A stretch of DNA of 61,231 bases from a virus. Shown in pieces: positions 1 to 61,231 of the stretch. The stretch covers positions 1 through 61,231 of IMG/VR virus record IMGVR_UViG_3300042516_004065. The stretch is one strand, 5' to 3'. The stretch's first letter is position 1. Each line of letters begins with the position of its first letter. The notes under the pieces are model-generated. The model was given only the letters and a program-made list of their open reading frames with translations, did not search any database and was not told the origin of the DNA. The position numbers were made by a program, and so were the translations under genes.

Positions 1-157
1 CTATGATGGCAGCTCTTGGCAATTGCCGAAGGCTGTTGCCTCCACGTCAGCTAGCGGTTTTCCAACAAATCCAACTGATGGGCAGCTGCATTATGATAAA
101 TCTGCTCCTGGACTTTATATTTACAACGGCACCAGTGCTAGTTGGGTTGCCATTTAA
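1..157 (+). CDS. Tail-fibre-like protein, C-terminal fragment
   Basis: The reading frame is open from base 2 to a TAA at 155-157 and enters from outside the window, so only about 51 C-terminal residues are seen. The sequence is rich in Gly, Ser, Thr and aromatic residues and ends YNGTSASWVAI, a pattern typical of the tip of phage tail fibres (DGQLHYD...LYIYNGT...W). It lies directly before a plus-strand run of further fibre genes, which supports a virion role. The exact class of fibre cannot be told from this fragment. Confidence 0.7.
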   Translation, partial: YDGSSWQLPKAVASTSASGFPTNPTDGQLHYDKSAPGLYIYNGTSASWVAI

Positions 158-402
158 ATCTTATGGTTCATCATGTAGTCCCAAATTCGATCAAGCTTCT
201 GGTGAACAGCTTGCATCTCTCTGAGAAAGTCTTGCTTTAATACATAATCACGAATGATTGTATTTTCTAAACGATCATAGTTGGTTTCAATTTTTTCAAA
301 CCTGGTATTGATTCGCTCGTTAAAAGTTGAAAGTGATTTGGATAGCCCTGTAAATGCTGCTAATCCAGCAGTAATAGCTGCAATAATTATCTCAGGAGTC
401 AT
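154..402 (-). CDS. Small membrane and coiled-coil protein
   Basis: 82 residues. One hydrophobic segment lies near the N-terminus (about residues 4-20, IIIAAITAGLAAFTGL), followed by a charged helix with coiled-coil character and the C-terminal pattern DFLREMQAVHQKLDRIWDYM. It is convergent with the fibre gene to its left and overlaps its stop by 4 nt. I recall cyanophage hypotheticals of this shape. Topology (N-terminal anchor, cytoplasmic or periplasmic coiled coil) would fit a lysis accessory such as a holin or spanin-like factor, but that is inference. It is the only minus gene inside the left tail cluster. Confidence 0.65.
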   Translation of the reverse strand: MTPEIIIAAITAGLAAFTGLSKSLSTFNERINTRFEKIETNYDRLENTIIRDYVLKQDFLREMQAVHQKLDRIWDYMMNHKI

Positions 403-475
403 CTATACAAGACTAACCTCTAATTATTCTAAAGGATTTAACAACTTAGAATAAACCTAAGGCTCAGAGAAAGCT

Positions 476-880
476 GTGGCAACTCAGGTACAATTTAGAC
501 GTGGCTCTACCGGTGAGACTTCCGTTTTTACCGGAGCACTGGGTGAAGTTACTGTTAACACTTCAGAATTTACTTGTGTTGTACACGATGGAAGTACCGC
601 TGGAGGCTTCCCTTTGTTGCGCCAGGATGGCAGCAACATGGCACTGTCTCCAGGTAGTTTATCAAGCTGCGCTCTAAAGTTTGCTAATGATCCAAACACA
701 GGAATAATTAGCTCTGGCCCTGATCAACTGTCTCTTGTAACCGGTGGTGTTGCGCGAGTTACAATAGATTCATCAGGCACCTCAACTGTTGTCGGTAATC
801 TTATTGTTACCGGTAGTATTACAGCACTAAGTGGCCTTATTCAAGGCGACGTGATCCCTTTGATTTTGGCTTTAAGTTGA
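476..880 (+). CDS. Tail-fibre protein with VQFRRG N-terminus
   Basis: 134 residues, GTG start. It opens with VQFRRGST and continues GALGEVTVNTSEFTCVVHDG, the N-terminal signature common in cyanophage tail-fibre and baseplate-associated proteins. A later module (PNTGIISSGPDQLSLVTGG) also occurs in the 590-residue neighbour (SNTGIFSPGADQIGLATAG), so the two proteins share a repeated building block. It would be a virion surface protein. It is followed after 1 nt by the next gene, so the two are probably co-translated. Confidence 0.75.
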   Translation: MATQVQFRRGSTGETSVFTGALGEVTVNTSEFTCVVHDGSTAGGFPLLRQDGSNMALSPGSLSSCALKFANDPNTGIISSGPDQLSLVTGGVARVTIDSSGTSTVVGNLIVTGSITALSGLIQGDVIPLILALS

Positions 881-881
881 C

Positions 882-1223
882 ATGGCAAACACTTTTAAGC
901 ACGCTACGAAATCAAATGTTGTTACCGATCTTATAAGTAACTCCACAACAAACATTTTTACAGGCGTTGCAGGCAGTTCAAATATTATCTTGAGTGTGTA
1001 TGCTTCTAATAAAACAGGAAGCAGTGTAACCGTTGATTTGTACTTGGTTACTACCACTGGCGATGATGTTTACTTGTTAGCAAACGCGCCAGTTCCAGCA
1101 GGTTCTTCTTTGGAACTGACTGGAGGAACAAAGATTATTGTTGAAGCATCTGATACATTACGTGCTCGATGTAATACAGCAACATCGTTAGATCTATGTG
1201 TTAGCTACCTTGAGCAAACATAA
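882..1223 (+). CDS. Virion-associated beta-rich protein
   Basis: 113 residues, beta-strand-rich with alternating hydrophobic and Thr/Ser residues and no catalytic motif. It begins 1 nt after the previous fibre gene. It resembles in length and pattern the minus-strand protein at 41920-42279 (both have an N-terminal Thr-rich stretch, a central IFxGV or IFCANV segment and a DSLRAxA or DTLRARC motif near residue 90). This makes a small virion or adhesin-accessory paralogue pair plausible. Function not known. Confidence 0.65.
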   Translation: MANTFKHATKSNVVTDLISNSTTNIFTGVAGSSNIILSVYASNKTGSSVTVDLYLVTTTGDDVYLLANAPVPAGSSLELTGGTKIIVEASDTLRARCNTATSLDLCVSYLEQT

Positions 1224-1235
1224 GAGGTATAACAG

Positions 1236-3008
1236 ATGCCGTACATTGGTAATGATCTTCAAGTAGCTTTTCCTAGCTACACATCTATTGATGATATTAG
1301 TTCTAGTTTTAATGGAGTTTTAAAAACATTTCCATTAAGGGTTTCAGGTTCTGCGCCAGTACCTTTTCCAATTAATCCACAGCAGTGTTTAATTTCTGTT
1401 AACAATGTTGTACAAAAACCTGATCCAACAGGAACTACAGGTTTTAATTTAGTTGGAACCAATATTGTTTTTGCAACAGCACCTACTGCTGGCTGGAATT
1501 TCTTTGGCGTTATTCTTGCTGGTGCTGATTATGTTACTGCAGGAACAAAGTTCCCAACAGGTAGCGCCTCTGTTCCAAGCATCACATTTGAAGGAGATAC
1601 TGATACTGGTGTTTATAATGTTTCTCCTAATGAATTAGGATTTACAACTGGCGGTGTTTTAAAATCTTCTATCAACAGTGCTGGACAATATTTAGCATTA
1701 ACAGGTTCCGCTGCAGCACCTATTTATAGCTTTAGTAGTGACAGCAATACTGGTATCTTTTCTCCAGGTGCAGATCAAATTGGTCTTGCTACTGCGGGTA
1801 CAGCACGTATTCAATTTGATAGCAACGGTGCATTAGGTTTAAGCGGTGCTAACTACGGAACCAGTGGCCAAGTTCTAACTAGTAATGGTTCAGGTTCTGC
1901 GCCAACTTGGCAGAACATTGCAACGTCTGTTACTGCATCAGGAAACAACACCTTTACAGGTGCGAATACTTTTCAAAATGCTTCTGGTCAAACATTTGTT
2001 AGTGCTTTAACAACACACGATGGTATCAATATTAATGGAGGAGGTGCTGGTAGTTCTTCTTATCGGATTAGCGTTGCTCCAAACACGTTAACCGCTAACC
2101 GTGCTGTTTATTTTCCTAATCAAAATGGAGATATTTTAGTTGCCGGTAACGCATCAATTGTTAATGCTGATATTAGCGCAACCGCTGGCATTGCTTTTAG
2201 TAAGTTAGCTTCATTAACCAGTGCACAAATACTTCTTGGTGACGCTTCTAACGTTGTAACAGCAACAGCTGTTACCGGTGACATTACTATTAGCAATACT
2301 GGTGTGACTGAAATTAGTGCAGGAGTTATTGTTAATGCTGATATCAATGCTTCTGCTGCTATTGCTCATAGTAAGTTAGCAAGTATTACTGCTGGAAGTG
2401 TATTAATTGGTAACGTTTCTAATGTTCCAACAGCAACTGCTATAACTGGAGATATTTCTATTGATAGTAGTGGTGTAACAGCAATTGGTTCTGGAGTTAT
2501 TGTTAATGCTGATATTGATGCTTCTGCTGCAATTGAAGGAACAAAAATTGTTGCAGGTACTACTAGTATTCGCGGCACGCTTCAATTAACTGATAGTACT
2601 TCTAGTACAAGTACTACAACTGCTGCTACGCCAAACTCAGTTAAAACAGCATACGACCTCGCAAACGCCGCCCAACCCAAGGTCCGCTCCGTAACCGCTG
2701 GAGCCACAACAGGCACATTGACACCTAACAGTGCCACCACTGATTTGTTTGTGGCTGAAGGTCTAACTGGCTCCATCACACTGGCAGCGCCAACAGGAAC
2801 ACCAACGAATGGCCAGCGTCTAATGCTCCGCTTTAAAGACAATGGCACGGCACGTGGTATTACCTGGACAACTTCATCTACAGGATTTAGAGCCCTTGGC
2901 ATCACACTTCCCACAACAACAGTAGCTGGTAAGGTAACATATGTAGGTTGCGTTTACAACACAACTGATTCTTTTTGGGATGCTGTTGCTTCTACTACTC
3001 AGGCTTGA
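1236..3008 (+). CDS. Large repetitive tail-fibre protein
   Basis: 590 residues. Low-complexity Gly/Ser/Thr/Ala composition with internal repeats: the NTGI-SPG-DQ-GLATAG module near residues 130-190, then about three tandem copies of a unit with IVNADI.A.AAI..SKLAS and SNVxTATAxTGDI at about residues 300-430. The C-terminal 110 residues differ (GTxTLTPNSATTDLFVAEGL, then a GTARGITWTT segment) and resemble a fibre-tip domain. No enzymatic motif. Presumed distal tail fibre involved in host attachment. The matching tandem repeats at DNA level lie near 2150-2550 and could allow recombinational length variation. Confidence 0.75.
   Translation: MPYIGNDLQVAFPSYTSIDDISSSFNGVLKTFPLRVSGSAPVPFPINPQQCLISVNNVVQKPDPTGTTGFNLVGTNIVFATAPTAGWNFFGVILAGADYVTAGTKFPTGSASVPSITFEGDTDTGVYNVSPNELGFTTGGVLKSSINSAGQYLALTGSAAAPIYSFSSDSNTGIFSPGADQIGLATAGTARIQFDSNGALGLSGANYGTSGQVLTSNGSGSAPTWQNIATSVTASGNNTFTGANTFQNASGQTFVSALTTHDGININGGGAGSSSYRISVAPNTLTANRAVYFPNQNGDILVAGNASIVNADISATAGIAFSKLASLTSAQILLGDASNVVTATAVTGDITISNTGVTEISAGVIVNADINASAAIAHSKLASITAGSVLIGNVSNVPTATAITGDISIDSSGVTAIGSGVIVNADIDASAAIEGTKIVAGTTSIRGTLQLTDSTSSTSTTTAATPNSVKTAYDLANAAQPKVRSVTAGATTGTLTPNSATTDLFVAEGLTGSITLAAPTGTPTNGQRLMLRFKDNGTARGITWTTSSTGFRALGITLPTTTVAGKVTYVGCVYNTTDSFWDAVASTTQA
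2150..2550 (+). repeat. In-gene tandem repeat of the fibre
   Basis: Imperfect direct repeats inside the 590-residue fibre gene. The run ggagttattgttaatgctg occurs at about 2322 and 2494, and a related copy (attgttaatgctgatat) at about 2157. Each encodes IVNADI followed by an Ala/Ser-rich block. Spacing is about 165-170 bp. Confidence 0.7.
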
Positions 3009-3016
3009 TTAAGAAC

Positions 3017-3166
3017 ATGAAAATTGATTTTGAATTTAATACTAATTACGGAGTATTCCGTGATGCACTGTATCTTGATGATGATCATCAATATACTCAA
3101 GATGAGATTAACGCAATGAAACAAGAACGTTTTAATCGTTGGCTTGCTTTAATTGAAAACTCTTAA
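3017..3166 (+). CDS. Small acidic conserved phage protein
   Basis: 49 residues from the ATG at 3017; the upstream in-frame extension runs into the fibre gene and is not needed. Sequence pattern YGVFRDALYLDDDH...EINAMKQERFNRW. I recall short cyanophage tail-cluster proteins with the same YGVFRDALYL and MKQER motifs. The function is unknown; position between two fibre genes suggests a chaperone or accessory of fibre assembly. Confidence 0.65.
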   Translation: MKIDFEFNTNYGVFRDALYLDDDHQYTQDEINAMKQERFNRWLALIENS

Positions 3167-3181
3167 CAGAAGGCATAAATA

Positions 3182-5206
3182 ATGGCTAATCGTTACTGGG
3201 TTGGCGGTACTGCAAACTGGGATGGAACTGCAGGCACAAAGTGGGCAACTACATCAGGAGGTGCAGGAGGTGCTTCAGTTCCAACCACTGCTGACGATGT
3301 ATTCTTTACTTCTAGCTCTACAGGTTCATGTAATATTGCAACAGGTAATACGGGTGCTAAAAGCATTAACTGCACGGGTTTTACTGGCACATTAACGGGA
3401 TCATCTGACATTACAGTTGCTGGCGGCATAACGTTAGTAACTGGAATGACATATAGCTATACCGGAATAACAACTTTTACAGGAACTGGAACATTAATTA
3501 GTGCTGGCAAGTCACTTGCAGCTATTATTGTTTCGGGTGCAGGAATTACACTTACACTAGGAGACGCTCTTTCTTGTAACGGTAATTTTTTTGTTAATGA
3601 GGGAAATTTTAATACTGCTAACTATTCTTTTACTTGTGCTGGTTCAATTACTTCTTCAACTGCAAACTTACGATCTATTAGCCTTGGTTCCAGCACAGTA
3701 ACACTTACTAGTGGTGGTATAGATTTTTCTCCTTCAACAAATTTAACATTTAATGCAGGGACTTCTCAAATTAATCTAAGCTCATCAGTCACTATAGATA
3801 GTGGCGGCATGACTTTCTACAATGTTTCATATACTGGTACTACAAGTGGAATTAGGTCAATCAGTGGTTCAGCTACTTTTAATAATCTTACTCTAACAGC
3901 TCCTTCTTCAGGCGTAATGCAATTAAGTATTAGTTCTGATCTAACAGTTAATGGAACTCTTACTTGCGCTGGTGCCAGTTCTATTCGACGTAATTTTATC
4001 AGAAGTAATACAATTGGTACAAACCGAACTATTACAGCTGCTGTAGTTTCAGCTAATGATTGTGATTTCCGAGATATTACTATTGCTGGTGCTGCTGCCC
4101 CTATTTCACCAACGCGAGGAGGCAATTGCGGCGGCAATAGCGGCATTACATTTCCTGCTTCCAAAACTGTTTATCGTGTAGGTACAAATACTACGTGGGC
4201 TGGGTCTGGTTCGTGGGCAACAAGCTCAGGAGGAGCTGGTGCAGATACTAATTATCCGCTTCCTCAAGATACTGCGGTTATTGATAATTCTACTACCTTG
4301 ACCGGGACACTTACAGTTGACGGTGTTAATATCAGCGCACTTGATTGTTCAAGCCGTACAACAGGAATTACTCTTAATTTTAATGCAGCTAACAATATAC
4401 ACGGCAGCTTTACACTTGGTTCAGGAATAACAGTTAGTGGAACATCAACTCAAACTTTTGTTAATAGAAATTTAATAAACTTAGTTACTGCAGGTAAAAC
4501 AATTACATTTCCAATAGAAATAGAGGCTGTTGGAGGAACAGTCCAACTTGGTGATGCATTTAATAGCAACTCTTCAGTTTTTGTTAGTTATGGAACATTC
4601 AATGCAAACAACTACAATGTAACATGTAGTGGTTTTCTGCTTACTGGAGTCACGACTAGAACAGTTACAATGGGTAGCGGACTTTGGACGCTAACAGGAA
4701 CAGCTACTGTTTGGTTAGCAAGCACTACAGTTAATTTAACATTTAATAAAAATACAGCTAATATTCTTTTATCAAATACTTCAACAAGTGCAAGAACTTT
4801 TAGTCCTGGCAATCTTGCCTATAACAAATTAACTATTGGTGGAAGTACTGGCACATCAACAACAACTATTAGTAGTGGAACATGTTCTTTTACAGAACTT
4901 GCTTCTACAAAAACAGTTGCTCATACTATTTTATTTAGTTCAGACATTGGTACTATTGATACTTGGTCAATAACTGGCACCATTGGAAATGTAGTTACTG
5001 TTAACAGCACAACAACTACGCGTCGAAACTTTTATCTTACTAACGCCACTTCAGGTATTAACTATTTATCTGTTTCTAATATTGGAGAACTTAACGGCAG
5101 TAAATTTGCTGTTGGGGTTAATTCTACTGATGGTGGAAATAATTTTAATGTTTACTTTAGTGCTCTTCCCCAACCGCCAAATACCATGTTTCTGATGTTT
5201 TACTAG
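3182..5206 (+). CDS. Long beta-rich adhesin or tail-fibre protein
   Basis: 674 residues, extremely rich in Thr, Ser, Gly and Asn. It consists of two similar halves: the first starts YWVGGTANWDG and has WATTSGGAGG near residue 23; the second restarts near residue 325 with VGTNTTWAGSGSWATSSGG. Both continue into repetitive beta-helix-like sequence, so an internal duplication is likely. Presumed surface-exposed host-binding or glycan-binding fibre. No catalytic residues recognised. The next gene, the lysin, begins 65 nt later. Confidence 0.7.
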   Translation: MANRYWVGGTANWDGTAGTKWATTSGGAGGASVPTTADDVFFTSSSTGSCNIATGNTGAKSINCTGFTGTLTGSSDITVAGGITLVTGMTYSYTGITTFTGTGTLISAGKSLAAIIVSGAGITLTLGDALSCNGNFFVNEGNFNTANYSFTCAGSITSSTANLRSISLGSSTVTLTSGGIDFSPSTNLTFNAGTSQINLSSSVTIDSGGMTFYNVSYTGTTSGIRSISGSATFNNLTLTAPSSGVMQLSISSDLTVNGTLTCAGASSIRRNFIRSNTIGTNRTITAAVVSANDCDFRDITIAGAAAPISPTRGGNCGGNSGITFPASKTVYRVGTNTTWAGSGSWATSSGGAGADTNYPLPQDTAVIDNSTTLTGTLTVDGVNISALDCSSRTTGITLNFNAANNIHGSFTLGSGITVSGTSTQTFVNRNLINLVTAGKTITFPIEIEAVGGTVQLGDAFNSNSSVFVSYGTFNANNYNVTCSGFLLTGVTTRTVTMGSGLWTLTGTATVWLASTTVNLTFNKNTANILLSNTSTSARTFSPGNLAYNKLTIGGSTGTSTTTISSGTCSFTELASTKTVAHTILFSSDIGTIDTWSITGTIGNVVTVNSTTTTRRNFYLTNATSGINYLSVSNIGELNGSKFAVGVNSTDGGNNFNVYFSALPQPPNTMFLMFY

Positions 5207-5271
5207 CAATTGTGGTTGATAGGCGGGTGAAAATACAGAGTAGATAAAATGAACGCAGCATCTAGATTGCT

Positions 5272-6510
5272 GTGAAGATTTCTGAAACTGGCATTAACCT
5301 AATTAAAAGTTTTGAAGGGTTATGCCTTGAATCCTATCTTTGTCCTGCTGGTGTATGGACAGTTGGTTACGGTCATACCGGAGATGATGTTACTCCAGAG
5401 ATGAGTATTACGGAAGATCGTGCTAATAAAATGTTACGACGTGATCTTGTTAAATTTGAACAAGGTGTTGACCTTTTAATTACGGTACCTTTAAATCAAC
5501 AGCAATTCGACGCCCTGGTATCTTTTGCTTTTAACTGTGGTCTCAATGCATTAGAAAATTCTACCTTACGCAAACGACTTAATAATAAAGAAGATCTTAA
5601 TAAAGTAGCTCAAGAAGAGTTACCTAAGTGGGTTAAAGGCGATGGCGTAGTGCTTCCTGGTCTTGTAGAACGACGCAAAAAAGAAGTTGAATTGTTTACT
5701 TCTGGTGCTGAACTTAAACCTTTAGAGACAATTGATATTCGCTGTGTTACTAATACATTTTTAAAAAAAGAACCCGTTCCTAGTAGTGAACTCAAACTAA
5801 ACCAACGTGTTCCCATTAAAAAAGATCGGGAATACAGAGATGTTCAAGTTCTAGAAAAACGCGCTAAACACACCAAACTGTTACTCCCCTGGGGTCTTGG
5901 TGTCTGGTGGGCATTTGATGAGCACTGGTACGGCCTTGGCGGCGCTATGGCAAAGCCTCTAGAAAAAGCAGAGGTGGTTTATGACGGATTGATTTTGCCT
6001 GTTCCTTATCAATCCCAGCGTGATAATTACAGAGATGCTGGCCGCACCTGCTTCTCTTCTAGTTGCGCGATGGCAGCAATGTACTTGCGACCAGGTTCTG
6101 TATCCAATGATAACGAGTACATTAAGAAAGTTTTTGCTATTGGTGATACCACAGAAGCTTGGGTGCAAGTCAAAGCACTACAAGGTTTAGGTTTAAAAGC
6201 AACCTTTAAACAGAACGGAAACATTGAAGATCTGAAACAGCGTATTGATCAAGGCTTTCCATGTCCTGTTGGAATTCTGCATAAAGGCCCAGCTAATGCG
6301 CCTACTGGTAGCGGGCATTGGATTTGCGTCATTGGCTATGAAGAGGAGAAGCAACGCTTTGTGGTCCACGACCCCTGGGGTGAAATTGATAACTACAGCG
6401 GCACCTATATCAATACCAACGGTGAGCGATTACGGTATAGCTACAACTTGTTCAAACGTCGTTGGACTGTTGATGGCCCAAATACTGGTTGGTGGATTGA
6501 TCTTAAATAG
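5272..6510 (+). CDS. Two-domain lysin: GH24 lysozyme plus C39-like peptidase
   Basis: 412 residues, GTG start. Residues 1-145 are a GH24 (T4-lysozyme-like) domain: E15 of SFEG, C24 and T30 fit the E-x8-(D/C)-x5-T catalytic arrangement, followed by GYGHT and LNQQQFDALVSFAFNCG. Residues about 150-235 are a linker. Residues 236-412 look like a C39-family papain-fold peptidase: Q249, C260 (GRTCFSSSC), H349 (GSGHWICVIGY) and D367 (VVHDPWG) fit the oxyanion Gln, Cys, His, Asp set. It would cleave peptidoglycan glycan strands and possibly peptide cross-links. There is no signal peptide, so export needs a holin, or the protein is virion-borne; its place at the end of the tail cluster allows both. The fusion is unusual; the GH24 call is firmer than the peptidase call. 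Confidence 0.88.
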   Translation: MKISETGINLIKSFEGLCLESYLCPAGVWTVGYGHTGDDVTPEMSITEDRANKMLRRDLVKFEQGVDLLITVPLNQQQFDALVSFAFNCGLNALENSTLRKRLNNKEDLNKVAQEELPKWVKGDGVVLPGLVERRKKEVELFTSGAELKPLETIDIRCVTNTFLKKEPVPSSELKLNQRVPIKKDREYRDVQVLEKRAKHTKLLLPWGLGVWWAFDEHWYGLGGAMAKPLEKAEVVYDGLILPVPYQSQRDNYRDAGRTCFSSSCAMAAMYLRPGSVSNDNEYIKKVFAIGDTTEAWVQVKALQGLGLKATFKQNGNIEDLKQRIDQGFPCPVGILHKGPANAPTGSGHWICVIGYEEEKQRFVVHDPWGEIDNYSGTYINTNGERLRYSYNLFKRRWTVDGPNTGWWIDLK

Positions 6511-6539
6511 GTTATTATCTGCTTAGATCTAGTAACGCC

Positions 6540-6758
6540 ATGTCTGCTATTACATCTGAACTGGAAACAGGATTGAATGCACAGTTGAAAACTCTTGCGG
6601 ATGAAATCCGTGCAACAGAGGAAAAACTGCTACGTACTAAAGAAGGTTACCTTAAGGTTCAAGGCGCTCTTGAGATTCTTGCGATTATCAATCAGCGCCA
6701 ACAAGCAGCTGATGCAGAAGCTATTCAAGCAGCTATTGGAGATATCGGTGCAGACTAA
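6540..6758 (+). CDS. Small coiled-coil protein
   Basis: 72 residues, almost wholly helical with heptad-like Leu/Ile spacing (LNAQLKTLADEIRATEEKLL). Ends in DIGAD. Its stop overlaps the start of the next gene by 1 nt (TAATG), so the two are likely coupled. No domain recognised. Cyanophage tail and lysis clusters often carry such short coiled-coil proteins. Confidence 0.7.
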   Translation: MSAITSELETGLNAQLKTLADEIRATEEKLLRTKEGYLKVQGALEILAIINQRQQAADAEAIQAAIGDIGAD

Positions 6759-6997
6759 TGCTAGGTGAGTTTACAAAGGGACGGTATCGTGCTTTGGAGT
6801 TAATTGCAGACTATGTTCGGGAACCGTCCCGTGAACTCCGTCTTAATGCTATTGTCTGCGATGTTAGTGATGAAGACCTGCGGTGGGTAACAGAACGTGT
6901 GCATCATTTCCTGTTGAAGTTATTAGAAGATGCAGACTATGACCCAGCAGATTATGATAACGATCTGTTTTTAAAAGAAATTGGTTTCATTGATTAA
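6758..6997 (+). CDS. Small acidic hypothetical protein
   Basis: 79 residues, acidic C-terminus (LLEDADYDPADYDNDLF). Overlaps the preceding gene by one base. Helical prediction by eye, no motif recognised. Its stop lies one base before the 3' end of the oppositely oriented tRNA-Pro. Confidence 0.65.
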   Translation: MLGEFTKGRYRALELIADYVREPSRELRLNAIVCDVSDEDLRWVTERVHHFLLKLLEDADYDPADYDNDLFLKEIGFID

Positions 6998-7071
6998 TCG
7001 GGATAGCAGGATTCGAACCTGCGGCCCTCTGCTCCCAAAGCAGATGCGCTACCAAGCTGCGCTATATCCCG
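6998..7071 (-). tRNA. tRNA-Pro (anticodon TGG)
   Basis: Read on the minus strand it folds as a full cloverleaf: 7-bp acceptor CGGGATA/TATCCCG, anticodon stem CTGCT with loop TTTGGGA (anticodon TGG), T arm GCAGG-TTCGAAT-CCTGC, and discriminator A. No CCA is encoded. It is transcribed against its plus-strand neighbours and lies 4 bp from the tRNA-Leu, so both probably share a minus-strand transcript. Confidence 0.95.
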
Positions 7072-7072
7072 G

Positions 7073-7157
7073 TGGTAGGAGCGGTGGGACTTGAACCCAC
7101 AAGGTCGAGACCAACGGATTTTAAGTCCGCAGCGTATACCAATTCCGCCACGCTCCC
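7073..7157 (-). tRNA. tRNA-Leu (anticodon TAA), CCA encoded
   Basis: Minus-strand cloverleaf with acceptor GGGAGCG/CGCTCCT (one G-U pair), a type-II variable arm, anticodon loop CTTAAAA (anticodon TAA) and T arm GTGGG-TTCAAGT-CCCAC. Unlike the tRNA-Pro, a 3' ACCA follows the acceptor (7073-7076), so the mature tail is templated. tRNA-Leu(TAA) is a frequent tRNA in phages with A+T-richer codon use than their host. Confidence 0.95.
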
Positions 7158-7228
7158 TGGCGACTACAGCTTAGCAGGTAGTACAGGTTTGTGCACCCTA
7201 ACCTGATGTTAGGAATCATGAACATCTC

Positions 7229-7606
7229 ATGTTTCATTGTGAGAACGATCTTTTAGTTAATCTCATTGTCTTAACTCCTAAGAGTGCTCGCAAGAAATTC
7301 AGAGAATCTATATTTGAAGCCTGGGAATGGAAGTGCGCCTACTGTGAAAAACAACTGTGTAATCGCACTGCAACCATTGATCACATTGTTCCTAAACATA
7401 AAGGTGGACACAACACTCGCAACAACCTAGCGTGCTGCTGTACATCCTGCAATAAATCAAAAGCATCAGAGCTTCCTTTTTGCTGGTTTAAAAAAGGACA
7501 TCCATTGTACACTGAGGAAAGGGAAAGTAAAATTAAACAGTGGTTAGAGCAAAAACCACAAACAATCTCTTTATTTAATGTTCCTGATCTTGTTGTAAGC
7601 GCATGA
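7229..7606 (+). CDS. HNH endonuclease
   Basis: 125 residues. HNH/ParA-McrA-like fold: zinc knuckle CAYC (about residues 39-42), core DHIVPKHKGG with the catalytic His, then NNLACCCTSCN and a closing NKSKAS. Cuts DNA with a metal ion; a free-standing homing endonuclease or packaging-related nuclease are both possible. It is not inside an intron: neighbours are intact. Its stop overlaps the next start (ATGA at 7603-7606). Confidence 0.85.
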   Translation: MFHCENDLLVNLIVLTPKSARKKFRESIFEAWEWKCAYCEKQLCNRTATIDHIVPKHKGGHNTRNNLACCCTSCNKSKASELPFCWFKKGHPLYTEERESKIKQWLEQKPQTISLFNVPDLVVSA

Positions 7607-7797
7607 TGTTTTCAGAAGATACAACAGAGCCAGGTAAAGCTTTTCTTAAAAGTTTTGTGCGTAAAGATTTTCCTTTACCAGAAGAGAATTTAAGGGAAAC
7701 CCGTGATAACCGTTGGCCAACAGACTGGCAGCGCATTGCACAAGGGCAGCCGGATATGACTGTCTCTGGTGAAGAACGCCGCTCTAATTACATGTAA
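7603..7797 (+). CDS. Small hypothetical protein
   Basis: 64 residues (ATG at 7603, or 7606 as second in-frame ATG). Overlaps the HNH stop by 4 nt. Hydrophilic, with FVRKDFPLPEENLRETRDNRWP; no known domain. Likely translated by coupling with the HNH gene. Confidence 0.55.
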   Translation: MMFSEDTTEPGKAFLKSFVRKDFPLPEENLRETRDNRWPTDWQRIAQGQPDMTVSGEERRSNYM

Positions 7798-7801
7798 TGC
7801 C

Positions 7802-8089
7802 ATGGCAGACCATGCAAAGGCCAAGCGGTTAGCTAAGGAGCGGATGGCCTGCAATAAACCACAGCGTACCCCTGGGCACCCCACCAAATCACATGTAGTC
7901 AAGGCGTGCGAGAATGGAAAAGAAAAGATCATTCGCTTTGGCCAGCAAGGTGTTTCTGGCTCACCTAAAAAACAAGGTGAATCAGAAAGCTACCGCAAAC
8001 GCAGAGAAAGTTTTAAAGCACGTCATGCTAAAAACATTGCCAAAGGAAAAATGTCAGCTGCTTATTGGGCAGATCGTGTGAAGTGGTAA
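7802..8089 (+). CDS. DUF6321-like basic protein
   Basis: 95 residues from ATG 7802; a longer start at 7769 would overlap the previous gene. Strongly basic, with IRFGQQGVSG near residue 50 and the C-terminal block FKARHAKNIAKGKMSAAYW, which I associate with the phage DUF6321 family. This family is common in marine and freshwater phages, function unknown; the charge suggests nucleic-acid or virion packaging contact. Five bases separate it from the Dps gene. Confidence 0.7.
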   Translation: MADHAKAKRLAKERMACNKPQRTPGHPTKSHVVKACENGKEKIIRFGQQGVSGSPKKQGESESYRKRRESFKARHAKNIAKGKMSAAYWADRVKW

Positions 8090-8094
8090 CTGCT

Positions 8095-8553
8095 ATGGCT
8101 AAAGGAAAAATGGATCCCAAAACAACCTGTTACTGCCATCTTGTGCAGTTGCTTAGGGATACGTCACATCTTCTCAATCAAACTTACATTGTCCATTGGA
8201 ATCTGATGGGTAGTAAGTTTTACTCTATTCATAAATTAACTCAAGAAATTTATGAAGAACTTCAAGATGGTCTTGATGTTATTGCAGAGCACTTGCGTTC
8301 TTTAGATATTAGCACTCCAATGAGTGTGGATGATCTTAACAACTCGATGTTGCCTCCAATTCCCGATAGTTGTTTTGATCAAGACGGAATGATTCGTGCT
8401 TTAGCAATTAACCATAACACCTTAGCTGAATCTTTTAATATGCTTGCAGAAGAAGCAGAAATTATGAAAGATCAGTTAACATTAGATTTAGCAGTAGAAC
8501 GTGGGCGTGCTCACAAAAAGTTCCAATGGCTGCTGAAATCTAATTTAGGTTAA
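8095..8553 (+). CDS. Dps-like ferritin (DNA-protecting iron-storage protein)
   Basis: 152 residues from ATG 8095. Four-helix ferritin-like pattern with the Dps signature HWNLMGSKFYSIHKLTQEIY and DGLDVIAEHL. Of the five usual ferroxidase ligands, both His, the Asp and the Glu are in register, but the Asp four residues after the second His is Gln. Dps proteins form dodecamers that oxidise Fe(II) with peroxide and protect DNA. In a phage it could protect phage DNA or buffer iron and peroxide stress in a photosynthetic host. The substituted ligand may alter catalysis. Length is typical of Dps. Confidence 0.8.
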   Translation: MAKGKMDPKTTCYCHLVQLLRDTSHLLNQTYIVHWNLMGSKFYSIHKLTQEIYEELQDGLDVIAEHLRSLDISTPMSVDDLNNSMLPPIPDSCFDQDGMIRALAINHNTLAESFNMLAEEAEIMKDQLTLDLAVERGRAHKKFQWLLKSNLG

Positions 8554-8554
8554 A

Positions 8555-8698
8555 GTGGCTACGCTCCTTTTAATTTTTACTAGTGTTTACAGCTTAACTT
8601 ACGTTCTGAGTTCATTTTTTTTAGATCGTGAACACAAAAGAGTTCTTAAAAAACTACGTCTCTACTCGGCTACCTCAGTCAGAAGAGGGAACATTTGA
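8555..8698 (+). CDS. Possible short membrane peptide
   Basis: 47 codons from GTG 8555, one base after the Dps stop. The first 22 residues are a clear hydrophobic span (LLLIFTSVYSLTYVLSSFF), then a basic tail. It overlaps the next small ORF in another frame. Only the hydrophobicity and position support it; the tail beyond residue 25 may be an artefact of overlap. Confidence 0.35.
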   Translation: MATLLLIFTSVYSLTYVLSSFFLDREHKRVLKKLRLYSATSVRRGNI

Positions 8699-8774
8699 AG
8701 GTGCTCCTGACATTCCTCACTTTACTGTTGACCAGCGGTACATTCCCCCTGGCACCAAATCTGCAATGGCCTAG
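8628..8774 (+). CDS. Small hypothetical protein
   Basis: 48 codons from GTG 8628 to TAG 8772-8774. Pattern MNTKEFLKNYVSTRLPQSEE then a Pro-rich C-terminus (YIPPGTKSAMA). The amino-acid composition is protein-like and the N-terminus looks like a designed start. No Shine-Dalgarno. It overlaps the membrane-peptide candidate by 71 nt; of the two this is the more convincing. Confidence 0.45.
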   Translation: MNTKEFLKNYVSTRLPQSEEGTFEGAPDIPHFTVDQRYIPPGTKSAMA

Positions 8775-8827
8775 TAGCCAAAAATTGCAGAGCTGTTAGG
8801 ATGTAGTGACGGATTGGTAAATTTTTA

Positions 8828-9049
8828 ATGGATGCCAATGCCCTGGATCTGCCCATTGATAGCGAATTTGCTATCCATGCAGCAGCTCTGGCAATCAAGG
8901 ATCTTGACCGTGATGAGCTAGAGGAAGCTTTTGTTGACATGCTCCACATGAAAATGATGGACCGTCAAATGTTCCTCAGCATTCTTAAAGAACACGGTAT
9001 TGATGCCGACATCTCCTTCCAGTTTCAAACGCAAAACCAAATTAACTGA
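8828..9049 (+). CDS. nblA: NblA-like phycobilisome-degradation protein (tentative)
   Basis: 73 residues. The core from LPIDSEFAIH through DRDELEEAFVDMLHMKMMD to LSILKEHGI aligns by eye, without gaps until the end, with the NblA pattern (L.xE.xF.I, then D/E-rich helix with xDFLVxLYxQM, then xxLLKxxxG). NblA is a short two-helix adaptor that delivers phycobilisomes to Clp protease; several freshwater cyanophages carry it. If correct, it would dismantle host antennae during infection. Family similarity is inferred from pattern only; a generic short helical virion protein is the alternative. Confidence 0.55.
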   Translation: MDANALDLPIDSEFAIHAAALAIKDLDRDELEEAFVDMLHMKMMDRQMFLSILKEHGIDADISFQFQTQNQIN

Positions 9050-9051
9050 TA

Positions 9052-9438
9052 ATGGCTACCCGCACTTTTCAAGGAACGCAAGACACCTTTACCGCTAGCG
9101 GTGCTGAGCTGGTTTATAAAGGCGATGCTCTGCCTGGTTCCACTGGTGATCTAAGCCAGCGTGCTTTCCTGGTTAACCCAGGCTCTACAGGTGACATCAT
9201 CGTCAAGATTGATCGCAGTGTTGGTATTGAAACCATTGAGATCTTTCAAGATGATGACTACACAGCAGGTTCAGCACCTACCGGCTATCAGAAGTTTTTC
9301 AACATTGCTAAAGCAGGTAAAGGCAAGGGTGCAGTAGCTGTTACCGTAACGAACGCTGCTAAGAACTATATTGTTCTGATGACAACTCCAGACGATTACA
9401 GCGAAATCAGCTATAACGGTTCTGTTGTTGTTCCCTGA
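9052..9438 (+). CDS. Putative virion protein
   Basis: 128 residues, beta-rich, two nt after the preceding gene. Contains repeated small motifs (PGSTGDLS and PGSTGDIIVKI) and ends VVVP. No enzyme motif. Composition and place among tail-like genes suggest a head-fibre or decoration-like structural protein, but this is inference. Confidence 0.6.
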   Translation: MATRTFQGTQDTFTASGAELVYKGDALPGSTGDLSQRAFLVNPGSTGDIIVKIDRSVGIETIEIFQDDDYTAGSAPTGYQKFFNIAKAGKGKGAVAVTVTNAAKNYIVLMTTPDDYSEISYNGSVVVP

Positions 9439-9463
9439 GCCCCGGTAAGGGGCCAGTGGTCCC

Positions 9464-10339
9464 TTGTCCTTTTATACTGACTACGCGTTTGAACTGGTGC
9501 GGCGGTACACACCCTGTCGCATCCATGTTGGTTTTGAAGAATATACATCGTATAAAGCAACCAAGGAAGATGGCCCTTGGTTGATTGGCTATGGCAGCAA
9601 AAAAATTGGCCGCCAGACAGTAACACCATTTACAAAAGTTACTCGGCGTGAAATTGATGAACAACTCAGAGAAGATCTAGAAATTTTTTCTGAGTATGTT
9701 TCTGACGTGGTTTACATGCCACTCAATGAAAAGAAGCGTGGTGCTGTACTAAGTTATGCGGAAAGCGTAGGACTTAGTTATTTCAAACAATGTAAACTGC
9801 TTGAATTAATCAATGGCAATGCAAGTAAACAAGAGATCATTAAAGAGTGGTCTCCTTTTATGCGCAAAAACTATCAATCAGATCCCGTACTGAGAGATAG
9901 AAGAAGATCTGAATTAGATCTTTATCTGCAAAGCGATATACAAGTTCCATTGTTAGTGGAACATAACTGTATTACTGAACAGTGTTTGTTAAATATTGCT
10001 GAAAACTACAAAGGAACCATTGAACAAGTCAGGGCTATTGAGTATTTAGAATCAGAACTCCTGCGGTTAAACCCTGGTGGTGAAATTGTTTCTGAATTTT
10101 TCAGATTGTGGAATCAGAAACCGTTGGCAACGGGTTCTCAATCTTCTTTTCTTGAAGCTGATCTAAAAGATCTAGAGTCTCTAAGATACGCAAGCAGTCT
10201 AATTCCTGAGGAGAAAGAGAAATATTTACAGGAGCTGGATGAGTTTGCTCGGGTACTAATGATTGAGGAGGTTGAGGCTCTGACTGGGTTTCTTGAGGAA
10301 ACGTTTGAAGCAGACGATCCAGATACCACCGAGCTTTAA
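9464..10339 (+). CDS. Lysozyme-fold (GH24-like) protein, degenerate active site
   Basis: 291 residues from TTG 9464. The N-terminal 150 residues follow the GH24 layout: GFEEYTSYKATKEDGPWL, then IGYGSKK, then VTRREIDEQLREDL, LNEKKRGAVLSYAESVGLSY and a closing DPVLRDRRRSELDLYL. The canonical E-x8-D/C-x5-T triad is not maintained (Leu stands where Thr precedes GYG). The C-terminal 140 residues are acidic and helical with no known fold. It may be a tail-associated lysozyme-like or structural protein rather than an active lysin. Its 3' 239 bp overlap the oppositely oriented DUF3310 gene. Confidence 0.65.
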   Translation: MSFYTDYAFELVRRYTPCRIHVGFEEYTSYKATKEDGPWLIGYGSKKIGRQTVTPFTKVTRREIDEQLREDLEIFSEYVSDVVYMPLNEKKRGAVLSYAESVGLSYFKQCKLLELINGNASKQEIIKEWSPFMRKNYQSDPVLRDRRRSELDLYLQSDIQVPLLVEHNCITEQCLLNIAENYKGTIEQVRAIEYLESELLRLNPGGEIVSEFFRLWNQKPLATGSQSSFLEADLKDLESLRYASSLIPEEKEKYLQELDEFARVLMIEEVEALTGFLEETFEADDPDTTEL

Positions 10340-10508
10340 GAAGATCCTGTTTAGGATTCTGTTTATCTTCGTAGCGATAAATATATTTCTGAATGTTACC
10401 TTTGCAGTAACCACGGAATGCTTCTTCCGTCATGGAAGATTGAATAGCATCAATACATTCCACACCACCTTTGGTGTAATGACTGGGATGATCGACTGGA
10501 TCTGACAA
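10101..10508 (-). CDS. DUF3310 protein
   Basis: 135 residues from TTG 10508. N-terminal 65 residues match the DUF3310 pattern: DPVDHPSHYTKGGVECIDAI, then FRGYCKGNIQKYIYRYEDK and LLKARWYLDRLL. DUF3310 proteins are widespread in phages, often near nucleotide metabolism genes; the role is not established. The C-terminal half is Pro/Gln-rich and lies antisense to the end of the lysozyme-fold gene, so it may be free to vary. Confidence 0.85.
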   Translation of the reverse strand: MSDPVDHPSHYTKGGVECIDAIQSSMTEEAFRGYCKGNIQKYIYRYEDKQNPKQDLLKARWYLDRLLQTFPQETQSEPQPPQSLVPEQTHPAPVNISLSPQELDCLRILETLDLLDQLQEKKIENPLPTVSDSTI

Positions 10509-10539
10509 GGTTAACGTTTAGTGCTGGCAGAATAATAGA

Positions 10540-10836
10540 ATGGCATTTGAAAAGAGTCAATCCTATAAGGTTGACAGTCGCTATCAAGAAGCAAAAGAAA
10601 TACCTGATAACAATCAGGCTTTAAATTTTCTGCAGAATTACCTGGACGCAAGACGTTCTGCAAGTAAACTTCCTATTACATTAGAACGCCGCCAGGATGA
10701 CCGCTTTATTTTCCCTGCACAAGGTGGTACTGTTCCTATCGTTGCGCTCCCTTACGAGCCACGTGGTGCTGCCAGTCTCGGTAACACTGACAGCTCTATT
10801 GGTTTCCGTAATACCTTTCGCGCTACACCGTCTTAG
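10540..10836 (+). CDS. Hypothetical protein
   Basis: 98 residues, divergent from DUF3310 with 31 bp between starts. Sequence with SQSYKVDSRYQEAKEIPDN at the N-terminus and a Gly/Pro-rich C-terminus ending RNTFRATPS. No recognised domain. The short divergent interval must hold both promoters or rely on read-through. Confidence 0.6.
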   Translation: MAFEKSQSYKVDSRYQEAKEIPDNNQALNFLQNYLDARRSASKLPITLERRQDDRFIFPAQGGTVPIVALPYEPRGAASLGNTDSSIGFRNTFRATPS

Positions 10837-10837
10837 T

Positions 10838-11464
10838 TCACAGTACAACCTTCCCAAGCGTTGAGAAAGCTTCTTCAAATTTATCAAGACGATTAAAACC
10901 ACCTTCTTTTGGTGGAAGAAATACAAAGAATCCCCACTTAGGAAAGTTTTCAATCTGATAAAAGGTCTTGCCGTGGAGTAATTTGGGACGCCTGGAAGGA
11001 ATGCAGATTGGATAATCCCAAATCTGTGGCGCTGTTCGCATCACCTCTGGAGTCACCGTAAAGAACAAAGCAGCATTAACGTAACCCAGCTTCCAGTCCT
11101 TCTCTAAACGACGAAACCAAGCCGTTGAAGGGCTCTGTGCACCAAAGCCGCCACGTAGAGACCAGCGCCAGCTGCCCCTGTGCTTGTTAAACGAGCACCG
11201 ACCGTAGGTAGGTGGGAAACAATAAACGTTTCCGCGCCATGGATCTGTCCTGTTTAATGCATCATCTTTTTTTGTAAAGATGGTATCTGCTTTTAAGAAC
11301 TCATTATTAGCATGTTCTGTTGATCCAGGATCAAGATCAACTGTTCCTAACGTGTGATAGATCAGAGGAAGATATTCTGGTGGTGTACACCAATCATCTT
11401 CTAATCTGTAAATGCGATAGAGCTTTTCAAAATGGCTATTTGTTGTAGCTCTTTGCCTATGCAT
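10838..11464 (-). CDS. Dam-like DNA adenine methyltransferase, altered catalytic motif
   Basis: 208 residues from ATG 11464, whose first 8 bases (ATGCATAG) overlap the upstream stop. Phage Dam-type features: DDWCTPPEYLPLIY, VDLDPGSTEHANN and WRGNVYCFPP. In active enzymes the last motif reads NPPYG; here it is CFPPTYG, so the catalytic Asn is replaced by Phe and a residue is inserted before Tyr. It may be inactive, a binding-only protein, or use a shifted geometry. Phage Dam proteins protect DNA from host restriction. Its 3' end lies 1 nt from the end of the convergent plus-strand gene. Confidence 0.7.
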   Translation of the reverse strand: MHRQRATTNSHFEKLYRIYRLEDDWCTPPEYLPLIYHTLGTVDLDPGSTEHANNEFLKADTIFTKKDDALNRTDPWRGNVYCFPPTYGRCSFNKHRGSWRWSLRGGFGAQSPSTAWFRRLEKDWKLGYVNAALFFTVTPEVMRTAPQIWDYPICIPSRRPKLLHGKTFYQIENFPKWGFFVFLPPKEGGFNRLDKFEEAFSTLGKVVL

Positions 11465-11804
11465 CTTCTGGCAGCTCTGCAAACGGCAATGGTTGATCGC
11501 GTTTGTAACAGATCAGTGACATTTGTTTTGCATCTTGAAGAATGAAGACACCTTCTTTTGCTGGATCAACAGCTTCTGCACGGGCAATAGCTTTTTGCAT
11601 GATTTCAGCAGGACCTTCCATTTCTCTGGAGCGAAAATCAGACTGAGCCTGAATCAATGCTGGAACTGTCAGATAGAACATTGAGTCCTCTGGGTTTTTT
11701 GTGCCAGGCACATACACCATGGCGCCGGGACCTTCATTAGCGTAAAACTTCTCATAGAAGTCACACATATCAGCACAGATCCTCTCGATCACAAGTTGTG
11801 CCAT
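11457..11804 (-). CDS. Hypothetical protein
   Basis: 115 residues from ATG 11804, chosen because GGGGAGAAGAAG lies just upstream (a good Shine-Dalgarno) and longer starts would overlap the upstream gene deeply. MAQLVIERICADMCDFYEKF then a mixed alpha/beta body ending LPEDA. No domain recognised. Overlaps the Dam-like start by 8 nt and the upstream gene by 35 nt, so this is a tight operon. Confidence 0.65.
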   Translation of the reverse strand: MAQLVIERICADMCDFYEKFYANEGPGAMVYVPGTKNPEDSMFYLTVPALIQAQSDFRSREMEGPAEIMQKAIARAEAVDPAKEGVFILQDAKQMSLICYKRDQPLPFAELPEDA

Positions 11805-12342
11805 CTTCTTCTCCCCACCAGTTTTGGCTGTTGAGAGGAGACCGTTGATTAACCTTTGCCGCCTGTCGCTCATCTTTAATAAATTGTCCGAGTCCGGTTT
11901 GTTGTAGGGTTTTGCAGATTTTAGGCAATGGTTCATAGATGACAACCATCTTTCCCATGTTGCCTAGTTTCTTAATGAGTTTGCCATTCTCGTCTTTGAG
12001 TTTAGCTAACTCCTGCTGGCGTATAAGATATTCAGCTACACAACGATATCGCCGTTTTGTTGCCAAGTCAATGTCGGGAAACTTTTCACAGATTGTTGCC
12101 GGTTTCATATCACTGAATGTAATCCTGATTTGATCAGCCAGTGATAAGCCGTGAATTAGATCAGTCGTATTTACCTCATAGCTCTTAACCAGTTCCAAAT
12201 ATCGTTTAAGATCTGCTGTTTCAAAACTTCCTTCTGGCGGCATAAAAGGTGTTACCTGTTCCGCTAAAGAAGGTTTCAAGATTTCTTTATAGTTGTCTGT
12301 AGTTACAAGATCAATATCAAGGTCGGCAAAGCGATAGCTCAT
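11770..12342 (-). CDS. Hypothetical protein, possible regulator
   Basis: 190 residues. Starts MSYRFADLDIDLVTTDNYKE. The middle has a helical segment ATICEKFPDIDLATKRRYRC that resembles a helix-turn-helix, then a short coiled coil (AKLKDENGKLIKKLGNM). The last 35 residues overlap the next gene and are low in structure. Possibly DNA-binding; I cannot assign a family. Confidence 0.6.
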   Translation of the reverse strand: MSYRFADLDIDLVTTDNYKEILKPSLAEQVTPFMPPEGSFETADLKRYLELVKSYEVNTTDLIHGLSLADQIRITFSDMKPATICEKFPDIDLATKRRYRCVAEYLIRQQELAKLKDENGKLIKKLGNMGKMVVIYEPLPKICKTLQQTGLGQFIKDERQAAKVNQRSPLNSQNWWGEEDGTTCDREDLC

Positions 12343-12366
12343 TTATAAAGGTTGTTTTGCTACAGC

Positions 12367-12582
12367 TTAACAACTTTTTGCCTGCCTGCAATAACGCTGC
12401 TTCTCCTCCCACTGTCGTTGATGTTCCATCATCAGAACTAACTCATAGTAATCTCGTTTAGGTTCCACGTGCTTTAGGTCTCCTGGCTTGGGCCTACCAC
12501 CAAAGTTAGAAGCTTCCCATAAAGAGTTTGCAAAGTTTTTCTGTTGGGTTGACATTAGTGATAACATCGTCTTAGTGGACAT
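12367..12582 (-). CDS. Hypothetical protein
   Basis: 71 residues from ATG 12582. The longer ORF to 12705 would overlap the divergent small membrane gene, so the internal start is preferred. C-terminus is rich in charged residues and ends with MMEHQRQWEEKQRYCRQAK. No domain recognised. Confidence 0.5.
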   Translation of the reverse strand: MSTKTMLSLMSTQQKNFANSLWEASNFGGRPKPGDLKHVEPKRDYYELVLMMEHQRQWEEKQRYCRQAKSC

Positions 12583-12627
12583 TGCCTTGAGCAACTCTTT
12601 AAAATCCTCAGTAAAAGGACTGTACCT

Positions 12628-12756
12628 ATGAAACGACCCATTACCTACGCTGAGCTGATCTTGATCTTTGCCCTGGTCATTGCAGGTTTTCAGCTGGTGC
12701 CCCATGCTTACAGGTTTATTGCCGATAGAGTAAGTATAGAAGTCAAGCTGAAGTAA
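12628..12756 (+). CDS. Small single-pass membrane protein
   Basis: 42 residues, below usual gene-calling limits. After KRPIT comes a hydrophobic span of about 18 residues (YAELILIFALVIAGFQLV), followed by a short basic tail. AAAAGGAC lies upstream as a weak ribosome site. It is divergent from the minus gene at 12582 and 9 nt before the next plus gene. A holin-like or accessory membrane role is possible. Confidence 0.55.
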   Translation: MKRPITYAELILIFALVIAGFQLVPHAYRFIADRVSIEVKLK

Positions 12757-12765
12757 AAGTTTGCA

Positions 12766-13212
12766 ATGGGCTCACGTGCTCCTACAACCACAACGACTAT
12801 TAAAAATCCAGATCCAGTCATAGTCCGGGAGTGGGCGTCTCCTGAATACTTGACAAAACTAGGAGATATAGCTGGGTACTACGGTCAAAGAGCTTTACAA
12901 GAAAGAAGCACATATCAAGATATGGTTAATCGAACAATGGCATCTTATGGACGTACACCAACGTATAGCCCGATGGTAACAAATGCTGGCAGGACTATTC
13001 AACCGGGTAAAGTTGAAGAGCCCTACGATTTATCTGGTTTGGTTCAAGCTGCAAAAACAAGCGGAATGTTTAAAACTTCCGAAGAGAAAGAAGAAAATAA
13101 AAACGAGGATAGTAGAGAAGTTTATAATGAAGCTATTAAGAGATCAGAGCCAAGATATATTAGCAATAAATTTAATAGTCCTACATACTACGATAGAACA
13201 GGAGATAATTAA
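12766..13212 (+). CDS. Hypothetical, possibly virion-associated protein
   Basis: 148 residues. Thr-rich N-terminus (TTTTTIKNPDPVIV), a helical middle and a hydrophilic, Glu/Lys-rich tail. No domain recognised. It is convergent with the Phd-like antitoxin gene, overlapping by 4 nt. Confidence 0.6.
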   Translation: MGSRAPTTTTTIKNPDPVIVREWASPEYLTKLGDIAGYYGQRALQERSTYQDMVNRTMASYGRTPTYSPMVTNAGRTIQPGKVEEPYDLSGLVQAAKTSGMFKTSEEKEENKNEDSREVYNEAIKRSEPRYISNKFNSPTYYDRTGDN

Positions 13213-13412
13213 AAAGTTTCTTCTATAGAATCTTTAGTTTCTTCTACCCAATCTTTATAAGTATCTAGAAGTAGTTCATATTCAGCATAAGGAATCATCA
13301 TGACAGCTTTGTTGTCACCATAGGTAATTTTATAGTGACGACCATTTTCAATAATGTCATCCATGAAAACATCAAAGTTATTCTCAAATTCTTTGAGGGT
13401 AACTGTCTTCAT
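13209..13412 (-). CDS. Phd/YefM-type antitoxin-like protein
   Basis: 67 residues. MKTVTLKEFENNFDVFMDDI, then YKITYGDNKAVMMIPYAEYE fits the Phd/YefM fold (dimeric DNA-binding N-terminus, acidic C-terminal helix that wraps a toxin). No toxin ORF is adjacent: the neighbours are a plus-strand hypothetical and a large minus-strand structural-like protein. A lone antitoxin in a phage can neutralise a host toxin used in abortive infection, or act as a small repressor. Confidence 0.75.
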   Translation of the reverse strand: MKTVTLKEFENNFDVFMDDIIENGRHYKITYGDNKAVMMIPYAEYELLLDTYKDWVEETKDSIEETF

Positions 13413-13457
13413 GATACCTAGGTAACTGTATTTAGATTAGCAGATTCCTCAGGACAA

Positions 13458-14135
13458 TCAACTTGTAACCGATCCAAAGTCCAAAGTTGCTTGCACAGGT
13501 TGTGTTACAGTACCAAAATCTAATGATTCTTCAACAAATTCTGCAACAAATCTCCAATCTGAAATAAAAGCTTCTAGAGAAATAGAGTAAGTTGTTTCTA
13601 GATAACGAATATCATTGGTAATTAGAAAGATATACGTTCCTTTAGAAAGTTGTACTGGTGGATAGTCTGACCATACATTTGGATTTTCTTGGTCACCATT
13701 TTCTACTGATGCTTCTTCAACAACATAACCCTGATCATTAATAGGCAATTCACGACGATGATTGCCATCTTCTACTTTATAAAAAGATATCAGAGTATTA
13801 CGATTAGTCTGCTGTGTAGTAGCAAACTGACTATAGTTTTGAGTAACTTTAATAGATCGTGATGTAATTAAGTTGAAAGAATAAAATGTACTTTGTTGCC
13901 GACTTAATCCACCGTGAGAATTAGAAATGTTTATCGTGCGATATATAGCCGTGAGATTCCCCAAATTAACAGGGTTATTAATAGAATCTCCCAAGCGTGG
14001 AGGCAATGGATCACTGCCGTAGTACGATGTAGGACCATAAGCAGTAGGACCTGTGCCTCCAGTTGGATAGGATTCGACTGTTCCTAAGTTAACAAAACCC
14101 AGGTTAACTGGCAGCGTTGCTAGAAATCTTGACAT
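13458..14135 (-). CDS. Hypothetical beta-rich protein, possibly virion-associated
   Basis: 225 residues. N-terminal Gly/Pro/Thr-rich segment with repeated NLG motifs (VNLGFVNLGTV, later VNLGNL), then a beta-rich domain of about 130 residues that resembles a bacterial pre-peptidase C-terminal-like sandwich (YSFNLITSRSIKVTQNYS, then TYIFLITNDI). C-terminal tail repeats LDFGTVT and LDFGSVT. The tandem FG tail suggests a surface or adhesin protein. Its start overlaps the upstream gene's end. Confidence 0.6.
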   Translation of the reverse strand: MSRFLATLPVNLGFVNLGTVESYPTGGTGPTAYGPTSYYGSDPLPPRLGDSINNPVNLGNLTAIYRTINISNSHGGLSRQQSTFYSFNLITSRSIKVTQNYSQFATTQQTNRNTLISFYKVEDGNHRRELPINDQGYVVEEASVENGDQENPNVWSDYPPVQLSKGTYIFLITNDIRYLETTYSISLEAFISDWRFVAEFVEESLDFGTVTQPVQATLDFGSVTS

Positions 14136-14445
14136 CAGACATGTTTAAGCCTGTGTATAAACCGTTGGTACGGCCACTGGCTTGATACAATTCTTCAATG
14201 ATTCTAGCGCGTTCTGGATACATCCCTTCCATCTCCACTGTTTCAATCAGTTCATAGCTTAGGGATTTCTCCAGACAACGCAACTCCAACTCAGCTTCCT
14301 CCTTGGTTTCAAACCAAGCAGTGACATGTGCTTCTCCACCAATGGTGATGAAGCCTGCGTACTGCTTTTCTTCTTGGTGGAAATTACTCGGGAGTACTTG
14401 ACTCCGCTTCTGCATTGGTTTTTGCTCGGTCAAAGATGTTGCCAT
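14104..14445 (-). CDS. Hypothetical protein
   Basis: 113 residues. Contains YAGFITIGGEAHVTAWFETK and a helix of acidic residues. Its start lies inside the 3' end of the HNH gene (62-nt overlap) and its end overlaps the next gene by 32 nt. No domain recognised. Confidence 0.6.
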   Translation of the reverse strand: MATSLTEQKPMQKRSQVLPSNFHQEEKQYAGFITIGGEAHVTAWFETKEEAELELRCLEKSLSYELIETVEMEGMYPERARIIEELYQASGRTNGLYTGLNMSDVKISSNAAS

Positions 14446-14995
14446 AGCTCAGATTTATGGTTGTGATTTCAGTTGGTTCAGGTACTGATGCTAACTCCTT
14501 TATACGCAGATGTAAGGGGTTACAGCACAGAACATCACAACCTTCTTGGTGGAACACACGATATTTCCCTGTGTAGCCACGGGATAACCAGAATGCAACC
14601 CTGGAGGCAGACTGTGTTTTAGCGGAATGGAAAGGGCTTGGCATGTATGCAACGGTCTCTTGGTTGTTACGGCGCGTTGCTCCCATCCACGGCCAGCACT
14701 CATCTGGTCCTTTGATGTCTACCTTTAACCAAAAGTTACGAACAGTCCAGTAGGTATCCAGTTCAAAGTTACAAACATCAACAGTGCAGCGCCCCCTCTG
14801 GATCTCTGCTAAGCAATCTCGGCATTCTCCCATGAGTCCAAAGTTGTTCCAATGGGTGGGCTCTCCGTTGCGGTGCCATAGGCAGTACTTGTTAGCGGTC
14901 TCCTGATGGATCTTCTTGACCTGGTTTTCAAACTTGTTATCTGGCTTCAGGATTGAATCCAGGTTTTGACTAAGGATGCCATCAAGGTCAGCCAT
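14384..14995 (-). CDS. HNH-family endonuclease, degenerate core
   Basis: 203 residues from ATG 14995. The N-terminal half has a CxxH...CxxC-like zinc pattern (YCLWHRNGEPTHW, GECRDCL). The C-terminal half follows the HNH homing layout DECWPWMGATRR, then ASRVAFWLSRGYTGKYRVFH, then CCNPLHLRI. The expected VxHxCxN..CxNPxHL is present as VFHQEGCDVLCCNPLHL. ATGGCTGA shared with the upstream HNH gene gives an 8-nt overlap, so the two are translated together. Confidence 0.72.
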   Translation of the reverse strand: MADLDGILSQNLDSILKPDNKFENQVKKIHQETANKYCLWHRNGEPTHWNNFGLMGECRDCLAEIQRGRCTVDVCNFELDTYWTVRNFWLKVDIKGPDECWPWMGATRRNNQETVAYMPSPFHSAKTQSASRVAFWLSRGYTGKYRVFHQEGCDVLCCNPLHLRIKELASVPEPTEITTINLSYGNIFDRAKTNAEAESSTPE

Positions 14996-15494
14996 TGGCG
15001 TAAGCGTTCTCCGTGCAGATGCGTCTGATGACATGGTAGGGGAGTTTGTAGAACTTGCCCAGCTTCTGATACGTCCACGTGGTCTTATCAGACTCACGCT
15101 TAGACCGTATTTCTGTCACCACCACTGGGCTGATGTCAACTCCTTTTCTTTTGGCGTGCTCCAGCTTCACATCCTTCAGTGTGCCGAAGTAGTAGTGGGA
15201 CGGGTTGATGCAGTGCTGTGATTTGCAGATGTGCCGCCGCACAACGACCGCTCCCTCCTCTGGCATGAACTGATTCACAAGGGCCATCGCCAGCACTCGG
15301 GCATCCCGTCCCTTGAACTGTGGCCTGAATCGGTGGGACGTAGAGAAGTGTTTCAGGCCAGGGTGGTCCAGTTTTTTCAGGCACCAACACGGACTCAATC
15401 CGATTCCATCTTGACACAGCTTGAGAGTAGTAGCAAAAGCAACGAGGTCTTGTTCTGTTAGGTACTCATCTCTAAAAAACTGCAGGTAATCCAC
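14988..15494 (-). CDS. HNH endonuclease with NUMOD-like DNA-binding tail
   Basis: 168 residues. HNH part: VVRRHICKSQHCINPSHYYF, followed by GTLKDVKLEHAKRKG, the usual continuation in phage HNH enzymes. The C-terminal 50 residues (VVVTEIRSKRESD, YQKLGKFYKLPYHVIRRIC) look like a NUMOD/HTH DNA-recognition helix pair. Free-standing, not in an intron. It starts at the edge of the structured gene-free block at 15.5 kb, which is a candidate origin or regulatory region. Confidence 0.8.
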   Translation of the reverse strand: MDYLQFFRDEYLTEQDLVAFATTLKLCQDGIGLSPCWCLKKLDHPGLKHFSTSHRFRPQFKGRDARVLAMALVNQFMPEEGAVVVRRHICKSQHCINPSHYYFGTLKDVKLEHAKRKGVDISPVVVTEIRSKRESDKTTWTYQKLGKFYKLPYHVIRRICTENAYANG

Positions 15495-15829
15495 AGTAGG
15501 GGAGGTTTTAGGGACACCTTTAGGATAGGGTCAGATCCCTTGCGAGTCAAGGGGTTTTAAAGATTGCCAAACGAACGGATGCTTTTGCTCTTAAAACCCT
15601 AAATATTCTTAGAGAGTAGTAGCTAGCTGTTCTAATGCGTCCGTTCCAAGTACGCGTCCTTATGACGGACACTTGAGAACAGCTAAAAACTCATCCCGTA
15701 GTAAATACCGGAAATAACACATGAAAACGTCCGTTCGCAGAACAGCTCCAGAGAAGCCCCTGGCGGCAGCGGATCTGGAGGATCTAGAAACAGTACAGTT
15801 GTTCTCCCTAATTTCAATGTCAGCAAAAA
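15495..15829. promoter_or_regulatory. Gene-free block with nested inverted repeats and iterated motifs
   Basis: This block separates a leftward gene set from the minus gene at 15830 and the rightward set at 16073. It contains a perfect 9-bp inverted repeat GGGTTTTAA/TTAAAACCC (15552-15560 and 15591-15599), a nested palindrome at 15624-15685, and repeated TCCGTTC and AGAACAGCT motifs. It could be a replication origin, an operator region or a transcription start hub. A plus-strand ORF from 15721 is judged spurious. Confidence 0.6.
15624..15685. repeat. Nested perfect inverted repeat
   Basis: Outer arms TAGCTGTTCT (15624-15633) and AGAACAGCTA (15676-15685) pair over 10 bp. After 5 nt on each side come inner arms GTCCGT (15639-15644) and ACGGAC (15665-15670). 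The central 20 nt are unpaired. CGTCCGTTC recurs at 15728-15736, followed two bases later by AGAACAGCT at 15739-15747, and GAACGGA occurs inverted at 15573-15579. Confidence 0.85.
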
Positions 15830-16018
15830 TTACGGTTGTTCTGGCCTATGTGAATACCACTCTTCAAATTGTTCTGCATAGACTAACGCACAATGATAAG
15901 GTTCAACAAAACGACACATTGAGCCACCAGCAGTACAGACACGATGAACTTGATTGCCATGAGAATCTTCACCTAATTCAATAGTCGTACCCTTTGGAAA
16001 GGTTTGAATAATTTGCAT
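15830..16018 (-). CDS. Small hypothetical protein
   Basis: 62 residues. MQIIQTFPKGTTIELGEDSH then a Cys/His-containing middle (VCTAGGSMC) and a Trp-rich C-terminus. AGGA six bases before the ATG is a fair ribosome site. Compact beta-rich composition; no known domain. The plus-strand ORF on the opposite strand is less protein-like. Confidence 0.55.
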   Translation of the reverse strand: MQIIQTFPKGTTIELGEDSHGNQVHRVCTAGGSMCRFVEPYHCALVYAEQFEEWYSHRPEQP

Positions 16019-16072
16019 TGATAGATCCTGTGTCCCGGTGTTACTATTGTAAGAAAGGATTTCTTTATTGCC

Positions 16073-16957
16073 GTGGGCCAGTACGTTAAACGCAGTGGTA
16101 AAACTTACTATAAAGGTGATGATGGAAAACTATATAAAGATTATTCTGCTGCTCTTGCTGCAGCCAATCAGCCGCAGACTGGTTATGAATATGGATTGAG
16201 TTTGTTGGGTGTTCGTCCTGACCGCAATCAACAAAGTGGTTTGGAATATGGTATGAAACAGTTAGCAGGTTTAGCTGGTGTTCCAGGGCGACCTGAAACT
16301 GGTTTGCAATATGGTTTACAGCAGGCTGGAAATTTATTTAACAAACTTGCTCGTGGTGCAAATGCTCAAGAGTTAGACGCAATTGAAGCAGATCAATCTC
16401 TTCTTGGCCGTGTAATGCCTCCAGGCAGCAAAACAGAACCGTTTGTTGTACCTGAAAAGCCAACAACGATTCCAGCTGGAACTGTCCAACCTACTGCGAT
16501 TGTTAAAGGATTAACTCCTGCTGGTACTGTTGATTATTCACAAGGTGATGAGTACAAGTCGCAGATGGCGCAGTACCAAAACCTGATCAATCAGAAGAAG
16601 CAAGAAGAAGCAGAAGATCTTGGCATGAAGATCTGGATGGAGAAGTACGGCAAGACTCCAATGGCTCAAGCTGGTGGTGCTATTGGTGCCTTTAACCCGT
16701 TACTGGCTGCAACATTCCCAGATACCAAGGGTTATGCAGCTACGTTTGCTCCGGTAGAGGAGTACCAGATGGGTGATTTTGGTACCCGTGCTCAAGGTGA
16801 GATGGGTCCAACCATGGAAACCTTGAACCCGTTAGCAGCTCAAGCAGCACAGCAAGAAGCAACTGCTGCTCAAGCTGACAAAGCAACGACAGCAGGCGCT
16901 AGTGCAAGTGAGCGAGCACAGAACCTGACCCGTGCCTTCCGCCTGGGGCTGATCTAA
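16073..16957 (+). CDS. Putative virion protein with N-terminal triple repeat
   Basis: 294 residues from GTG 16073. Begins QYVKRSGKTYYKGDDGKLYK, then three imperfect repeats at about residues 36-90: TGYEYGLSLLGV, SGLEYGMKQLAGL, TGLQYGLQQAGNL. The rest is Ala/Gln-rich and helical, typical of internal or scaffold-like virion proteins, and ends with AFRLGLI. No enzymatic motif. Co-directional with the next two small genes at 2-nt spacing. Confidence 0.6.
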   Translation: MGQYVKRSGKTYYKGDDGKLYKDYSAALAAANQPQTGYEYGLSLLGVRPDRNQQSGLEYGMKQLAGLAGVPGRPETGLQYGLQQAGNLFNKLARGANAQELDAIEADQSLLGRVMPPGSKTEPFVVPEKPTTIPAGTVQPTAIVKGLTPAGTVDYSQGDEYKSQMAQYQNLINQKKQEEAEDLGMKIWMEKYGKTPMAQAGGAIGAFNPLLAATFPDTKGYAATFAPVEEYQMGDFGTRAQGEMGPTMETLNPLAAQAAQQEATAAQADKATTAGASASERAQNLTRAFRLGLI

Positions 16958-16959
16958 TC

Positions 16960-17283
16960 ATGATGATGGACAGTGATTTCCCCACGAAATTAGGTGGGGA
17001 CAAAAACACCATTGGTTTTTTGCAGCAGTACGTTAGTGGTATGCAAGACTACAGCCAAGCCGGTGAAGGTATTCCAGATTTAGGAGTACGTCAGGAATAT
17101 GAACAAGAACAAGGTGGTCCTTTAGTGTCTCGTACAATTCGCTACTCTCCGCCTAATGCGATCCTTAAAACTCCCCATATTGATTCTCCTTACATGGATC
17201 AATTAATGGAGCGTGGTTTTAAACCGTTGATGCCTCCTAGACCTACCGGTCCCAAAGGACCTCAACTACCCAGTTTTCTTTGA
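16960..17283 (+). CDS. Hypothetical protein
   Basis: 107 residues, 2 nt after the previous gene. Gly/Pro-rich, with a Pro-rich C-terminus (PLMPPRPTGPKGPQLP). No domain. Its operon position suggests a virion or assembly role. Confidence 0.6.
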   Translation: MMMDSDFPTKLGGDKNTIGFLQQYVSGMQDYSQAGEGIPDLGVRQEYEQEQGGPLVSRTIRYSPPNAILKTPHIDSPYMDQLMERGFKPLMPPRPTGPKGPQLPSFL

Positions 17284-17285
17284 TC

Positions 17286-17441
17286 ATGCCAACACAACTC
17301 ATCAAGAAATACATTGAGGAGTTTGCACGTTGGCTCCGCAACCAACCAGATTATGATGACTTCGATTACGGAACCGAAGTCATTCCTGGCGACAAAACCT
17401 GGTGTAAGAAGTGCGACACCTGTAAGTGCAAAAAGGATTAA
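17286..17441 (+). CDS. Small Cys-knuckle protein
   Basis: 51 residues, ATG 2 nt after the previous stop. N-terminal helix, an acidic Tyr/Asp middle (PDYDDFDYG), and a C-terminal WCKKCDTCKCKKD cluster with four Cys in nine residues, a likely metal-binding knuckle. It overlaps the primase-helicase stop by 4 nt (convergent). Small size, clean operon spacing and a coherent sequence support it. Confidence 0.6.
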   Translation: MPTQLIKKYIEEFARWLRNQPDYDDFDYGTEVIPGDKTWCKKCDTCKCKKD

Positions 17442-20053
17442 TCCTCTTTGCCTTCAGGAAGAATAGTCGGTAGATCTTTAAATTTCTGATCAGAGTTACG
17501 GATAGCAAGTCCTTTGACAAAGGGTTTACCACCTTTGCTAAAGGTCCGCACGTCATCCAATCCCAGTTGGTTTTTGCAGCAATCAAGCAGCAGGTTAATA
17601 AATCGTTTCTGACCTACAGCTTTAGATCCTGTGGCATCACAGTATTCACAGTAACTGGGATACAGGTGATAATTACTGTTGACATACCGTTCATTGGTTT
17701 CTTTATTGCCGTTTGGAATTTTTTTACCAACAGCAGTAACGTGATCAGCCTGAACCACTTCTGATTGCAGCCATTCAATTAGGTTATTGCTGTTAAGCAG
17801 GATGTTATTACGAACACGGCGCAGTGCTGGCACCATTTCATTAGTATCTAGCAGGTACTGACGCATGGTTTGTTCATCCATCTCCAGCACCCAGTTCACA
17901 AGACCTGGCAGATAGTCCTTCCAAAGACCTGAAACCCGACCATGTTCAATCTTGATCATGTCTTTGGCTTCACTATTGCGGTCATATAAGGGCCTATTGA
18001 ACTCAATTGTTAAGCGACGGCGGCTTAAACCACTGGTGTTATCGGTGGTCTGAATAGGTTCATTAGCTACTACCATGACCATGCCGGTGTACACAAACGG
18101 TTCACCGATGGGCTTGAGCTTTTCTTCATAACGAAGGGAGTCACCACCGGTCAGTGCCTTGAAGGTCTGAGCAGAACCACCATACCGCTCCGAGTCATTG
18201 ATCAGTGTCAGGCGCTTGCCCTTGATGGAGGACAGCTCAAAGCGGCTTTGCTCCAACTGGTTGAGGGTGGTGCTAGCGTAGTTCCCACTACCAACCAGAG
18301 CGCAGCAGAGGTTGGCAAAGGTGGATTTACCTCGACCACCTGGACCAATTACTTCAAAGAAACGTTGAATTTCATTACCGCGCCCCACCAAACAAGCACG
18401 GAGCCATGCCCGCAGCACATTAACCCTGGCCTCATCACCATATTGAGTGCGATAAAGCCACTCGGTAATGGGACCGGGATCAGCTTCTGGGATGTAATCA
18501 ATATCAAGACCCCAGATAATGAAGTGATCTGGAGTGTGTTCTAAAAATTCTTTGGTGTCCAGATCGTAGACACCGTTACGGAATGCAAGACGGGAGGGAT
18601 CGTCATTCCACTGGTATTCGGTGAGGTGCCCCTCCAGCAGAGCACACACATCATTAACGAGATGAGAAGTGTACCCGCCAGGGAGAGAAGTGTTTCCGAG
18701 GACAAACTGGACCTCATGCTTAAAATCCTTCGTATGATCTTGCTCATTCCATACACCGCGTTGGCGGTCATACTTCATAAACCTATCAAATCTAGGGTCG
18801 TATCGCCAACCATTTTTGTTAAACATTGGCGAGATAAAATTGGCAATCTCAGAAGCAGGTGGGTTACGCGTTGCTCCCTTCTGCTTTTTACCACTGGGGA
18901 GAGACGGTTGACCAGGAATCCGTACCAGTTCTAGTTCACCGTCATCACCAAAAAGGTCTTCTGGCAGCTCAATGCCACCAAACAACTCAGCAAATAGATT
19001 GCTTTCATCGTGTTCAACGGTGCCATCGTTATCCATGGCAGCACGTTTTTTGATGGTATCAATGGAAGGAACAACAAATCCTCCCATATCAATGTAACCA
19101 TCTTCTTTTGCTTTAGCCCGAAGCGTCTTCAGACCCCTGGCACCCTCAGGGTTTGGACCACCAGGAAGACGTTCAAAGCTAGACCACTTACGTTCACAGG
19201 CACCATCTTCAAATTGATCGGACTGAGAAGACCATTCAATCCATGCTTCCAGTAAGCACTCATCAATCTGATGAAGAGACATGCCAACAGCAAGCCATTC
19301 TTCGTAGTCATCAGCCCGTTCTTCTGATAGTGCAGAGAGGTACTCAAGTGCTTCTGCAACAACAGTTTCCTGATGGTATTTGGAATCTGTGTCGTAATTA
19401 AGAGTAATGCTCTGAGTTACAACAGCACCAACAGGAGAAGTACGTTTTCGGTAGCGGCTGCTGGGATAAGCCCGAGCAATGGCTTCATAGAGCCACTCTG
19501 GCATTTCTGGTAACCGCTTGGCATACTCAAAACCACCGTGTGGTGTTGTGGAATAACCAGCAGTATCAGGGTGTGCACCCATCAATGCACCTTGCCGAGA
19601 CCTCCAAAGGATTTCCCATGGCGCCTTATCAACTTTGATAGTGGCTTTATCGGGTAGTTGTTGGATACGCTCTGGCGGTACCCGGAACAACATACGAAAC
19701 TTCCCCGGTTTCCCACTGGTAATCGTCAGTGTGGGAGGAAAAATCTCATTAATTGGACCACCACCTAGCTCTTCGATGACGGGGATTGCATCTTCCCCAT
19801 CCACATCAACAAAGATCAGAGCAAGGTCATTACTCCATTGTCCACAAAGGAGACCAACCCCAGTTGCACGTCCCTCTTCTAATTCTTTACGGATTTCACC
19901 AATTGTTTTTGGATCGCTAGTCCAGCCCGGAAGATAAGCTTTCTTCCCTTGCAACGGAGTAAGGGGAAAATCCGCAGGAATCAGATCAAGATTGATCTGC
20001 CCTGGAGACAGATGCTTATGAGGGGGCTTGGGTTCTGGAGTAGCGGTCGTCAC
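17438..20053 (-). CDS. Primase-polymerase / SF3 helicase
   Basis: 871 residues from GTG 20053. N-terminal Prim-Pol-like domain with LTPLQGKKAYLPGW and the metal motif FVDVDG (D83, D85). PriCT-2-like segment at about 248-295 (DDYEEWLAVGMSLHQ, ending KWSSF). D5_N-like region about 480-560 (FRNGVYDLDTKEFLEHTPD). SF3 helicase: Walker A GPGGRGKST (570-578), Walker B near LTLINDSE, motif C VVANEP (661-666) and an arginine finger SRRR (677-680). It would prime and unwind phage DNA at the fork, partnering with the family-A polymerase at 34-36 kb. Confidence 0.93.
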   Translation of the reverse strand: MTTATPEPKPPHKHLSPGQINLDLIPADFPLTPLQGKKAYLPGWTSDPKTIGEIRKELEEGRATGVGLLCGQWSNDLALIFVDVDGEDAIPVIEELGGGPINEIFPPTLTITSGKPGKFRMLFRVPPERIQQLPDKATIKVDKAPWEILWRSRQGALMGAHPDTAGYSTTPHGGFEYAKRLPEMPEWLYEAIARAYPSSRYRKRTSPVGAVVTQSITLNYDTDSKYHQETVVAEALEYLSALSEERADDYEEWLAVGMSLHQIDECLLEAWIEWSSQSDQFEDGACERKWSSFERLPGGPNPEGARGLKTLRAKAKEDGYIDMGGFVVPSIDTIKKRAAMDNDGTVEHDESNLFAELFGGIELPEDLFGDDGELELVRIPGQPSLPSGKKQKGATRNPPASEIANFISPMFNKNGWRYDPRFDRFMKYDRQRGVWNEQDHTKDFKHEVQFVLGNTSLPGGYTSHLVNDVCALLEGHLTEYQWNDDPSRLAFRNGVYDLDTKEFLEHTPDHFIIWGLDIDYIPEADPGPITEWLYRTQYGDEARVNVLRAWLRACLVGRGNEIQRFFEVIGPGGRGKSTFANLCCALVGSGNYASTTLNQLEQSRFELSSIKGKRLTLINDSERYGGSAQTFKALTGGDSLRYEEKLKPIGEPFVYTGMVMVVANEPIQTTDNTSGLSRRRLTIEFNRPLYDRNSEAKDMIKIEHGRVSGLWKDYLPGLVNWVLEMDEQTMRQYLLDTNEMVPALRRVRNNILLNSNNLIEWLQSEVVQADHVTAVGKKIPNGNKETNERYVNSNYHLYPSYCEYCDATGSKAVGQKRFINLLLDCCKNQLGLDDVRTFSKGGKPFVKGLAIRNSDQKFKDLPTILPEGKED

Positions 20054-20172
20054 GTTGTTTTATTGCGGATCAGGGAGAAGACGACGGAACCAGCGTAGCG
20101 GGACTTGACAGGAGTGCCCAGAGGTCCACCGTTTTTCTTCGTATCTTTAATTTACGGGGCAGACACCTGCAC

Positions 20173-21093
20173 TTAGGCGTCGCCGTCCACCACATCCATA
20201 TCAATCTCAGTCTTATTAAGAGACGGCAGAATCTCAGAATAATACTTATTTACAGCATCCAGCCACTTGTTCTTGTACTTTTCAATGGTGCCGCCCTGTA
20301 CAGCAAACACTTGGGACCGTTCCCGTGTTGCAACAAAGATCATCATGATCTCAGGAACAATTCCAACGGTGTGCTCTAGTGCCATGGCATAAGCACCCAT
20401 CTGCATCATGCACTTCTGATACTTCATGAAACCAGCACGTTTCATTCCGTACTCGCTTTTCAAGGTTTCAGGTCCTGGCCACTTACTGAAATACAGGCCA
20501 TTACTGGTTTTAAGGTCACCAAGAACCACTTTTCCTTTGTACTCTGCCACGATGTCAGGAGCACCAGCCCAACCCCATGTTTCGCTCTCGTGAACACCTG
20601 GATGCCAGACTCGGGAGATACCATCACCACCCATCGTCCAAGCAAAATCATTAGGATTGGCAGGGTTTTCAGCCCAGACCACCCGTTCCAGCTTGTCAAG
20701 TTTCTCAGGAAGCTCTTTCCAGAAGTCATAAATCTCTTCATCATCAATCTGCGGATTCTTGTTGATACCAAGAAGATACTCCTCCATTAAAGAGTGAACA
20801 CGGGTACCACGTGCAGCTGCTGCTTCTCGTCCACCTGGATTCTTTTTTGCCCACCGCTCTAATGCTGCCTTGTTACCACCAGTTGCTGAGAGGATTGTGG
20901 TAACAGAGGGAAGCGCACCGTAAGGAGTTTTGTAGTGGCGACTACCGTTAATTTCTACACGGGTATCCCCTTCTGAACGGTAATCCAAGAACTGCTCATA
21001 CGATGCAGTTTTAGAGTACGGCGTATAAATCTTGCGCTCTAGTTCTTCTATTAAGCGAACGTCTGCACAAATTTCATCCAGTACAGCAGGCAC
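20173..21093 (-). CDS. PD-(D/E)XK exonuclease
   Basis: 306 residues, GTG start. RGTRVHSLMEEYL (about residues 95-107) supplies the early His/Glu motif; WGWAGAPDIVAEYKGK then VVLGDLKTSNG gives the GxPD...D-x-K core; KYQKCMMQMGAYAMALE gives the Q-xxx-Y motif. This matches RecB/Cas4-like and MGME1-like nucleases used in phage recombination or DNA end processing. It lies directly upstream of the primase-helicase in the same direction. Confidence 0.85.
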   Translation of the reverse strand: MPAVLDEICADVRLIEELERKIYTPYSKTASYEQFLDYRSEGDTRVEINGSRHYKTPYGALPSVTTILSATGGNKAALERWAKKNPGGREAAAARGTRVHSLMEEYLLGINKNPQIDDEEIYDFWKELPEKLDKLERVVWAENPANPNDFAWTMGGDGISRVWHPGVHESETWGWAGAPDIVAEYKGKVVLGDLKTSNGLYFSKWPGPETLKSEYGMKRAGFMKYQKCMMQMGAYAMALEHTVGIVPEIMMIFVATRERSQVFAVQGGTIEKYKNKWLDAVNKYYSEILPSLNKTEIDMDVVDGDA

Positions 21094-21146
21094 AGGCGCG
21101 GCTCAAGTCCCTGTAACGTAGCAAAAACCTGAGTGGTTGCAACCAA

Positions 21147-21407
21147 TTAGAAGTGTTTGACGCCCTGCATAACCCGGCGAATGTCGGGATCAATGATGCG
21201 GTGACTAAACTCAAACCGCTGGCGGGCCTCATTAAAACAAAAAAGGAAAGAATGCTTAAGATCCCATGTAATATCGCAACTTCCCCAGCTGTCATGCTCT
21301 GTGCTGGAGTTAAACCAGTGAATGAGTAGCTTGCCAATACGGAGGTGGCCCCACTCGATGTCCACATCGAAGTAATACAACGGAGCATAGGGGGATTTCT
21401 TTTTCAT
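21147..21407 (-). CDS. Hypothetical protein
   Basis: 86 residues, basic and aromatic: MKKKSPYAPLYYFDVDIEWG, ending RRVMQGVKHF. Small alpha/beta composition. Overlaps the end of the upstream gene by 4 nt (ATGA type). No domain recognised; it sits in the replication operon. Confidence 0.6.
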   Translation of the reverse strand: MKKKSPYAPLYYFDVDIEWGHLRIGKLLIHWFNSSTEHDSWGSCDITWDLKHSFLFCFNEARQRFEFSHRIIDPDIRRVMQGVKHF

Positions 21408-21697
21408 TCCTCCGTCAACTCCGGTCTCTTAAAGCAGTTTTCAACATTGTTGACAAACTTCAAAGACTGATAGTTCTGCACTTCCTTCTGAATCTGCTCG
21501 TGAATGACAAAGGCTGTCTTGATGGCATCTTCTGGATCCATAGCCCACCTGGAGTTGGACAGTAACCCGGTAACCAAGATGGTGATAGCCAATTCTTGAG
21601 GGTGATTCACGAAAGATCGAAGCGAACGGCCATTGTCAGTAAAGCTGCCTAACAAAAAGGTGAGATCAGTAAGTGGGTTGTGGTCTCGTTCATTCAT
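21404..21697 (-). CDS. Hypothetical helical protein
   Basis: 97 residues from ATG 21697, chosen because ATGAATGA gives an 8-nt overlap with the upstream stop. MNERDHNPLTDLTFLLGSF then helices ending in PELTEE. No known domain. Confidence 0.6.
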   Translation of the reverse strand: MNERDHNPLTDLTFLLGSFTDNGRSLRSFVNHPQELAITILVTGLLSNSRWAMDPEDAIKTAFVIHEQIQKEVQNYQSLKFVNNVENCFKRPELTEE

Positions 21698-21950
21698 CAG
21701 GACTCTCCGCATCGGCAACACTATAAAGTGTCACATAGTCTTTTTTGATGATAGGAGTAATCAACCCTTCATTTTTTAGTGCACTTAATCGCCTAGTAAC
21801 AGTGCGATGATTACGTTCAAATTGTTTAGCAATTTTAGTAATTGGCATTAGGACCAGTAAAGAACCCTCATACTTAGTTGATTCGCCAACTAGGTACTCA
21901 TAAATAGACCATGCAAGGTCATCCATCAGGTCGTTCTTCGCTGGTCCCAT
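21690..21950 (-). CDS. Winged helix-turn-helix regulator
   Basis: 86 residues. IAKQFERNHRTVTRRLSALKNEGLI is a clear HTH plus wing start (two stretches around residues 40-64), followed by KKDYVTLYSV as the wing strand. Such proteins bind DNA as dimers; in this operon it may control early genes. Start ATG 21950. Confidence 0.75.
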   Translation of the reverse strand: MGPAKNDLMDDLAWSIYEYLVGESTKYEGSLLVLMPITKIAKQFERNHRTVTRRLSALKNEGLITPIIKKDYVTLYSVADAESPDE

Positions 21951-21961
21951 GACAAAACTAT

Positions 21962-22198
21962 TTATGCTTTTGATTGTAGTTGTTCTGCTTCCTTGCAGCG
22001 CAACACCGATTTTTTAGCTGTTTCAAGGTCCATACCCCAGCAGGGTTCCCAGTCATACTCTTCGCTGGGATAGCGATAGAGCACATGACCGGTTACCCCG
22101 TGGCGTAAAGACTGAATGGTGTAACCCTCGAACTCAATTGGGTCCAGGATTTCCGAGGGCTTACCTTTAAAGCGTACCTGTTTAGTGCTGCGGGCCAT
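21962..22198 (-). CDS. Small hypothetical protein
   Basis: 78 residues, basic N-terminus (MARSTKQVRFKGKPSE) followed by a beta-rich domain: FEGYTIQSLRHGVTGHVLYR and EYDWEPCWGMDLETAKKSV. It looks like a small folded domain of phage early regions. Function unknown. Confidence 0.6.
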   Translation of the reverse strand: MARSTKQVRFKGKPSEILDPIEFEGYTIQSLRHGVTGHVLYRYPSEEYDWEPCWGMDLETAKKSVLRCKEAEQLQSKA

Positions 22199-22251
22199 AT
22201 GAAATGGAACTTACAGCACTAAATTAGCAGTTTTTTAAGTTATTGCAATTA

Positions 22252-22410
22252 TTAAGCAGGTCTTGTTTTCATTTCTGCTGCTTTTTTCTGACGCCTTGCT
22301 TTAGCCTCCTGAGCACGTTGCTTAAAGTCTTGACGTTTTTCTTCGCTAATGCCCATTTTTTTACGAGTGTTAGCAAGAAACTGCTCTTTAAGTTCTCCTT
22401 TGTTCTGCAT
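22252..22410 (-). CDS. Small basic helical protein
   Basis: 52 residues, not usually called because of its size. MQNKGELKEQFLANTRKKMG then SEEKRQDFKQRAQEAKARRQ, nearly all charged and helical, pI clearly basic. Plausible RNA- or DNA-binding peptide. GAGG-type ribosome site is lacking. Confidence 0.55.
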   Translation of the reverse strand: MQNKGELKEQFLANTRKKMGISEEKRQDFKQRAQEAKARRQKKAAEMKTRPA

Positions 22411-22435
22411 GACTTTAAGATAGTCTTGTTTTTAA

Positions 22436-22663
22436 CTACTCTATCAAAGGTTTATGCCAACCTTCTTTTAAGCCGCCATAATCACGAGCTTCAGTAACGC
22501 CTGTTGTTTTACCGCAAACACCACACCTTCCTTTGTGATAGGTAGCACAGTGATGTGGTGGTCCAGAGTATTTACCACCATCCCACCATAATCCCCATTG
22601 TCCACCACAATCACGGCACACCCAATCAGGTTGCTGGAGATCAAGCGGTTTGTGTGTTTTCAT
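22436..22663 (-). CDS. Zinc-ribbon-like small protein
   Basis: 75 residues. Two zinc pairs: WVCRDCGGQWG (about residues 14-24) and a distal GRCGVCGKTTG with HHC and HK between. Likely binds one or two zinc ions; small phage zinc proteins of this kind often bind host RNA polymerase or DNA. C-terminus GLKEGWHKPLIE. Confidence 0.7.
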   Translation of the reverse strand: MKTHKPLDLQQPDWVCRDCGGQWGLWWDGGKYSGPPHHCATYHKGRCGVCGKTTGVTEARDYGGLKEGWHKPLIE

Positions 22664-22790
22664 GAGACAGTTTATTTGGTTCCGTAATCAGTTTCATCCT
22701 CTGTTGAAACAGATTTTTGATCCATTCCAACTCCTGCGTCTGGTGTTGAGCAGCTGCTTGAATGAGTTGATCCAGTTTGCTTGTTTGCAT
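22641..22790 (-). CDS. Possible small helical protein
   Basis: 49 residues from ATG 22790. MQTSKLDQLIQAAAQHQTQE then LEWIKNLFQQRMKLI, amphipathic and protein-like. It overlaps the C-terminal 118 bp of the next ORF in another frame and the start of the zinc protein by 23 nt. One of the two overlapping frames may be the real one at this end; the composition favours this short one. Confidence 0.45.
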   Translation of the reverse strand: MQTSKLDQLIQAAAQHQTQELEWIKNLFQQRMKLITEPNKLSHENTQTA

Positions 22791-23085
22791 GTTGAGCAAA
22801 GTAGTTGTTCTTCCAGTAATCTTCTGGCTTATCAATTACATCTCCTTCATAGAAGATGTTTAGATAAGGACCGCGTTCAGAGAAGAGTTGTTCAGAAGGA
22901 ATATGCAAAAAAGTTTGCAATTCAAAACAAGCAATCTTATCAAGAGTACGACAGAAAAACTCTGGCTCTGTTTTATTCTTATCGTAGCTGCAATAAGCTA
23001 CTTCCGTTAGCGTTATTTGAGGATCAAGCTGTGGGTACAAGTCATGAAGACGTTGCAGCTTGTTGATCAGTTCAGAAAGTTTCAT
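22672..23085 (-). CDS. Hypothetical protein
   Basis: 137 residues. N-terminal 90 residues are well formed (MKLSELINKLQRLHDLYPQL, ITLTEVAYCSYDK), a pattern I know from short phage proteins with LxxLxxLxxxYPxLDPxIxL. The last 40 residues are Ser/Thr-rich and overlap the small helical ORF. The start overlaps the upstream gene by 4 nt (ATGA). Confidence 0.65.
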   Translation of the reverse strand: MKLSELINKLQRLHDLYPQLDPQITLTEVAYCSYDKNKTEPEFFCRTLDKIACFELQTFLHIPSEQLFSERGPYLNIFYEGDVIDKPEDYWKNNYFAQHANKQTGSTHSSSCSTPDAGVGMDQKSVSTEDETDYGTK

Positions 23086-23252
23086 TCTGTGTAAGGTTCA
23101 TAAACTTCAAGCTGATCAAGAAACTTTTCAGCATCATTGAGGGCTTGTTGATAGCCATTAACCCAGTCGGTTGATGTTTCTGGCGCCCCAATGTGAGACA
23201 CCAGATGAACATTCAACCGACGAATTAACTTATCTTTAAGAAGTTTGATCAT
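23082..23252 (-). CDS. Small hypothetical protein
   Basis: 56 residues, ATG 23252 to TGA 23082-23084. MIKLLKDKLIRRLNVHLVSH followed by a helix YQQALNDAEKFLDQLEVYEP. The stop shares ATGA with the next start, and the start overlaps the AbrB-like gene's end by 17 nt, so it fills an otherwise empty slot in the operon. Confidence 0.65.
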   Translation of the reverse strand: MIKLLKDKLIRRLNVHLVSHIGAPETSTDWVNGYQQALNDAEKFLDQLEVYEPYTE

Positions 23253-23469
23253 CTTTTACTGCTTTTTCAACAGTTGAAACATGATCAAGACTGTCAGGCA
23301 GTTCGTCTACTTTCCTAAGAAGAAATGATCCATCTTTTTGATCAATGAATTCAATAGTGTCTCCTTCTTTCCAGCCCATGAGGTTCCAGAGTTCATCAGG
23401 GAAGACGAGAACACCGTCCTCATCAACATCACAGATCCAGGACTTAGTTGTTTCATTGGTTGGCTGCAT
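23236..23469 (-). CDS. AbrB/SpoVT-like DNA-binding protein
   Basis: 77 residues from ATG 23469 (a longer frame upstream runs through the previous gene). SWICDVDEDGVLVFPDELWN then WKEGDTIEFIDQKDGSFLLR is the swapped-hairpin AbrB pattern. Such dimers bind DNA as transition-state regulators or antitoxins. No toxin neighbour is evident. The acidic tail is unusual for a pure DNA binder. Confidence 0.75.
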   Translation of the reverse strand: MQPTNETTKSWICDVDEDGVLVFPDELWNLMGWKEGDTIEFIDQKDGSFLLRKVDELPDSLDHVSTVEKAVKDDQTS

Positions 23470-23779
23470 CGCTAGATCCCAAGTACCGATCAAGTTCTTC
23501 CTTGAGGAGAGATCGCATTGAATCAAGCATTTCATCTTTGGTTCTGAAAGAAAGAACTTCGTACTGATCAGAAATACCGTGGTCTGCTTTGTAACTTTGA
23601 TCAACGTAATACATCAGATCTAAAGTCATACGAAACAGCTCTTGACTAGGCACTGGTGCCAAATCGAATTCGGTAATCTGATAATTCAGATGAGACATCA
23701 TTTCAGCAACCTTATTAGAATGATTGCTAAATGTAGGGAAGTAGGTGTCGTAGTCCCTGTAGTAGAACTCACCAGCCAT
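23453..23779 (-). CDS. Hypothetical protein
   Basis: 108 residues from ATG 23779 (MAGEFYYRDYDTYFPTF). Rich in Tyr, Phe and acidic residues; helical second half (LDSMRSLLKEELDRYLG). Overlaps the next gene by 17 nt. No domain recognised. A weak leader without Shine-Dalgarno (GCGCCCTTCCGTACC) precedes the ATG. Confidence 0.6.
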   Translation of the reverse strand: MAGEFYYRDYDTYFPTFSNHSNKVAEMMSHLNYQITEFDLAPVPSQELFRMTLDLMYYVDQSYKADHGISDQYEVLSFRTKDEMLDSMRSLLKEELDRYLGSSDAANQ

Positions 23780-23843
23780 AGAAGGTACGGAAGGGCGCAC
23801 CAAGATTAGCGGATGTTCTTCTTGGTTACTAGGGACAGTAGGG

Positions 23844-23870
23844 AAAAAGTGTTAAGTCTTACACAAGACT
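23844..23870 (-). terminator. Candidate terminator
   Basis: On the minus strand AGTCTT-GTGT-AAGACT forms a 6-bp stem with a 4-nt loop, followed after six bases by TTTTT (23844-23848). It stands right after the stop of the membrane protein at 23870. The gap between stem and T run makes it a moderate candidate. Confidence 0.45.
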
Positions 23871-24136
23871 CAATTGTTCCAGTGGCGAATGACACCAGCC
23901 ACAATGAAACAATTGGTTAAGAAATAAGTTAAGAAAATAACGGAACGAATAAGGGCAACCCGATCAGCTTCTGAGGTTGTCCGTCCTGTTTTTTCTCCGA
24001 GTGCTTTTGCCCAGAGGTGCCAGAGTTGACGACGGTTCACTGGCGGAAAAAACGGGGAGACGTTATCGGACGCCTCCAGAACCGTGGCCGCCCTCCAGGC
24101 TGTCTGCCTGACGCGTAACCAATAAAGGGCGAGCAC
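23870..24136 (-). CDS. Small membrane protein
   Basis: 88 residues at most; the true start is uncertain because the first 25 residues are low-complexity. C-terminal part: RRQLWHLWAKALGEKTGRTT, then a hydrophobic segment SVIFLTYFLTNCFIVAGVI spanning about 19 residues and ending RHWNN. Single-pass membrane topology likely. Confidence 0.5.
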   Translation of the reverse strand: MLALYWLRVRQTAWRAATVLEASDNVSPFFPPVNRRQLWHLWAKALGEKTGRTTSEADRVALIRSVIFLTYFLTNCFIVAGVIRHWNN

Positions 24137-24215
24137 ACTTTGATGGGTGAACTTCGTTTAAGACAACCTCAGTCCAGGGTTGTCCCCTTAATTGATGGCC
24201 CAAGCGTAACCAGCC

Positions 24216-24557
24216 TCAGGGACTGGACAGAGGCTTGGGCTCTATCTGCCCGATCAAAAAGAGCGGGAACTTGTTTACTATAACAGAATTTAAATAGAAG
24301 TGGGTCGGACTACTGGGCTTCAAGCTCGGCGGCTTGGGGCGGCGGAAGGCGCGAAGGTTCTCGCTTACATTTTTCCAGTCATCTACTACTAGCCACTCAC
24401 AGCACGCTTCCAGCTCCTGATCAGCGCCCCAGCGAGCGGCTTGGGCGGCGATGTACTCTTGCCACGCCACTGGATCGCGTGGATTCTTGCGTTGCGCTTG
24501 CTGTGCCCAGAGTCGACGCAGCTCCGGCGGTGGGGTGATCGGGTGTTTCTCAGTCAT
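24216..24557 (-). CDS. HPITPPPEL-family paralogue 1
   Basis: 113 residues. N-terminal HPITPPPELRRLWAQQ, middle YIAAQAARWGADQELEACC and EWL, then LRAFRRPKPPSLKP. I know this family from cyanophages and picocyanobacteria, with unknown function. The last 30 residues after SLKP lose the pattern (usually EQAL..L), so this copy is truncated or extended by read-through. Its ATG lies within ATGACTGA, an 8-nt overlap with the upstream copy. Confidence 0.7.
   Translation of the reverse strand: MTEKHPITPPPELRRLWAQQAQRKNPRDPVAWQEYIAAQAARWGADQELEACCEWLVVDDWKNVSENLRAFRRPKPPSLKPSSPTHFYLNSVIVNKFPLFLIGQIEPKPLSSP
24391..24446 (-). repeat. Near-identical paralogue DNA block, copy A
   Basis: Shares agccactcacagcacgc and ctcctgatcagcgccccagc, with scattered single-base differences, with copies B (24740-24790) and C (26552-26606). 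It encodes ADQELEACCEWL. The high DNA identity, greater than needed for the protein, indicates recent duplication or gene conversion. Confidence 0.8.
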
Positions 24558-25248
24558 TGAGTTGCTCTAATGCGCGGCGGATAAGTTCAACCTGGGTTCG
24601 TGAAAGTTCGGCTCCGTTGGGATCAGCAGTCAGGTTCAACTCGCTCAGGGCCTGCTCCTTCAATGATGGCAGTTTTGGGCGGCGGGTCGCGCGAAGGTCG
24701 TCAACCACGTCAAACCCCTGCTGTCGCAGCAGATGGCAACACGCCTCCAGCTCCTGATCAGCGCCCCAGCGGGCGGCTTGAGTGGCGATGTCTAGAAGTT
24801 TTTCTCTTGAAAGAGTGACCATGATCATCTTTCGCCGCCCATCGGTGAACTCGGGCAAATCGCGCCACTGCTCTACCAGCTCCGGCGGTGGGGTGATCGG
24901 GTGTTGTTGGTTAGTCATTGAATTTCTCCCAAGGTCATCAATTTGATCCGCGTTATAAGCAGTATGAAGATCGTGTAATGCCCGCTCCTTTATACTTTTT
25001 GGACGCATCGCTTCCTTCAATGATTCTCCCACTGGGGTGATCCTTAGGTGAGGTTCATTCAAGGCATTGTGATCCAGCCACTTTGCATCTGCAATTAGTT
25101 GCTGGTTAGCACCCCACGCAGCAGCACAGTTTGCTATGTGGATCTCGTAAAGCCAATCGCGTTCGTCGTAATCCTTTTCATTAGCCCATTGTTCAATAAT
25201 CTCACGTGGCGGCACCATTTTGTTGGCGCTAACAAATTGGTCAGTCAT
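24550..25248 (-). CDS. Tandem HPITPPPEL-family protein (two copies fused)
   Basis: 232 residues from ATG 25248; the upstream extension to 25386 overlaps a separate small Cys-rich gene. First unit (residues about 12-100): VPPREIIEQWANEKDY, NCAAAWGANQQLIADAKWL. Second unit: MTNQQHPITPPPELVEQWRD, ATQAARWGADQELEACCHLL, DLRATRRPKLPSLKEQAL. The first copy is more divergent. The fused arrangement and near-identical DNA with neighbouring copies point to duplication. Ends LIRRALEQLND. Confidence 0.72.
   Translation of the reverse strand: MTDQFVSANKMVPPREIIEQWANEKDYDERDWLYEIHIANCAAAWGANQQLIADAKWLDHNALNEPHLRITPVGESLKEAMRPKSIKERALHDLHTAYNADQIDDLGRNSMTNQQHPITPPPELVEQWRDLPEFTDGRRKMIMVTLSREKLLDIATQAARWGADQELEACCHLLRQQGFDVVDDLRATRRPKLPSLKEQALSELNLTADPNGAELSRTQVELIRRALEQLND
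24740..24790 (-). repeat. Near-identical paralogue DNA block, copy B
   Basis: Contains cacgcctccagctcctgatc followed by agcgccccagcgggcggctt, matching copy C except for a few bases. Confidence 0.8.
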
Positions 25249-25265
25249 GGTGTTAGTTGATCGGA

Positions 25266-25439
25266 CTACTGGGTCTTGGGCGTAGCGGGCATGTAGTAAG
25301 CGCAGATGTGCGCTCGCTCGTAGTTGAGGTTTGCCGCCCATGACAGGAGAACATTGTCTGGGATTGGTGCAGTGTGTCTGAGGCAATGTTGCTTTGCGGG
25401 GCAGCCTGTGCCGTGACAGCGTGTGATGTCTTTGAGCAT
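25266..25439 (-). CDS. Small Cys/His-rich protein
   Basis: 57 residues, ATG 25437-25439 to TAG 25266. MLKDITRCHGTGCPAKQHCL has three Cys spaced C-x4-C-x5-C, then a Trp/Tyr-rich tail with HICAYYMP. I know short cyanobacterial and phage proteins of this form (CxGxxCPxxxxC). Likely binds zinc or another metal. It fits exactly between its neighbours, which the longer frame through this region does not. Confidence 0.65.
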   Translation of the reverse strand: MLKDITRCHGTGCPAKQHCLRHTAPIPDNVLLSWAANLNYERAHICAYYMPATPKTQ

Positions 25440-25451
25440 TAGTGATGTTGA

Positions 25452-25691
25452 CTACTGGGCTTCAAGCTCGGCGGCGATGGCGAGGAGGTTTTGACGCACG
25501 TCTTGCATTGTTTCACCGTAAATGTCGTTGTCCTCATGCCAAAACTTTGGCACTACTTGATCCGCAGCAGCACGCAGGGCGGCAACGGCATTGGCACGAG
25601 CCCAATACCGCTCTGGACCCGTTGAGTTTTCTGTGTGCAGGGCATCCAGCACTGCCTGCGCGGCGGGGCTCAGTGGGGTGGTGTCAGTCAT
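25452..25691 (-). CDS. Small hypothetical protein
   Basis: 79 residues from ATG 25691 (ATGACTGA overlap of 8 nt with the upstream gene). MTDTTPLSPAAQAVLDALHT, then RYWARANAVAALRAAADQVV and a C-terminal helix ending AAELEAQ. This Ala-rich family is common in cyanophages; role unknown. Confidence 0.65.
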   Translation of the reverse strand: MTDTTPLSPAAQAVLDALHTENSTGPERYWARANAVAALRAAADQVVPKFWHEDNDIYGETMQDVRQNLLAIAAELEAQ

Positions 25692-25866
25692 TGAGTAGAC
25701 CTCCATCAACGAGAGCATCACACCATTCCTTGAATGGCGCCTCGATCTGAGCCATGGCTTTGTTGTCCACGGCGCTTGGATCGCGGATCATGGCAATGGC
25801 AAGGCCAAGAGCATCACCGAGGCGATTCTCAAGGCTGTTTAGTGGCACAAATTTGAAGTCAGTCAT
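25684..25866 (-). CDS. Small hypothetical protein
   Basis: 60 residues. MTDFKFVPLNSLENRLGDAL, then AMAQIEAPFKEWCDALVDGG. Starts with ATGA overlapping the upstream stop and ends LLND, its stop inside the next gene's ATGACTGA. Tight translational coupling is therefore likely. Confidence 0.65.
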   Translation of the reverse strand: MTDFKFVPLNSLENRLGDALGLAIAMIRDPSAVDNKAMAQIEAPFKEWCDALVDGGLLND

Positions 25867-26384
25867 TGATTTACTTGGTCATAAAGAGCATTGACAATGA
25901 TGCCGCGATCACCGGGGTAGAGATCAAAGGGAGTTTCGTTAAGCCACAAGGCCACCGTGCGGATCGCAGCGCGGGCTTCTTCCTCCCAGTTGATGGGTTC
26001 ATCGTCTCGACCGATGGCACGGGCTACCTGATTCACCAGCGAATTACCAACTTGGTTTGAAGTAGAAGTTGGCGTCATGCCAACCCTAAAATCGGGCGTC
26101 AGCAATGCCTTTAACTCTGCCTGTTGCTTTGCAGTAAGTTTCAGAGGTTTGCTGATCTGGTGGACTTTTGATGCTTGGCGTTCAGCAGCTTCTAACGATT
26201 CAACCCGGCTAAATAAAGCCACAATGTTTGAATTCGTTTCGACAATGTGCTTTTGAACCGTATCTTCTAGCGTCTTGACCCTGGCGCGGAGTTCAAGGAT
26301 GCAGGTTTGAGGAGCGTAGCCGTATTCATCAGACCAATGCGCTATTTCGGCCCATTGCTTGGGCGTTGCTGTGTAATCAGCCAT
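25863..26384 (-). CDS. Coiled-coil hypothetical protein
   Basis: 173 residues from ATG 26384 (ATGGCTGA, 8-nt overlap). MADYTATPKQWAEIAHWSDE then a coiled coil at about residues 30-75 (LELRARVKTLEDTVQKH), and a C-terminal domain VARAIGRDDEPINWEEEARA. This C-terminal pattern of WxEEARAAI is frequent in cyanophage proteins next to the HPITPPPEL family. Function unknown. Confidence 0.68.
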   Translation of the reverse strand: MADYTATPKQWAEIAHWSDEYGYAPQTCILELRARVKTLEDTVQKHIVETNSNIVALFSRVESLEAAERQASKVHQISKPLKLTAKQQAELKALLTPDFRVGMTPTSTSNQVGNSLVNQVARAIGRDDEPINWEEEARAAIRTVALWLNETPFDLYPGDRGIIVNALYDQVNQ

Positions 26385-26724
26385 CGAGTTGCTCCAGTGC
26401 GCGGCGGATGATGTTTTCGTGAGCAGCATCAAGACGATCTGAGGCGTCGTCTAAAACTGCAAGCGCTTGCTCCTTCAAGCTCGGCGGCTTGGGGCGACGG
26501 GCGGCGCGGAGTTCGTCGCTGAATTCGTGGTGAATCCACTCTTTGGCTTTAAGCCACTCACAGCACGCCTCCAGCTCCTGATCAGCGCCCCAGCGGGCGG
26601 CTTGGGTGCAGATGAGCTGCTCGTAGTTCGCCGGGTAAGCTCCGATGCAGTCATGCGAGCAAGTGTTCTCCAGCCACTTTTCCACCAGCTCAGGGGGCGG
26701 TGTAATCGGGTGTTCTTGAGTCAT
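26377..26724 (-). CDS. HPITPPPEL-family paralogue 3
   Basis: 115 residues. EHPITPPPELVEKWLENTC, ICTQAARWGADQELEACCEW, LRAARRPKPPSLKEQALAVL, and ends IRRALEQLDG. This is the most complete copy and probably reflects the ancestral form. It is the first gene of the overlapping set and is preceded by an unstructured (CAA)6 leader. Confidence 0.75.
   Translation of the reverse strand: MTQEHPITPPPELVEKWLENTCSHDCIGAYPANYEQLICTQAARWGADQELEACCEWLKAKEWIHHEFSDELRAARRPKPPSLKEQALAVLDDASDRLDAAHENIIRRALEQLDG
26552..26606 (-). repeat. Near-identical paralogue DNA block, copy C
   Basis: Matches copies A and B over about 50 bp, including agccactcacagcacgcct and ctcctgatcagcgccccagc. Confidence 0.8.
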
Positions 26725-26732
26725 TGTTGAAT

Positions 26733-26750
26733 TTGTTGTTGTTGTTGTTG
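26733..26750 (-). promoter_or_regulatory. (CAA)6 leader
   Basis: Six TTG triplets on the plus strand give CAACAACAACAACAACAA in the minus transcript, ending 9 bases before the ATG at 26724. There is no Shine-Dalgarno. CAA repeats are known to be unstructured and to help initiation. Triplet repeats can also slip and tune expression. Confidence 0.6.
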
Positions 26751-26766
26751 GAACTTAAAAGTGTGA

Positions 26767-27363
26767 TCAGGTACTTAACCTTTTACAACGCTCATAAACA
26801 AAGGAGAATCCAGGAACAAGTTGAGCTGCTGCTGGCGCTGAACCGTCATCTGTAGCAAGTGCATCACGCACCCGATCTTTATCAGGTAAATCCTCTTGCT
26901 TTACATCTACAACAGTGTTGTCTTTAATGCGCGTTATTGTCGTGGTCTTACGCAAACCAAACTCAGTCTTATCTTCCTCCTCCCAGTGTTCAAAGTTATC
27001 TACAAGACGTGGCTTAACTCTACGAATCGTAGCTTGATATTTAGTACCAGTTGGCTTGTTATCAATCAGATTCTGTTGATAAGCAAACTTAACAATAGAA
27101 ACCATCTTTTCCCGGTTCTTTTTCCATGCATCTAGGTTTTGTTTGATCTCATCCATCTCTGTTTGTAATGCTTCAATATAAGCATCACACTTTTTAATCA
27201 TGCCGATGATGGCATCAAACTTGGACTCCTGGCGAGAAGCCAGATCGTGAAGGTGCTGCTCCAGCATGGCCCGCTCATCCTCAGGGATGTCAGGCATATC
27301 CTTCAAAAAGCTGATGTGCTGGATGGATTCAGCAATTTGGATCAGGGAAAGCTTGTCAGCCAT
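26767..27363 (-). CDS. Siphovirus Gp157-like protein
   Basis: 198 residues from ATG 27363 (MADKLSLIQIAES). N-terminal helix pair, long coiled coil (about residues 50-90; DAYIEALQTEMDEIKQNLDA), then FAYQQNLIDNKPTG, YQATIRRVKPRLVDN and a C-terminal KDxDRVRDAL-like segment. This layout fits the Gp157 family, found next to SSB and recombinase genes in phages and linked to DNA recombination or resistance. A TTGCACACC leader precedes it. Confidence 0.75.
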   Translation of the reverse strand: MADKLSLIQIAESIQHISFLKDMPDIPEDERAMLEQHLHDLASRQESKFDAIIGMIKKCDAYIEALQTEMDEIKQNLDAWKKNREKMVSIVKFAYQQNLIDNKPTGTKYQATIRRVKPRLVDNFEHWEEEDKTEFGLRKTTTITRIKDNTVVDVKQEDLPDKDRVRDALATDDGSAPAAAQLVPGFSFVYERCKRLST

Positions 27364-27387
27364 GGTGAGTAATGTCGTGGTGTGCAA

Positions 27388-28260
27388 TCAGGACTGTTTA
27401 GCGCGGGTGCTGTTCATCAATGCACCCAGGCTATGAGAATAGAGTGAAAGTTTAAAAGGTGGATCTTGGGTCAGCGCATCCGTAAAGGTTTGCCAGCAAG
27501 CTCCGGTTGGCATGTGGTTACTGTCATAGACAGCTTTTTCTTTCCAACCACCAACGGGTAACCATTGACCACCTGTTTTTACGCCGTCATAAGTAACGCG
27601 ATACAGTAACAAACCGCGACGATGATCAAAATAGTAAACACACATTCTTGGATTGTATTCTTTATCGCTCTGCCTGGATTCAAACCGAATTGCATGAAGC
27701 ATCATGTTGGCAGAACACCATTGTAAATGTTTACAAATGGGCTTAAATTTTATGTCGGTATAAGTAGAGAACTCATCGGAAAGTTCATGCCTGTGGACAT
27801 GCATTTGATTCCATGATTCACAGCTGCACATCTCTTCTTTCTCCATGACAAAGTACAACTTCTGTACTCCATCACGGTCTGTTTGAATCCGGGGCGGGCG
27901 TCCCAGCAAAGGCTCCAGCGCATCAATGGCTTGGGACGGACCGTAATCCAATGCTGCAACAGGTGTTCCTTGCCAAGGACGACTGCTCAATGCCTGGCTC
28001 CAAACCTTGTAATCAAAGTAGGAAGGGGTGCGCGTGCGGTGCTCCCAGAAATTTTTAAGGATTTTTGCCCTCTCTATATAGAGTTGGGTGTCAGTTAACT
28101 GTAAACAAACCAGATCATCTTCAAGTGAAATAGATTGAATATCAGTGGCTTGTAGAACTTTGAATTTATCTGGATCTTCTTGATAAAGAGCATCAATAAT
28201 TCTTCTACGTCCATACACAAGACGTTGAGCATCAGAAAGTAGCGCTTCAGTTACGGTCAT
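27388..28260 (-). CDS. SWIM-like zinc-finger protein
   Basis: 290 residues. MTVTEALLSDAQRLVYGRRR at the start. Mid-protein zinc motif CSCESW (about 144-149) and PICKHLQWCS (about 174-183) fits CxC...CxH SWIM zinc fingers, which bind DNA or proteins. C-terminal half has YYFDHRRGLLLYRVTYDG. No full family recognised. It sits upstream of Gp157-like in the same operon and has the extended GGAGTAAGTC...TGCACACACCAC leader. Confidence 0.65.
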   Translation of the reverse strand: MTVTEALLSDAQRLVYGRRRIIDALYQEDPDKFKVLQATDIQSISLEDDLVCLQLTDTQLYIERAKILKNFWEHRTRTPSYFDYKVWSQALSSRPWQGTPVAALDYGPSQAIDALEPLLGRPPRIQTDRDGVQKLYFVMEKEEMCSCESWNQMHVHRHELSDEFSTYTDIKFKPICKHLQWCSANMMLHAIRFESRQSDKEYNPRMCVYYFDHRRGLLLYRVTYDGVKTGGQWLPVGGWKEKAVYDSNHMPTGACWQTFTDALTQDPPFKLSLYSHSLGALMNSTRAKQS

Positions 28261-28315
28261 TACGGTCAGGTGGTGTGTGCAGGAGCAGTTTTAAGACTTA
28301 CTCCAGGTCTAGAAA

Positions 28316-28447
28316 TCAACCTTTTCCTTGCCCGCGATAGGCTTTAGATTTTTTAAATGAGCCACGCTTGCGTCGGCCATGACCAATAGAGGTCCGCTTG
28401 GGCACGGACTCTTTGTGAATGGTTCCTGTTAAGGATTTCTTTGCCAT
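28316..28447 (-). CDS. Small very basic protein
   Basis: 43 residues. MAKKSLTGTIHKESVPKRTS then GRRKRGSFKKSKAYRGQGKG. About one third Lys or Arg. I associate the MAKKSLTGTIHKESVPKRTS opening with cyanophage small basic proteins. Likely nucleic-acid-binding, perhaps condensing or RNA-binding. Below the size limit of usual callers. Confidence 0.7.
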   Translation of the reverse strand: MAKKSLTGTIHKESVPKRTSIGHGRRKRGSFKKSKAYRGQGKG

Positions 28448-28522
28448 TGTAGCTGAGAGCTGAGAAGCCAGTGGCAGTCTAGGTTCTTAGCCTGTGGTGT
28501 CAAGCACAGTAACAATGATTAC

Positions 28523-28550
28523 TTGACATTAAATGTTGAATGTTTAGACT
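28523..28550 (+). promoter_or_regulatory. Sigma-70-type promoter
   Basis: TTGACA at 28523-28528, a 16-bp spacer and TAGACT at 28545-28550 form a good plus-strand promoter. The predicted start near 28557 leaves a leader of only about 6 nt to ATG 28563 or 15 nt to ATG 28572. It drives the lone plus-strand gene at 28563. Confidence 0.6.
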
Positions 28551-28562
28551 GAACATTATGCC

Positions 28563-28817
28563 ATGTCAATAATGTCTGGCTTTGAATTAATTGAATTTAA
28601 GTTCAGCCCTGATGACTTTAATCTTTCTTTAGAAGATGAGTTTCTTCAAGCAAAGATTGCAAAGGAATTAGAAGCTGTTACTGATCCAGATGTTTTAAGA
28701 GCAGGAGCACTGAAACTTCTTCAGCTATCTGTACAACGCCAGGCCATCATTAGAAATTTAATCGCACGGCTTGCCAACCTGGAGGCAGATGTGATCAAGA
28801 CCTATTACGAAGAATAA
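28563..28817 (+). CDS. Small helical protein
   Basis: 84 residues (ATG 28563; in-frame ATG 28572 also possible). FELIEFKFSPDDFNLSLEDE followed by a long helix with KLLQLSVQRQAIIRNLIARL. I have seen similar short proteins in cyanophages; no function. It is a single plus gene within a long minus block and has its own promoter. Confidence 0.65.
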   Translation: MSIMSGFELIEFKFSPDDFNLSLEDEFLQAKIAKELEAVTDPDVLRAGALKLLQLSVQRQAIIRNLIARLANLEADVIKTYYEE

Positions 28818-28841
28818 AAAACCGCCCCCGAAGGAGCGGTT
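28815..28841 (-). terminator. Rho-independent terminator
   Basis: On the minus strand AACCGCTCCTTCGGGGGCGG then TTTTTT: a GC-rich stem with a UUCG-type loop and a strong U tract. It stands 23 bp downstream of the DUF5895-like stop at 28865, ending the SSB/dCMP-deaminase operon. It lies just after the stop of the convergent plus gene and may serve both directions. Confidence 0.85.
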
Positions 28842-28864
28842 GAACATTCCAGGAGCAGTCTAGA

Positions 28865-29788
28865 TCAATCCAGGCTGATCTCTCCGGTCTCAGGATCCCG
28901 TGCGCCGGTCAGCACACGAGCACTGGATCCAGACGATTCAACAGGAGGCAGGGAGAAATCCAGGCCAGGCTTGATGGCGTGGTAGCCAATCTCCTTTTCA
29001 CATTGCTGGAAGAAGGACTTGGCATACACCTCAGGCGGGCAGGTTTCCCACACTTCCTCAATGAAGTCAATATCATCGTCACCCTTGGGGAAGAAGGACT
29101 CGATGTTCTTGACCGTGGGAACAACCCATTGCTTAGGGAACGCAATCCAGCTCTTGTTGTTCTCACCATAAAGCTGAGAACCAAAGGTGGGAGTGAAGAT
29201 TGCAGCAGCTGCTTGCTTGGGGTCAAAGCCAGCACCGCCTTTCAGCCCAGCAAATTCAGCAAAAGCAGACTCCAGCTGCTCGATGAAAGTGCCGTAAGCA
29301 TCGGTAAACAGGTTGGAAGCACCACCGTGGATGGAAAGGAGCAGCGGTTTCTTGTGAACCGGAGTGCCTTTCTCATTGACAAGGAAGATCAGAACAAGGC
29401 GACGACGCTTGTAAGGCGAAGGCTTGTTAGGATTCTTCTCTTGCCAATCGTCATAAAGAAACGAATCACGAGGATAGATTCCTTCGATGCCACCCTTCTC
29501 GGAGTTCTCGATAAAGGTGACATCTTTCCTGAAACCGCAGTGCAGCACTACCATGCGGGGAGTCTTAAAGAAGATTCCTTTGTTGCTGTCACCGTTGTTG
29601 TAGGTGTGCTCATACTCCTCAGCATCAGGGAATTGATCGGGAGTACCAGTCCACCCAATACGGGCCAGCACAGTGTCCTTCAGAAAGAGACCGCACTGGC
29701 TCTTGTCATTCAGGATCTGGCAGTTGCAGAAGTCACGCAGGACACCCTGGTACTTCTCAATATTAAGGTAGCGGTCCAGTACAGACAT
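28865..29788 (-). CDS. DUF5895-like protein
   Basis: 307 residues from ATG 29788 (MSVLDRYLNIEKYQG); the frame continues upstream but that part is Cys/His-poor in pattern and outside the conserved layout. LVLIFLVNEKGTPVHKKPLL then SIHGGASNLFTDAYGTFIEQ, later WIAFPKQWVVPTV. This resembles DUF5895, which I know from cyanobacterial plasmids and phages. Its place after SSB and dCMP deaminase suggests a DNA-related role. A hairpin (GCAGG-TGCAACT-CCTGC) precedes it. Confidence 0.6.
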   Translation of the reverse strand: MSVLDRYLNIEKYQGVLRDFCNCQILNDKSQCGLFLKDTVLARIGWTGTPDQFPDAEEYEHTYNNGDSNKGIFFKTPRMVVLHCGFRKDVTFIENSEKGGIEGIYPRDSFLYDDWQEKNPNKPSPYKRRRLVLIFLVNEKGTPVHKKPLLLSIHGGASNLFTDAYGTFIEQLESAFAEFAGLKGGAGFDPKQAAAAIFTPTFGSQLYGENNKSWIAFPKQWVVPTVKNIESFFPKGDDDIDFIEEVWETCPPEVYAKSFFQQCEKEIGYHAIKPGLDFSLPPVESSGSSARVLTGARDPETGEISLD

Positions 29789-29818
29789 TACGTTCGTTGC
29801 GTTTGGATGGTCCTCAGA

Positions 29819-29835
29819 GCAGGAGTTGCACCTGC
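29819..29835 (-). other. TGCAA-loop hairpin, copy 3 (weak)
   Basis: Minus strand GCAGG-TGCAACT-CCTGC: 5-bp stem, 7-nt loop, about 30 nt before ATG 29788. It shares loop start and stem core with the two hairpins near 56.6 and 57.0 kb, though flanks differ. Confidence 0.4.
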
Positions 29836-29971
29836 ACAACGGGTTGGCTCCACTGGCGCTGACCTGAGGATGAAAAGGTTGCAGTAGCACCTGCAACCCT
29901 TGGTTCTTCGCCTCCCCTACCTTAGCTAAGGCAGATGGATTGAATTCATTGTTACGTATTACTTTTTCTTA

Positions 29972-30721
29972 TCAGAAAGGAACATCGTCACCGTTGATAC
30001 CGGCTGGTACGTCCTGCTGCAAAGGAGGCAGTTGCACAGAGGACTGATAAGGCTCCGCTGTTACAGCTGCTGGCGACTCAAACCGATTGCCAGTGTTGAC
30101 AGCCCGCAGCTCATTCTGTTCTTCCTTCTTCTTGTTCTTACCAAAGAAGGCATAGGTACCACTCTTCACGCGGACCTGATACATACCACGCTGCTGACCA
30201 TCCTGTGTGGTCCAGGTGTTGTAGCGGAGCACGCCAGACACAGCGATCTGCCGTCCCACATGGAGGTTTGCAGTCATGCGCTTAGCATCATCACCCCATG
30301 CTTCCATGCGGAACGCAAGGCTGTCATCCCAAGTGTGGCCAAGGATCTGCTGCGCTGGAGCTGAGCACATCAGCGAGAAAGTAAACAGATCTTCCTTGTT
30401 TTGTTCTGGAATAAATCCCACACCACCAGCAAGATTAACCTGATTAACTACGAGGTTAGGGGGAGCAATCTGAAACACCTGGTTAGGAACCAAGTACATC
30501 TTGTAATCTTGACGGTTGGGATACAACCGACCTCCAACTAATAATGTTGCACCAGGTTGAAACACATCAAAGGTTTCACCTGCAGCTTTATTAGGTACAA
30601 CAAGTAGAGGAACTTGTGCACCTGAATTACCTACCTTTGGAAGATTGATTTGCACAAAACGCAAACCATTATCCATAAATTTCTCACCGGCATAAATACC
30701 AGTGGCAAGCAGATTGTTCAT
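29972..30721 (-). CDS. ssb: Single-stranded DNA-binding protein, two OB-like domains
   Basis: 249 residues. N-terminal OB-like half (residues about 1-95, GIYAGEKFMDNGLRFVQINL) and a second, more SSB-like half (about 110-195) with LMCSAPAQQILGHT, GRQIAVSGVLRYNTW and GMYQVRVKSGTYAFF. A Gln/Pro-rich linker leads to the acidic tip INGDDVPF, the classic SSB C-terminal protein-interaction tail. It coats ssDNA during replication and recruits partners. Start 2 nt after dCMP deaminase stop. Confidence 0.85.
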   Translation of the reverse strand: MNNLLATGIYAGEKFMDNGLRFVQINLPKVGNSGAQVPLLVVPNKAAGETFDVFQPGATLLVGGRLYPNRQDYKMYLVPNQVFQIAPPNLVVNQVNLAGGVGFIPEQNKEDLFTFSLMCSAPAQQILGHTWDDSLAFRMEAWGDDAKRMTANLHVGRQIAVSGVLRYNTWTTQDGQQRGMYQVRVKSGTYAFFGKNKKKEEQNELRAVNTGNRFESPAAVTAEPYQSSVQLPPLQQDVPAGINGDDVPF

Positions 30722-30723
30722 GA

Positions 30724-31179
30724 TTAGGAAGTGGGATCAATGGTGTGGTACTCTACCCCGGCTTCAGCAAGAATTTTGCTGGCCAGTATGAAGTTTTCTA
30801 ACCAACGCTCAGGGATTTCGGAACCGCCATCCACATAGATGGCATTAATACCTGCGTTGATAAGTACAGCAGCACAGCGAGAGCATGGATTGAAAGTAAT
30901 GTAAGCGTTAGCGCCTTCAGTACTGACACCGTGAAGTGCAGCTGTTGTGACTGCATTAACTTCAGCATGAACAGTGATTTCATACTTTTGCTCACGATCA
31001 ATGAGTCGGTTTAGGTCATCACTAATGTTCTTAGGAAATCCGTTATATCCAACACTTAAAACTTTTTTGTTGTTGGTTAGTACACAACCAACTTGAGTGG
31101 ATGGATCTTTACTCCAGCTGGCGACTTGCCTAGCCAACAAGGTAAAACGCTGGTGCCACTTATGCTCTTCAGGGTTCAT
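30724..31179 (-). CDS. Deoxycytidylate (dCMP) deaminase
   Basis: 151 residues. Zinc-dependent cytidine-deaminase fold: HAEVNAV (H71, E73) and NPCSRCA (C99, C102) supply the zinc ligands and catalytic Glu; GYNGFPKNISDD is typical of dCMP deaminases. It converts dCMP to dUMP, feeding ThyX encoded at 39.2 kb. Start overlaps the upstream small gene by ATGA. Confidence 0.93.
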   Translation of the reverse strand: MNPEEHKWHQRFTLLARQVASWSKDPSTQVGCVLTNNKKVLSVGYNGFPKNISDDLNRLIDREQKYEITVHAEVNAVTTAALHGVSTEGANAYITFNPCSRCAAVLINAGINAIYVDGGSEIPERWLENFILASKILAEAGVEYHTIDPTS

Positions 31180-31352
31180 GCCTGTTTTGCAAAAGCTGCT
31201 TCAAGGCGATCCAAGATGGCATCTTCGATTGCTACCTGGCGCGTGATTAAGACTGAGATGAGATCGCTGAGATCATCGCTCATATCTTGAAGTTCCTCCA
31301 TGGACATGTCGTACAGGGAGGCTTTAATAGCACTGATGCGTTGGGGTTCCAT
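31176..31352 (-). CDS. Small helical protein
   Basis: 58 residues, ATG 31350-31352, TGA sharing ATGA with dCMP deaminase. MEPQRISAIKASLYDMSMEE, then DLISVLITRQVAIEDAILDR. Acidic and helical. First gene of the SSB operon; its leader has GAAGTAAGTACAGTACACAC, a variant of the extended leader motif. Confidence 0.65.
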   Translation of the reverse strand: MEPQRISAIKASLYDMSMEELQDMSDDLSDLISVLITRQVAIEDAILDRLEAAFAKQA

Positions 31353-31421
31353 GAGAAGGTGGGCACCGTGTGTACTGTACTTACTTCTTCTAGAATGGCA
31401 AGGAGAAAAGAGTCTTAAGAA

Positions 31422-31760
31422 GTGGTTACGTATTTTCAGGACACGTTGTTCTTTAACGCAGGAGAGCTAACAGCGCCTGGAACAACGCCACCTGTGTCTG
31501 TGTATGAAAACAATTACTTCTCCACCAAGAATTATTCTTTGGTAGCTACCGTCAGCAATATTGATACAAATGTTGTTGTTCGACTGGATGGCAGCATTGA
31601 TGGAACGCACTACGGACCCATCATTTCAAATACCATAACTGAGAACGGAACCTTTGTTTATAAAGCCAGCAACATCCCTGTGAAATTTGTTCGCGCTAAC
31701 TTCTACAAAGAAACTGGCGGAACAAATGCTATTGTACGTCTTAGCTTCTCGGCGCAGTAA
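31422..31760 (+). CDS. Virion-like beta-rich protein
   Basis: 112 residues, GTG start. TYFQDTLFFNAGELTAPGTT, later NVVVRLDGSIDGTHYGPIIS and VKFVRANFYKETGG. The pattern of a single beta domain ending VRLSFSAQ is common in small phage decoration or head-fibre proteins. Gap of 2 nt to the next gene. Confidence 0.62.
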   Translation: MVTYFQDTLFFNAGELTAPGTTPPVSVYENNYFSTKNYSLVATVSNIDTNVVVRLDGSIDGTHYGPIISNTITENGTFVYKASNIPVKFVRANFYKETGGTNAIVRLSFSAQ

Positions 31761-31762
31761 TC

Positions 31763-33073
31763 ATGGCAACCGTTATTGAAAGAGATGACAATCTTTATGA
31801 GGTTGTCAAAGTACTAAATCCTGATGATCAGGTACTAAATGTAGCGATAACAGCTCCATCAGGTGGAGGCAGTTCAATAGCAAGTGATGCTTTTGGACGG
31901 TTAAGGATGTCACAACCCTTAACTTTGTTTGATTCTAGCCATCGCTATAACGATAATGGTTTGTGGGCAATAAATACAGCAAGTGGTGGGACAACATCGT
32001 TCAGTACTAGCGAAGGTTTAGTTAATTTAAACGTAACAACAACGTCAGGATCAAAAGTATATCGAGAAACTACTAAGGTTTTCTCATACCAACCAGGTAA
32101 AAGTCTTCTTGTATTAAATACTTTTGTATTCAATCCTGCAAAACAAAATTTACGTCAACGTGTTGGATACTTTGGAAATGATAATGGTATCTACGTTGAA
32201 TTAAATGGTTCAACCTTATCTTTTGTTGAAAGAAGCAGCGTCACTGGATCCGTAACAGAAACACGTGTAGCCCAGAGTAACTGGAACGTAGATAAATTAG
32301 ATGGTGAAGGTCTTTCAGGACTGACTCTTGATATTACAAAAGCACAGATCTTTTGGATGGATATTGAGTGGCTTGGTTTAGGAACAGTTCGCTTAGGTTT
32401 TGTTATCAATGGTGTATTTATTCACTGCCATTCTTTCCATCACGCCAATATAATTACTTCAACCTATATCACAACAGCATCTTTACCTTTACGCTATGAG
32501 ATTGAAAACACAGGAACAACTGCAAGTAACAGTACATTAAAACAAGTTTGTTCTTCTGTTGTTTCCGAAGGAGGCTACGAACTTAGGGGCGTACAACAAG
32601 CAATTGGTACTCCAATTACAACTCCTGTTGACCTAACAACAGCAGGAACCTACTACCCCCTGGCGTCAATCCGGCTTAAAACATCTCCTAATCGTTTAGA
32701 TGCCATTGTTATTTTGACAGCTCTTTCATTGATTGGGATTACAAACAATGCAACATATAACTGGAGAGTTGTTGCAAGTGGTACAACAACAGGCGGAACG
32801 TGGGTTAGTGCAGGAACTAATTCTGCAGTAGAATATAACATTACGGGTACAGGATTTACCCAAGGAACTGGACGAATCTTAGCCAGCGGTTATACCATTG
32901 GCGCTAACCAAGGATCTACTCCAGTTGACATTCTTAAGGAAGCTCTTTTTACTTTCCAATTAGAAAGAGAACCTTTTACATCTACACCCTACGAGCTGAC
33001 TTTAATTGCAGCATCTGATGTTAGCGGTGCAGACATCCATGCTTCTCTAGATTGGGAGGAAATTAGCCGCTAA
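31763..33073 (+). CDS. Virion structural protein
   Basis: 436 residues. N-terminus DDNLYEVVKVLNPDDQVLNV, then DAFGRLRMSQPLTLFDSSHR, a motif I know from phage structural proteins (AFGRLRxSxPxTLFD), followed by a jelly-roll-like beta domain (residues about 60-250) with FQxNxxNG- and WFDIEW-like segments, here FWMDIEWLGLGTVRLGFVIN and FHHANIITSTYI. No enzyme. Its stop shares TAATG with the next small gene. Confidence 0.72.
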   Translation: MATVIERDDNLYEVVKVLNPDDQVLNVAITAPSGGGSSIASDAFGRLRMSQPLTLFDSSHRYNDNGLWAINTASGGTTSFSTSEGLVNLNVTTTSGSKVYRETTKVFSYQPGKSLLVLNTFVFNPAKQNLRQRVGYFGNDNGIYVELNGSTLSFVERSSVTGSVTETRVAQSNWNVDKLDGEGLSGLTLDITKAQIFWMDIEWLGLGTVRLGFVINGVFIHCHSFHHANIITSTYITTASLPLRYEIENTGTTASNSTLKQVCSSVVSEGGYELRGVQQAIGTPITTPVDLTTAGTYYPLASIRLKTSPNRLDAIVILTALSLIGITNNATYNWRVVASGTTTGGTWVSAGTNSAVEYNITGTGFTQGTGRILASGYTIGANQGSTPVDILKEALFTFQLEREPFTSTPYELTLIAASDVSGADIHASLDWEEISR

Positions 33074-33183
33074 TGTCTAAACCAAAGAACAAAAAATCCG
33101 CTGCAACTGCTAAGCAAAATGCTAAGCAGAATAGCGGTAATGCCAATGCTCGTAAAGCTAAGAACGGCGGAAAGAAAAAGTAA
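33073..33183 (+). CDS. 36-residue Lys-rich peptide
   Basis: ATG overlaps the preceding stop by one base. MSKPKNKKSAATAKQNAKQN then GNANARKAKNGGKKK: 11 Lys in 36 residues, no hydrophobic core. Likely disordered and DNA-binding, perhaps packaged with DNA. The coupling and clean composition support it despite size. Confidence 0.55.
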   Translation: MSKPKNKKSAATAKQNAKQNSGNANARKAKNGGKKK

Positions 33184-33212
33184 TTTAAAATTAAAGTAGG
33201 TTAAAAAATACA

Positions 33213-34346
33213 ATGCCTTTTCCTAACTGGCTAAGCGGCGGCTTTCAAAAAGTTTATGGAGCCGTAGATAAAAACTTAGCGGGAGGGCTGCTCCCTGGTG
33301 GAGCTGATAGTCCTTATGTAGGACAGTCTGTAAACCGTAGAAAAGTAGAAGAAGCACAGAATTTTGCAAGAGAAGTTACAGGAGTTAACGCAGCTCGGTC
33401 TTTACTAAATCAATCAGCTTCATTAGGAAGTGAAACACTCAATAAATTAAGAGCAAATCCTGCAACACAAGTTCCTTTATCAACCATTGAAAAAGTACAA
33501 GAGTTTCTTAATCCAAAACTAAGAACACCTGTAAACTTTACCGGTTTTATAGACCATCCTGATGCTTTTTTCGATAATGAAAATCGTGTCAATGTTCAAG
33601 GAGTTTTGTCTGATGAAGCACGTGCAAAATACATGCAAGATCTTGGAAAATTCGATGAAAAAATATCACCTATTATGCAGGATCTTCAAAGCCTACCTTG
33701 GGGCAGCAAACCTGAGTTAGATGAACGTTTCAATAAATTAATGGATGAAAAACCACAACTAAAAAATTATGCTAGATATTCAGCACCGGTTACTTTGCAT
33801 GAGTTTGGACACGCTCTTAACTTTGCTGATCCAGGTCTTGCGCAAAAAGAACGCAACTTACGATATGGAAAACAGTATATTGAACCAGGAACTATCAGTG
33901 GTTTAAGTGCAGGCAGAAATTCTCAAGATGAAAACAGAAGTTTATGGCAAGCTGGACTTGAAGGACTTTTAAGCAATGTAACTTCTCCTGGCATAAGACA
34001 CACGCTTGCAGAAGAAGCATTGGCAACTCGTAACGCTTTTAGATTAGCAGGTGAGCTAGGTTTACCTAAAGGCCGTCGTTTACTTGGTGGCGCATTTGCA
34101 ACTTATGCAGGACCACCAGCAACGCGTGGTTTTACTGAAGGAGTTATTGGAGAATTAGCTGGTCGCGGCGCAGAAAAACTTGCAGATGTTGTCACAGATT
34201 ATGTGATTGATCCTGTTGTAGATCGCTTTAGAGGAAGTGATTACAGTGGGCTAGAGCAAAGCTTGCGTCAATATGGATACGATGAATCTAAACATCGCTT
34301 GAAAGGAACAGGATATGGTGGTCCTTTCCAAGTTGAATCTAAGTAA
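33213..34346 (+). CDS. Virion-region protein with HExxH metalloprotease motif
   Basis: 377 residues. PFPNWLSGGFQKVYGAVDK at the start suggests a virion or tail protein. The stretch APVTLHEFGHALNFADPG holds a clear HEFGH (about residues 196-200), the zincin zinc-binding signature, with a downstream E-rich stretch (LAEEALATRNAF) that could give the third ligand. The C-terminal 100 residues are Gly-rich. It could be a virion-borne protease acting on host envelope or on virion proteins. Convergent and abutting the DNA polymerase stop. Confidence 0.7.
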   Translation: MPFPNWLSGGFQKVYGAVDKNLAGGLLPGGADSPYVGQSVNRRKVEEAQNFAREVTGVNAARSLLNQSASLGSETLNKLRANPATQVPLSTIEKVQEFLNPKLRTPVNFTGFIDHPDAFFDNENRVNVQGVLSDEARAKYMQDLGKFDEKISPIMQDLQSLPWGSKPELDERFNKLMDEKPQLKNYARYSAPVTLHEFGHALNFADPGLAQKERNLRYGKQYIEPGTISGLSAGRNSQDENRSLWQAGLEGLLSNVTSPGIRHTLAEEALATRNAFRLAGELGLPKGRRLLGGAFATYAGPPATRGFTEGVIGELAGRGAEKLADVVTDYVIDPVVDRFRGSDYSGLEQSLRQYGYDESKHRLKGTGYGGPFQVESK

Positions 34347-36194
34347 TCAGTGAGTTTCTTGCCAGTTCTTACCTGTCCTGGCTTCACCAGTAAGTGGACA
34401 CTTCAACTGAAAGTACTCACCAGATTTACGGAACGAATCAATAGCTAGCTTGGTATAAAGATCAACGTACTCAGGCTTAACTAAAGCCTGATATTCATCG
34501 TGTACGTGTGCAACAAATCCCCAGTCCTTTGCAAAGACTAATCCTTCATTAGTTAAATCATCATAAAGAATTGTTGTTGCTTTCTTTACCGCAATCGCTC
34601 CCGTCGATTGGAGGAGTTGGTTGAGGGCTGAATGTTTAGAGCGAATCTGTAACCGTCTGCCGTCAATACCAGTAAGATAACCGCGTTGCGTAATGCGTTC
34701 TTCGATGAGATCTTTAAGCTTCTTGATAGCAGGTAGATTCCGATAGAACGTATCAATGGTTTTCTTACCCTGCTGGTACTGGGTATTTTCACCTTCGTCA
34801 GGAGAAATAATGGATCCAGTCTTTTTTGCACCGCCACCATACAAGATGCAATAAATAAGCCGCTTCGATAGATCACGGGTAGCCTTGCTGATCTCGCCTA
34901 CACCATCGTAGATCCCAAAGAGTTTGGCATTGTATGTGTGGATATCAAAACCCTCAGTGCTGACTAGCCTGGCGTACTCACCATCATCAAAGTAAGCAAG
35001 CCAGGAGCCTAGCGCCCTGAGTTCGAGTCCAGAAGCATCAGCACCAACCAACAACCAACCATCAGGAGCATAAAACAGAGCCCTGCACTCAGCTCCAAAA
35101 GCGTGACCAACACTGGGGACTTGGGCCATGTTGGGCCGTTTGTGGCTACATCTGCCGCTAATGCAAGTGTTAGTAATAACTTCGCCATGAATACGGCCAT
35201 CGTTATAGATCCTGCAATGGTTTAACCACGCTTCCTTCCCCTCTGCGATTTGACCAAGCCTTTTGTTAAAGAGTTGGTACTCAGCCAACAACTTAGCTTC
35301 TGGATATTTCTGACCAAGAGATTCCAGAACGTCATCATCCACCTTGGGCTTACCCTTTTTCGTGGATTCAAATGTAATCTCAGGGTACTTAGCTCGTAGC
35401 CGCTGCGAGATCTGTGTCCTGGAGGCAGGATTGAATACTGTAATCTCTGTTTTAAGTTGTTTGCCAGTCTTTTCCGACCAGCGTTCTTCCTCGATTGGCG
35501 GGAAGGTTGTTTGCAGTTCATCCTCAAGCTCAGAGCGTCGAGCTTTGAGCGTGTTGACCAACGCATAGGCTGCCTTTTCATTGAAGGGAAACCCAAATGT
35601 TTCCTGCTGCATCATGACCAGAGCAAACTCATGCTCTAGTTGCTGACACCTGGGGTCAAGCTGTTGGCAGGAAAGATATTCATATAGTCTAGTCGATACT
35701 TCTACGTCACCTTCACAATATGTTTGCATTGTAGGAGTCCATCTTTCCCACACATCTTCTACTTCATCGTTATCTTTTTTACTTTCTTCTTTGAAGTTAA
35801 TCTTGCTTACGCCAAGGCGCTCACCCCAGGCTGCTAAGCTGTGGCGACCAAAGTATTTACGTGGGATATGTGAAAACTTAGCAGCATCAACAGGCTCTAA
35901 CTCGGGCCACATAACCCTACTAACAACTAACGTATCGTAATATTCAACATTAGGTTTAAGTTGTAAGCTTGGATATATTTTTTTAAGGGCAGGTATATCA
36001 AACTTGATAACGTTGTGCCCAACAATTAACGTGGCTTCTCTTATAAAATCAAGGGCCATCTCAAGGCTGTGATAACCAGGTTGATCAGCACAGCTAATGA
36101 TGTTACCTGTATCTAGATCACGCAGAACAATACAATGGATCGTGTCCATCACTGGCAACAATCCATTACTCTCAAGGTCTAGAACAAGTCTCAT
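34347..36194 (-). CDS. Family-A DNA polymerase (3'-5' exonuclease + polymerase)
   Basis: 615 residues. Exonuclease motifs: DLESNG (D6, E8), GHNVIKFDIPAL (N61, D66) and YCEGDVEVS (Y159, D163). Polymerase: RCSHKRPNMAQVP (348-360), motif A DASGLELR (386-393), motif B R440-x3-K444-x3-Y448 in RDLSKRLIYCILYG, motif C HDE (565-567). T7-type layout without 5'-3' exonuclease. The residue equivalent to E. coli Phe762 is Tyr448, which in phages correlates with virulent life style. Starts close after a 36.2 kb gene; replicative enzyme of the phage. Confidence 0.96.
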   Translation of the reverse strand: MRLVLDLESNGLLPVMDTIHCIVLRDLDTGNIISCADQPGYHSLEMALDFIREATLIVGHNVIKFDIPALKKIYPSLQLKPNVEYYDTLVVSRVMWPELEPVDAAKFSHIPRKYFGRHSLAAWGERLGVSKINFKEESKKDNDEVEDVWERWTPTMQTYCEGDVEVSTRLYEYLSCQQLDPRCQQLEHEFALVMMQQETFGFPFNEKAAYALVNTLKARRSELEDELQTTFPPIEEERWSEKTGKQLKTEITVFNPASRTQISQRLRAKYPEITFESTKKGKPKVDDDVLESLGQKYPEAKLLAEYQLFNKRLGQIAEGKEAWLNHCRIYNDGRIHGEVITNTCISGRCSHKRPNMAQVPSVGHAFGAECRALFYAPDGWLLVGADASGLELRALGSWLAYFDDGEYARLVSTEGFDIHTYNAKLFGIYDGVGEISKATRDLSKRLIYCILYGGGAKKTGSIISPDEGENTQYQQGKKTIDTFYRNLPAIKKLKDLIEERITQRGYLTGIDGRRLQIRSKHSALNQLLQSTGAIAVKKATTILYDDLTNEGLVFAKDWGFVAHVHDEYQALVKPEYVDLYTKLAIDSFRKSGEYFQLKCPLTGEARTGKNWQETH

Positions 36195-36206
36195 ACTGAG
36201 ATCACC

Positions 36207-36440
36207 TTAGAAGAATTTCTTGTACAGTCGTGCCACATTAACAATCTCAAGATCGCCTGTCATCTCTTTATTCTGAAGCATTTGTAAAACATTCTTAGCT
36301 TCAGTCAGGTCTGACAAGCATATCGCTTTATTGAGTACTTTTGTACTGCTCACATCTTGCAGGACCACGCCATCTTTCTCTGGCGTCAGACACAACACCT
36401 GAGACAGATCATAGTTACAAAGAACATAACCGTGTTGCAT
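36207..36440 (-). CDS. Hypothetical protein
   Basis: 77 residues from ATG 36440, one base after the preceding stop. MQHGYVLCNYDLSQVLCLTP, then KAICLSDLTEAKNVLQMLQ, ending ARLYKKFF. Small alpha/beta. No domain. It is the gene immediately upstream of DNA polymerase. Confidence 0.6.
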   Translation of the reverse strand: MQHGYVLCNYDLSQVLCLTPEKDGVVLQDVSSTKVLNKAICLSDLTEAKNVLQMLQNKEMTGDLEIVNVARLYKKFF

Positions 36441-36441
36441 A

Positions 36442-36720
36442 TCACCCCTCCTCTTGTTGAGGAATGGCACGCATCAAAAAGATGTCCAGTGCAATGTGCA
36501 GGAGCATCGGTGCCATGATCAGTGACTTACTAGGAAGACCACCGAATAAAGAAGCAAGTTTATCGGAAAGATCTGTTTTATGAAGCTCCTGAAACTCAAT
36601 GGATAGCATATGAGCTATGCTGAGCAGGAAATCTTCTAGATCTTCATCAGGACTTTTCAGCTTCTCAACAATCTCCCATAATTCGGGATCTTGTTGGATA
36701 GCAATGATAAGATCGTCCAC
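36442..36720 (-). CDS. Hypothetical acidic protein
   Basis: 92 residues from GTG 36720. DDLIIAIQQDPELWEIVEKL, then a helical region with FQELHKTDLSDKLASLFGG. First gene of the polymerase operon. Its start is only 3 bp from the divergent plus gene start at 36724. Confidence 0.6.
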   Translation of the reverse strand: MDDLIIAIQQDPELWEIVEKLKSPDEDLEDFLLSIAHMLSIEFQELHKTDLSDKLASLFGGLPSKSLIMAPMLLHIALDIFLMRAIPQQEEG

Positions 36721-36723
36721 GCC

Positions 36724-37407
36724 ATGACCTATAGAGTATCCCGAAAGCGTAGCACTACTACGTTTAAAATCAATGATCAGTATTGCAAACTCTTTTTAAC
36801 ACCAGAGTTTTGCTTTACCGGTAATCATTGGGTGTGGCGTGTAGCTTATGCTATTAGTAAATCAAAACGACAACTTAACGATTGGTATCGAAATAAAAAA
36901 AACAAACGTGCTAGCAACATGCGTAGCCACCTAACAGGCAAGGGTGGTTTCAAATCAATCAATCGAGGCTTTAAACACCTGTTGTTAGCACGCTGGCAAA
37001 TAGAACCTGGTGACTGTCTGTACTTAGATTGCACTTCAAGGCATCCAGAAAAACAATTTAAAGCATGGTCCAGGTGGTTGGCATACCACCCGGACTGGTT
37101 AGTAGATTGGGAAGCCTTAAAGTTTTGGTGGCACAGACCACCGTACGCTTCTGAACCGTTGTATGAGTTAGGGGAAATTATTGGAGTGGTTCCGGCAGAT
37201 CCTCTAGCCCCTGCGGTGGACGCTGGATACTTTGAATGTTTTCTGTTTCATCCGTTTCCTGGAGTCCTTGAAGATATGCTTCAATCCAAGGTTGAAATAG
37301 ACTGTCAATCAAACCAGGCTCAACAACATTACAAAGTTGATAATAACCAGAACGAAGAGAATCAAGAGAGTCAGCATCGCCAACCTGGAGAAGGTGATCA
37401 AACATAG
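36724..37407 (+). CDS. Hypothetical protein
   Basis: 227 residues from ATG 36724 (the longer frame would overlap the divergent start). MTYRVSRKRSTTTFKINDQY, then FCFTGNHWVWRVAYAISKSK and WLAYHPDWLVDWEALKFWWH: a Trp-rich folded domain to about residue 160. The last 65 residues are Gln/Glu/Asn-rich and overlap an antisense ORF. Cyanophages have similar Trp-rich hypotheticals; function unknown. Confidence 0.62.
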   Translation: MTYRVSRKRSTTTFKINDQYCKLFLTPEFCFTGNHWVWRVAYAISKSKRQLNDWYRNKKNKRASNMRSHLTGKGGFKSINRGFKHLLLARWQIEPGDCLYLDCTSRHPEKQFKAWSRWLAYHPDWLVDWEALKFWWHRPPYASEPLYELGEIIGVVPADPLAPAVDAGYFECFLFHPFPGVLEDMLQSKVEIDCQSNQAQQHYKVDNNQNEENQESQHRQPGEGDQT

Positions 37408-37456
37408 CAGCAAGCCAGCGATTGGGCTCGCGCCTGGGGTCAAGCAGGTTGCTCAT
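37178..37456 (-). CDS. Hypothetical protein, antisense overlap
   Basis: 92 residues. MSNLLDPRREPNRWLAAMFD, then SLDSLRSGYYQLCNVVEPGL and a Pro/Gln-rich C-terminus. The N-terminal 65 residues look like a real helical protein. It overlaps the 3' 230 bp of the plus gene in the opposite direction, where that gene is low-complexity. A weak ribosome site (GGAT) precedes the ATG. Confidence 0.5.
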   Translation of the reverse strand: MSNLLDPRREPNRWLAAMFDHLLQVGDADSLDSLRSGYYQLCNVVEPGLIDSLFQPWIEAYLQGLQETDETENIQSIQRPPQGLEDLPEPLQ

Positions 37457-37601
37457 ATCCGATTAGAAGGTTCAGTGTCCGAAAGGATACTGGCTACTAT
37501 AAAGGACAGGTTGACAATAACAAGGTAACCAACCGGAAGCGTAAAGTTAAATAGAAAGATGATATTAATAAGAACCCAGACTAGAAAGACGTAAGTAGAA
37601 A

Positions 37602-37832
37602 TCATTCAATTTCAATGATGACTCGACGCAAACAACCACGGTTGTCACGTTGAGCGTAAACAACAAATTCTCCATCCCCCATTTCAGTATCAACAGAAGT
37701 AAACAGATTCCAATGAGGAAGCTGAACAGTATCTGCGTTCGATACTTCAAGATGAGACGGGTCAACAAGAGCGATTGAACCGGAATCACAGGCTACTGTT
37801 CCTATGATCTTGGGTTTGCATAATACGGCCAT
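37602..37832 (-). CDS. Small hypothetical protein
   Basis: 76 residues from ATG 37832. AVLCKPKIIGTVACDSGSIA, then NLFTSVDTEMGDGEFVVYAQ. Compact beta-rich domain. The ATG is preceded by a pyrimidine-rich leader (AAACCTTACC) with no Shine-Dalgarno. Confidence 0.55.
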   Translation of the reverse strand: MAVLCKPKIIGTVACDSGSIALVDPSHLEVSNADTVQLPHWNLFTSVDTEMGDGEFVVYAQRDNRGCLRRVIIEIE

Positions 37833-38163
37833 GGTAAGGTTTTTGTAAAGCACATAGAACCTATTATACCAAGGGGCCGTAGAAGAACCACGTCAGGCCC
37901 TGGGGAGCAGAAGTTTTTGTGGTTTCCTTCTGCTGGTAAGTGAACAGCCCTGCCGTGTAGCTATCGGTGGGGTTGCGCCCCTGCAAAAATTTTTAACAAA
38001 AGAGGATCCCGTTCACGGGTTTTAAATGAGGGTCGGCCCCCATTCCTCTTTCTGCTTCATCGTTGACATCACAGCTTCCACTCTGTGATATCAGGTATCC
38101 AGTTACGCCTGAAAGTAACCGGACGTTCTCGCGGCCACGAGGGTCTGATCAGAACCAAAGAAA
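37833..38163. promoter_or_regulatory. Gene-free structured region
   Basis: 331 bp without a convincing gene between ArdC-like and the gene at 37832. It holds an 8-bp inverted repeat AGCAGAAG/CTTCTGCT (37906-37913, 37927-37934), GGGG-TTGCG-CCCC (37969-37981) followed by an A/T run, CCCG-TTCA-CGGG-TTTT (38008-38023), TTGACA at 38063-38068 with TGATAT after 17 bp, and ATCACAG/CTGTGAT (38068-38074, 38083-38089) between them. It could be an untranslated RNA or a controlled promoter. Confidence 0.5.
38063..38091 (+). promoter_or_regulatory. Candidate promoter with operator-like palindrome
   Basis: TTGACA (38063-38068), 17-bp spacer, TGATAT (38086-38091). The spacer carries the inverted repeat ATCACAG-8-CTGTGAT, which overlaps both promoter elements as a repressor site would. 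It points rightward against ArdC-like, so it could drive an antisense or non-coding transcript. Confidence 0.35.
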
Positions 38164-39111
38164 TTATAAAGTACTAACAAACAATTGTCGAGCCACTGGA
38201 GCTGGCTCTGTCGTGAGGTAGTCATCAGTGGTCTTAATGATTTCCTCGTAGGCACGGAAAATCCGATCACCGGACTTCAAGAGATCTGCAACGACATCAT
38301 CAGATGCAGTGTTGTGATGAACAATGTACTGAAAGCTGCGACGACCAAGATCCACGCCGTAATGAGAACAAACCAGATAAGCAACTGACTCAGCTTCCAG
38401 TTCTTTGATGGAGGAAGAGTCATGTTCCTGGTACTCATCACGGTTGTGAAGGATGGCGTGACCTAGCTCATGAGCCATGACACTGACAGCAGTGATCTCA
38501 TTGATTTCAGAGCTGATCTCAATCTTGCTGGCGCGGCCCTGATTGGCAAACCAGCAGCGGCCTAAAGCAGAACCAAGATCAGCTGCAGAACAACGCTGCA
38601 CCTCAACGCTACGGCGCTTTGCGACAGCAACCATACCATCCATGACATGCGAGGAAATGTCTCCCTCTAGCTGTGCCATCATGCCAGTGGTGTCTGGTTC
38701 AGGGATTGGATCTCCCTCTGTTTGATGATGGTCATAGACCTTCACCCCACGAAAGCGAATCGGCACTTGCTCTGGCGTTCCATCCGCACGACAGAGGACC
38801 TGTCCATTCTCATCTGTCTTCTTAATGAGTACTGGAGCAAGGATCCAGATGGGATTGGTGAACTCACCTTTCTTAAGTTGCCGATTGAACTTATCGTTCC
38901 ACTTCCTGGCACCAGCAACAAATGGACTAAACGCCCATCCACGCTTGTGCTGCGCCATCATGATCAACAACTTATTGTTGAAACTATAGTCATGTATGCA
39001 CCGTATAGCAGAAAGAAAACCAGTCCAATCTTTAGAATCAAGAACAGATTGAATGCCATCCTTCAAAGCTTCAAGCGCTTTTTCAGGAACTTTAGGTAGT
39101 TTGTTGTCCAT
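38164..39111 (-). CDS. ArdC-like antirestriction protein with zincin domain
   Basis: 315 residues. N-terminal ssDNA-binding-like domain (FLSAIRCIHDYSFNNKLLIM, WAFSPFVAGARKWNDKF), then a metallopeptidase-like domain with MAHELGHAIL (HELGH, 214-218) and ELEAESVAYLVCSHYG. This two-part layout fits ArdC of conjugative plasmids, which protects incoming ssDNA from restriction. In this phage it may protect incoming DNA or remove a host factor. The leader has the full extended motif GGAGTAAGTCCC...TTTGCACACACCACG-ATG. Confidence 0.85.
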   Translation of the reverse strand: MDNKLPKVPEKALEALKDGIQSVLDSKDWTGFLSAIRCIHDYSFNNKLLIMMAQHKRGWAFSPFVAGARKWNDKFNRQLKKGEFTNPIWILAPVLIKKTDENGQVLCRADGTPEQVPIRFRGVKVYDHHQTEGDPIPEPDTTGMMAQLEGDISSHVMDGMVAVAKRRSVEVQRCSAADLGSALGRCWFANQGRASKIEISSEINEITAVSVMAHELGHAILHNRDEYQEHDSSSIKELEAESVAYLVCSHYGVDLGRRSFQYIVHHNTASDDVVADLLKSGDRIFRAYEEIIKTTDDYLTTEPAPVARQLFVSTL

Positions 39112-39200
39112 CGTGGTGTGTGCAAATACAACAAAGCCTGGGACTTACTCCAAAGGATGCCCAGGAAATTAAGTGTTACTAATTGTTTATACTTTATTCT

Positions 39201-39854
39201 TTAGATTGTCCATTCTTCAGTGCCGCCAAGAGCTTCTGCAATCGTAGGAAACTGACCACAGAAAATTTTCTTAGCGTCCTTTGCAATCTGCATGTGTTCC
39301 ATTTGTGTACCGTGCTTTTCACGGAGAGCAATGTAAGTAATCCATGAACGCAAGGACCCATTCATATAGATACGGGTTGGAGAAGCAAGCGGAAGAATGT
39401 TACGTGCACATTCTTTTGCGACACCTGAACTCACCATCTCTTTATACAGATGTTCAGCTTCTTCAAAAAGAGTACTGATGCGCCGGTAATACTGACCGGT
39501 CATCTCCGCATCAAGATCATCAACAGAATTCTGTCTGTTCTTTGTATCCTGGCGACGCAGGTGCGGCACATAAGTTGAACCTAACAGGTTGATGTCTGCG
39601 TAGCGTTGACTGAATTCCTGGAAGGAAAACGAACGGTGACGGATGATCTGCGCTGAGATTGCACGCGTTGTGTGAATCTCTACGCACATGTTTGCCATTT
39701 CAAATGGCGACCAGTGAGCATGTTTAATTAGATAATGGAGCAACTTAGGAGCAGTCTCCATGTTGTTCTCATTGGCTGGCGCTGAAACGCGAGCCATCTT
39801 TGTGATCAGTGCTTCGGCATCTGGCGTTGCCCAAACAAGTTCAACAATGCTCAT
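39201..39854 (-). CDS. thyX: Flavin-dependent thymidylate synthase ThyX
   Basis: 217 residues. Signature RHRSFSFQEFSQRY (RHR at 72-74, then seven residues to Ser82), plus a C-terminal RSWITYIALREKHGTQMEHM. Converts dUMP to dTMP with methylene-THF and FAD. With the dCMP deaminase it forms a dTMP supply line for phage DNA synthesis. It starts ATGA-coupled to the small gene at 39851. Confidence 0.96.
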   Translation of the reverse strand: MSIVELVWATPDAEALITKMARVSAPANENNMETAPKLLHYLIKHAHWSPFEMANMCVEIHTTRAISAQIIRHRSFSFQEFSQRYADINLLGSTYVPHLRRQDTKNRQNSVDDLDAEMTGQYYRRISTLFEEAEHLYKEMVSSGVAKECARNILPLASPTRIYMNGSLRSWITYIALREKHGTQMEHMQIAKDAKKIFCGQFPTIAEALGGTEEWTI

Positions 39855-40027
39855 CGGTTGGCTGATTCGTCGTCAACCAGCATACAAGAAAGACACGAAA
39901 CTAAATGTTCAATGTCATCCTTTTTTAAGAAATCAAACGTAACGACAAGAGAACCACTACAGATAGAGAATGAGTATTCATCTACTAAAGGATCAAAAGC
40001 TCCTGTAGCCTGAATCTTGTCACTCAC
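39851..40027 (-). CDS. Small acidic protein
   Basis: 58 residues from GTG 40027 to TGA 39851-39853. SDKIQATGAFDPLVDEYSFS, then FDFLKKDDIEHLVSCLSCML. GTGAGTGA makes an 8-nt overlap with the upstream gene, and the stop shares ATGA with thyX. It closes the gap exactly between fibre cluster and thyX. Confidence 0.62.
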   Translation of the reverse strand: MSDKIQATGAFDPLVDEYSFSICSGSLVVTFDFLKKDDIEHLVSCLSCMLVDDESANR

Positions 40028-40271
40028 TTATGGGATCAACAGGTGGTTCCGGTGGTTTCGGAGTGATATAAAAAGTAAGAGTATAAGGATCCCAGTTTAA
40101 AACTTCTGTTTCAGGGTTGTAAGCAGGTTCAACGTACGGACCAGTGTATCCAGCATCTGCAATTTCTTCTGCTGTAAATGTAGATGGATCTGTACGTGTA
40201 GAACCATCGCTTAAACGGATACGAAAAGGTAAAACCTGGGGCCAACAGGTATGGTAAGAGTAGAGCATCAT
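40020..40271 (-). CDS. Small Pro-rich tail-cluster protein
   Basis: 83 residues. MMLYSYHTCWPQVLPFRIRL, then TFTAEEIADAGYTGPYVEPA and a Pro-rich tail (ITPKPPEPPVDPI). The EEIADAGY motif is found in many phage tail-associated small proteins. Starts within ATGA shared with the propeller protein. Confidence 0.68.
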   Translation of the reverse strand: MMLYSYHTCWPQVLPFRIRLSDGSTRTDPSTFTAEEIADAGYTGPYVEPAYNPETEVLNWDPYTLTFYITPKPPEPPVDPISE

Positions 40272-41920
40272 GCAAACCTCAACGAGAATTGGTACATACC
40301 TTGAGTGCTGTCAGATAACACAAACATGCGAGTGCCGTCAGGAGAAACGCGGACGCCCCATGGAGTGCTTGCTGTTCCAGTTAATCCAAGCAAAGGAATT
40401 AACTCAACTGTACTAAGTGTTGCTGTCGTTAAATCGTTCGGAGATGTAAGCGTAATTTGTCGAACTTGCCTGCCGCCCGCAGGGTTTGCTGCATTGCTAT
40501 CTAGTGTCACATAAATCCGCAATCCATCTGCAGTTACATGAATGCCATAACTTCCAGTAACTGAAAAACTTTGGGATAACGTTGCCGTGCCTAATTCATA
40601 GGCGGTTGATAACGTGTATTTGCGGACGCTATTACTGCCGCCAGTTAAAAACAAAAGTGTGCCGTCGCTGTTAATATGAAGACCTCTTGGTGTAGTTTCA
40701 GTACCGCCAACATAAGTAAAACCTTTTGCGGTGCCAGTATCCCAAGCTGTACCTAACTGAATTTCATAAACACAGTCATTGGTGCGACCTAGGACATAAA
40801 TCTCAGTGCCATCGTCTTTGAACGTGACGCCCGTTGGAGCAGTCTCAAAACCAATCGAGAGTGACTTAGAAAAAGAAATTGTTGACACGTTCCAGGCAGT
40901 AGACAGCGTGAACTCACGCACGGCATCATTGGCTTGACCTATAACGTACATCTTGGTGCCGTCGTCCTTGAACCACAAGCCACTCGGTGCAGTCTCTCCT
41001 ACAGTGGCAGAGACACGCAAGAATGTAGCGGTGCTGACATCCCATGCCGTGCTTAGGTCATACTCATTAACATCGTCACCTGTTGATCCTATGACGTACA
41101 TCTTGAGGCCGTCAGGCTTAAAGAACACATCACTAGGGTTTATTTCTTCTGTGCCAACTGCTTTGCTTTTACTGGCATAACTTGCAGTAGCAATGTCCCA
41201 AGCGGTACTTAACGTGTATTGATACACCGTGTCGGTAGTTGCTCCGACCATGTAAAAAGTCAAGCCATCACTCTTGAAGAAAATGCCCTGTGCGTTGGTA
41301 TCTTGAGTGTTTACACTAAAGCTCTTAGTGGAATAAGTAGCTGTGCTGACATCCCACGCAGTGCTCAGTGTGTATTGATACACTATCCTACTGGTGTTAC
41401 CTAAAACGTACATCTTGGTGCCACTGTCACCAAAGACGAAACCCTCTGACGATAGATCTTGCGTGCCAATGTAAACCCTCTTTACATCAACCGTGGCCGT
41501 AGCAAGGTCATAAGGCGTAGATAACGTACACGACCAGACGGTAGCACCAGCCCGTCCAGTAAACCACAGACGGGTGCCATCGTTGCTAATTGCAAGTCCA
41601 TTACAGTTAAGGTCCCAATCACCAACTACCAGGCTTTTACCTGAATAGGTGATGGTTGAAAGATCCCAAGGCGTCGAACATTCGTATTGAAATATGATGG
41701 CTGTTGTTCTAGTTCCAGTTACGGATACATAGACATACCGGCCATCACGACTGACATCGAAACCGTTTTCAATACCAGAACTTGCCAGCGCGTTGAACAC
41801 ATTGTCGTAACCAAAGCGGCTTACGTACTTTTTGGCATCTTGCAACGCTACTATGTCATCAGCTTGATAAACTCCTGATGCTCGTTTGCTGTCTGTGCCG
41901 CCAATAACTCCGAGTCTCAT
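40268..41920 (-). CDS. Beta-propeller tail-spike or adhesin
   Basis: 550 residues, built from about eleven repeats of roughly 48 residues: FFKSDGLTFYMVGATTDTVY, QYTLSTAWDIATASY, then KSKAVGTEE. Each repeat matches a YncE-like propeller blade (DG..MYV.G...D.V.QY.LSTAWDV). Long propellers bind surface glycans or proteins; here presumably on the host cell. It heads an oppositely oriented second fibre cluster (39.8-43 kb) separate from the one at 1-5 kb. Confidence 0.8.
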   Translation of the reverse strand: MRLGVIGGTDSKRASGVYQADDIVALQDAKKYVSRFGYDNVFNALASSGIENGFDVSRDGRYVYVSVTGTRTTAIIFQYECSTPWDLSTITYSGKSLVVGDWDLNCNGLAISNDGTRLWFTGRAGATVWSCTLSTPYDLATATVDVKRVYIGTQDLSSEGFVFGDSGTKMYVLGNTSRIVYQYTLSTAWDVSTATYSTKSFSVNTQDTNAQGIFFKSDGLTFYMVGATTDTVYQYTLSTAWDIATASYASKSKAVGTEEINPSDVFFKPDGLKMYVIGSTGDDVNEYDLSTAWDVSTATFLRVSATVGETAPSGLWFKDDGTKMYVIGQANDAVREFTLSTAWNVSTISFSKSLSIGFETAPTGVTFKDDGTEIYVLGRTNDCVYEIQLGTAWDTGTAKGFTYVGGTETTPRGLHINSDGTLLFLTGGSNSVRKYTLSTAYELGTATLSQSFSVTGSYGIHVTADGLRIYVTLDSNAANPAGGRQVRQITLTSPNDLTTATLSTVELIPLLGLTGTASTPWGVRVSPDGTRMFVLSDSTQGMYQFSLRFA

Positions 41921-42279
41921 CAGCTAATATCCTCGTAACCGATAACAAGAACTAAATCACTATTTGCACTAGCTTGTGCACGAAGACTATCTCCTTCTTC
42001 AAGATAGAAATAAGTTTCTTTTGTGCTGAGAACTTGTGTACTATCAGGTGCTACAGCAATTGTAAAAGCAATATAACGATCTGTAGTACCATCAAAAATA
42101 GAAAGACTAATATCAGCAGCATTTACACCATCTACGTTGGCGCAAAAAATACTATTGATCTTTAATACTTTATTGCTTGCAGCAGCGTTACTTAGTGCTG
42201 CAGCTAAGGTGGTTGTAACAGCATAGCGAGCTGTCTTACCTGTGATTGTTGTAGGAGATTTTAAATTAGGTGCAGCCAT
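41920..42279 (-). CDS. Tail or neck accessory protein
   Basis: 119 residues. APNLKSPTTITGKTARYAVT, then VLKINSIFCANVDGVNAADI and DSLRAQASANSDLVLVIGYE. This family is common in phage tail regions. Resembles the plus-strand protein at 882-1223 in layout. One-nt overlaps on both sides mark a tight operon. Confidence 0.72.
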   Translation of the reverse strand: MAAPNLKSPTTITGKTARYAVTTTLAAALSNAAASNKVLKINSIFCANVDGVNAADISLSIFDGTTDRYIAFTIAVAPDSTQVLSTKETYFYLEEGDSLRAQASANSDLVLVIGYEDIS

Positions 42280-42755
42280 TAGAAGATCATTCCAGCAATA
42301 ACAGGGTCAACAGTAACGCTACCACCGCCACCAGTAGCTGTGATTGTGGTGCCAGAAATTGATAGACCAGAGCCAACAGTTAAGTATGTCAGCTTGCTAT
42401 CACTATCATCCCAAAACACTATTTTATCAGAGCCTGCATCGTCAGCACTGATAGTACCTGAGCTAACAGAAATAATATCTGCAATTGAAACAGCAGCAGA
42501 TGTTACTTCAGAAGTTAAGGTAGTGCCACTGATAGTTAAACCTGTGCTTACCGTAAGATAAGTTAGTTTGCTGGCACTATCATCCCAAAAGACAATCTTG
42601 TCAGAACCTGCATCGTCAGCACCGATGATGTTAGAGCTTGCATCAAGCACATCAGCAGCAGAAGCAGCAATCGTGACGCTACCTCCTCCACCGCCTCCGG
42701 TTGAAACAATATCTAAGTTACCAGTGAAAGGATTATACTGATAAGCCACAATCAA
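42279..42755 (-). CDS. Tail-fibre N-terminal domain-like protein with internal repeat
   Basis: 158 residues. YQYNPFTGNLDIVSTGGGGG, a common start of phage fibre connectors. Two copies of ADDAGSDKIVFWDDS with SKLTYLTV and ISGTT lie at about residues 45-80 and 100-135. A Gly-rich hinge follows each. Likely links the propeller protein to the tail. Confidence 0.75.
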   Translation of the reverse strand: MIVAYQYNPFTGNLDIVSTGGGGGGSVTIAASAADVLDASSNIIGADDAGSDKIVFWDDSASKLTYLTVSTGLTISGTTLTSEVTSAAVSIADIISVSSGTISADDAGSDKIVFWDDSDSKLTYLTVGSGLSISGTTITATGGGGSVTVDPVIAGMIF

Positions 42756-42958
42756 CTCCTAGTAATAGTAAGAAGATTGTTCAGACCATCATAGGTTAAA
42801 GTCAAAGTAGCAACCGTAATACCACTGGAGCCACCCTCTTTATAGGTAATACCAGTTACGTTGCCACTTGTATATGACAAGCTAACGTAATCATGTGCAG
42901 GAACAAGAAGTCCCTGGATTACATTAACTGTGTTTGGCATGTTGTTAAAAGCTGCCAT
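42752..42958 (-). CDS. Small tail-cluster protein
   Basis: 68 residues from ATG 42958. AAFNNMPNTVNVIQGLLVPA, then YVSLSYTSGNVTGITYKEGG and TLTYDGLNNLLTITR. Similar 60-70-residue proteins (YDxxxLxxITR ending) occur next to fibre genes in many phages. First gene of the cluster; 4-nt overlap with the next. Confidence 0.72.
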   Translation of the reverse strand: MAAFNNMPNTVNVIQGLLVPAHDYVSLSYTSGNVTGITYKEGGSSGITVATLTLTYDGLNNLLTITRS

Positions 42959-43018
42959 ATTCAACCAGTCTTTCTACCACTATACAACGGGGACTGCTGA
43001 ATCCAGTAGCAGATAACG

Positions 43019-43339
43019 TTACTCAGTTAATGCGTAATGATCTTGACGGATCTTATCAAATTCTTCTTCTAAACAGATACGCATTTGTGAATGTTGAGAA
43101 GGAGTTTTTAATCCGTCCCAAAGAATACTGACGTAGCAAACCCTGCTGGTGCGACCATTGCTTGAAGTCAGTACTTTGATGGTGTTGCCAACCACAACAC
43201 CACGGCGATGGCTTGTGTACTTTTTAACAATCTCTCGTGCTTCCTTGCGGATAGCAGAGATTAGAGATGCTTTCGGGCGCTCTGCTACCCGATCACCTGG
43301 CTGGAACTTCGGTTGAATCGTCGCTGGCTTCCTCGTCAT
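43019..43339 (-). CDS. Small basic hypothetical protein
   Basis: 106 residues. N-terminal FQPGDRVAERPKA, then RRGVVVGNTIKVLTSSNGRT and YVSILWDGLKTPSQHSQMRI. The pattern (GDRVxx...RGxVxG...V.WDG...) is that of a small SH3-like beta barrel. Overlaps the upstream gene by 47 nt. Unknown function. Confidence 0.68.
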   Translation of the reverse strand: MTRKPATIQPKFQPGDRVAERPKASLISAIRKEAREIVKKYTSHRRGVVVGNTIKVLTSSNGRTSRVCYVSILWDGLKTPSQHSQMRICLEEEFDKIRQDHYALTE

Positions 43340-43514
43340 TGGGAAAGAGATCCAAGCTCTCGATGTACTCGCGCATCATGGTAGCAAAAGTTTCGTCGGT
43401 GAAATCTTTAATAAAGTTGTACTCAGGATGAGTCTCTTCATCCCACTCAAAAGAAAAGGTGCTGGTCTCCTCGTCAAAGGTAACGGTGAGACCAGCATCA
43501 GATGAAATGTCCAT
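43293..43514 (-). CDS. Small acidic protein
   Basis: 73 residues. MDISSDAGLTVTFDEETSTF, then WDEETHPEYNFIKDFTDETF. Strongly acidic, DNA-mimic-like charge, though I cannot assign a family. A 7-bp hairpin abuts its start codon directly. Confidence 0.65.
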   Translation of the reverse strand: MDISSDAGLTVTFDEETSTFSFEWDEETHPEYNFIKDFTDETFATMMREYIESLDLFPNDEEASDDSTEVPAR

Positions 43515-43533
43515 AGCAACAACTAGTGTTGCT
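43515..43533 (-). other. Stem-loop abutting start codon
   Basis: AGCAACA-CTAGT-TGTTGCT, 7-bp perfect stem with a 5-nt loop, ending at the base before ATG 43514. No ribosome site can lie between. It may block or insulate initiation. Confidence 0.75.
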
Positions 43534-43538
43534 TTATC

Positions 43539-45098
43539 TTACTGTTGATCAGTAATACCAAGTGCTTGCTGTAAACACCGCTCATACACCTGGCGCTCAC
43601 CAGGTTCTAGGTTGGCATTAAACGGTGAGACAGTCTGACCAACGTGGAGCATCCCCATGTTCAGGGTCAGCAGAGAGGTCAGCCAGGGCTTCCCGTTACG
43701 TTCAGCAAAGACCAGGAAGGCTTTGTGCTGAAGCACACGGTCGTCATAGCCAGCTGAACCAACGCAATTACGGACTGCCTTGCCCCAGCGGATGACTTCG
43801 TGGTTGGTAGAAGGCTGGAACATATGAATGGTTCCAACTTCAGTTTCAAAAGTAACTGGAGACGGAATCAAATCCATAGGTAAGTTCTTCAGTTGGTTAT
43901 CCAGTTGAAGAGTAATACCAACATAATGATCATGAACTTCTTGAAGACGCCAACGCTTAGGTTCTTTTAAGTATTCAGGATTAGGAGTTACACAATTATC
44001 AATATATCGTCTGACTTGCATTAACATATCCATCGTGTCACGAATGGTTGTATCGTAATCACGCTTTTGTTTAATTTCAATCTCTTCTAAAATCCAGTTA
44101 GCAAACATCTGTGGAGTAATTTTAGAGCGTAACCACTCCATAAATTCTCCTTTAAAGCCTGGCCTTACATACTCAAGCTTGTAGAATACTCCCCATGTTG
44201 ACCAGTGAGTAGAGAATTTATACTCAGCAAACTGATTATAAAGATGAATAGAACGATCGTATTCATCAGGGAATACAGTAAGAAAAAGATAGATATAGCT
44301 AAGCTTGTGCAACATACGTTCAGTATGTACAGGCTCAGTTAAGATGTTTTGCTTTAAAGTTTCCGCTTCTTTTCTAACTTCGTTTTGATAAAATTTACTA
44401 TTGATAATGGTGCTGTTAGTTTTGAGATTAAAAGAGTCTTCTGTTAGCGTATAAAGCTTTTGATTAGCCAACCATTCAGCAGGATAAAAAGATTCCTTAT
44501 CCTTAACATTAAAGTGTTGTTGATAGAAGAACTTACTTGCAGCATAAAGTCCTAGCTGTGTGCGTATACCAGAACGCTCAGGAGGATGTGGCAATTCAAG
44601 TTGAGCATTAACTGATCTGATGAAAGAATCAAACGCTTCAAAACGTTCTCGTTCTACTTTGTAGCGTATAGTGAATGGATTTCCTTTTGCAATCTTTAAA
44701 TCTTTTAAAGATGTATCTGCACGAAACTCTTTGTACTCAGTATCATCAAGAGACTCGTACCAATGTCTAAGAATGATTGGACATTCTTTATTACCAATCG
44801 TCCAGCAATACCAATGTTCTGTTTTACTTTGTAAACATTTATCCCATGCAATCAAATAACGAACGTCAACTACGTAATAACGTGAAGAAGCTGATCGGAA
44901 ACAAAGCTCTTCATAGATCTCGTGGATTTTTTCTACTGTCAGATCAAAAAAGATGTCAGGGCAAGGGAAAGCTAACTTTGTTTTCCGCTTAAGTCTGGCG
45001 CCAGCTTCCCTTGGTTCTTTCTTGGGTTTGATTTGTTTAAGAGTCTGGTCGTAATCAACCAGTTTGTTTGCCAGTTGTTCAGGAAGACGGAATTCCAT
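43539..45098 (-). CDS. PcfJ-like protein
   Basis: 519 residues. The C-terminal 110 residues hold the PcfJ-like core: IHMFQPSTNHEVIRWGKAVR then NCVGSAGYDDRV and LVFAERNGKPWLTSLLTLN. PcfJ-type proteins come from conjugative plasmids and phages; the Cys-Val-Gly motif and following strands suggest an unknown enzymatic or binding function. The N-terminal 400 residues are helical and aromatic-rich. A terminator hairpin and double TTTGCAC leader precede its ATG. Confidence 0.75.
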   Translation of the reverse strand: MEFRLPEQLANKLVDYDQTLKQIKPKKEPREAGARLKRKTKLAFPCPDIFFDLTVEKIHEIYEELCFRSASSRYYVVDVRYLIAWDKCLQSKTEHWYCWTIGNKECPIILRHWYESLDDTEYKEFRADTSLKDLKIAKGNPFTIRYKVERERFEAFDSFIRSVNAQLELPHPPERSGIRTQLGLYAASKFFYQQHFNVKDKESFYPAEWLANQKLYTLTEDSFNLKTNSTIINSKFYQNEVRKEAETLKQNILTEPVHTERMLHKLSYIYLFLTVFPDEYDRSIHLYNQFAEYKFSTHWSTWGVFYKLEYVRPGFKGEFMEWLRSKITPQMFANWILEEIEIKQKRDYDTTIRDTMDMLMQVRRYIDNCVTPNPEYLKEPKRWRLQEVHDHYVGITLQLDNQLKNLPMDLIPSPVTFETEVGTIHMFQPSTNHEVIRWGKAVRNCVGSAGYDDRVLQHKAFLVFAERNGKPWLTSLLTLNMGMLHVGQTVSPFNANLEPGERQVYERCLQQALGITDQQ

Positions 45099-45111
45099 GG
45101 TGCAAAACGTG

Positions 45112-45138
45112 CAAAGAAAAAGCCCTCACTAGGAGGGC
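45112..45138 (-). terminator. Terminator fused with TTTGCAC leader
   Basis: GCCCTC-CTAGT-GAGGGC stem (45122-45138) followed by TTTTTCTTTGC on the minus strand. The stop of the upstream gene (45129-45131) is inside its loop. The U tract runs straight into TTTGCACGTTTTGCACC-ATG of the PcfJ-like gene. Confidence 0.8.
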
Positions 45139-45521
45139 AGTGTGTTTTTGAGCCAGGTGCGAACTGTTGTCTCACCCATATCCAACTGTTTGGCAATGGC
45201 CCTATAAGTTAGACCTTCCTTTCGCAGCTGGTGACAGATTTGTAATCGAACGTCAGGAGAAGTGTTCTTGACGTAATTACTAACAACTGCATCATCAACA
45301 TCTGTAAAGAGTGGATGAACAGTTGCCTTTGGTTTTGGTTTAGGAAGAGGCTTCAGCTTTGGAAGATGAACCTCTAAGACACCAGTGATGCGGATGGAGC
45401 GTGCACCAGGGTTTAAGCGTAGTGCTTTGTCCTGAGCATCGACTCCATCCTTTGCTCTGATCTTAGAAGCTACAGGCTTTCCATCACCAAACTGGATCAA
45501 GATGCTGTAAGTCTTTTCCAT
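45129..45521 (-). CDS. Helix-turn-helix protein
   Basis: 130 residues. N-terminal beta-rich half (YSILIQFGDGKPVASKIRA), a Pro/Lys linker (LPKLKPLPKPKPKATVH) and a C-terminal HTH, LQICHQLRKEGLTYRAIAKQ then LDMGETTVRTWL. The recognition helix pattern resembles transposase or resolvase-type HTH. Probably DNA-binding regulator. Start shares TGATG with the upstream stop. Confidence 0.75.
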   Translation of the reverse strand: MEKTYSILIQFGDGKPVASKIRAKDGVDAQDKALRLNPGARSIRITGVLEVHLPKLKPLPKPKPKATVHPLFTDVDDAVVSNYVKNTSPDVRLQICHQLRKEGLTYRAIAKQLDMGETTVRTWLKNTLPS

Positions 45522-45961
45522 CAGATCTTTACATGCTTCCAGCTTTCGTTACGAGCAACGCTACGGATTGTAGCGAAGTGAACGTTATAAGCTTTGGACA
45601 GTTCTTCGTACATAGCTTGAGTGCTGTGAAAGCTATTGATAAATTTCTTATCTGACAGAAATAACCGAATTTCACGGACAGTATCTTCTGTCAGCTTAGC
45701 CATCCCGTTCAGCTCACCAACACGCTTATCGCCACCAGGAAGGTGCCGACCACGTAGAGGGCTAGTGATCTTACGTTGTGGCTTAGTAACAGTTGTTGCC
45801 TTGACCTGAGGCAGAACCTGCTTTAAGGGAGCAGTAATACGGATCCGTTCTTGACCACGTTGTGCAGTCAGAATGATCTGTCCGTCTTGAACATCAATGC
45901 TTGGAGAGTCAGCATCGGACAACTCTAGCAGTTGAACAGGTTGGAAATTAAAGGGAGGCAT
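45521..45961 (-). CDS. NUMOD/HTH DNA-binding protein
   Basis: 146 residues from ATG 45961. N-terminal half FNFQPVQLLELSDADSPSID is similar in style to the neighbour. C-terminal 65 residues: NGMAKLTEDTVREIRLFLSD, ending HFATIRSVARNESWKHVKI, the DNA-binding half seen at the end of HNH homing endonucleases (AKLTxxxVxxIR...I..I....WKHV), but there is no nuclease domain. Perhaps a domesticated homing-endonuclease tail used as regulator. TTTGCACACCCGCC-ATG leader. Confidence 0.7.
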   Translation of the reverse strand: MPPFNFQPVQLLELSDADSPSIDVQDGQIILTAQRGQERIRITAPLKQVLPQVKATTVTKPQRKITSPLRGRHLPGGDKRVGELNGMAKLTEDTVREIRLFLSDKKFINSFHSTQAMYEELSKAYNVHFATIRSVARNESWKHVKI

Positions 45962-46326
45962 GGCGGGTGTGCAAATGAGGTTGCGCCGTTTGCTTGCAAA
46001 TACTAGCGACTGTTGTCTAGACTGGCAATGCAGCTTCAGAAAGGGAATCTGAAGTTTGTGTGTGCAAAGCAAAGGGAGTGGACTGGGGTGGTGCCCGGTC
46101 CATTTTTTTATCTATGGGATGGTACATATGTATCTATTTAGGTTTAGTTCTATGTTGTATATATCTATATTCTTACGTGGCGGTGGGCCGTTCTCCAAGA
46201 GAACCTTTTCTTGATTTATCTGCAAAATAAAATGAAGCTACGCAGCAGTACTGGTAGCCTGTTCAAATAGATTTAATTATTTATTAAGTTATTTATATTG
46301 TCTTAATGATTCTCTTGGTTCGTTGT
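45962..46326. promoter_or_regulatory. Gene-free A+T-rich region
   Basis: 365 bp. On the minus strand it carries two TTTGCACAC elements (near 45965-45975 and 46058-46068), a 7-bp hairpin CTTCAGA/TCTGAAG (46034-46054) and TATATA-rich sequence near 46155-46175 that may hold the promoter of the two DNA-binding genes. GTTCTC-CAA-GAGAAC (46190-46204) followed by CTTTTCTT could terminate plus-strand transcription. No coding frame is convincing. Confidence 0.5.
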
Positions 46327-46509
46327 TCAGCAGTCGCTGCGAGTTAAATCTCTTTTGTAATCATAGAGACCACGATAGAAACAACCAGCTACAAATCTTT
46401 GAAAATCTGTTTCATCTCGTACAATGCCAAGCCCTTTGAGCGTTGTTAGTAAGCTGGCAATGTCAAGACGTTGATCATCGCTTAAGAAAAGGTAACCTCT
46501 GTCAGGCAT
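46327..46509 (-). CDS. Small hypothetical protein
   Basis: 60 residues. MPDRGYLFLSDDQRLDIASL, then FQRFVAGCFYRGLYDYKRD. Helical. Its ATG is preceded by AAATGC-ATCT-GCATTT-CC, so a 6-bp hairpin ends two bases before the start codon, as at 43514. Confidence 0.58.
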   Translation of the reverse strand: MPDRGYLFLSDDQRLDIASLLTTLKGLGIVRDETDFQRFVAGCFYRGLYDYKRDLTRSDC

Positions 46510-46574
46510 GGAAATGCAGATGCATTTGTTAATTGTAGTCTACCGAACAGGTTACTAACTAATTGTTAGGAAGA

Positions 46575-46823
46575 TCACATGTCTTCAAAGTAAAGGAATT
46601 TCTTAATCTCCTTCTCACTGGCAGAGAGTAACTTCTCGATAGTCTTCAGTTTCTTTTCTGCAGACAGAGCACGATTGCTCCAGTAGGTTAGATGCTGATT
46701 TGTTTCAGTCAGTTGTGATTCCAATGCATTTTGAAAGATTGCACTAGGACTGATATCAAAGTTAGATGATTTCCACCTGGCGTGCATCTCATCTGGGATG
46801 CTAACGGACAGAACAACGGCCAT
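46575..46823 (-). CDS. Ribbon-helix-helix protein
   Basis: 82 residues. VVLSVSIPDEMHARWKSSNF then SPSAIFQNALESQL is an RHH (CopG/Arc/MetJ) pattern: one beta strand and two helices. The C-terminal 40 residues form a coiled coil (KKLKTIEKLLSASEKEIKKF). Dimeric DNA binder, often autoregulatory. The start codon is fused to a terminator-like hairpin that could be its operator or attenuator. Confidence 0.8.
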   Translation of the reverse strand: MAVVLSVSIPDEMHARWKSSNFDISPSAIFQNALESQLTETNQHLTYWSNRALSAEKKLKTIEKLLSASEKEIKKFLYFEDM

Positions 46824-46859
46824 AAAAAATCTGTGTTACCTCGATACAAGATAACACAG
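46824..46859 (-). terminator. Terminator or attenuator abutting the RHH gene
   Basis: CTGTGTTA ... TAACACAG (46831-46838, 46852-46859) is an 8-bp stem followed by ATTTTTT and immediately ATG 46823. The U tract takes the place of a ribosome site. The palindrome may also bind the RHH dimer. Confidence 0.72.
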
Positions 46860-46885
46860 GTTCTTATTGTTCTATTTAATGAGGG

Positions 46886-47095
46886 TCAGTGCTCAACCCA
46901 GTCTAATACTTTGCTTCCACCTGGCGACGCCGTAGAAACCAGAGGAACTGGTTCTGCTACAGCAAGATTGTCGTTGATGAGACGCATTGCGTTGGAAAAC
47001 TCAATGGCATCATCAAGATTGGGAAAGGCTGGAGCAAAGGTACCTACATCTGCATGATGGATCATGACGATGTAAGCAGTCACAGGAAGTTTCAT
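46886..47095 (-). CDS. Small hypothetical protein
   Basis: 69 residues from ATG 47095. KLPVTAYIVMIHHADVGTFA, then FPNLDDAIEFSNAMRLINDN. Small alpha/beta. A 10-bp hairpin (CCAGG-core, 47114-47143) lies 18 nt upstream of the ATG. Confidence 0.58.
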   Translation of the reverse strand: MKLPVTAYIVMIHHADVGTFAPAFPNLDDAIEFSNAMRLINDNLAVAEPVPLVSTASPGGSKVLDWVEH

Positions 47096-47150
47096 TGAGA
47101 TGAAGAAGGTTCCCCAGGACACAGTGACGAGGATGTGCCCTGGAGTGAAC

Positions 47151-47318
47151 TTAAGGTAGCACGAACGGGCCGCTCTTGAAGTAGAGAGTTGGGTTCTCCT
47201 TCACAGCTTGGTCAGCTTCAATGTGATTGGTAATTTTGATGACTTCACTCTTGCCGTCAGGACGTTGAGCAAGGATTGCCCAGGCAAGTTTTTCAGCTGG
47301 CGACATATTGGATTCCAT
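47151..47318 (-). CDS. Small hypothetical protein
   Basis: 55 residues, ATG 47316-47318 to TAA 47151-47153. MESNMSPAEKLAWAILAQRP, then EVIKITNHIEADQAVKENPT. Compact folded-looking. Ribosome site is poor. It fills the interval between two otherwise separate genes. Confidence 0.58.
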   Translation of the reverse strand: MESNMSPAEKLAWAILAQRPDGKSEVIKITNHIEADQAVKENPTLYFKSGPFVLP

Positions 47319-47393
47319 GGGAGATATTTTCCATCCGGTAATTAATTATGAGGGGCACAAACCTATCCAAGTGCAGTGTCTTGTAAGACTGAA

Positions 47394-47441
47394 ATCCATT
47401 GCTACGACAGGGTTTGTAGGCAAACCAGCGTAGCAATGGAT
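47394..47441. repeat. 13-bp perfect hairpin with inner stem
   Basis: Outer arms ATCCATTGCTACG and CGTAGCAATGGAT pair perfectly over 13 bp. Inside, GGTTTG-TAGG-CAAACC forms a second 6-bp stem. The element lies between the genes at 47504 and 47318 and is not followed by a U tract in either direction. Confidence 0.9.
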
Positions 47442-47503
47442 GGATAAGAAAACCTTGAGTGAACCTTAAGTTTTGCTTATTATTTTGTGACTACTGGAGT
47501 CGG

Positions 47504-47770
47504 CTAGATCCCATAAGTGAAGTGATGTCTGAGGGTACGGAACAACTTGGGAATGCGTTCGACAAGGGTAGCGACCTGCCAAGGTTTAACAACCCGCCAG
47601 CTCTTGAATTTGTACACCTTGTCGAGACTCATGAGTACCAAGATGACGGAGCAACTGTCGTAGATGATGCCAATGACCATCCTGATCTTGCGCCAAACAG
47701 TCCAGAACTGTTTTGTTCTGGCGAACTTCTGGTTCCCTTTGTAAAAGTGATGTGCTTTTGTGCGATACAT
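47504..47770 (-). CDS. Small basic membrane protein
   Basis: 88 residues. Basic N-terminus (KAHHFYKGNQKFARTKQF), hydrophobic segment IRMVIGIIYDSCSVILVLMS and a basic C-terminus. Its start lies in the stop of the upstream membrane protein, so the two may form a pair, such as holin and antiholin-like proteins (inference). Confidence 0.58.
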   Translation of the reverse strand: MYRTKAHHFYKGNQKFARTKQFWTVWRKIRMVIGIIYDSCSVILVLMSLDKVYKFKSWRVVKPWQVATLVERIPKLFRTLRHHFTYGI

Positions 47771-48159
47771 CAGCCCATCACCACGGCTTGAGATGCAGGG
47801 AGTAGCAGGACGGTGCGTTGCTTACTGATCTTGCTACGGATAGAAGCAAGAAAGCGTGGCATCTTGTCGCGAAACCAAGCAAGGATAGAAGGTCCGTACT
47901 TCTTGATGAATACGGTGATAATCAATCCAGCTGCAAAAAGTCCTGCCAGATTGATTGCTAAAGGGGAACATGCAACAGCACTGATGATGTCGTGACATTC
48001 AGGTGCTGTTGGAACAGTTGCTACAACAGGAATTCCTGCTGGCGCCGATTGGATCTTAGGGATGGATGGAATGGAAGGGAGTTGTCCCTGTGGGGTAACC
48101 AAACCATTGAGCAGACTGATCTGTCTGAGGTTTGTTAGGTATTCTGCTGGTGAGAACAT
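47770..48159 (-). CDS. Membrane protein
   Basis: 129 residues from ATG 48159. FSPAEYLTNLRQISLLNGLV, Pro-rich segment (PSIPSIPKIQSAPAGIP), a hydrophobic span AINLAGLFAAGLIITVFI, then a basic cytoplasmic tail. Single-pass. It follows a strong terminator and has leader TTTTTGCACACCATCCA-ATG. Confidence 0.65.
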   Translation of the reverse strand: MFSPAEYLTNLRQISLLNGLVTPQGQLPSIPSIPKIQSAPAGIPVVATVPTAPECHDIISAVACSPLAINLAGLFAAGLIITVFIKKYGPSILAWFRDKMPRFLASIRSKISKQRTVLLLPASQAVVMG

Positions 48160-48170
48160 TGGATGGTGTG

Positions 48171-48216
48171 CAAAAAGAAGCCGTGATCCAACAACCAATA
48201 GGAGGTGGACCACGGC
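48171..48216 (-). terminator. Rho-independent terminator fused with TTTGCACAC leader
   Basis: GCCGTGGTCC ... GGATCACGGC pairs over 10 bp (one G-U), followed by TTCTTTTTG (48171-48179). The U tract continues into TTGCACACCATCCA-ATG of the next gene (48159). It ends the 48287-48541 gene. Confidence 0.85.
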
Positions 48217-48286
48217 ATGAATAGGTTAGGAGCACTGGCTAGGAGCAGATGACTCTTGTTATACAGTGTGATGAGTCTGATGAATC

Positions 48287-48541
48287 TCAGTCTGCATCTA
48301 CAGCAGTCAGCTCTAGGCGATCCATCAGCTCGGCTTGAGAGCTGGTGTCTTTGGGGTCAATCCGAGCGATGATGTTATCAATAAGTTCAAGAGCAAGGTC
48401 GAGACCCATTTCTTGTTCGCCATGAATACTATCAATAAAGAGAGGATCCTCAAGAAGGTTCGTAAGTTTTGTATGAACACTCTGTAATGCTTCAATGAAT
48501 TGATTCTGTTTCTGATCAGCTGGAGACTGCCGCATCTTCAT
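48287..48541 (-). CDS. Small acidic helical protein
   Basis: 84 residues from ATG 48541 (MKMRQSPADQKQNQFIEALQ); the longer frame overlaps the upstream gene. LALELIDNIIARIDPKDTSS and a C-terminus LMDRLELTAVDAD. No domain. ACACACTG-containing leader without Shine-Dalgarno. Confidence 0.55.
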   Translation of the reverse strand: MKMRQSPADQKQNQFIEALQSVHTKLTNLLEDPLFIDSIHGEQEMGLDLALELIDNIIARIDPKDTSSQAELMDRLELTAVDAD

Positions 48542-48587
48542 GGTTCTAACGTAAACAGTGTGTAGGTTCACTGCAGTGTACACGCAA

Positions 48588-48911
48588 TTAGTTTTTGTCC
48601 TCTGGTTTGTACCAGGGAGCTGTGATCTGTAGGGTACCACCCAGAAGCTGCTGAGCCTTGGACTGATCAGGCTTGTGCTCTTTGATGATTGGTGTTACAT
48701 ATTTCTTATCGTGTTCAATCTGCATCTCCTTTTGGAGCTGCTCAATTTGTTGATCGACTCGACCCATGGTGCGCTCGGTCTTCCATGCTACCCAGTCTGG
48801 GAAGCAATGAAGACGGATTGCTTTGATCCATGGGTTAAGTTCTAATTTTCTGTTGTAATCAATGAGGATGTTAGTTATTTCATAGAGTGCTGCATTCCAG
48901 ATGTTGTACAC
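48588..48911 (-). CDS. Hypothetical protein
   Basis: 107 residues from GTG 48911. YNIWNAALYEITNILIDYNR, then PDWVAWKTERTMGRVDQQIE and a helix. Trp-rich N-terminus, helical C-terminus. It lies 5 nt from the upstream gene. No family recognised. Confidence 0.6.
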   Translation of the reverse strand: MYNIWNAALYEITNILIDYNRKLELNPWIKAIRLHCFPDWVAWKTERTMGRVDQQIEQLQKEMQIEHDKKYVTPIIKEHKPDQSKAQQLLGGTLQITAPWYKPEDKN

Positions 48912-48916
48912 GATCT

Positions 48917-49618
48917 TTAATCAAGAAGTTTGCGTTCTTGGATAAAATAATCGAGTTGATCTTTACCTGGAGTCTTTTGATCAGGATACAAACCTTCAGG
49001 AATTAAATCTGTTGCTGGTTCTTGTTGATCATTACGAGGACCACTACCGGAAAAACCTAATTGAAAGCCGTACTTTTCTGCACCTTGACGAATACCTAAA
49101 GCTTCATCAACAGCCTGGCGCTGATACTCTTTTACGTTTTGGCCAAGCAGTTGAAGTTGCTCTGGTGTCAAGCTGTTCATAAAGTTGCTACGTAAATCAG
49201 CTTGAACTACGCCGGGTGCACCAGGTACAGCGCGGTTTAATGCTCCACCAGTGATTGCATTGATAGCTTCTCCTGCTGTTGGAGTCCTGGGGGCAATCTT
49301 CTTTGTAAGAGAAAGAGTTGCACCCCAGTCTTTAGTTTGAGGATTGCCTTGTGCATTAACACCAAAGAAGAGTTGTCGTTGGTGATCACCGATAGGAACT
49401 TGAACATCTACGCCAGCTTGTTGTGTAAGTGGATCGTAAGTACCACCTACACGTGTACCGTAGATGTTCCGGTATCCGCCTTTTAGTTGTAAGGGTGATG
49501 CAGTTGCACCACCCATCATTGGAATAACCTGACCTGCTTGGCCTCTTGGAACTGGCTGAGCACCAGAAGGTAGTGTTACTGGGGCAAAGAAACCAGATTC
49601 GTAAGGGTTAGCAGGCAC
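48917..49618 (-). CDS. Virion-like protein with GGYRNIYG repeat region
   Basis: 233 residues from GTG 49618. Gly/Pro-rich N-terminus, then QLKGGYRNIYGTRVGGTYDP and WGATLSLTKKIAPRTPTAGE, which resemble outer-membrane or porin-like beta hairpins, and a helical C-terminus. Possibly a structural or secreted protein. It stands alone upstream of smaller genes in the same direction. Leader TATAAC near the start may be a -10 box. Confidence 0.55.
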   Translation of the reverse strand: MPANPYESGFFAPVTLPSGAQPVPRGQAGQVIPMMGGATASPLQLKGGYRNIYGTRVGGTYDPLTQQAGVDVQVPIGDHQRQLFFGVNAQGNPQTKDWGATLSLTKKIAPRTPTAGEAINAITGGALNRAVPGAPGVVQADLRSNFMNSLTPEQLQLLGQNVKEYQRQAVDEALGIRQGAEKYGFQLGFSGSGPRNDQQEPATDLIPEGLYPDQKTPGKDQLDYFIQERKLLD

Positions 49619-49671
49619 TGTATTAATTGGTAGTTATGTTATATTCTACCAAAGTTTTATTGGACAATAGT

Positions 49672-50001
49672 TTAGAAGTCTCCCTCTATTTCACGTCTGT
49701 ATTGTTCTAATTGCTTCATGATTTCTTCTTCCTTCATGCAGTCTTCGCCCATGTTGGACATCATGAAGCGGTTGCCATTCTCATCAATGAAGCCACCAAC
49801 AAAACCAGCACCTACTTTGTCTGCAGCTTCTTTCATCCTGGCGACGAGCTGCATCCCAGCCAGTTGACGCATGGTAGGAGCATCAGTCTTGCTGAGATCC
49901 TTGGTGCTGTCGTTGGGTTCCCAATCAATGTTGTTCATGGCTTTAGCAACGAGTTGTTTGTTGGAGTTACGGTAGATAAAAAACTTGGGATGTGTAGTCA
50001 C
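49672..50001 (-). CDS. Hypothetical protein
   Basis: 109 residues. TTHPKFFIYRNSNKQLVAKA, then GGFIDENGNRFMMSNMGED. Cyanophages often carry proteins of this shape (FYxNGKxxLxAxA...MxNMxxE). Function unknown. The gene lies 2 nt from the upstream gene. Confidence 0.65.
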   Translation of the reverse strand: MTTHPKFFIYRNSNKQLVAKAMNNIDWEPNDSTKDLSKTDAPTMRQLAGMQLVARMKEAADKVGAGFVGGFIDENGNRFMMSNMGEDCMKEEEIMKQLEQYRREIEGDF

Positions 50002-50003
50002 GA

Positions 50004-50354
50004 TTACATGGTGTCATCACATGTATCGTACTCAGCAATTATGAATTGAAGAGCAATGTCTCCTTCTTCATAACGCTGAGCATGGAATCCACCTGTTGCA
50101 AAGTAACGTTCCTTACTTGTAGCTGCGTTATAAAGGAGATGTGCAGCAGTTTGTTTCATGCGTTCAATGGTAGGAACACGCATGGTTTGATCATCTGGAT
50201 CATCCATGTGTTGCCACACCCAGTTCAATGCAATCATTGCCTCTTGAACTTTGTCAAAGTTAAAGTGATCCAGAATGTATTTAATTTTGAGAGCATGATT
50301 AGAAACAGGAAGCTGTTCCTTATCCTGCTTCTTCTTGTCTTTCTTCTTACCCAT
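50004..50354 (-). CDS. Lys-rich hypothetical protein
   Basis: 116 residues from ATG 50354 (MGKKKDKKKQDKEQ, strongly basic tail), then a folded domain with HALKIKYILDHFNFDKVQEA, LNWVWQHMDDPDDQTMRVPT and a helix at the end. Basic N-terminus may bind nucleic acids. Unknown family. Confidence 0.6.
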   Translation of the reverse strand: MGKKKDKKKQDKEQLPVSNHALKIKYILDHFNFDKVQEAMIALNWVWQHMDDPDDQTMRVPTIERMKQTAAHLLYNAATSKERYFATGGFHAQRYEEGDIALQFIIAEYDTCDDTM

Positions 50355-50362
50355 GGCGGTGA

Positions 50363-50506
50363 TCAGGTGTAAAGGATACGAACAGATTGAAAGGTGTTGC
50401 GGAGAATCAGAAATGCTTCTCTCCACTGAGGGTCATCTGTTTTGTACGTTACAATCTGCCAGTCACCGTTGTTACGGTAAGCCAGCTTGATGTAAGTAGT
50501 TTTCAT
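50363..50506 (-). CDS. Small hypothetical protein
   Basis: 47 residues, ATG 50504-50506 to TGA 50363-50365. MKTTYIKLAYRNNGDWQIVT, then WREAFLILRNTFQSVRILYT. A beta-hairpin plus helix pattern, coherent and in tight spacing. Below usual size limits. Confidence 0.55.
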   Translation of the reverse strand: MKTTYIKLAYRNNGDWQIVTYKTDDPQWREAFLILRNTFQSVRILYT

Positions 50507-50508
50507 CG

Positions 50509-50721
50509 TCAAGAGAAGTGAACGCGTAGTCCGCCAGGCAATCGCTTCAAGCTTTCAGCACCGTGCTGGTGACGGGCTGTGCCTGGTGGAAGCTCAACTT
50601 CAACAGTGAAAACTTTATAACCGCAGTTAGGACAAATGCGACAGCGTGTAATTGTTTCAGCAGTATCTGCATAAGTACGATCAACACGCAGCCTGGGGTG
50701 GTCACATTGAGCGCAACGCAT
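50509..50721 (-). CDS. NrdR-like zinc-ribbon protein
   Basis: 70 residues. RCAQCDHPRLRVDRTYADTA then RCRICPNCGYKVFTVEVELP: four Cys in two CxxC pairs and the R-x3-C-x2-C-x3-FTVE pattern of the NrdR zinc ribbon, without the ATP-cone. Could bind DNA or nucleotides. A 10-bp hairpin (50740-50765) stands upstream. Confidence 0.72.
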   Translation of the reverse strand: MRCAQCDHPRLRVDRTYADTAETITRCRICPNCGYKVFTVEVELPPGTARHQHGAESLKRLPGGLRVHFS

Positions 50722-50739
50722 GGCTTTTGATGAAGAAGC

Positions 50740-50765
50740 GGGACTAGTAACGATGTACTAGCCCC
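50740..50765 (-). other. 10-bp stem-loop before the zinc-ribbon gene
   Basis: GGGGCTAGTA-CATCGT-TACTAGTCCC on the minus strand, ten pairs with one G-U. It begins 18 nt upstream of ATG 50721. No U tract follows. Confidence 0.75.
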
Positions 50766-50775
50766 TGTTTGCGAT

Positions 50776-51072
50776 TCAGGAGTGCATCTCCTGGTGCTGC
50801 TTCCATGCAGCGGTGTGCATCTCAGCAGCTGTTACAGGAGGCTCACCACCTGTGTTGTCGTATAGATATTGGGGAGTTGGATCGTCATCCCAGACTTCCA
50901 AGAACTTCTCCAGTGCTGGGAGAATCTCATCTTCGATGATCTCCAGAGACCAGTAAGGTTCTGCATCCATTTGATGCCTCTTCTGGTCTTCAAGAAGAAG
51001 TTGCTTGACCTTCTTCTCCATGGCGTAAATCAGAGTGTGAAAGTCTCTGATGTCAGTAATGTTGTGGGACAT
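50776..51072 (-). CDS. Hypothetical protein
   Basis: 98 residues from ATG 51072 (MSHNITDIRDFHTLIYAMEK). LLLEDQKRHQMDAEPYWSLE, then ALEKFLEVWDDDPTPQYLYD. Alpha-rich, acidic. Leader CTGCACACTCACC-ATG without Shine-Dalgarno. Confidence 0.62.
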   Translation of the reverse strand: MSHNITDIRDFHTLIYAMEKKVKQLLLEDQKRHQMDAEPYWSLEIIEDEILPALEKFLEVWDDDPTPQYLYDNTGGEPPVTAAEMHTAAWKQHQEMHS

Positions 51073-51107
51073 GGTGAGTGTGCAGAGGGGCAATGAAGAT
51101 GATGTGA

Positions 51108-51242
51108 TTAACGAAGAGTGAATAACCCTTCGTCATCAAAATCACTTTCATCTTCTGGAACTTGATCGGTTTGATCGTCCTCATACTCTGGTTCTTGCCA
51201 AGAGTTAGGAACAATCCAACCCATGTACGGAGATTCGTGCAT
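51108..51242 (-). CDS. Small acidic peptide
   Basis: 44 residues, ATG 51240-51242 to TAA 51108-51110. HESPYMGWIVPNSWQEPEYE, then DESDFDDEGLFTLR. Fourteen Asp or Glu; could be a DNA-mimic or inhibitor peptide. GTAAGTCCC lies upstream, part of the extended leader. Confidence 0.55.
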   Translation of the reverse strand: MHESPYMGWIVPNSWQEPEYEDDQTDQVPEDESDFDDEGLFTLR

Positions 51243-51383
51243 GATTAGAAAGGTGAAGGGTCTGGGACTTACACTTCCAGCTTGTCCTGGACGCGGCGTT
51301 GCTGAATAGATGCCCAGATCTTGGTGTTAACTGATGATTGTGTAACGATGTGAACTACGCATACCCTGGACCTCTTGGTATTG

Positions 51384-51414
51384 TATAAATTAATACAGAT
51401 TCCACGAGGAAGTC
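51384..51414 (+). promoter_or_regulatory. -10 element and Shine-Dalgarno for 51415
   Basis: TATAAA at 51384-51389 and GAGGA at 51406-51410 directly before ATG 51415. The clear ribosome site contrasts with SD-less minus genes around it. No good -35 sequence is seen. Confidence 0.5.
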
Positions 51415-51564
51415 ATGCAAAGCGCACTGATCACCTACTTGAACAAAGCCAAGGCTACCGCAATCCGTAGCAACAAGCAGACTTGGTATGCAATTCGTCA
51501 AGATAAAGCGGACGCCATGAAGGAAAACATGACGCCCGCTAGTTCATATGTACTGAAGAAGTGA
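51415..51564 (+). CDS. Isolated small plus-strand protein
   Basis: 49 residues. MQSALITYLNKAKATAIRSN, then QTWYAIRQDKADAMKENMTP. Basic with a helix; possibly nucleic-acid-binding. It stands alone on the plus strand in a minus block, with its own TATA-like box and a strong Shine-Dalgarno, so it may be expressed independently and early. Confidence 0.6.
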   Translation: MQSALITYLNKAKATAIRSNKQTWYAIRQDKADAMKENMTPASSYVLKK

Positions 51565-51604
51565 GTGATATCACCCCCATCTTGAGTAGTTTCTTTATGT
51601 CTAA

Positions 51605-51865
51605 TTAATCTTTGAGCCAACCTGTATTCCTGAGTTGTTCAGTCCTAGTGGAGTCCAGTTCATAGTCATCAGTTGTTGGTACTTCTGGAGTCCATGTCCA
51701 GTGAGTGCAATCAAAATCGTCAATCATTTCCTGTGCATCCTCCAGCTTGGTGATAATCCATCCGCTCTTCCTGGAGAAAAATAGAATATCACCGTAAGGA
51801 TCAGCATCTTTCTCTGTTGGCATTGAAAGATGCTTGAGAACAAAAACGTTTTCAGGTGCAGTCAT
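51605..51865 (-). CDS. Hypothetical protein
   Basis: 86 residues. TAPENVFVLKHLSMPTEKDA, then DILFFSRKSGWIITKLEDAQ. Small alpha/beta fold; C-terminus acidic (DDYELDSTRTEQLRNTG). Leader rich in A, C and T. Divergent from the gene at 51923. Confidence 0.6.
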   Translation of the reverse strand: MTAPENVFVLKHLSMPTEKDADPYGDILFFSRKSGWIITKLEDAQEMIDDFDCTHWTWTPEVPTTDDYELDSTRTEQLRNTGWLKD

Positions 51866-51922
51866 GGTTTTGGTGGTAAGTGGGTTGAAATTAAAATAAA
51901 GGAAAGTAATTATAGGTAATTA

Positions 51923-52588
51923 ATGTCTGCCACTCCAATCAGAATGGCAGCTGCTAGGTCATTAGCAACTGGAGCCAAGATGGTTCCTGTTACTAAACCG
52001 CAGACAGTTGAAAATGTTCTGAAATATTTTGGAAGAATGGGAGAGATTAATCTCCCTGGCGCCGGTCGCGCCGTGAAGGAATTGGTAGAGACAGGTCTTG
52101 GTCCATTGCAAGTTACCGTAACAGATCTTGGTGGAGTTAAAGACTTAGCAGATCGGATTAAAACATTAGTTCATAGGCAGACAATGCTGACTGCCAATCC
52201 TCAAACATTGCAACAGCTCTATGCAGCTGGCGATAAAATTGCAGGCATAGGAAGTGTTTCGTTTGAGTGGCCTGGCGCTGCAGTTGGCAAAGCAATGGCA
52301 GCTCCAGTAGAAGGTTTAGGTGCAGGACAAAGCCGTTCAGTATTGAGAGCAGTTAAAGATGTTTACCAGAACCAAGTTGTGCCACGGTTAATGGAACTTA
52401 ATCCTGGTAAAGCTTTGCTTCTTGCTAACGAACCCACATCATTAAGGAGAGCTTCTCTTTATCAGAGAGCAGGCATGATGGGTTCTCTTGATCCACTTGG
52501 ATCGCAACACAGTTTGATTCTTCCTAGTGGAAATATCAAACCTGTTGAATTATTTGGTGGTGGTATTCCATCCTGGTTGCTAGACTAA
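51923..52588 (+). CDS. Hypothetical protein, possible GNAT-like or virion protein
   Basis: 221 residues. SATPIRMAAARSLATGAKMV, then VTVTDLGGVKDLADRIKTLV. Late segment LMELNPGKALLLANEPTSLR followed by ASLYQRAGMMGSLDPLG looks like the end of a GNAT acetyltransferase (xxLYxRxGF). The rest lacks the acetyl-CoA P-loop I would expect. It is a lone plus gene, so a special function is possible. Confidence 0.5.
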   Translation: MSATPIRMAAARSLATGAKMVPVTKPQTVENVLKYFGRMGEINLPGAGRAVKELVETGLGPLQVTVTDLGGVKDLADRIKTLVHRQTMLTANPQTLQQLYAAGDKIAGIGSVSFEWPGAAVGKAMAAPVEGLGAGQSRSVLRAVKDVYQNQVVPRLMELNPGKALLLANEPTSLRRASLYQRAGMMGSLDPLGSQHSLILPSGNIKPVELFGGGIPSWLLD

Positions 52589-53004
52589 TCTAAACGTTCA
52601 ACAACTGCAAAGAGTTGTTCAGGTCTTTCATTGTAGAAACTATCAAAGACTGGACACAACCAGATCGTCATTGCAAGATCAGGTTCTGAAGGGTTTACAA
52701 CTTCATATAGACTGCCTTCATCTTTTGGACCTACATATTTAAGTTCAATATCAGGTTCTTTGACAACGCCAAAAGAACAAAAGATGATGGAGATCTTGGA
52801 GGTAGGTTCTTGGTATTTATACTTGAGCAAACGGTTAACAAGTTCCGTTGCTTCAGGCATCAAAGGTTCATCGACAATTGATTCACCTTCAAAGTCATAA
52901 TCAAAAGCCCAAAGATCACCACCTCCATTAAATGCGAAGTGTTTGGGCGTGCAAATAACTTGAAACATTTGTTGAGTAATTGTTGGATTAGGTAAGCAGA
53001 TCAT
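52585..53004 (-). CDS. Hypothetical protein
   Basis: 139 residues. ICLPNPTITQQMFQVICTPK, WAFDYDFEGESIVDEPLMPE and SLYEVVNPSEPDLAMTIWLC. Alpha/beta, well formed. Starts in ATGA overlap with the upstream gene. Its 3' end overlaps the end of the plus gene by 4 nt. Confidence 0.65.
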   Translation of the reverse strand: MICLPNPTITQQMFQVICTPKHFAFNGGGDLWAFDYDFEGESIVDEPLMPEATELVNRLLKYKYQEPTSKISIIFCSFGVVKEPDIELKYVGPKDEGSLYEVVNPSEPDLAMTIWLCPVFDSFYNERPEQLFAVVERLD

Positions 53005-53342
53005 TCGTAGTGAGGACGAGTCTCTGGGTAGAACTTAGCGTAGCCCTGGGCTAAGCAGATGTCGTAGAGATCGTCCTCGTAGTCTTCACTGTCGTACTTC
53101 TCGTGGAGTTCGTGGAGAACCCTGAGGGCTTGGGCTTGCGAGAAGATGCAGACGGTTTCGACGGGGTAACCACAAGGGAAGGTCCATCCTCCTTCTTCTG
53201 GTCCACCGTACTGGTGCCAGACTTGGTGGACCGTGATCGTGGTCGGCTCACCTTCGTATTCGGTGTAGCGTTCGTACCATTCTTTGAACCGCTCGGTTCT
53301 TTCGATGGGCGTTTCGCTTCGGTAGGGTTGGAGGGTGTGCAT
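53001..53342 (-). CDS. Hypothetical protein
   Basis: 113 residues from ATG 53342. HTLQPYRSETPIERTERFKE, EPTTITVHQVWHQYGGPEEG, then ETVCIFSQAQALRVLHELHE. Alpha/beta with a basic start. It carries a second reading frame across its whole length (see 53051-53425). The leader motif GCACACC begins inside its own start codon. Confidence 0.65.
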   Translation of the reverse strand: MHTLQPYRSETPIERTERFKEWYERYTEYEGEPTTITVHQVWHQYGGPEEGGWTFPCGYPVETVCIFSQAQALRVLHELHEKYDSEDYEDDLYDICLAQGYAKFYPETRPHYE

Positions 53343-53425
53343 AGGTTGAGGATTGTTGCTGCAATGAAGAGGATGCAAACAAAAATGAACTCAACCGGGT
53401 GGAGATCTTGTAGAGATTTGTTCAT
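53051..53425 (-). CDS. Possible overprinted membrane-anchored Ser/Thr/Lys-rich protein
   Basis: 124 codons in another frame of the 53001-53342 gene. First 30 residues: HPVEFIFVCILFIAATILNL, a clear membrane span. The rest is Ser/Thr/Lys/Pro-rich and probably unstructured (KEPSGSKNGTNATPN). Only the first part (53342-53425) is not shared with the neighbour, so a short membrane peptide read-through is also possible. Confidence 0.35.
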   Translation of the reverse strand: MNKSLQDLHPVEFIFVCILFIAATILNLCTPSNPTEAKRPSKEPSGSKNGTNATPNTKVSRPRSRSTKSGTSTVDQKKEDGPSLVVTPSKPSASSRKPKPSGFSTNSTRSTTVKTTRTISTTSA

Positions 53426-53463
53426 GGTTCATAGAAAGTAGGTGGATTTAAAAGCAAAGGGAA

Positions 53464-53853
53464 TTACCAAGAACTGTAGTAGTAAACAGTATGGTTATTC
53501 TTCAGTGCAACTTTGGCACGATCACAGAAGCTAAGATCTTTCCACTTGTATTCATCGTCGGCATTACTACCGAAGAAGAATCCTGTCGTGGTGCCAAAGC
53601 CACCATCAAGATTGTCATCTCTGATGTCTTGCTGTAACTGAAGGATGTCTTCAAGGGTGAGTTCAACTTCAACTCCATTGAACTCATCGTTCATTGAAGT
53701 ATCTTTCTCATATGGTTCACTGCTGTTCATCTTCTTGCGCCAGAGGCGTTCCATCCAACCCTGGAGGTTGGGATGTTTGCGCCATTCCATAAGGAACAGC
53801 CAGTTCTCATACTCAGGTTGGAACTTGATGTAGGCGTACTGGTCGAGGCCCAT
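53464..53853 (-). CDS. Conserved phage protein (MGLDQY family)
   Basis: 129 residues. MGLDQYAYIKFQPEYENWLF, then EWRKHPNLQGWMERLW and GVEVELTLEDILQLQQDI, FFFGSNADDEYKWKDL, ending YYSSW. This family, with a WRKHxxLQGWM core, occurs in diverse phages and is sometimes named after phosphoglycerate kinase without evidence; I make no such call. It has the leader CCTTTGCACTCTGCCA-ATG with a 6-bp hairpin before it. Confidence 0.78.
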   Translation of the reverse strand: MGLDQYAYIKFQPEYENWLFLMEWRKHPNLQGWMERLWRKKMNSSEPYEKDTSMNDEFNGVEVELTLEDILQLQQDIRDDNLDGGFGTTTGFFFGSNADDEYKWKDLSFCDRAKVALKNNHTVYYYSSW

Positions 53854-53874
53854 TGGCAGAGTGCAAAGGATTAT

Positions 53875-53892
53875 GCAGGAGATGAGTCCTGC
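53875..53892 (-). other. 6-bp stem-loop upstream of TTTGCAC leader
   Basis: GCAGGA-CTCATC-TCCTGC on the minus strand. It precedes ATAATCCTTTGCACTCTGCCA-ATG of the 53853 gene. Confidence 0.7.
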
Positions 53893-53965
53893 AGAAAAAC
53901 CACCGGGCTAATACAGATGTACTAACCCGGAAGGTTTAAGTGCAAGAGTCGGGCTAACCTTCTGC

Positions 53966-54415
53966 TCAGAAAGGAACAACCTCAGCGGTCGGTTCCTGCG
54001 CATAAGGAACCCTGGTGGTAGCGGTGGCAGCAGAGCGAGCGGACTTGTCAATCGTGCTCGCTTCAATGACACCAGCAGCTTCAGCAGCCCGTTGAGCTGT
54101 TGAGATCTGGCCAAGGCGAACCGTGTTGACAGAGGTAACGATAACCTCCATACGACCACGGGGCTCACCTTCTGGCGTCATCCAGGTGACATAACGCAAG
54201 CGTGTCGTCAGGGCAACAGTGTCACCCTTGTTGTAACGCTTGGTGATGTTGTCACCGATACCGTTGTAAGCGATGACAGGCAGCGGAGAATCCTCTTCCC
54301 TGGCATCGAGCGGAGCAACACGGAACTGTGTAACCGAGAGAGAATCGTTAGGATTCTTGGTCACAATGTCGGACACGATGGTACCGACCAGGTTTCCGTT
54401 GTTAGCAGCAGACAT
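53966..54415 (-). CDS. SSB-like OB-fold protein
   Basis: 149 residues from ATG 54415 (MSAANNGNLVGTIVSDIVTK). LSVTQFRVAPLDAREEDSPL, RYNKGDTVALTTRLRYVTWM and EPRGRMEVIVTSVNTVRLG fit a single OB fold of the SSB or PriB kind. The C-terminus after an Ala-rich linker ends PTAEVVPF, similar to the SSB tip. With the 29972-30721 protein, the phage has two such proteins, perhaps for replication and recombination. TTTGCACAAC leader after a perfect 8-bp hairpin. Confidence 0.75.
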   Translation of the reverse strand: MSAANNGNLVGTIVSDIVTKNPNDSLSVTQFRVAPLDAREEDSPLPVIAYNGIGDNITKRYNKGDTVALTTRLRYVTWMTPEGEPRGRMEVIVTSVNTVRLGQISTAQRAAEAAGVIEASTIDKSARSAATATTRVPYAQEPTAEVVPF

Positions 54416-54440
54416 GGTGTTGTCTAGGTAGTTGTGCAAA

Positions 54441-54458
54441 GCAGACTTGGAAGTCTGC
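54441..54458 (-). other. Perfect 8-bp palindromic stem before SSB-like gene
   Basis: GCAGACTT-CC-AAGTCTGC on the minus strand, directly followed by TTTGCACAACTACC. It forms a hairpin (7 bp with a 4-nt loop) or a symmetric protein site. Confidence 0.8.
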
Positions 54459-54522
54459 AGAAAGGGAACCACGCAAAGCATGGAATCCCAAAGTGCAGAC
54501 ATCTGGAAAGATAAAGAAAAGA

Positions 54523-54765
54523 TTAAACAATCTCTTCTATAACTTTCTCTTGGATCATGGCTTCATTTGCACGAAGCCCTTCCTGTTGATCGGCGTAATG
54601 AATTTCATCACGCCACTGAGCCAACTCGTTGGCGATAATCCTGGCGGCAAGCGTACAAGGTAGAACGTTGTTCTCCTCCGCACGCTCACACAAGAAGTCC
54701 CAATCCTCCTGGCTAAGACCAGTCAGCTTGTTGACTCCAGGAATGTAGAAGGTGTAGTTGTTCAT
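54523..54765 (-). CDS. Small acidic helical protein
   Basis: 80 residues. NNYTFYIPGVNKLTGLSQED, then LPCTLAARIIANELAQWRDE. RHH-like tail would be one reading, but no clear DNA-binding motif is present. It overlaps the upstream stop by 4 nt. Confidence 0.6.
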   Translation of the reverse strand: MNNYTFYIPGVNKLTGLSQEDWDFLCERAEENNVLPCTLAARIIANELAQWRDEIHYADQQEGLRANEAMIQEKVIEEIV

Positions 54766-55055
54766 AGTTGAGCATCAATCCAGTCACGCTGGATAGGATT
54801 AAGGACATCGTTCAGCGGCTCCTCGATCTGCAACCAGATATCAAGGAGCAGCTTGTAGGAACCCAAGTCTTCCGCAATCTTATTGATCAGGAAGGTTGTG
54901 TTCCATGTATCGGGATAACCTTGAGCAGTCTCATCTGAAACCAACTCAAGGAACTTCCGCCACAACTTTGGCTCATTGTGCCGTGCATATTCCATGAGAG
55001 GAATGTTATGCAACAGCAGCCAAATGGTGTCGTGGCTATACATTTGTTGAGTCAT
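54762..55055 (-). CDS. Hypothetical protein
   Basis: 97 residues from ATG 55055 (MTQQMYSHDTIWLLLHNIPL). Helical, Trp-rich: LWRKFLELVSDETAQGYPDT, then LLLDIWLQIEEPLNDVLNP. Unknown family. The gene follows a strong terminator. Confidence 0.62.
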   Translation of the reverse strand: MTQQMYSHDTIWLLLHNIPLMEYARHNEPKLWRKFLELVSDETAQGYPDTWNTTFLINKIAEDLGSYKLLLDIWLQIEEPLNDVLNPIQRDWIDAQL

Positions 55056-55072
55056 GACTAAAGGCACAAGAA

Positions 55073-55097
55073 CAAAAAAATGATCGTTAAGATCATT
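55073..55097 (-). terminator. Rho-independent terminator
   Basis: AATGATC-TTAAC-GATCATT then TTTTT on the minus strand (7-bp stem, strong U tract at 55074-55080). It lies 20 bp downstream of the membrane protein stop at 55117. Confidence 0.85.
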
Positions 55098-55116
55098 GAA
55101 TTGAATAAAATCTTTC

Positions 55117-55374
55117 TCATGGTTTGATTGGAGCGGGTGGCCCGTTCAATACCATCTTGGATACACAGCCGTAGCTATCACCTACTGCTGTCTTAACGTA
55201 GATAATTTGATTTAGATTTCTATCGCAAAGCTCAAGAACCCTGGCGTTGATCGCTTTGTTCAAGCCAATGCACAGTAGTCCTCCGATGCCTATTCCAAAC
55301 GTCATCGCAATGTAAGCAGGTAGCTCTTCACGATGACGGTTCATGAAGTTAACAATGAAAGCAGAAAGTGACAT
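55117..55374 (-). CDS. Small membrane protein
   Basis: 85 residues from ATG 55374. SLSAFIVNFMNRHREELPAY, then a hydrophobic segment IAMTFGIGIGGLLCIGLN and a mixed tail with LCDRNLNQIIYVKTAVGDS. Single-pass membrane topology. It has the GAGTCCCTGCTTTGCTCACC-ATG leader after a 7-bp hairpin (55402-55419). Confidence 0.62.
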   Translation of the reverse strand: MSLSAFIVNFMNRHREELPAYIAMTFGIGIGGLLCIGLNKAINARVLELCDRNLNQIIYVKTAVGDSYGCVSKMVLNGPPAPIKP

Positions 55375-55401
55375 GGTGAGCAAAGCAGGGACTCATCATA
55401 G

Positions 55402-55419
55402 TGAAGGCAAAAGCCTTCA
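55402..55419 (-). other. 7-bp stem-loop upstream of TTTGC leader
   Basis: TGAAGGC-TTTT-GCCTTCA on the minus strand, 28 nt before ATG 55374. Confidence 0.7.
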
Positions 55420-55452
55420 ATTGAAGTTGTAAACAACTCCAAGTGAAAGCAT

Positions 55453-55953
55453 TTACTGAAAATTTAAATAGCTACATTCAGGTCCATGCGTCTTCATGTA
55501 AAAGTCATAAGCAATTGCAGCTTCAATTTCAGTATCAAAGTATCCGAGAAAAATCTTAACTTTGTTAAGTTGCACCTGAGATCGCCACTTAAGCTTATGC
55601 CTAGACCAAGAAACTCCTTTATATACTGAAGTTGAATTCTTCCTGGCAGGCGTGTTAAGTTTCTGCTCAGTAGAAGTTAAGAGCCTAAGATTACTCTGTA
55701 AATTGTTTTCTCCATTTCTATCAATATGATCTACTTCTAAACCATCCGGAACTTGTTGTTTCGTATCTAAAACCCATAAAACATTGTGAACCATGAGTTT
55801 CTTCTTATCCTCATAACCAATTACCCAATAATTAGTTAAATGGTGGGGCCGTCTTTTAGAACAACCAACACAACGATTTCTGGTTAAAGAATACAAACAA
55901 GATGGACAATTGTCATCTCGTTTCCAGCGTTTTGAAAACAATTCAAAAGACAT
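55453..55953 (-). CDS. HNH-AP2 homing endonuclease
   Basis: 166 residues from ATG 55953. N-terminal zinc knuckles NCPSCLYSLTRNRCVGC, then HNVLWVLDTKQQ and EVDHIDRNGENNLQSNLRLL (HNH core), then an AP2 domain VYKGVSWSRHKLKWRSQVQL, FLGYFDTEIEAAIAYDF. The HNH-AP2 pairing is a classical mobile endonuclease layout. It is free-standing; the neighbours look intact. The long upstream frame would overlap repeats, so the internal ATG is preferred. Confidence 0.92.
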   Translation of the reverse strand: MSFELFSKRWKRDDNCPSCLYSLTRNRCVGCSKRRPHHLTNYWVIGYEDKKKLMVHNVLWVLDTKQQVPDGLEVDHIDRNGENNLQSNLRLLTSTEQKLNTPARKNSTSVYKGVSWSRHKLKWRSQVQLNKVKIFLGYFDTEIEAAIAYDFYMKTHGPECSYLNFQ

Positions 55954-55968
55954 AGTAATTAATAGCAG

Positions 55969-55990
55969 GGAGCGACCGAAGGGAGCGGAT
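55969..55990 (-). repeat. GCGACCGNAGGGAGCGG element, copy a
   Basis: agcgaccgaagggagcgg on the plus strand, one of four related copies in 55.9-58.1 kb. It stands just before the HNH-AP2 gene. Confidence 0.6.
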
Positions 55991-56009
55991 AGCACCCTCC
56001 GGTTTCGTC

Positions 56010-56234
56010 CTACGCTTCGATGAAACGCTGCCAACCAAGTTCTAACTGATTACTCAGCTTGTAGCCTTGGTTGACGAGCTTCTTCACACTGGAGCGGATG
56101 TGCTCGATAGGAGCTTCCAAGCGAATGTACTTGGATACCTGGCGGTCGAGGTCAACCTTGGTCATCTCAGCAAAATCACCACGGATGGTGACGAGATAAC
56201 CGTCGTTGCCTTTCTCGTAGATGAATGATTCCAT
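56010..56234 (-). CDS. Small hypothetical protein
   Basis: 74 residues from ATG 56234 (MESFIYEKGNDGYLVTIRGD). YIRLEAPIEHIRSSVKKLVN follows. Mixed alpha/beta, basic C-terminus. Leader ATTCTTTGCACACTTCCTAACC-ATG after a 6-bp hairpin. Confidence 0.6.
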   Translation of the reverse strand: MESFIYEKGNDGYLVTIRGDFAEMTKVDLDRQVSKYIRLEAPIEHIRSSVKKLVNQGYKLSNQLELGWQRFIEA

Positions 56235-56256
56235 GGTTAGGAAGTGTGCAAAGAAT

Positions 56257-56273
56257 GTGATCATGAAGATCAC
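56257..56273 (-). other. 6-bp stem-loop before TTTGCACAC leader
   Basis: GTGATC-TTCAT-GATCAC, followed by ATTCTTTGCACACTTCC and ATG 56234. Confidence 0.7.
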
Positions 56274-56310
56274 AGAGAAGGAAGAACTTTGTCTTCCCTC
56301 TGAGGGATCA

Positions 56311-56565
56311 TCAATTGCAGTCGTCGGGTCCCCGACCAAAGGCATCGTTATTGAGCAGAGCCTCTAGCTCTGCCTCGACTTCCTTGGGGATGGTGTAAGC
56401 ACCATCGTTGGGTGCAATCAGATCTGCTACCTTGCGGCGCAGTCTGTTGACACCGTAGTGAAGCTTCTGACGCTGCTCATCATTCAGCTGGGCGTAGGCA
56501 ACAGCACTACCGATGACAACGCCACCGGCAATGCTGGCTTTGACAAGGTTGTTGAAAAAAGACAT
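56311..56565 (-). CDS. Small membrane protein, paralogue B
   Basis: 84 residues from ATG 56565. SFFNNLVKASIAGGVVIGSA with a hydrophobic first 25 residues, then a basic helix KLHYGVNRLRRKVADLIAP. Similar in layout to the next gene upstream (hydrophobic segment, basic helix with GxNRLRxKxADL-like run). It carries the copy-2 TGCAAAC hairpin in its leader. Confidence 0.62.
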   Translation of the reverse strand: MSFFNNLVKASIAGGVVIGSAVAYAQLNDEQRQKLHYGVNRLRRKVADLIAPNDGAYTIPKEVEAELEALLNNDAFGRGPDDCN

Positions 56566-56610
56566 AGCAAAGCAAAGTGAAGGTAAGCCACAGGATTGTG
56601 GCAAAAGCTA

Positions 56611-56631
56611 GACCAGGGTTTGCACCTGGTC
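56611..56631 (-). ncRNA. TGCAAAC hairpin, copy 2
   Basis: Minus strand GACCAGG-TGCAAAC-CCTGGTC, 7-bp stem and 7-nt loop. The bases before it (ATCCGTGAAAGCGGGG) match copy 1. It lies between the stop at 56640 and ATG 56565. Stem pairs differ from copy 1 in a compensatory way. Confidence 0.6.
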
Positions 56632-56639
56632 CCCCGCTT

Positions 56640-56945
56640 TCACGGATTAGCTGGTTCAGCAGAAAGAACTTCTGCTTCAACCACCTGGGGTTGCTCAACA
56701 GCAACCCACTTGGCAAGGCGGTTACGACCTGCGTTAAACAGGGTCTTCACCGTCTTGCGGCCATGTGGAGTGCTGCAATACACAGCAACTCCACCTACAA
56801 TCGCAGCAGATATAACAACTGCCTTGACTGTGGGGTTGTGCCTCTGGCTTTGAACAGCAGCGACAGCGTCTTCTGCAGCGCCTTGGATTTCAAACCAAAG
56901 CTCTTCAGTAATGGCCACAGGATTCTCCTGTTGTGCGGTGCCCAT
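56640..56945 (-). CDS. Small membrane protein, paralogue A
   Basis: 101 residues from ATG 56945 (GCGGAG ribosome site). GTAQQENPVAITEELWFEI, then hydrophobic VVISAAIVGGVAVYCST and basic KTLFNAGRNRLAKWV. It ends AEPANP, the last codons being part of the shared repeat. The copy-1 TGCAAAC hairpin is in its leader. Paired with the next gene as duplicate, single-pass. Confidence 0.62.
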   Translation of the reverse strand: MGTAQQENPVAITEELWFEIQGAAEDAVAAVQSQRHNPTVKAVVISAAIVGGVAVYCSTPHGRKTVKTLFNAGRNRLAKWVAVEQPQVVEAEVLSAEPANP

Positions 56946-56966
56946 CTCCGCTGGGGGCAATAACTG

Positions 56967-56987
56967 CCGGAGGGTTTGCACCTCCGA
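56967..56987 (-). ncRNA. TGCAAAC hairpin, copy 1
   Basis: Minus strand (T)CGGAGG-TGCAAAC-CCTCCG(G), 6-7-bp stem with 7-nt loop. Preceded by ATCCGTCAAAGCGGG as in copy 2. It lies in the leader of the gene at 56945. The stem's outer two pairs are G-C where copy 2 has C-G: compensatory change. Confidence 0.6.
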
Positions 56988-57057
56988 ACCCGCTTTGACG
57001 GATCAGTTAATAACAAAAAAAGAAAGAACTTTCTCTTCCTGATCAAGCAAGAAGAGA

Positions 57058-57078
57058 AAGCGACCGCAGGGAGCGGTA
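57058..57078 (-). terminator. Weak terminator or GCGACCG element, copy b
   Basis: ACCGC-TCCCT-GCGGT (57063-57077) followed by CGCTTTCTCTTC on the minus strand. The stop of the upstream gene is at 57081. U tract is weak. Confidence 0.55.
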
Positions 57079-57080
57079 CC

Positions 57081-57281
57081 TCACCACAGGTGAAGTTCAT
57101 ACTTGCCGTAGGCGGAGTAATCCGCCCACTTCTCAATCATCTGCTGGAGTGACCAGCGGATTGGAGAGTCAGCACCAGGCGAGCAGATCGGAGTAGGCTC
57201 CTCCCCCTGGCGCTGGTCATAGAGGTAAGTACCTCGCTGGTCGCACAGTTTGAGACCGTGCTCCGTAGTAATAAAGATCAT
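57081..57281 (-). CDS. Small hypothetical protein
   Basis: 66 residues from ATG 57281. IFITTEHGLKLCDQRGTYLY, then SPIRWSLQQMIEKWADYSAY. Compact beta-plus-helix. The frame upstream continues through an upstream small ORF, so the internal ATG fits better. Confidence 0.6.
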   Translation of the reverse strand: MIFITTEHGLKLCDQRGTYLYDQRQGEEPTPICSPGADSPIRWSLQQMIEKWADYSAYGKYELHLW

Positions 57282-57288
57282 GGTTAGA

Positions 57289-57465
57289 TCAGAGTTCGTA
57301 GTTGTTGGCGATGCACCAGTCACGGTGCACCTGGTCAGCGTGTGCAGGCCACGCATGGTTCTTGCATTGCTCAGCCGTAGCCTGATCAAGCAAGTGGAGT
57401 GTCAGCTGAGTGAAGGCTGCTATGCCAATAGCAACGCAGCACACTGCAGCGCCTAGTTTCTCCAT
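57289..57465 (-). CDS. Small secreted or membrane protein
   Basis: 58 residues, ATG 57463-57465 to TGA 57289-57291. MEKLGAAVCCVAIGIAAFTQ: N-terminal hydrophobic span like a signal anchor; then a Cys/Trp-containing tail. Below usual calling limits. Its leader has CTTTGCTTG after a 6-bp hairpin at 57486-57501. Confidence 0.6.
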   Translation of the reverse strand: MEKLGAAVCCVAIGIAAFTQLTLHLLDQATAEQCKNHAWPAHADQVHRDWCIANNYEL

Positions 57466-57823
57466 GAGAAAACAAGCAAAGAACAGCAGTCTGAGGACTG
57501 CATCTAGGAGGAATAACTAGCTCCTGGAGGCAATCTTCTGAACAATCTTGCTAAAAGTATTTCTAGTTATATAAAAATCAGGGTTGAAGATGAGGCTGAC
57601 AAACAGCCAAACAGCCTCTAAATCGTGGCTGAGATCCCAGTAAAAAGATTTAGTGCCTGTGGAAAAAGTGCAACCAATTTTGTAACAGATATCCTGACAA
57701 AATAGCTAAGAAGCGTTGGTATGACTGGGGTTTAAGGGAGAATAGGGTGTGTAGGTAGGTATAAATACCCTGTGGAAAACTCAAAAAGCGACCGGAGGGA
57801 GCGGTTGCTCCCCCTTCTCCGGT
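57466..57823. promoter_or_regulatory. Gene-free region with DnaA-box-like sites
   Basis: 358 bp. TGTGGAAAA (TTTTCCACA on the minus strand, close to the cyanobacterial DnaA box) occurs at 57659-57667 and 57771-57779. GAGGCTG/CAGCCTC with an alternative GGCTG/CAGCC pairing lies at 57590-57617, and a hairpin at 57486-57501. No coding frame is convincing. Near the junction of the minus block and the plus genes at 58.3 kb. Confidence 0.45.
57783..57808 (-). terminator. Terminator, GCGACCG element copy c
   Basis: GCGACCG-GAGGGAG-CGGTTGC on the plus strand; on the minus strand the stem (one A-C mismatch) is followed by TTTTTG. It stands just after the stop of the gene at 57824. Confidence 0.65.
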
Positions 57824-58108
57824 TCAGATGAGGTCTTCGGGATCGAGGACCCAGAGGTTGGCCATAGTGTTCTCGATTTGCCGCTGGTTCCAGCTGGCTG
57901 CTTCGGGCTTAAGTGCCACGAACTTCTCGAATTCCTCAACAAACCACTGTGGCAGGACGCCACAGATTGGTGCGCCGCCGATAGAATCTTTGGCGTAGAC
58001 ATTGTTCGCCGCCTGCTGAAGCATTGCTGCGTAGCTCACAGTAATAAAACAAAGGACACATCCGAATAGAACTTTCTCTACGGCTGTTCCTGCGACCGGA
58101 GGGAGCAT
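57824..58108 (-). CDS. Small membrane-anchored protein
   Basis: 94 residues from ATG 58108 (GGGAG ribosome site five bases upstream). LPPVAGTAVEKVLFGCVLCF then ITVSYAAMLQQAANNVYAKD: a hydrophobic segment of about 18 residues, then a periplasmic-looking Cys-containing tail. Most rightward minus gene; divergent from the large plus gene. Confidence 0.58.
   Translation of the reverse strand: MLPPVAGTAVEKVLFGCVLCFITVSYAAMLQQAANNVYAKDSIGGAPICGVLPQWFVEEFEKFVALKPEAASWNQRQIENTMANLWVLDPEDLI
58092..58106 (-). repeat. GCGACCG element, copy d (partial)
   Basis: gcgaccggagggagca, matching the first 14 bases of copy c. It overlaps the start region of the gene at 58108. Confidence 0.5.
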
Positions 58109-58285
58109 ATACTCCCACCCCTTTCTTTTTTTCCTCTCGCACGCTCCTGCGAGCAGAGCGAGCTTGATGTCTCCCCCGATTTTCACCCTTAAAGCTAGGT
58201 TTTTAAGGCCGTTAGGGGATCTTTCCTGGCGTTAATACTGTATTGATTGCGCCTAAAATCGTTATATCTAGGTATATCTATAAAA

Positions 58286-60640
58286 ATGCCCGTTTCTCCG
58301 CAAGATTATGCACTGTGGGCAGCTGCAACTGGCAATCCGTACCCTAAAACTGCACAAGAAAAGGCACGTTTAGCGCCTGAAGTGTATGATTTCAACCGGG
58401 GATTTGGTAAATTTCGCGGTTTTGATGAAGTTCAAGGGTTTCAAGGTGATGTTGTTTATGATCAACCCGCTTCAATTCGCTATAACGACGATAATTCACT
58501 TCTTCAATCGCCAATTACACCTGATAACAACATCCCAAAGGTTGCAGGTCAGCTCAATAACAGCCTGACGGGGCGGCATTACACCCAGTACCACGCTGAT
58601 GACGCTGTTGAAACCGGCTTTGGTGGAACTGAGCAGCCAAAATCACTCCTTGAAAAGGCTGCATTAGGGGCGTTAGGGGTCGGTGCTGTTGCTGCTGGCG
58701 TCTACGGTGCCCAAAAATTGACGGGCCGTGATCTTGGTGTTGGACGAGTTGGGGGAATGGTGCGTGATCTAGGTCAACGCGCTAAAGCTGGGATCAAATC
58801 TGCGCTTGGCATTGCTCAAGAAGCTGCTGATCCTAATTTTGTTACCCGTGAAGGTGCAGAAAACATTCTTTCTGTAGCACAACACGGTACTTCTGCGATT
58901 GATGACGTTGCACCTGGTGTTGTGCGAGCGCAAAACGTGGTTCCGGCAGAAGTTCGTGTTAATCAGTCCCTGAAATCACGGATTCCAGACCCCTGGGGTG
59001 AATCTGCTCTTGGTAGCGCCGGTCAAACCATGGTTTCGCCAGCAGAGCAGAGTGTTATTGGAACACAGACCACTGCTGCTGGCGTTGATCCTGATATTCA
59101 GTCCCGTATTTCGCAGTTTACACAGAAGATTGGATATAGCACTCCGATCACACAAGCACCTTCTGCTTTGCCTAGTGTTGCTCCAACTGAAACTTCTGTT
59201 CTTGGTCGGTTCCCTGGCCCTGAAGGTTCATCTGCTACTGGCGTAACCTTTACTCCAGTGCAAGGCGCAATTGAAGGGCGTCCTGCTCGTTATACCGTTC
59301 TGCCTCGCGGAACTGTAGAAGAAGGTGCTGAAGAAGCTGCACAACTAACTGGCCTTCTTAGTTCGCAACGCCCTATTCCTGCAGGTGCTCTTTCTAATAC
59401 ACAGCGCACGTTTTCAGCTGATCCACGTGTTGCTACAGCACAGAAACAAGCAGAAGCAATTTTCCAAGCAACTGGCGATCCAAGTGTAATTCGCGGTGCT
59501 TATGGTGAGTCGCTGTCAATGCCAACCCGTGTTGTTCTTCCTTCTGGGGAAAGTGTCCCCACGGGTTCTTTATATGAAGCATTTGGTCAGACAGTAAATC
59601 CACAGACTGGTATTCCTGTTGTTCAATCTCGCGCTGAATCTTTGCAAGCTGCACTCAATATGCAGAGCCAGATGAAAGCGCGTGCTCTTGAACAGTTAGG
59701 AGTTCCTTCTACTTATCAACCTTCCCAAGCACAACTCCAACAGTTAGATCCTCGCACCAAGCGTTTACTTGGCCAGACTGCAAGTGCAAGTGAGGTAGCA
59801 CGTAACCGTTTGCAACAAGCAGAAGCTTCTCAACTTCTCTACAAGTTAAAGCCTGAGATTACAGAAGGTATTCGTGAAGTGCCTATCATCAGTGAAGCTA
59901 CTGGTGAAGTTGTTGGCTCTCGTGTTGTTCCTGAGGTACAAGGCATTCCCACCAGTGAGTACTACCAAATGCGTGCTCGTGGCGGCGCAGGTCGTCAAGA
60001 AACTGGTGGCATTGGTCGTCGCCGTGAAGTTATTGAAGGAATGGAAGGTTTGACGTTTGGTGTAGGTGCCGGTTCTTTAGAAGATGTAACTCCTGTTCTC
60101 TACAAAGGTGTTGATGATGTAACAGGTCAAGCAGCTGTATTCCGCCCGGAAGATGTCAGCCCCATGCAGATTGCCACTGGCGCAGTCACTCCTGTTCGTG
60201 GTACTGCTGTTGAACCTCAGCGCATTATGGGCCGAGAAGGTCGCACCTTTAAAGGCGTGGCAGCAAATGTAATTGATCCAGCTTCTTTTGATCCTGCAAT
60301 CCTTTCTCAAATTGCAGAAGCAACACCTGAGCGCATTGATCCCACCACTGGCCTTGCCTATAGCCAGCAAGCAATGGGTGGTGAAAAAGCCGCACAACGT
60401 CGCCGCCAGATTGAAGCAATGCGTCAGAGCGGCCAACGGGTTAGGGGACGTATGGGGACAGAGCTTCCTACCAGTGTTGTTCGTGGTGGCGCAATTAGTG
60501 AGTCTGGTGTTGACCCTGCTTTGGGTACGCGTTTTGCTCGCCGTGGCCGTGCACCGGAAGGCAGCGCACGGGCTCAGCAGATTGAGTTAATGCGTCAGCG
60601 TGATGAACTAGTTCGTAAAGCTCTCCGTGGTGAGTTATGA
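58286..60640 (+). CDS. Large virion-like protein
   Basis: 784 residues from ATG 58286 (MPVSPQDYALWAAATGNPYP). Ala/Gly/Gln-rich; short hydrophobic run LGALGVGAVAAGVYGA near residue 125; long Gln/Pro-rich middle; C-terminal Arg-rich segments (QRRRQIEAMRQSGQRVRGRM, ARAQQIELMRQRDELV). This looks like an internal virion or ejection protein. No enzymatic motif. It starts a plus run leading out of the window. Confidence 0.62.
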   Translation: MPVSPQDYALWAAATGNPYPKTAQEKARLAPEVYDFNRGFGKFRGFDEVQGFQGDVVYDQPASIRYNDDNSLLQSPITPDNNIPKVAGQLNNSLTGRHYTQYHADDAVETGFGGTEQPKSLLEKAALGALGVGAVAAGVYGAQKLTGRDLGVGRVGGMVRDLGQRAKAGIKSALGIAQEAADPNFVTREGAENILSVAQHGTSAIDDVAPGVVRAQNVVPAEVRVNQSLKSRIPDPWGESALGSAGQTMVSPAEQSVIGTQTTAAGVDPDIQSRISQFTQKIGYSTPITQAPSALPSVAPTETSVLGRFPGPEGSSATGVTFTPVQGAIEGRPARYTVLPRGTVEEGAEEAAQLTGLLSSQRPIPAGALSNTQRTFSADPRVATAQKQAEAIFQATGDPSVIRGAYGESLSMPTRVVLPSGESVPTGSLYEAFGQTVNPQTGIPVVQSRAESLQAALNMQSQMKARALEQLGVPSTYQPSQAQLQQLDPRTKRLLGQTASASEVARNRLQQAEASQLLYKLKPEITEGIREVPIISEATGEVVGSRVVPEVQGIPTSEYYQMRARGGAGRQETGGIGRRREVIEGMEGLTFGVGAGSLEDVTPVLYKGVDDVTGQAAVFRPEDVSPMQIATGAVTPVRGTAVEPQRIMGREGRTFKGVAANVIDPASFDPAILSQIAEATPERIDPTTGLAYSQQAMGGEKAAQRRRQIEAMRQSGQRVRGRMGTELPTSVVRGGAISESGVDPALGTRFARRGRAPEGSARAQQIELMRQRDELVRKALRGEL

Positions 60641-60671
60641 CATTTAGAATGATCATTATTAGGGAGGTATT

Positions 60672-61106
60672 ATGACAACCCTAGAGCCAATCATTGCCCT
60701 GCTGCTTGGCGCTGGTTTAACTGCTAGCGCTGGTTGGTTATCGCGTTTGATTGCTGCACGCAACTTAATTAAATATGGTCCAATCTTGGCCCGTGTTTAT
60801 GACATTTTAGATCCACTGCTGGAACGTAATATGCGTTCGTGGAGTGGATCTGATGTTGAGTTTGCAGTTGATCTTGCTATTGAATCTGTTGCTGATGGTC
60901 ATTTAACTGCAGCTGAATTAAAAGAGTTAACTCTTGAAATTACGAAGCGTTGGTTGCCACAAGTTGCAGCAGATAAAGTGCGTCGTTATGAGTCAATGGC
61001 GGACCGTCCTAAAACCATGGTTGCTGCTGATCTTTTAACAGATGTTGTTTCTGGTCAAGCACAGAAACAAGAAACCATCAACAAAGTGAAAGCACTTCTT
61101 AAGTAA
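60672..61106 (+). CDS. Small protein with N-terminal membrane segment
   Basis: 144 residues. TTLEPIIALLLGAGLTASAG: one hydrophobic segment near the start, followed by helices (YDILDPLLERNM, FAVDLAIESVADGHLTAAEL, ending KQETINKVKALLK). A holin-like or virion membrane-contact protein are both possible. AGGGAGG is a good Shine-Dalgarno upstream (60661-60667). Its stop overlaps the next start (TAATG). Confidence 0.65.
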   Translation: MTTLEPIIALLLGAGLTASAGWLSRLIAARNLIKYGPILARVYDILDPLLERNMRSWSGSDVEFAVDLAIESVADGHLTAAELKELTLEITKRWLPQVAADKVRRYESMADRPKTMVAADLLTDVVSGQAQKQETINKVKALLK

Positions 61107-61231
61107 TGGCTGAGGGAAAAGGTAACTGGATTAAAGGCGCTATCAAAAAGCCTGGCGCCTTTTCTGCACAAGCAGAGAAAGCCGGGATGAGCACAGAAGA
61201 GTTTGCAAAAACTGTTACTGAGAATCCCGAT
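61106..61231 (+). CDS. Virion-region protein, N-terminal fragment
   Basis: 42 codons, open at the right edge. MAEGKGNWIKGAIKKPGAFS then AEKAGMSTEEFAKTVTEN. The WIKGAIKKPGAF motif is frequent in short conserved phage proteins of the structural region. It suggests that more structural genes follow outside the window. Confidence 0.68.
   Translation, partial: MAEGKGNWIKGAIKKPGAFSAQAEKAGMSTEEFAKTVTENPD

Follow-up and report, generated by a model that had tools for sequence, protein, structure and literature searches.

CTGGCG is a maintained, strand-specific genome word in one lineage of phages

The hexamer CTGGCG is a maintained, strand-specific genome word restricted to one phage lineage. Individual sites turn over between relatives while their polarity is retained, the surplus of copies stays with one physical strand regardless of gene direction, and the polarity does not flip along the contigs; together these observations argue that the word is maintained. 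Our tentative explanation, to which we give less than an even chance, is that CTGGCG would mark where the PrimPol-helicase encoded by the phage primes the lagging-strand template as replication proceeds in one direction.

The window and its genes

The window is the whole IMG/VR record IMGVR_UViG_3300042516_004065, a stretch of 61,231 bases that is probably a fragment. Genes were called mechanically as the longest ORF. It belongs to a family of uncultured viruses. Judged by the primase, the closest named relative is the freshwater Synechococcus phage S-EIV1 (36% identity), and from this relationship we infer that the host is a picocyanobacterium. The genes most relevant to the analysis are the following.

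17438..20053, minus strand: primase-helicase (Prim-Pol, PriCT-2, D5_N, DUF5906; PF09250, PF08707, PF08706, PF19263; PHROG DNA primase), candidate reader of the word
20173..21093, minus strand: exonuclease (PHROG match, phrog_298), second candidate, in the replication/recombination module
26767..27387, minus strand: Gp157/Mu Gam-like protein (phrog_253, E 3e-6; PF05565 under its cut-off)
29972..30721, minus strand: single-strand DNA-binding protein (PF00436, E 2e-9)
34347..36194, minus strand: family A DNA polymerase (PF00476, E 8e-42)

The Prim-Pol, PriCT-2, and D5_N domains of the primase all score above the Pfam cut-offs. The exonuclease is 74–98% identical inside the clade and 42% identical to its counterpart in the sister group described below. 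The sequence of the Gp157/Mu Gam-like protein suggests a possible role in DNA-end protection; no counterpart was matched in the polar contig G004. Tail fiber and endolysin genes and two tRNAs are also encoded.

Contig G001 (80,807 bases), 99.99% identical to the window across 58.5 kb, also contains genes for the terminase, portal, and major head protein, a head module encoded on the strand that corresponds to the window's plus strand. The last 2.7 kb of the window (58247–61231), with a 797-aa plus-strand ORF that has no PHROG match, fails to align to G001. This ORF (58247–60640) was tested as a terminase and is not one; the terminase lies in the part absent from the window. Other features stand apart from the word. 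GC-rich minus-strand ORFs at 24216–26734 have in common several diverged repeats that are 60–100% alike; they belong to phrog_32006 (function unassigned), with relatives in the clade, the sister group, and S-CBS2. The virion structural protein encoded at 31763–33073 (phrog_1645) is 62–73% identical to proteins of T4-like cyanomyoviruses and Puniceispirillum phage HMO-2011, and its gene is common to very different phages. Four copies of GCGACCGNAGGGAGCG lie at 55972–58116, near an HNH endonuclease gene.

Strand polarity of CTGGCG in the window

An earlier note on this DNA had put CTGGCG at about 52 copies on the plus strand and its complement CGCCAG at about 15, with roughly 9 of each expected from composition. 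Exact counting gives 52 and 18, with base composition predicting 9.6 and 9.1; the imbalance is confirmed, and CTGGCG is the most polar hexamer in the window. The sites are as follows.

Plus strand, CTGGCG majority orientation, 52 starts: 1057, 1648, 3420, 7157, 12016, 12234, 15760, 17386, 19672, 21219, 23180, 24040, 26281, 26832, 27229, 29853, 30070, 31118, 31236, 31714, 32660, 34969, 36380, 38528, 38772, 39549, 39776, 39821, 43590, 44995, 46777, 46921, 47297, 47718, 48039, 49115, 49838, 52056, 52227, 52272, 54172, 54641, 55241, 56139, 57207, 58226, 58695, 59079, 59238, 59472, 60177, 61152
Minus strand, CTGGCG minority orientation, 18 copies, near expectation (position of the word's 5' end): 60409, 59042, 53743, 50537, 49416, 47600, 45004, 40644, 30237, 28742, 18681, 15293, 11171, 10695, 9616, 1359, 1092, 625

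Words with another first base are unpolar (TTGGCG 17:17, ATGGCG 13:11, GTGGCG 13:14); the specificity that the note had claimed thus stands, although the counts it gave for them (about 8, 9, and 6) were too low. Minus genes hold the two orientations at 28:9, plus genes at 17:9, and intergenic regions at 7:0, in the same sense as the 36:8 and 16:7 from which the note had concluded that the word follows the physical strand.

As a null we shuffled synonymous codons within each gene, keeping the protein. This codon null gives 18 ± 4 CTGGCG (averages 16–18) and 11 ± 3 CGCCAG, so the ratio in the window is partly due to coding. The count of 52 was never attained in 600 codon shuffles, and 13–18% of the shuffles hold some hexamer that is as polar (|z| ≥ 4.06). 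In the window alone, the polarity of CTGGCG is therefore only suggestive and borderline with respect to the look-elsewhere effect.

Polarity across the clade

Related contigs were fetched by primase and structural-protein searches, and in a pattern count most contigs whose primase resembled that of the window were likewise imbalanced. Six were read whole and oriented to the window by DNA alignment. The polarity recurs in each, with CTGGCG:CGCCAG at 64:21, 84:27, 60:20, 66:15, 39:12, and 53:13 (total 366:108). Pooled, CTGGCG tops all hexamers for polarity (z 11.9), and it also ranks first in five of the six when each is taken alone; the six include G001, near-identical to the window over 58.5 kb, and are not six independent additions. 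Because relatives are not independent samples, we relied on tests of site turnover and on four diverged contigs. Pooled, these four give CTGGCG a z of 9.3, whereas the null maximum over all hexamers is 5.6 ± 0.4 and at most 7.0 in 120 codon-preserving replicates. Further primase-bearing contigs agree (G194, 32:14; G008, 26:11; G193, 20:5).

Most one-letter neighbors are near balance in the six contigs. The uneven ones, CTGGCA (237:133) and CTGGTG (337:215), show no dependence on physical strand in the clade contigs once coding is accounted for; CTGGTG, the core of E. coli Chi, was thus rejected as a polar word, although it is enriched in these phages.

Eight contigs were pooled to compare observed with expected counts by region. 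In plus genes the ratio is 1.76 for the majority orientation and 1.68 for the minority; in minus genes it is 3.16 and 1.08, and between genes 4.8 and 1.0. Gene-read CTGGCG thus stands at 1.76 in plus and 1.08 in minus genes, and gene-read CGCCAG at 1.68 in plus and 3.16 in minus genes. These comparisons within the same coding sense differ by strand for both words, which argues that the physical strand matters in both. Per-kilobase counts repeat the pattern in every clade contig. The intergenic sites, 44:8 with both orientations under one null, are set against a simple shuffle that probably runs low, and some may fall in missed small genes.

Codon and protein composition together with a look-elsewhere effect would account for a ratio of ~1.6–1.8 to 1, which the codon null already produces, and for the borderline standing of the window alone. 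The same-strand excess in minus genes (3.2-fold), the intergenic 44:8, and a pooled z above all 120 nulls leave this explanation next to no chance and refute it at the clade level. Codon bias, which the note had named among the findings that would overturn its claim, gives 18:11 in the window and is exceeded by the clade-level excess in every one of the 120 nulls.

The sites themselves turn over. None of 17 sites in the aligned regions of G003 and G004 is common to both, and the private sites are still biased (17:4 and 12:4); G001 and G007 have 11 of 28 sites in common, with private sites at 17:8 and 23:7. CTGGCG occurs at a density of ~0.7–1 per kb on one strand, and the sites are spaced nearly at random, with slightly greater regularity in a few contigs. 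The note had asked whether the polarity flips at the origin; no change was detected along any of the six long contigs.

Strand-asymmetric mutation during one-directional replication, which would generate the word without a function, is consistent with this uniform polarity and with the turnover. We consider it very improbable, as single-base neighbors are nearly balanced, the GC and AT skews of these contigs are small and reverse along their length, and the word shows a 2–5 fold enrichment, not merely a skew.

Type III restriction sites are asymmetric, and genomes that hold them in one orientation escape cutting, as T7 does with EcoP15I. Avoidance of one orientation of such a site is an exceedingly remote explanation for CTGGCG: it predicts loss of one orientation and not gain of the other, and counts of the minority orientation equal or slightly exceed expectation (1.0–1.7 times). 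The modification system raised in the note likewise finds no support, as no depletion is seen.

Several apparent cases of polarity outside the clade were rejected. AT-rich phages with the structural gene found at 31763–33073 looked polar (for example, 10:0 and 16:2), but 80–95% of their coding is on that strand and the null accounts for most of the bias. G013 and G015 at first resembled polar lineages of independent origin, but their sites track gene direction, and 19 of the 46 reverse sites of G013 fall within one 6-kb stretch; in S-CBS2, S-CBS4, P-SS2, and S-CREM1, forward majorities mostly track coding. Separately, locus L025 (contig IMGVR_UViG_3300020043_001842) starts with a 96% identical primase end but has 58% GC and CTGGCG at 7:30, many of the sites lying in one stretch at multiples-of-three spacing; it is possibly a repetitive gene or a chimeric contig.

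A second word and the sister group

A search for a longer motif in the flanks of CTGGCG failed, as the flanks add little; CCCTGG emerged as a second polar word, built on the same core. It occurs at 31:8 in the window and in the clade at 216 observed against 93 expected by the codon null, with 96 against 82 in reverse. In the S-EIV1-like sister group CCCTGG is the top word (284/101; reverse 149/89), and CTGGCG is unremarkable (113:88). S-EIV1 itself carries CCCTGG on both strands (46:37) and shows no enrichment of CTGGCG (17:14 versus 22:14 expected). Logistic fits around CTGG assign additive weights to a preceding CC and a following CG in the clade, and to a preceding CC and a following T in the sister group. 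We read CTGGCG, the stronger, and CCCTGG as one loose motif, 5'-(CC)CTGG(CG)-3', with a different form in each group; the alternative is a pair of distinct words.

Proposed priming by the PrimPol-helicase

In the tentatively favored priming model, an enzyme moving one way along phage DNA would read CTGGCG, and selection would keep the word on one physical strand. We infer that the reader is the candidate Prim-Pol/PriCT-2/D5 primase-helicase. The fork would go one way round the genome and Okazaki primers would start at words on the lagging-strand template; hence only one strand would accumulate sites, at ~0.7–1 per kb, a density on the scale of Okazaki fragments. The sister group, with its diverged primase, would retain only the CCCTGG word.

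Wherever a polar contig spans the region, it encodes the PrimPol-helicase, at no less than 63% identity. The primase is absent from the 11 other cyanophages searched, and four of these, picocyanobacterial phages, were tested for CTGGCG and show no clear physical-strand excess. Between the clade and the sister group, whose words differ, the primase is 35–37% identical and the terminase and major head protein are 64–70% identical. PrimPols recognize short template words, 5'-CCTG-3', 5'-GTG-3', or 5'-TTTGGTTA-3' (PMC8718748), and such primases are partnered by DNA-binding PriCT domains (PMC5862659).

AT-rich contigs that encode a 61–62% identical primase and lack the CTGGCG word count against priming, as does the presence of CCCTGG on both strands of S-EIV1. 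The whole replication/recombination module diverges together between the clade and the sister group, so the primase is not singled out. Lactococcus phage 1706, with its known priming word CCAAC (PMC12205980), served as a test of whether primase words become polar and did not bear this out: CCAAC is only marginally enriched in that phage (z 1.8), so a priming word does not have to turn polar.

Another one-directional phage factor, such as the packaging motor, an exonuclease, or an unknown protein, may instead use CTGGCG. All of the evidence for a directional, lineage-specific word applies to such a factor, and the primase is only one of many genes that are clade-specific or have diverged from their sister-group counterparts. 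We regard this as unlikely, if well short of negligible, since no specific candidate has known word recognition, and conservation between the groups with different words is highest for the terminase and head proteins.

A possible Chi-like role and host chromosomes

As the main rival to priming, CTGGCG may be a Chi-like site that switches a RecBCD-type nuclease of the host from degrading DNA to recombination, a possibility we consider somewhat doubtful but only a little less probable than priming. After each terminase cut, the concatemer end outside the capsid would always be open to RecBCD from one side; one orientation would protect and become enriched. A RecC relative is present in seven of seven genomes tested from picocyanobacteria, the presumed host group, and in none of four other cyanobacteria; marine Synechococcus and Prochlorococcus have recBCD (PMC5101192), and Chi is over-represented in coliphages without RecBCD inhibitors (PMC3784561). 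In lambda RecBCD has access to the right end alone and reads Chi starting at the site's 3' side (PMC2082072). The terminase, portal, and major head protein genes are transcribed on the CTGGCG strand, the orientation that Chi predicts if the packaging direction follows gene order; this fit amounts to one bit of evidence. CTGG-G also resembles E. coli Chi, GCTGGTGG.

Host chromosomes argue against a Chi-like role. In two complete Cyanobium-like chromosomes, with origins placed by dnaN, both strands carry CTGGCG in equal excess over the codon null (observed/expected 769/541 and 667/486 in one, 639/481 and 642/464 in the other; raw counts 692:587 and 639:642). CTGGCG was thus rejected as a host Chi judged by replication polarity, and its polarity, for which the note had proposed a host comparison, is not shared by the likely hosts tested. 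The same analysis does detect a polar word, GGTGAGGG (119 observed/48 expected leading, 47/31 lagging), and so had the power to see one. In a third, AT-rich host chromosome, forward CTGGCG sites are about evenly spread. S-EIV1, which has a Synechococcus host, does not show the excess, nor do the four picocyanobacterial phages mentioned above show it clearly, and the window may encode a DNA-end protector (the Gp157/Gam-like protein), though one that is not conserved in G004.

Separately, in both Cyanobium-like chromosomes sampled, G079 and G090, no octamer is more biased to the leading strand relative to the codon null than GGTGAGGG (loci L243, L245, L255–L294; 57:18 and 62:29). The octamer is similar to E. 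coli KOPS, GGGNAGGG, and may serve picocyanobacteria as a KOPS or a Chi.

The note had proposed a replication, recombination, or packaging guide. Behavior of this type holds up, with Chi-like and primase functions both remaining candidates, but a KOPS-like function does not: polarity does not flip in the six contigs, the likely hosts carry the other leading-strand word GGTGAGGG, which is missing from these phages, and no FtsK was found among the scanned phage proteins.

If the word marks primer starts, lagging-strand initiation and replication direction would be readable from phage sequence alone, and the recognition codes of PrimPol-helicases would become comparable across lineages. If it is Chi-like, it would be, to our knowledge, the first candidate Chi in cyanobacteria. 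A review that describes recBCD in picocyanobacteria names no cyanobacterial Chi (PMC5101192). Under either reading, a specific, strand-bound word lends itself to cheap direct testing.

Comparison with known systems

KOPS (FtsK-orienting sequences) are likewise short, strand-polar words along a replicon; the flip of KOPS is absent here. EcoP15I sites in T7 show a similarly strong hexamer strand bias, but there one orientation is missing, whereas CTGGCG gains in one orientation and is depleted in neither. E. coli Chi and Chi-rich coliphages share with CTGGCG an oriented, enriched word with a CTGG-G core, RecBCD-bearing hosts, and the orientation expected from packaging. Unlike E. coli Chi, CTGGCG is not replication-polar in the tested likely hosts and is not enriched in a Synechococcus sister phage, and it is denser than Chi in coliphages (0.2 per kb; PMC3784561).

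In its broadest form, the priming model holds that a phage-encoded primase-helicase reading a six- to eight-base word has distributed its initiation sites over one strand of the entire genome, spaced on the scale of Okazaki fragments, and that the word shifts as the primase diverges between sister lineages; this would be rather less than likely. Our literature search found no report of a PrimPol word in excess on one strand throughout a phage genome. The PrimPol-type (archaeo-eukaryotic) primases of phage NrS-1, pRN1 ORF904, and BcMCM likewise combine a Prim-Pol with a PriCT or helix-bundle domain and a helicase and use a short template word, with CCTG among those reported (PMC8718748). Their words have three or four bases; CTGGCG, with six, exceeds most known primase words, and its reader is predicted from sequence.
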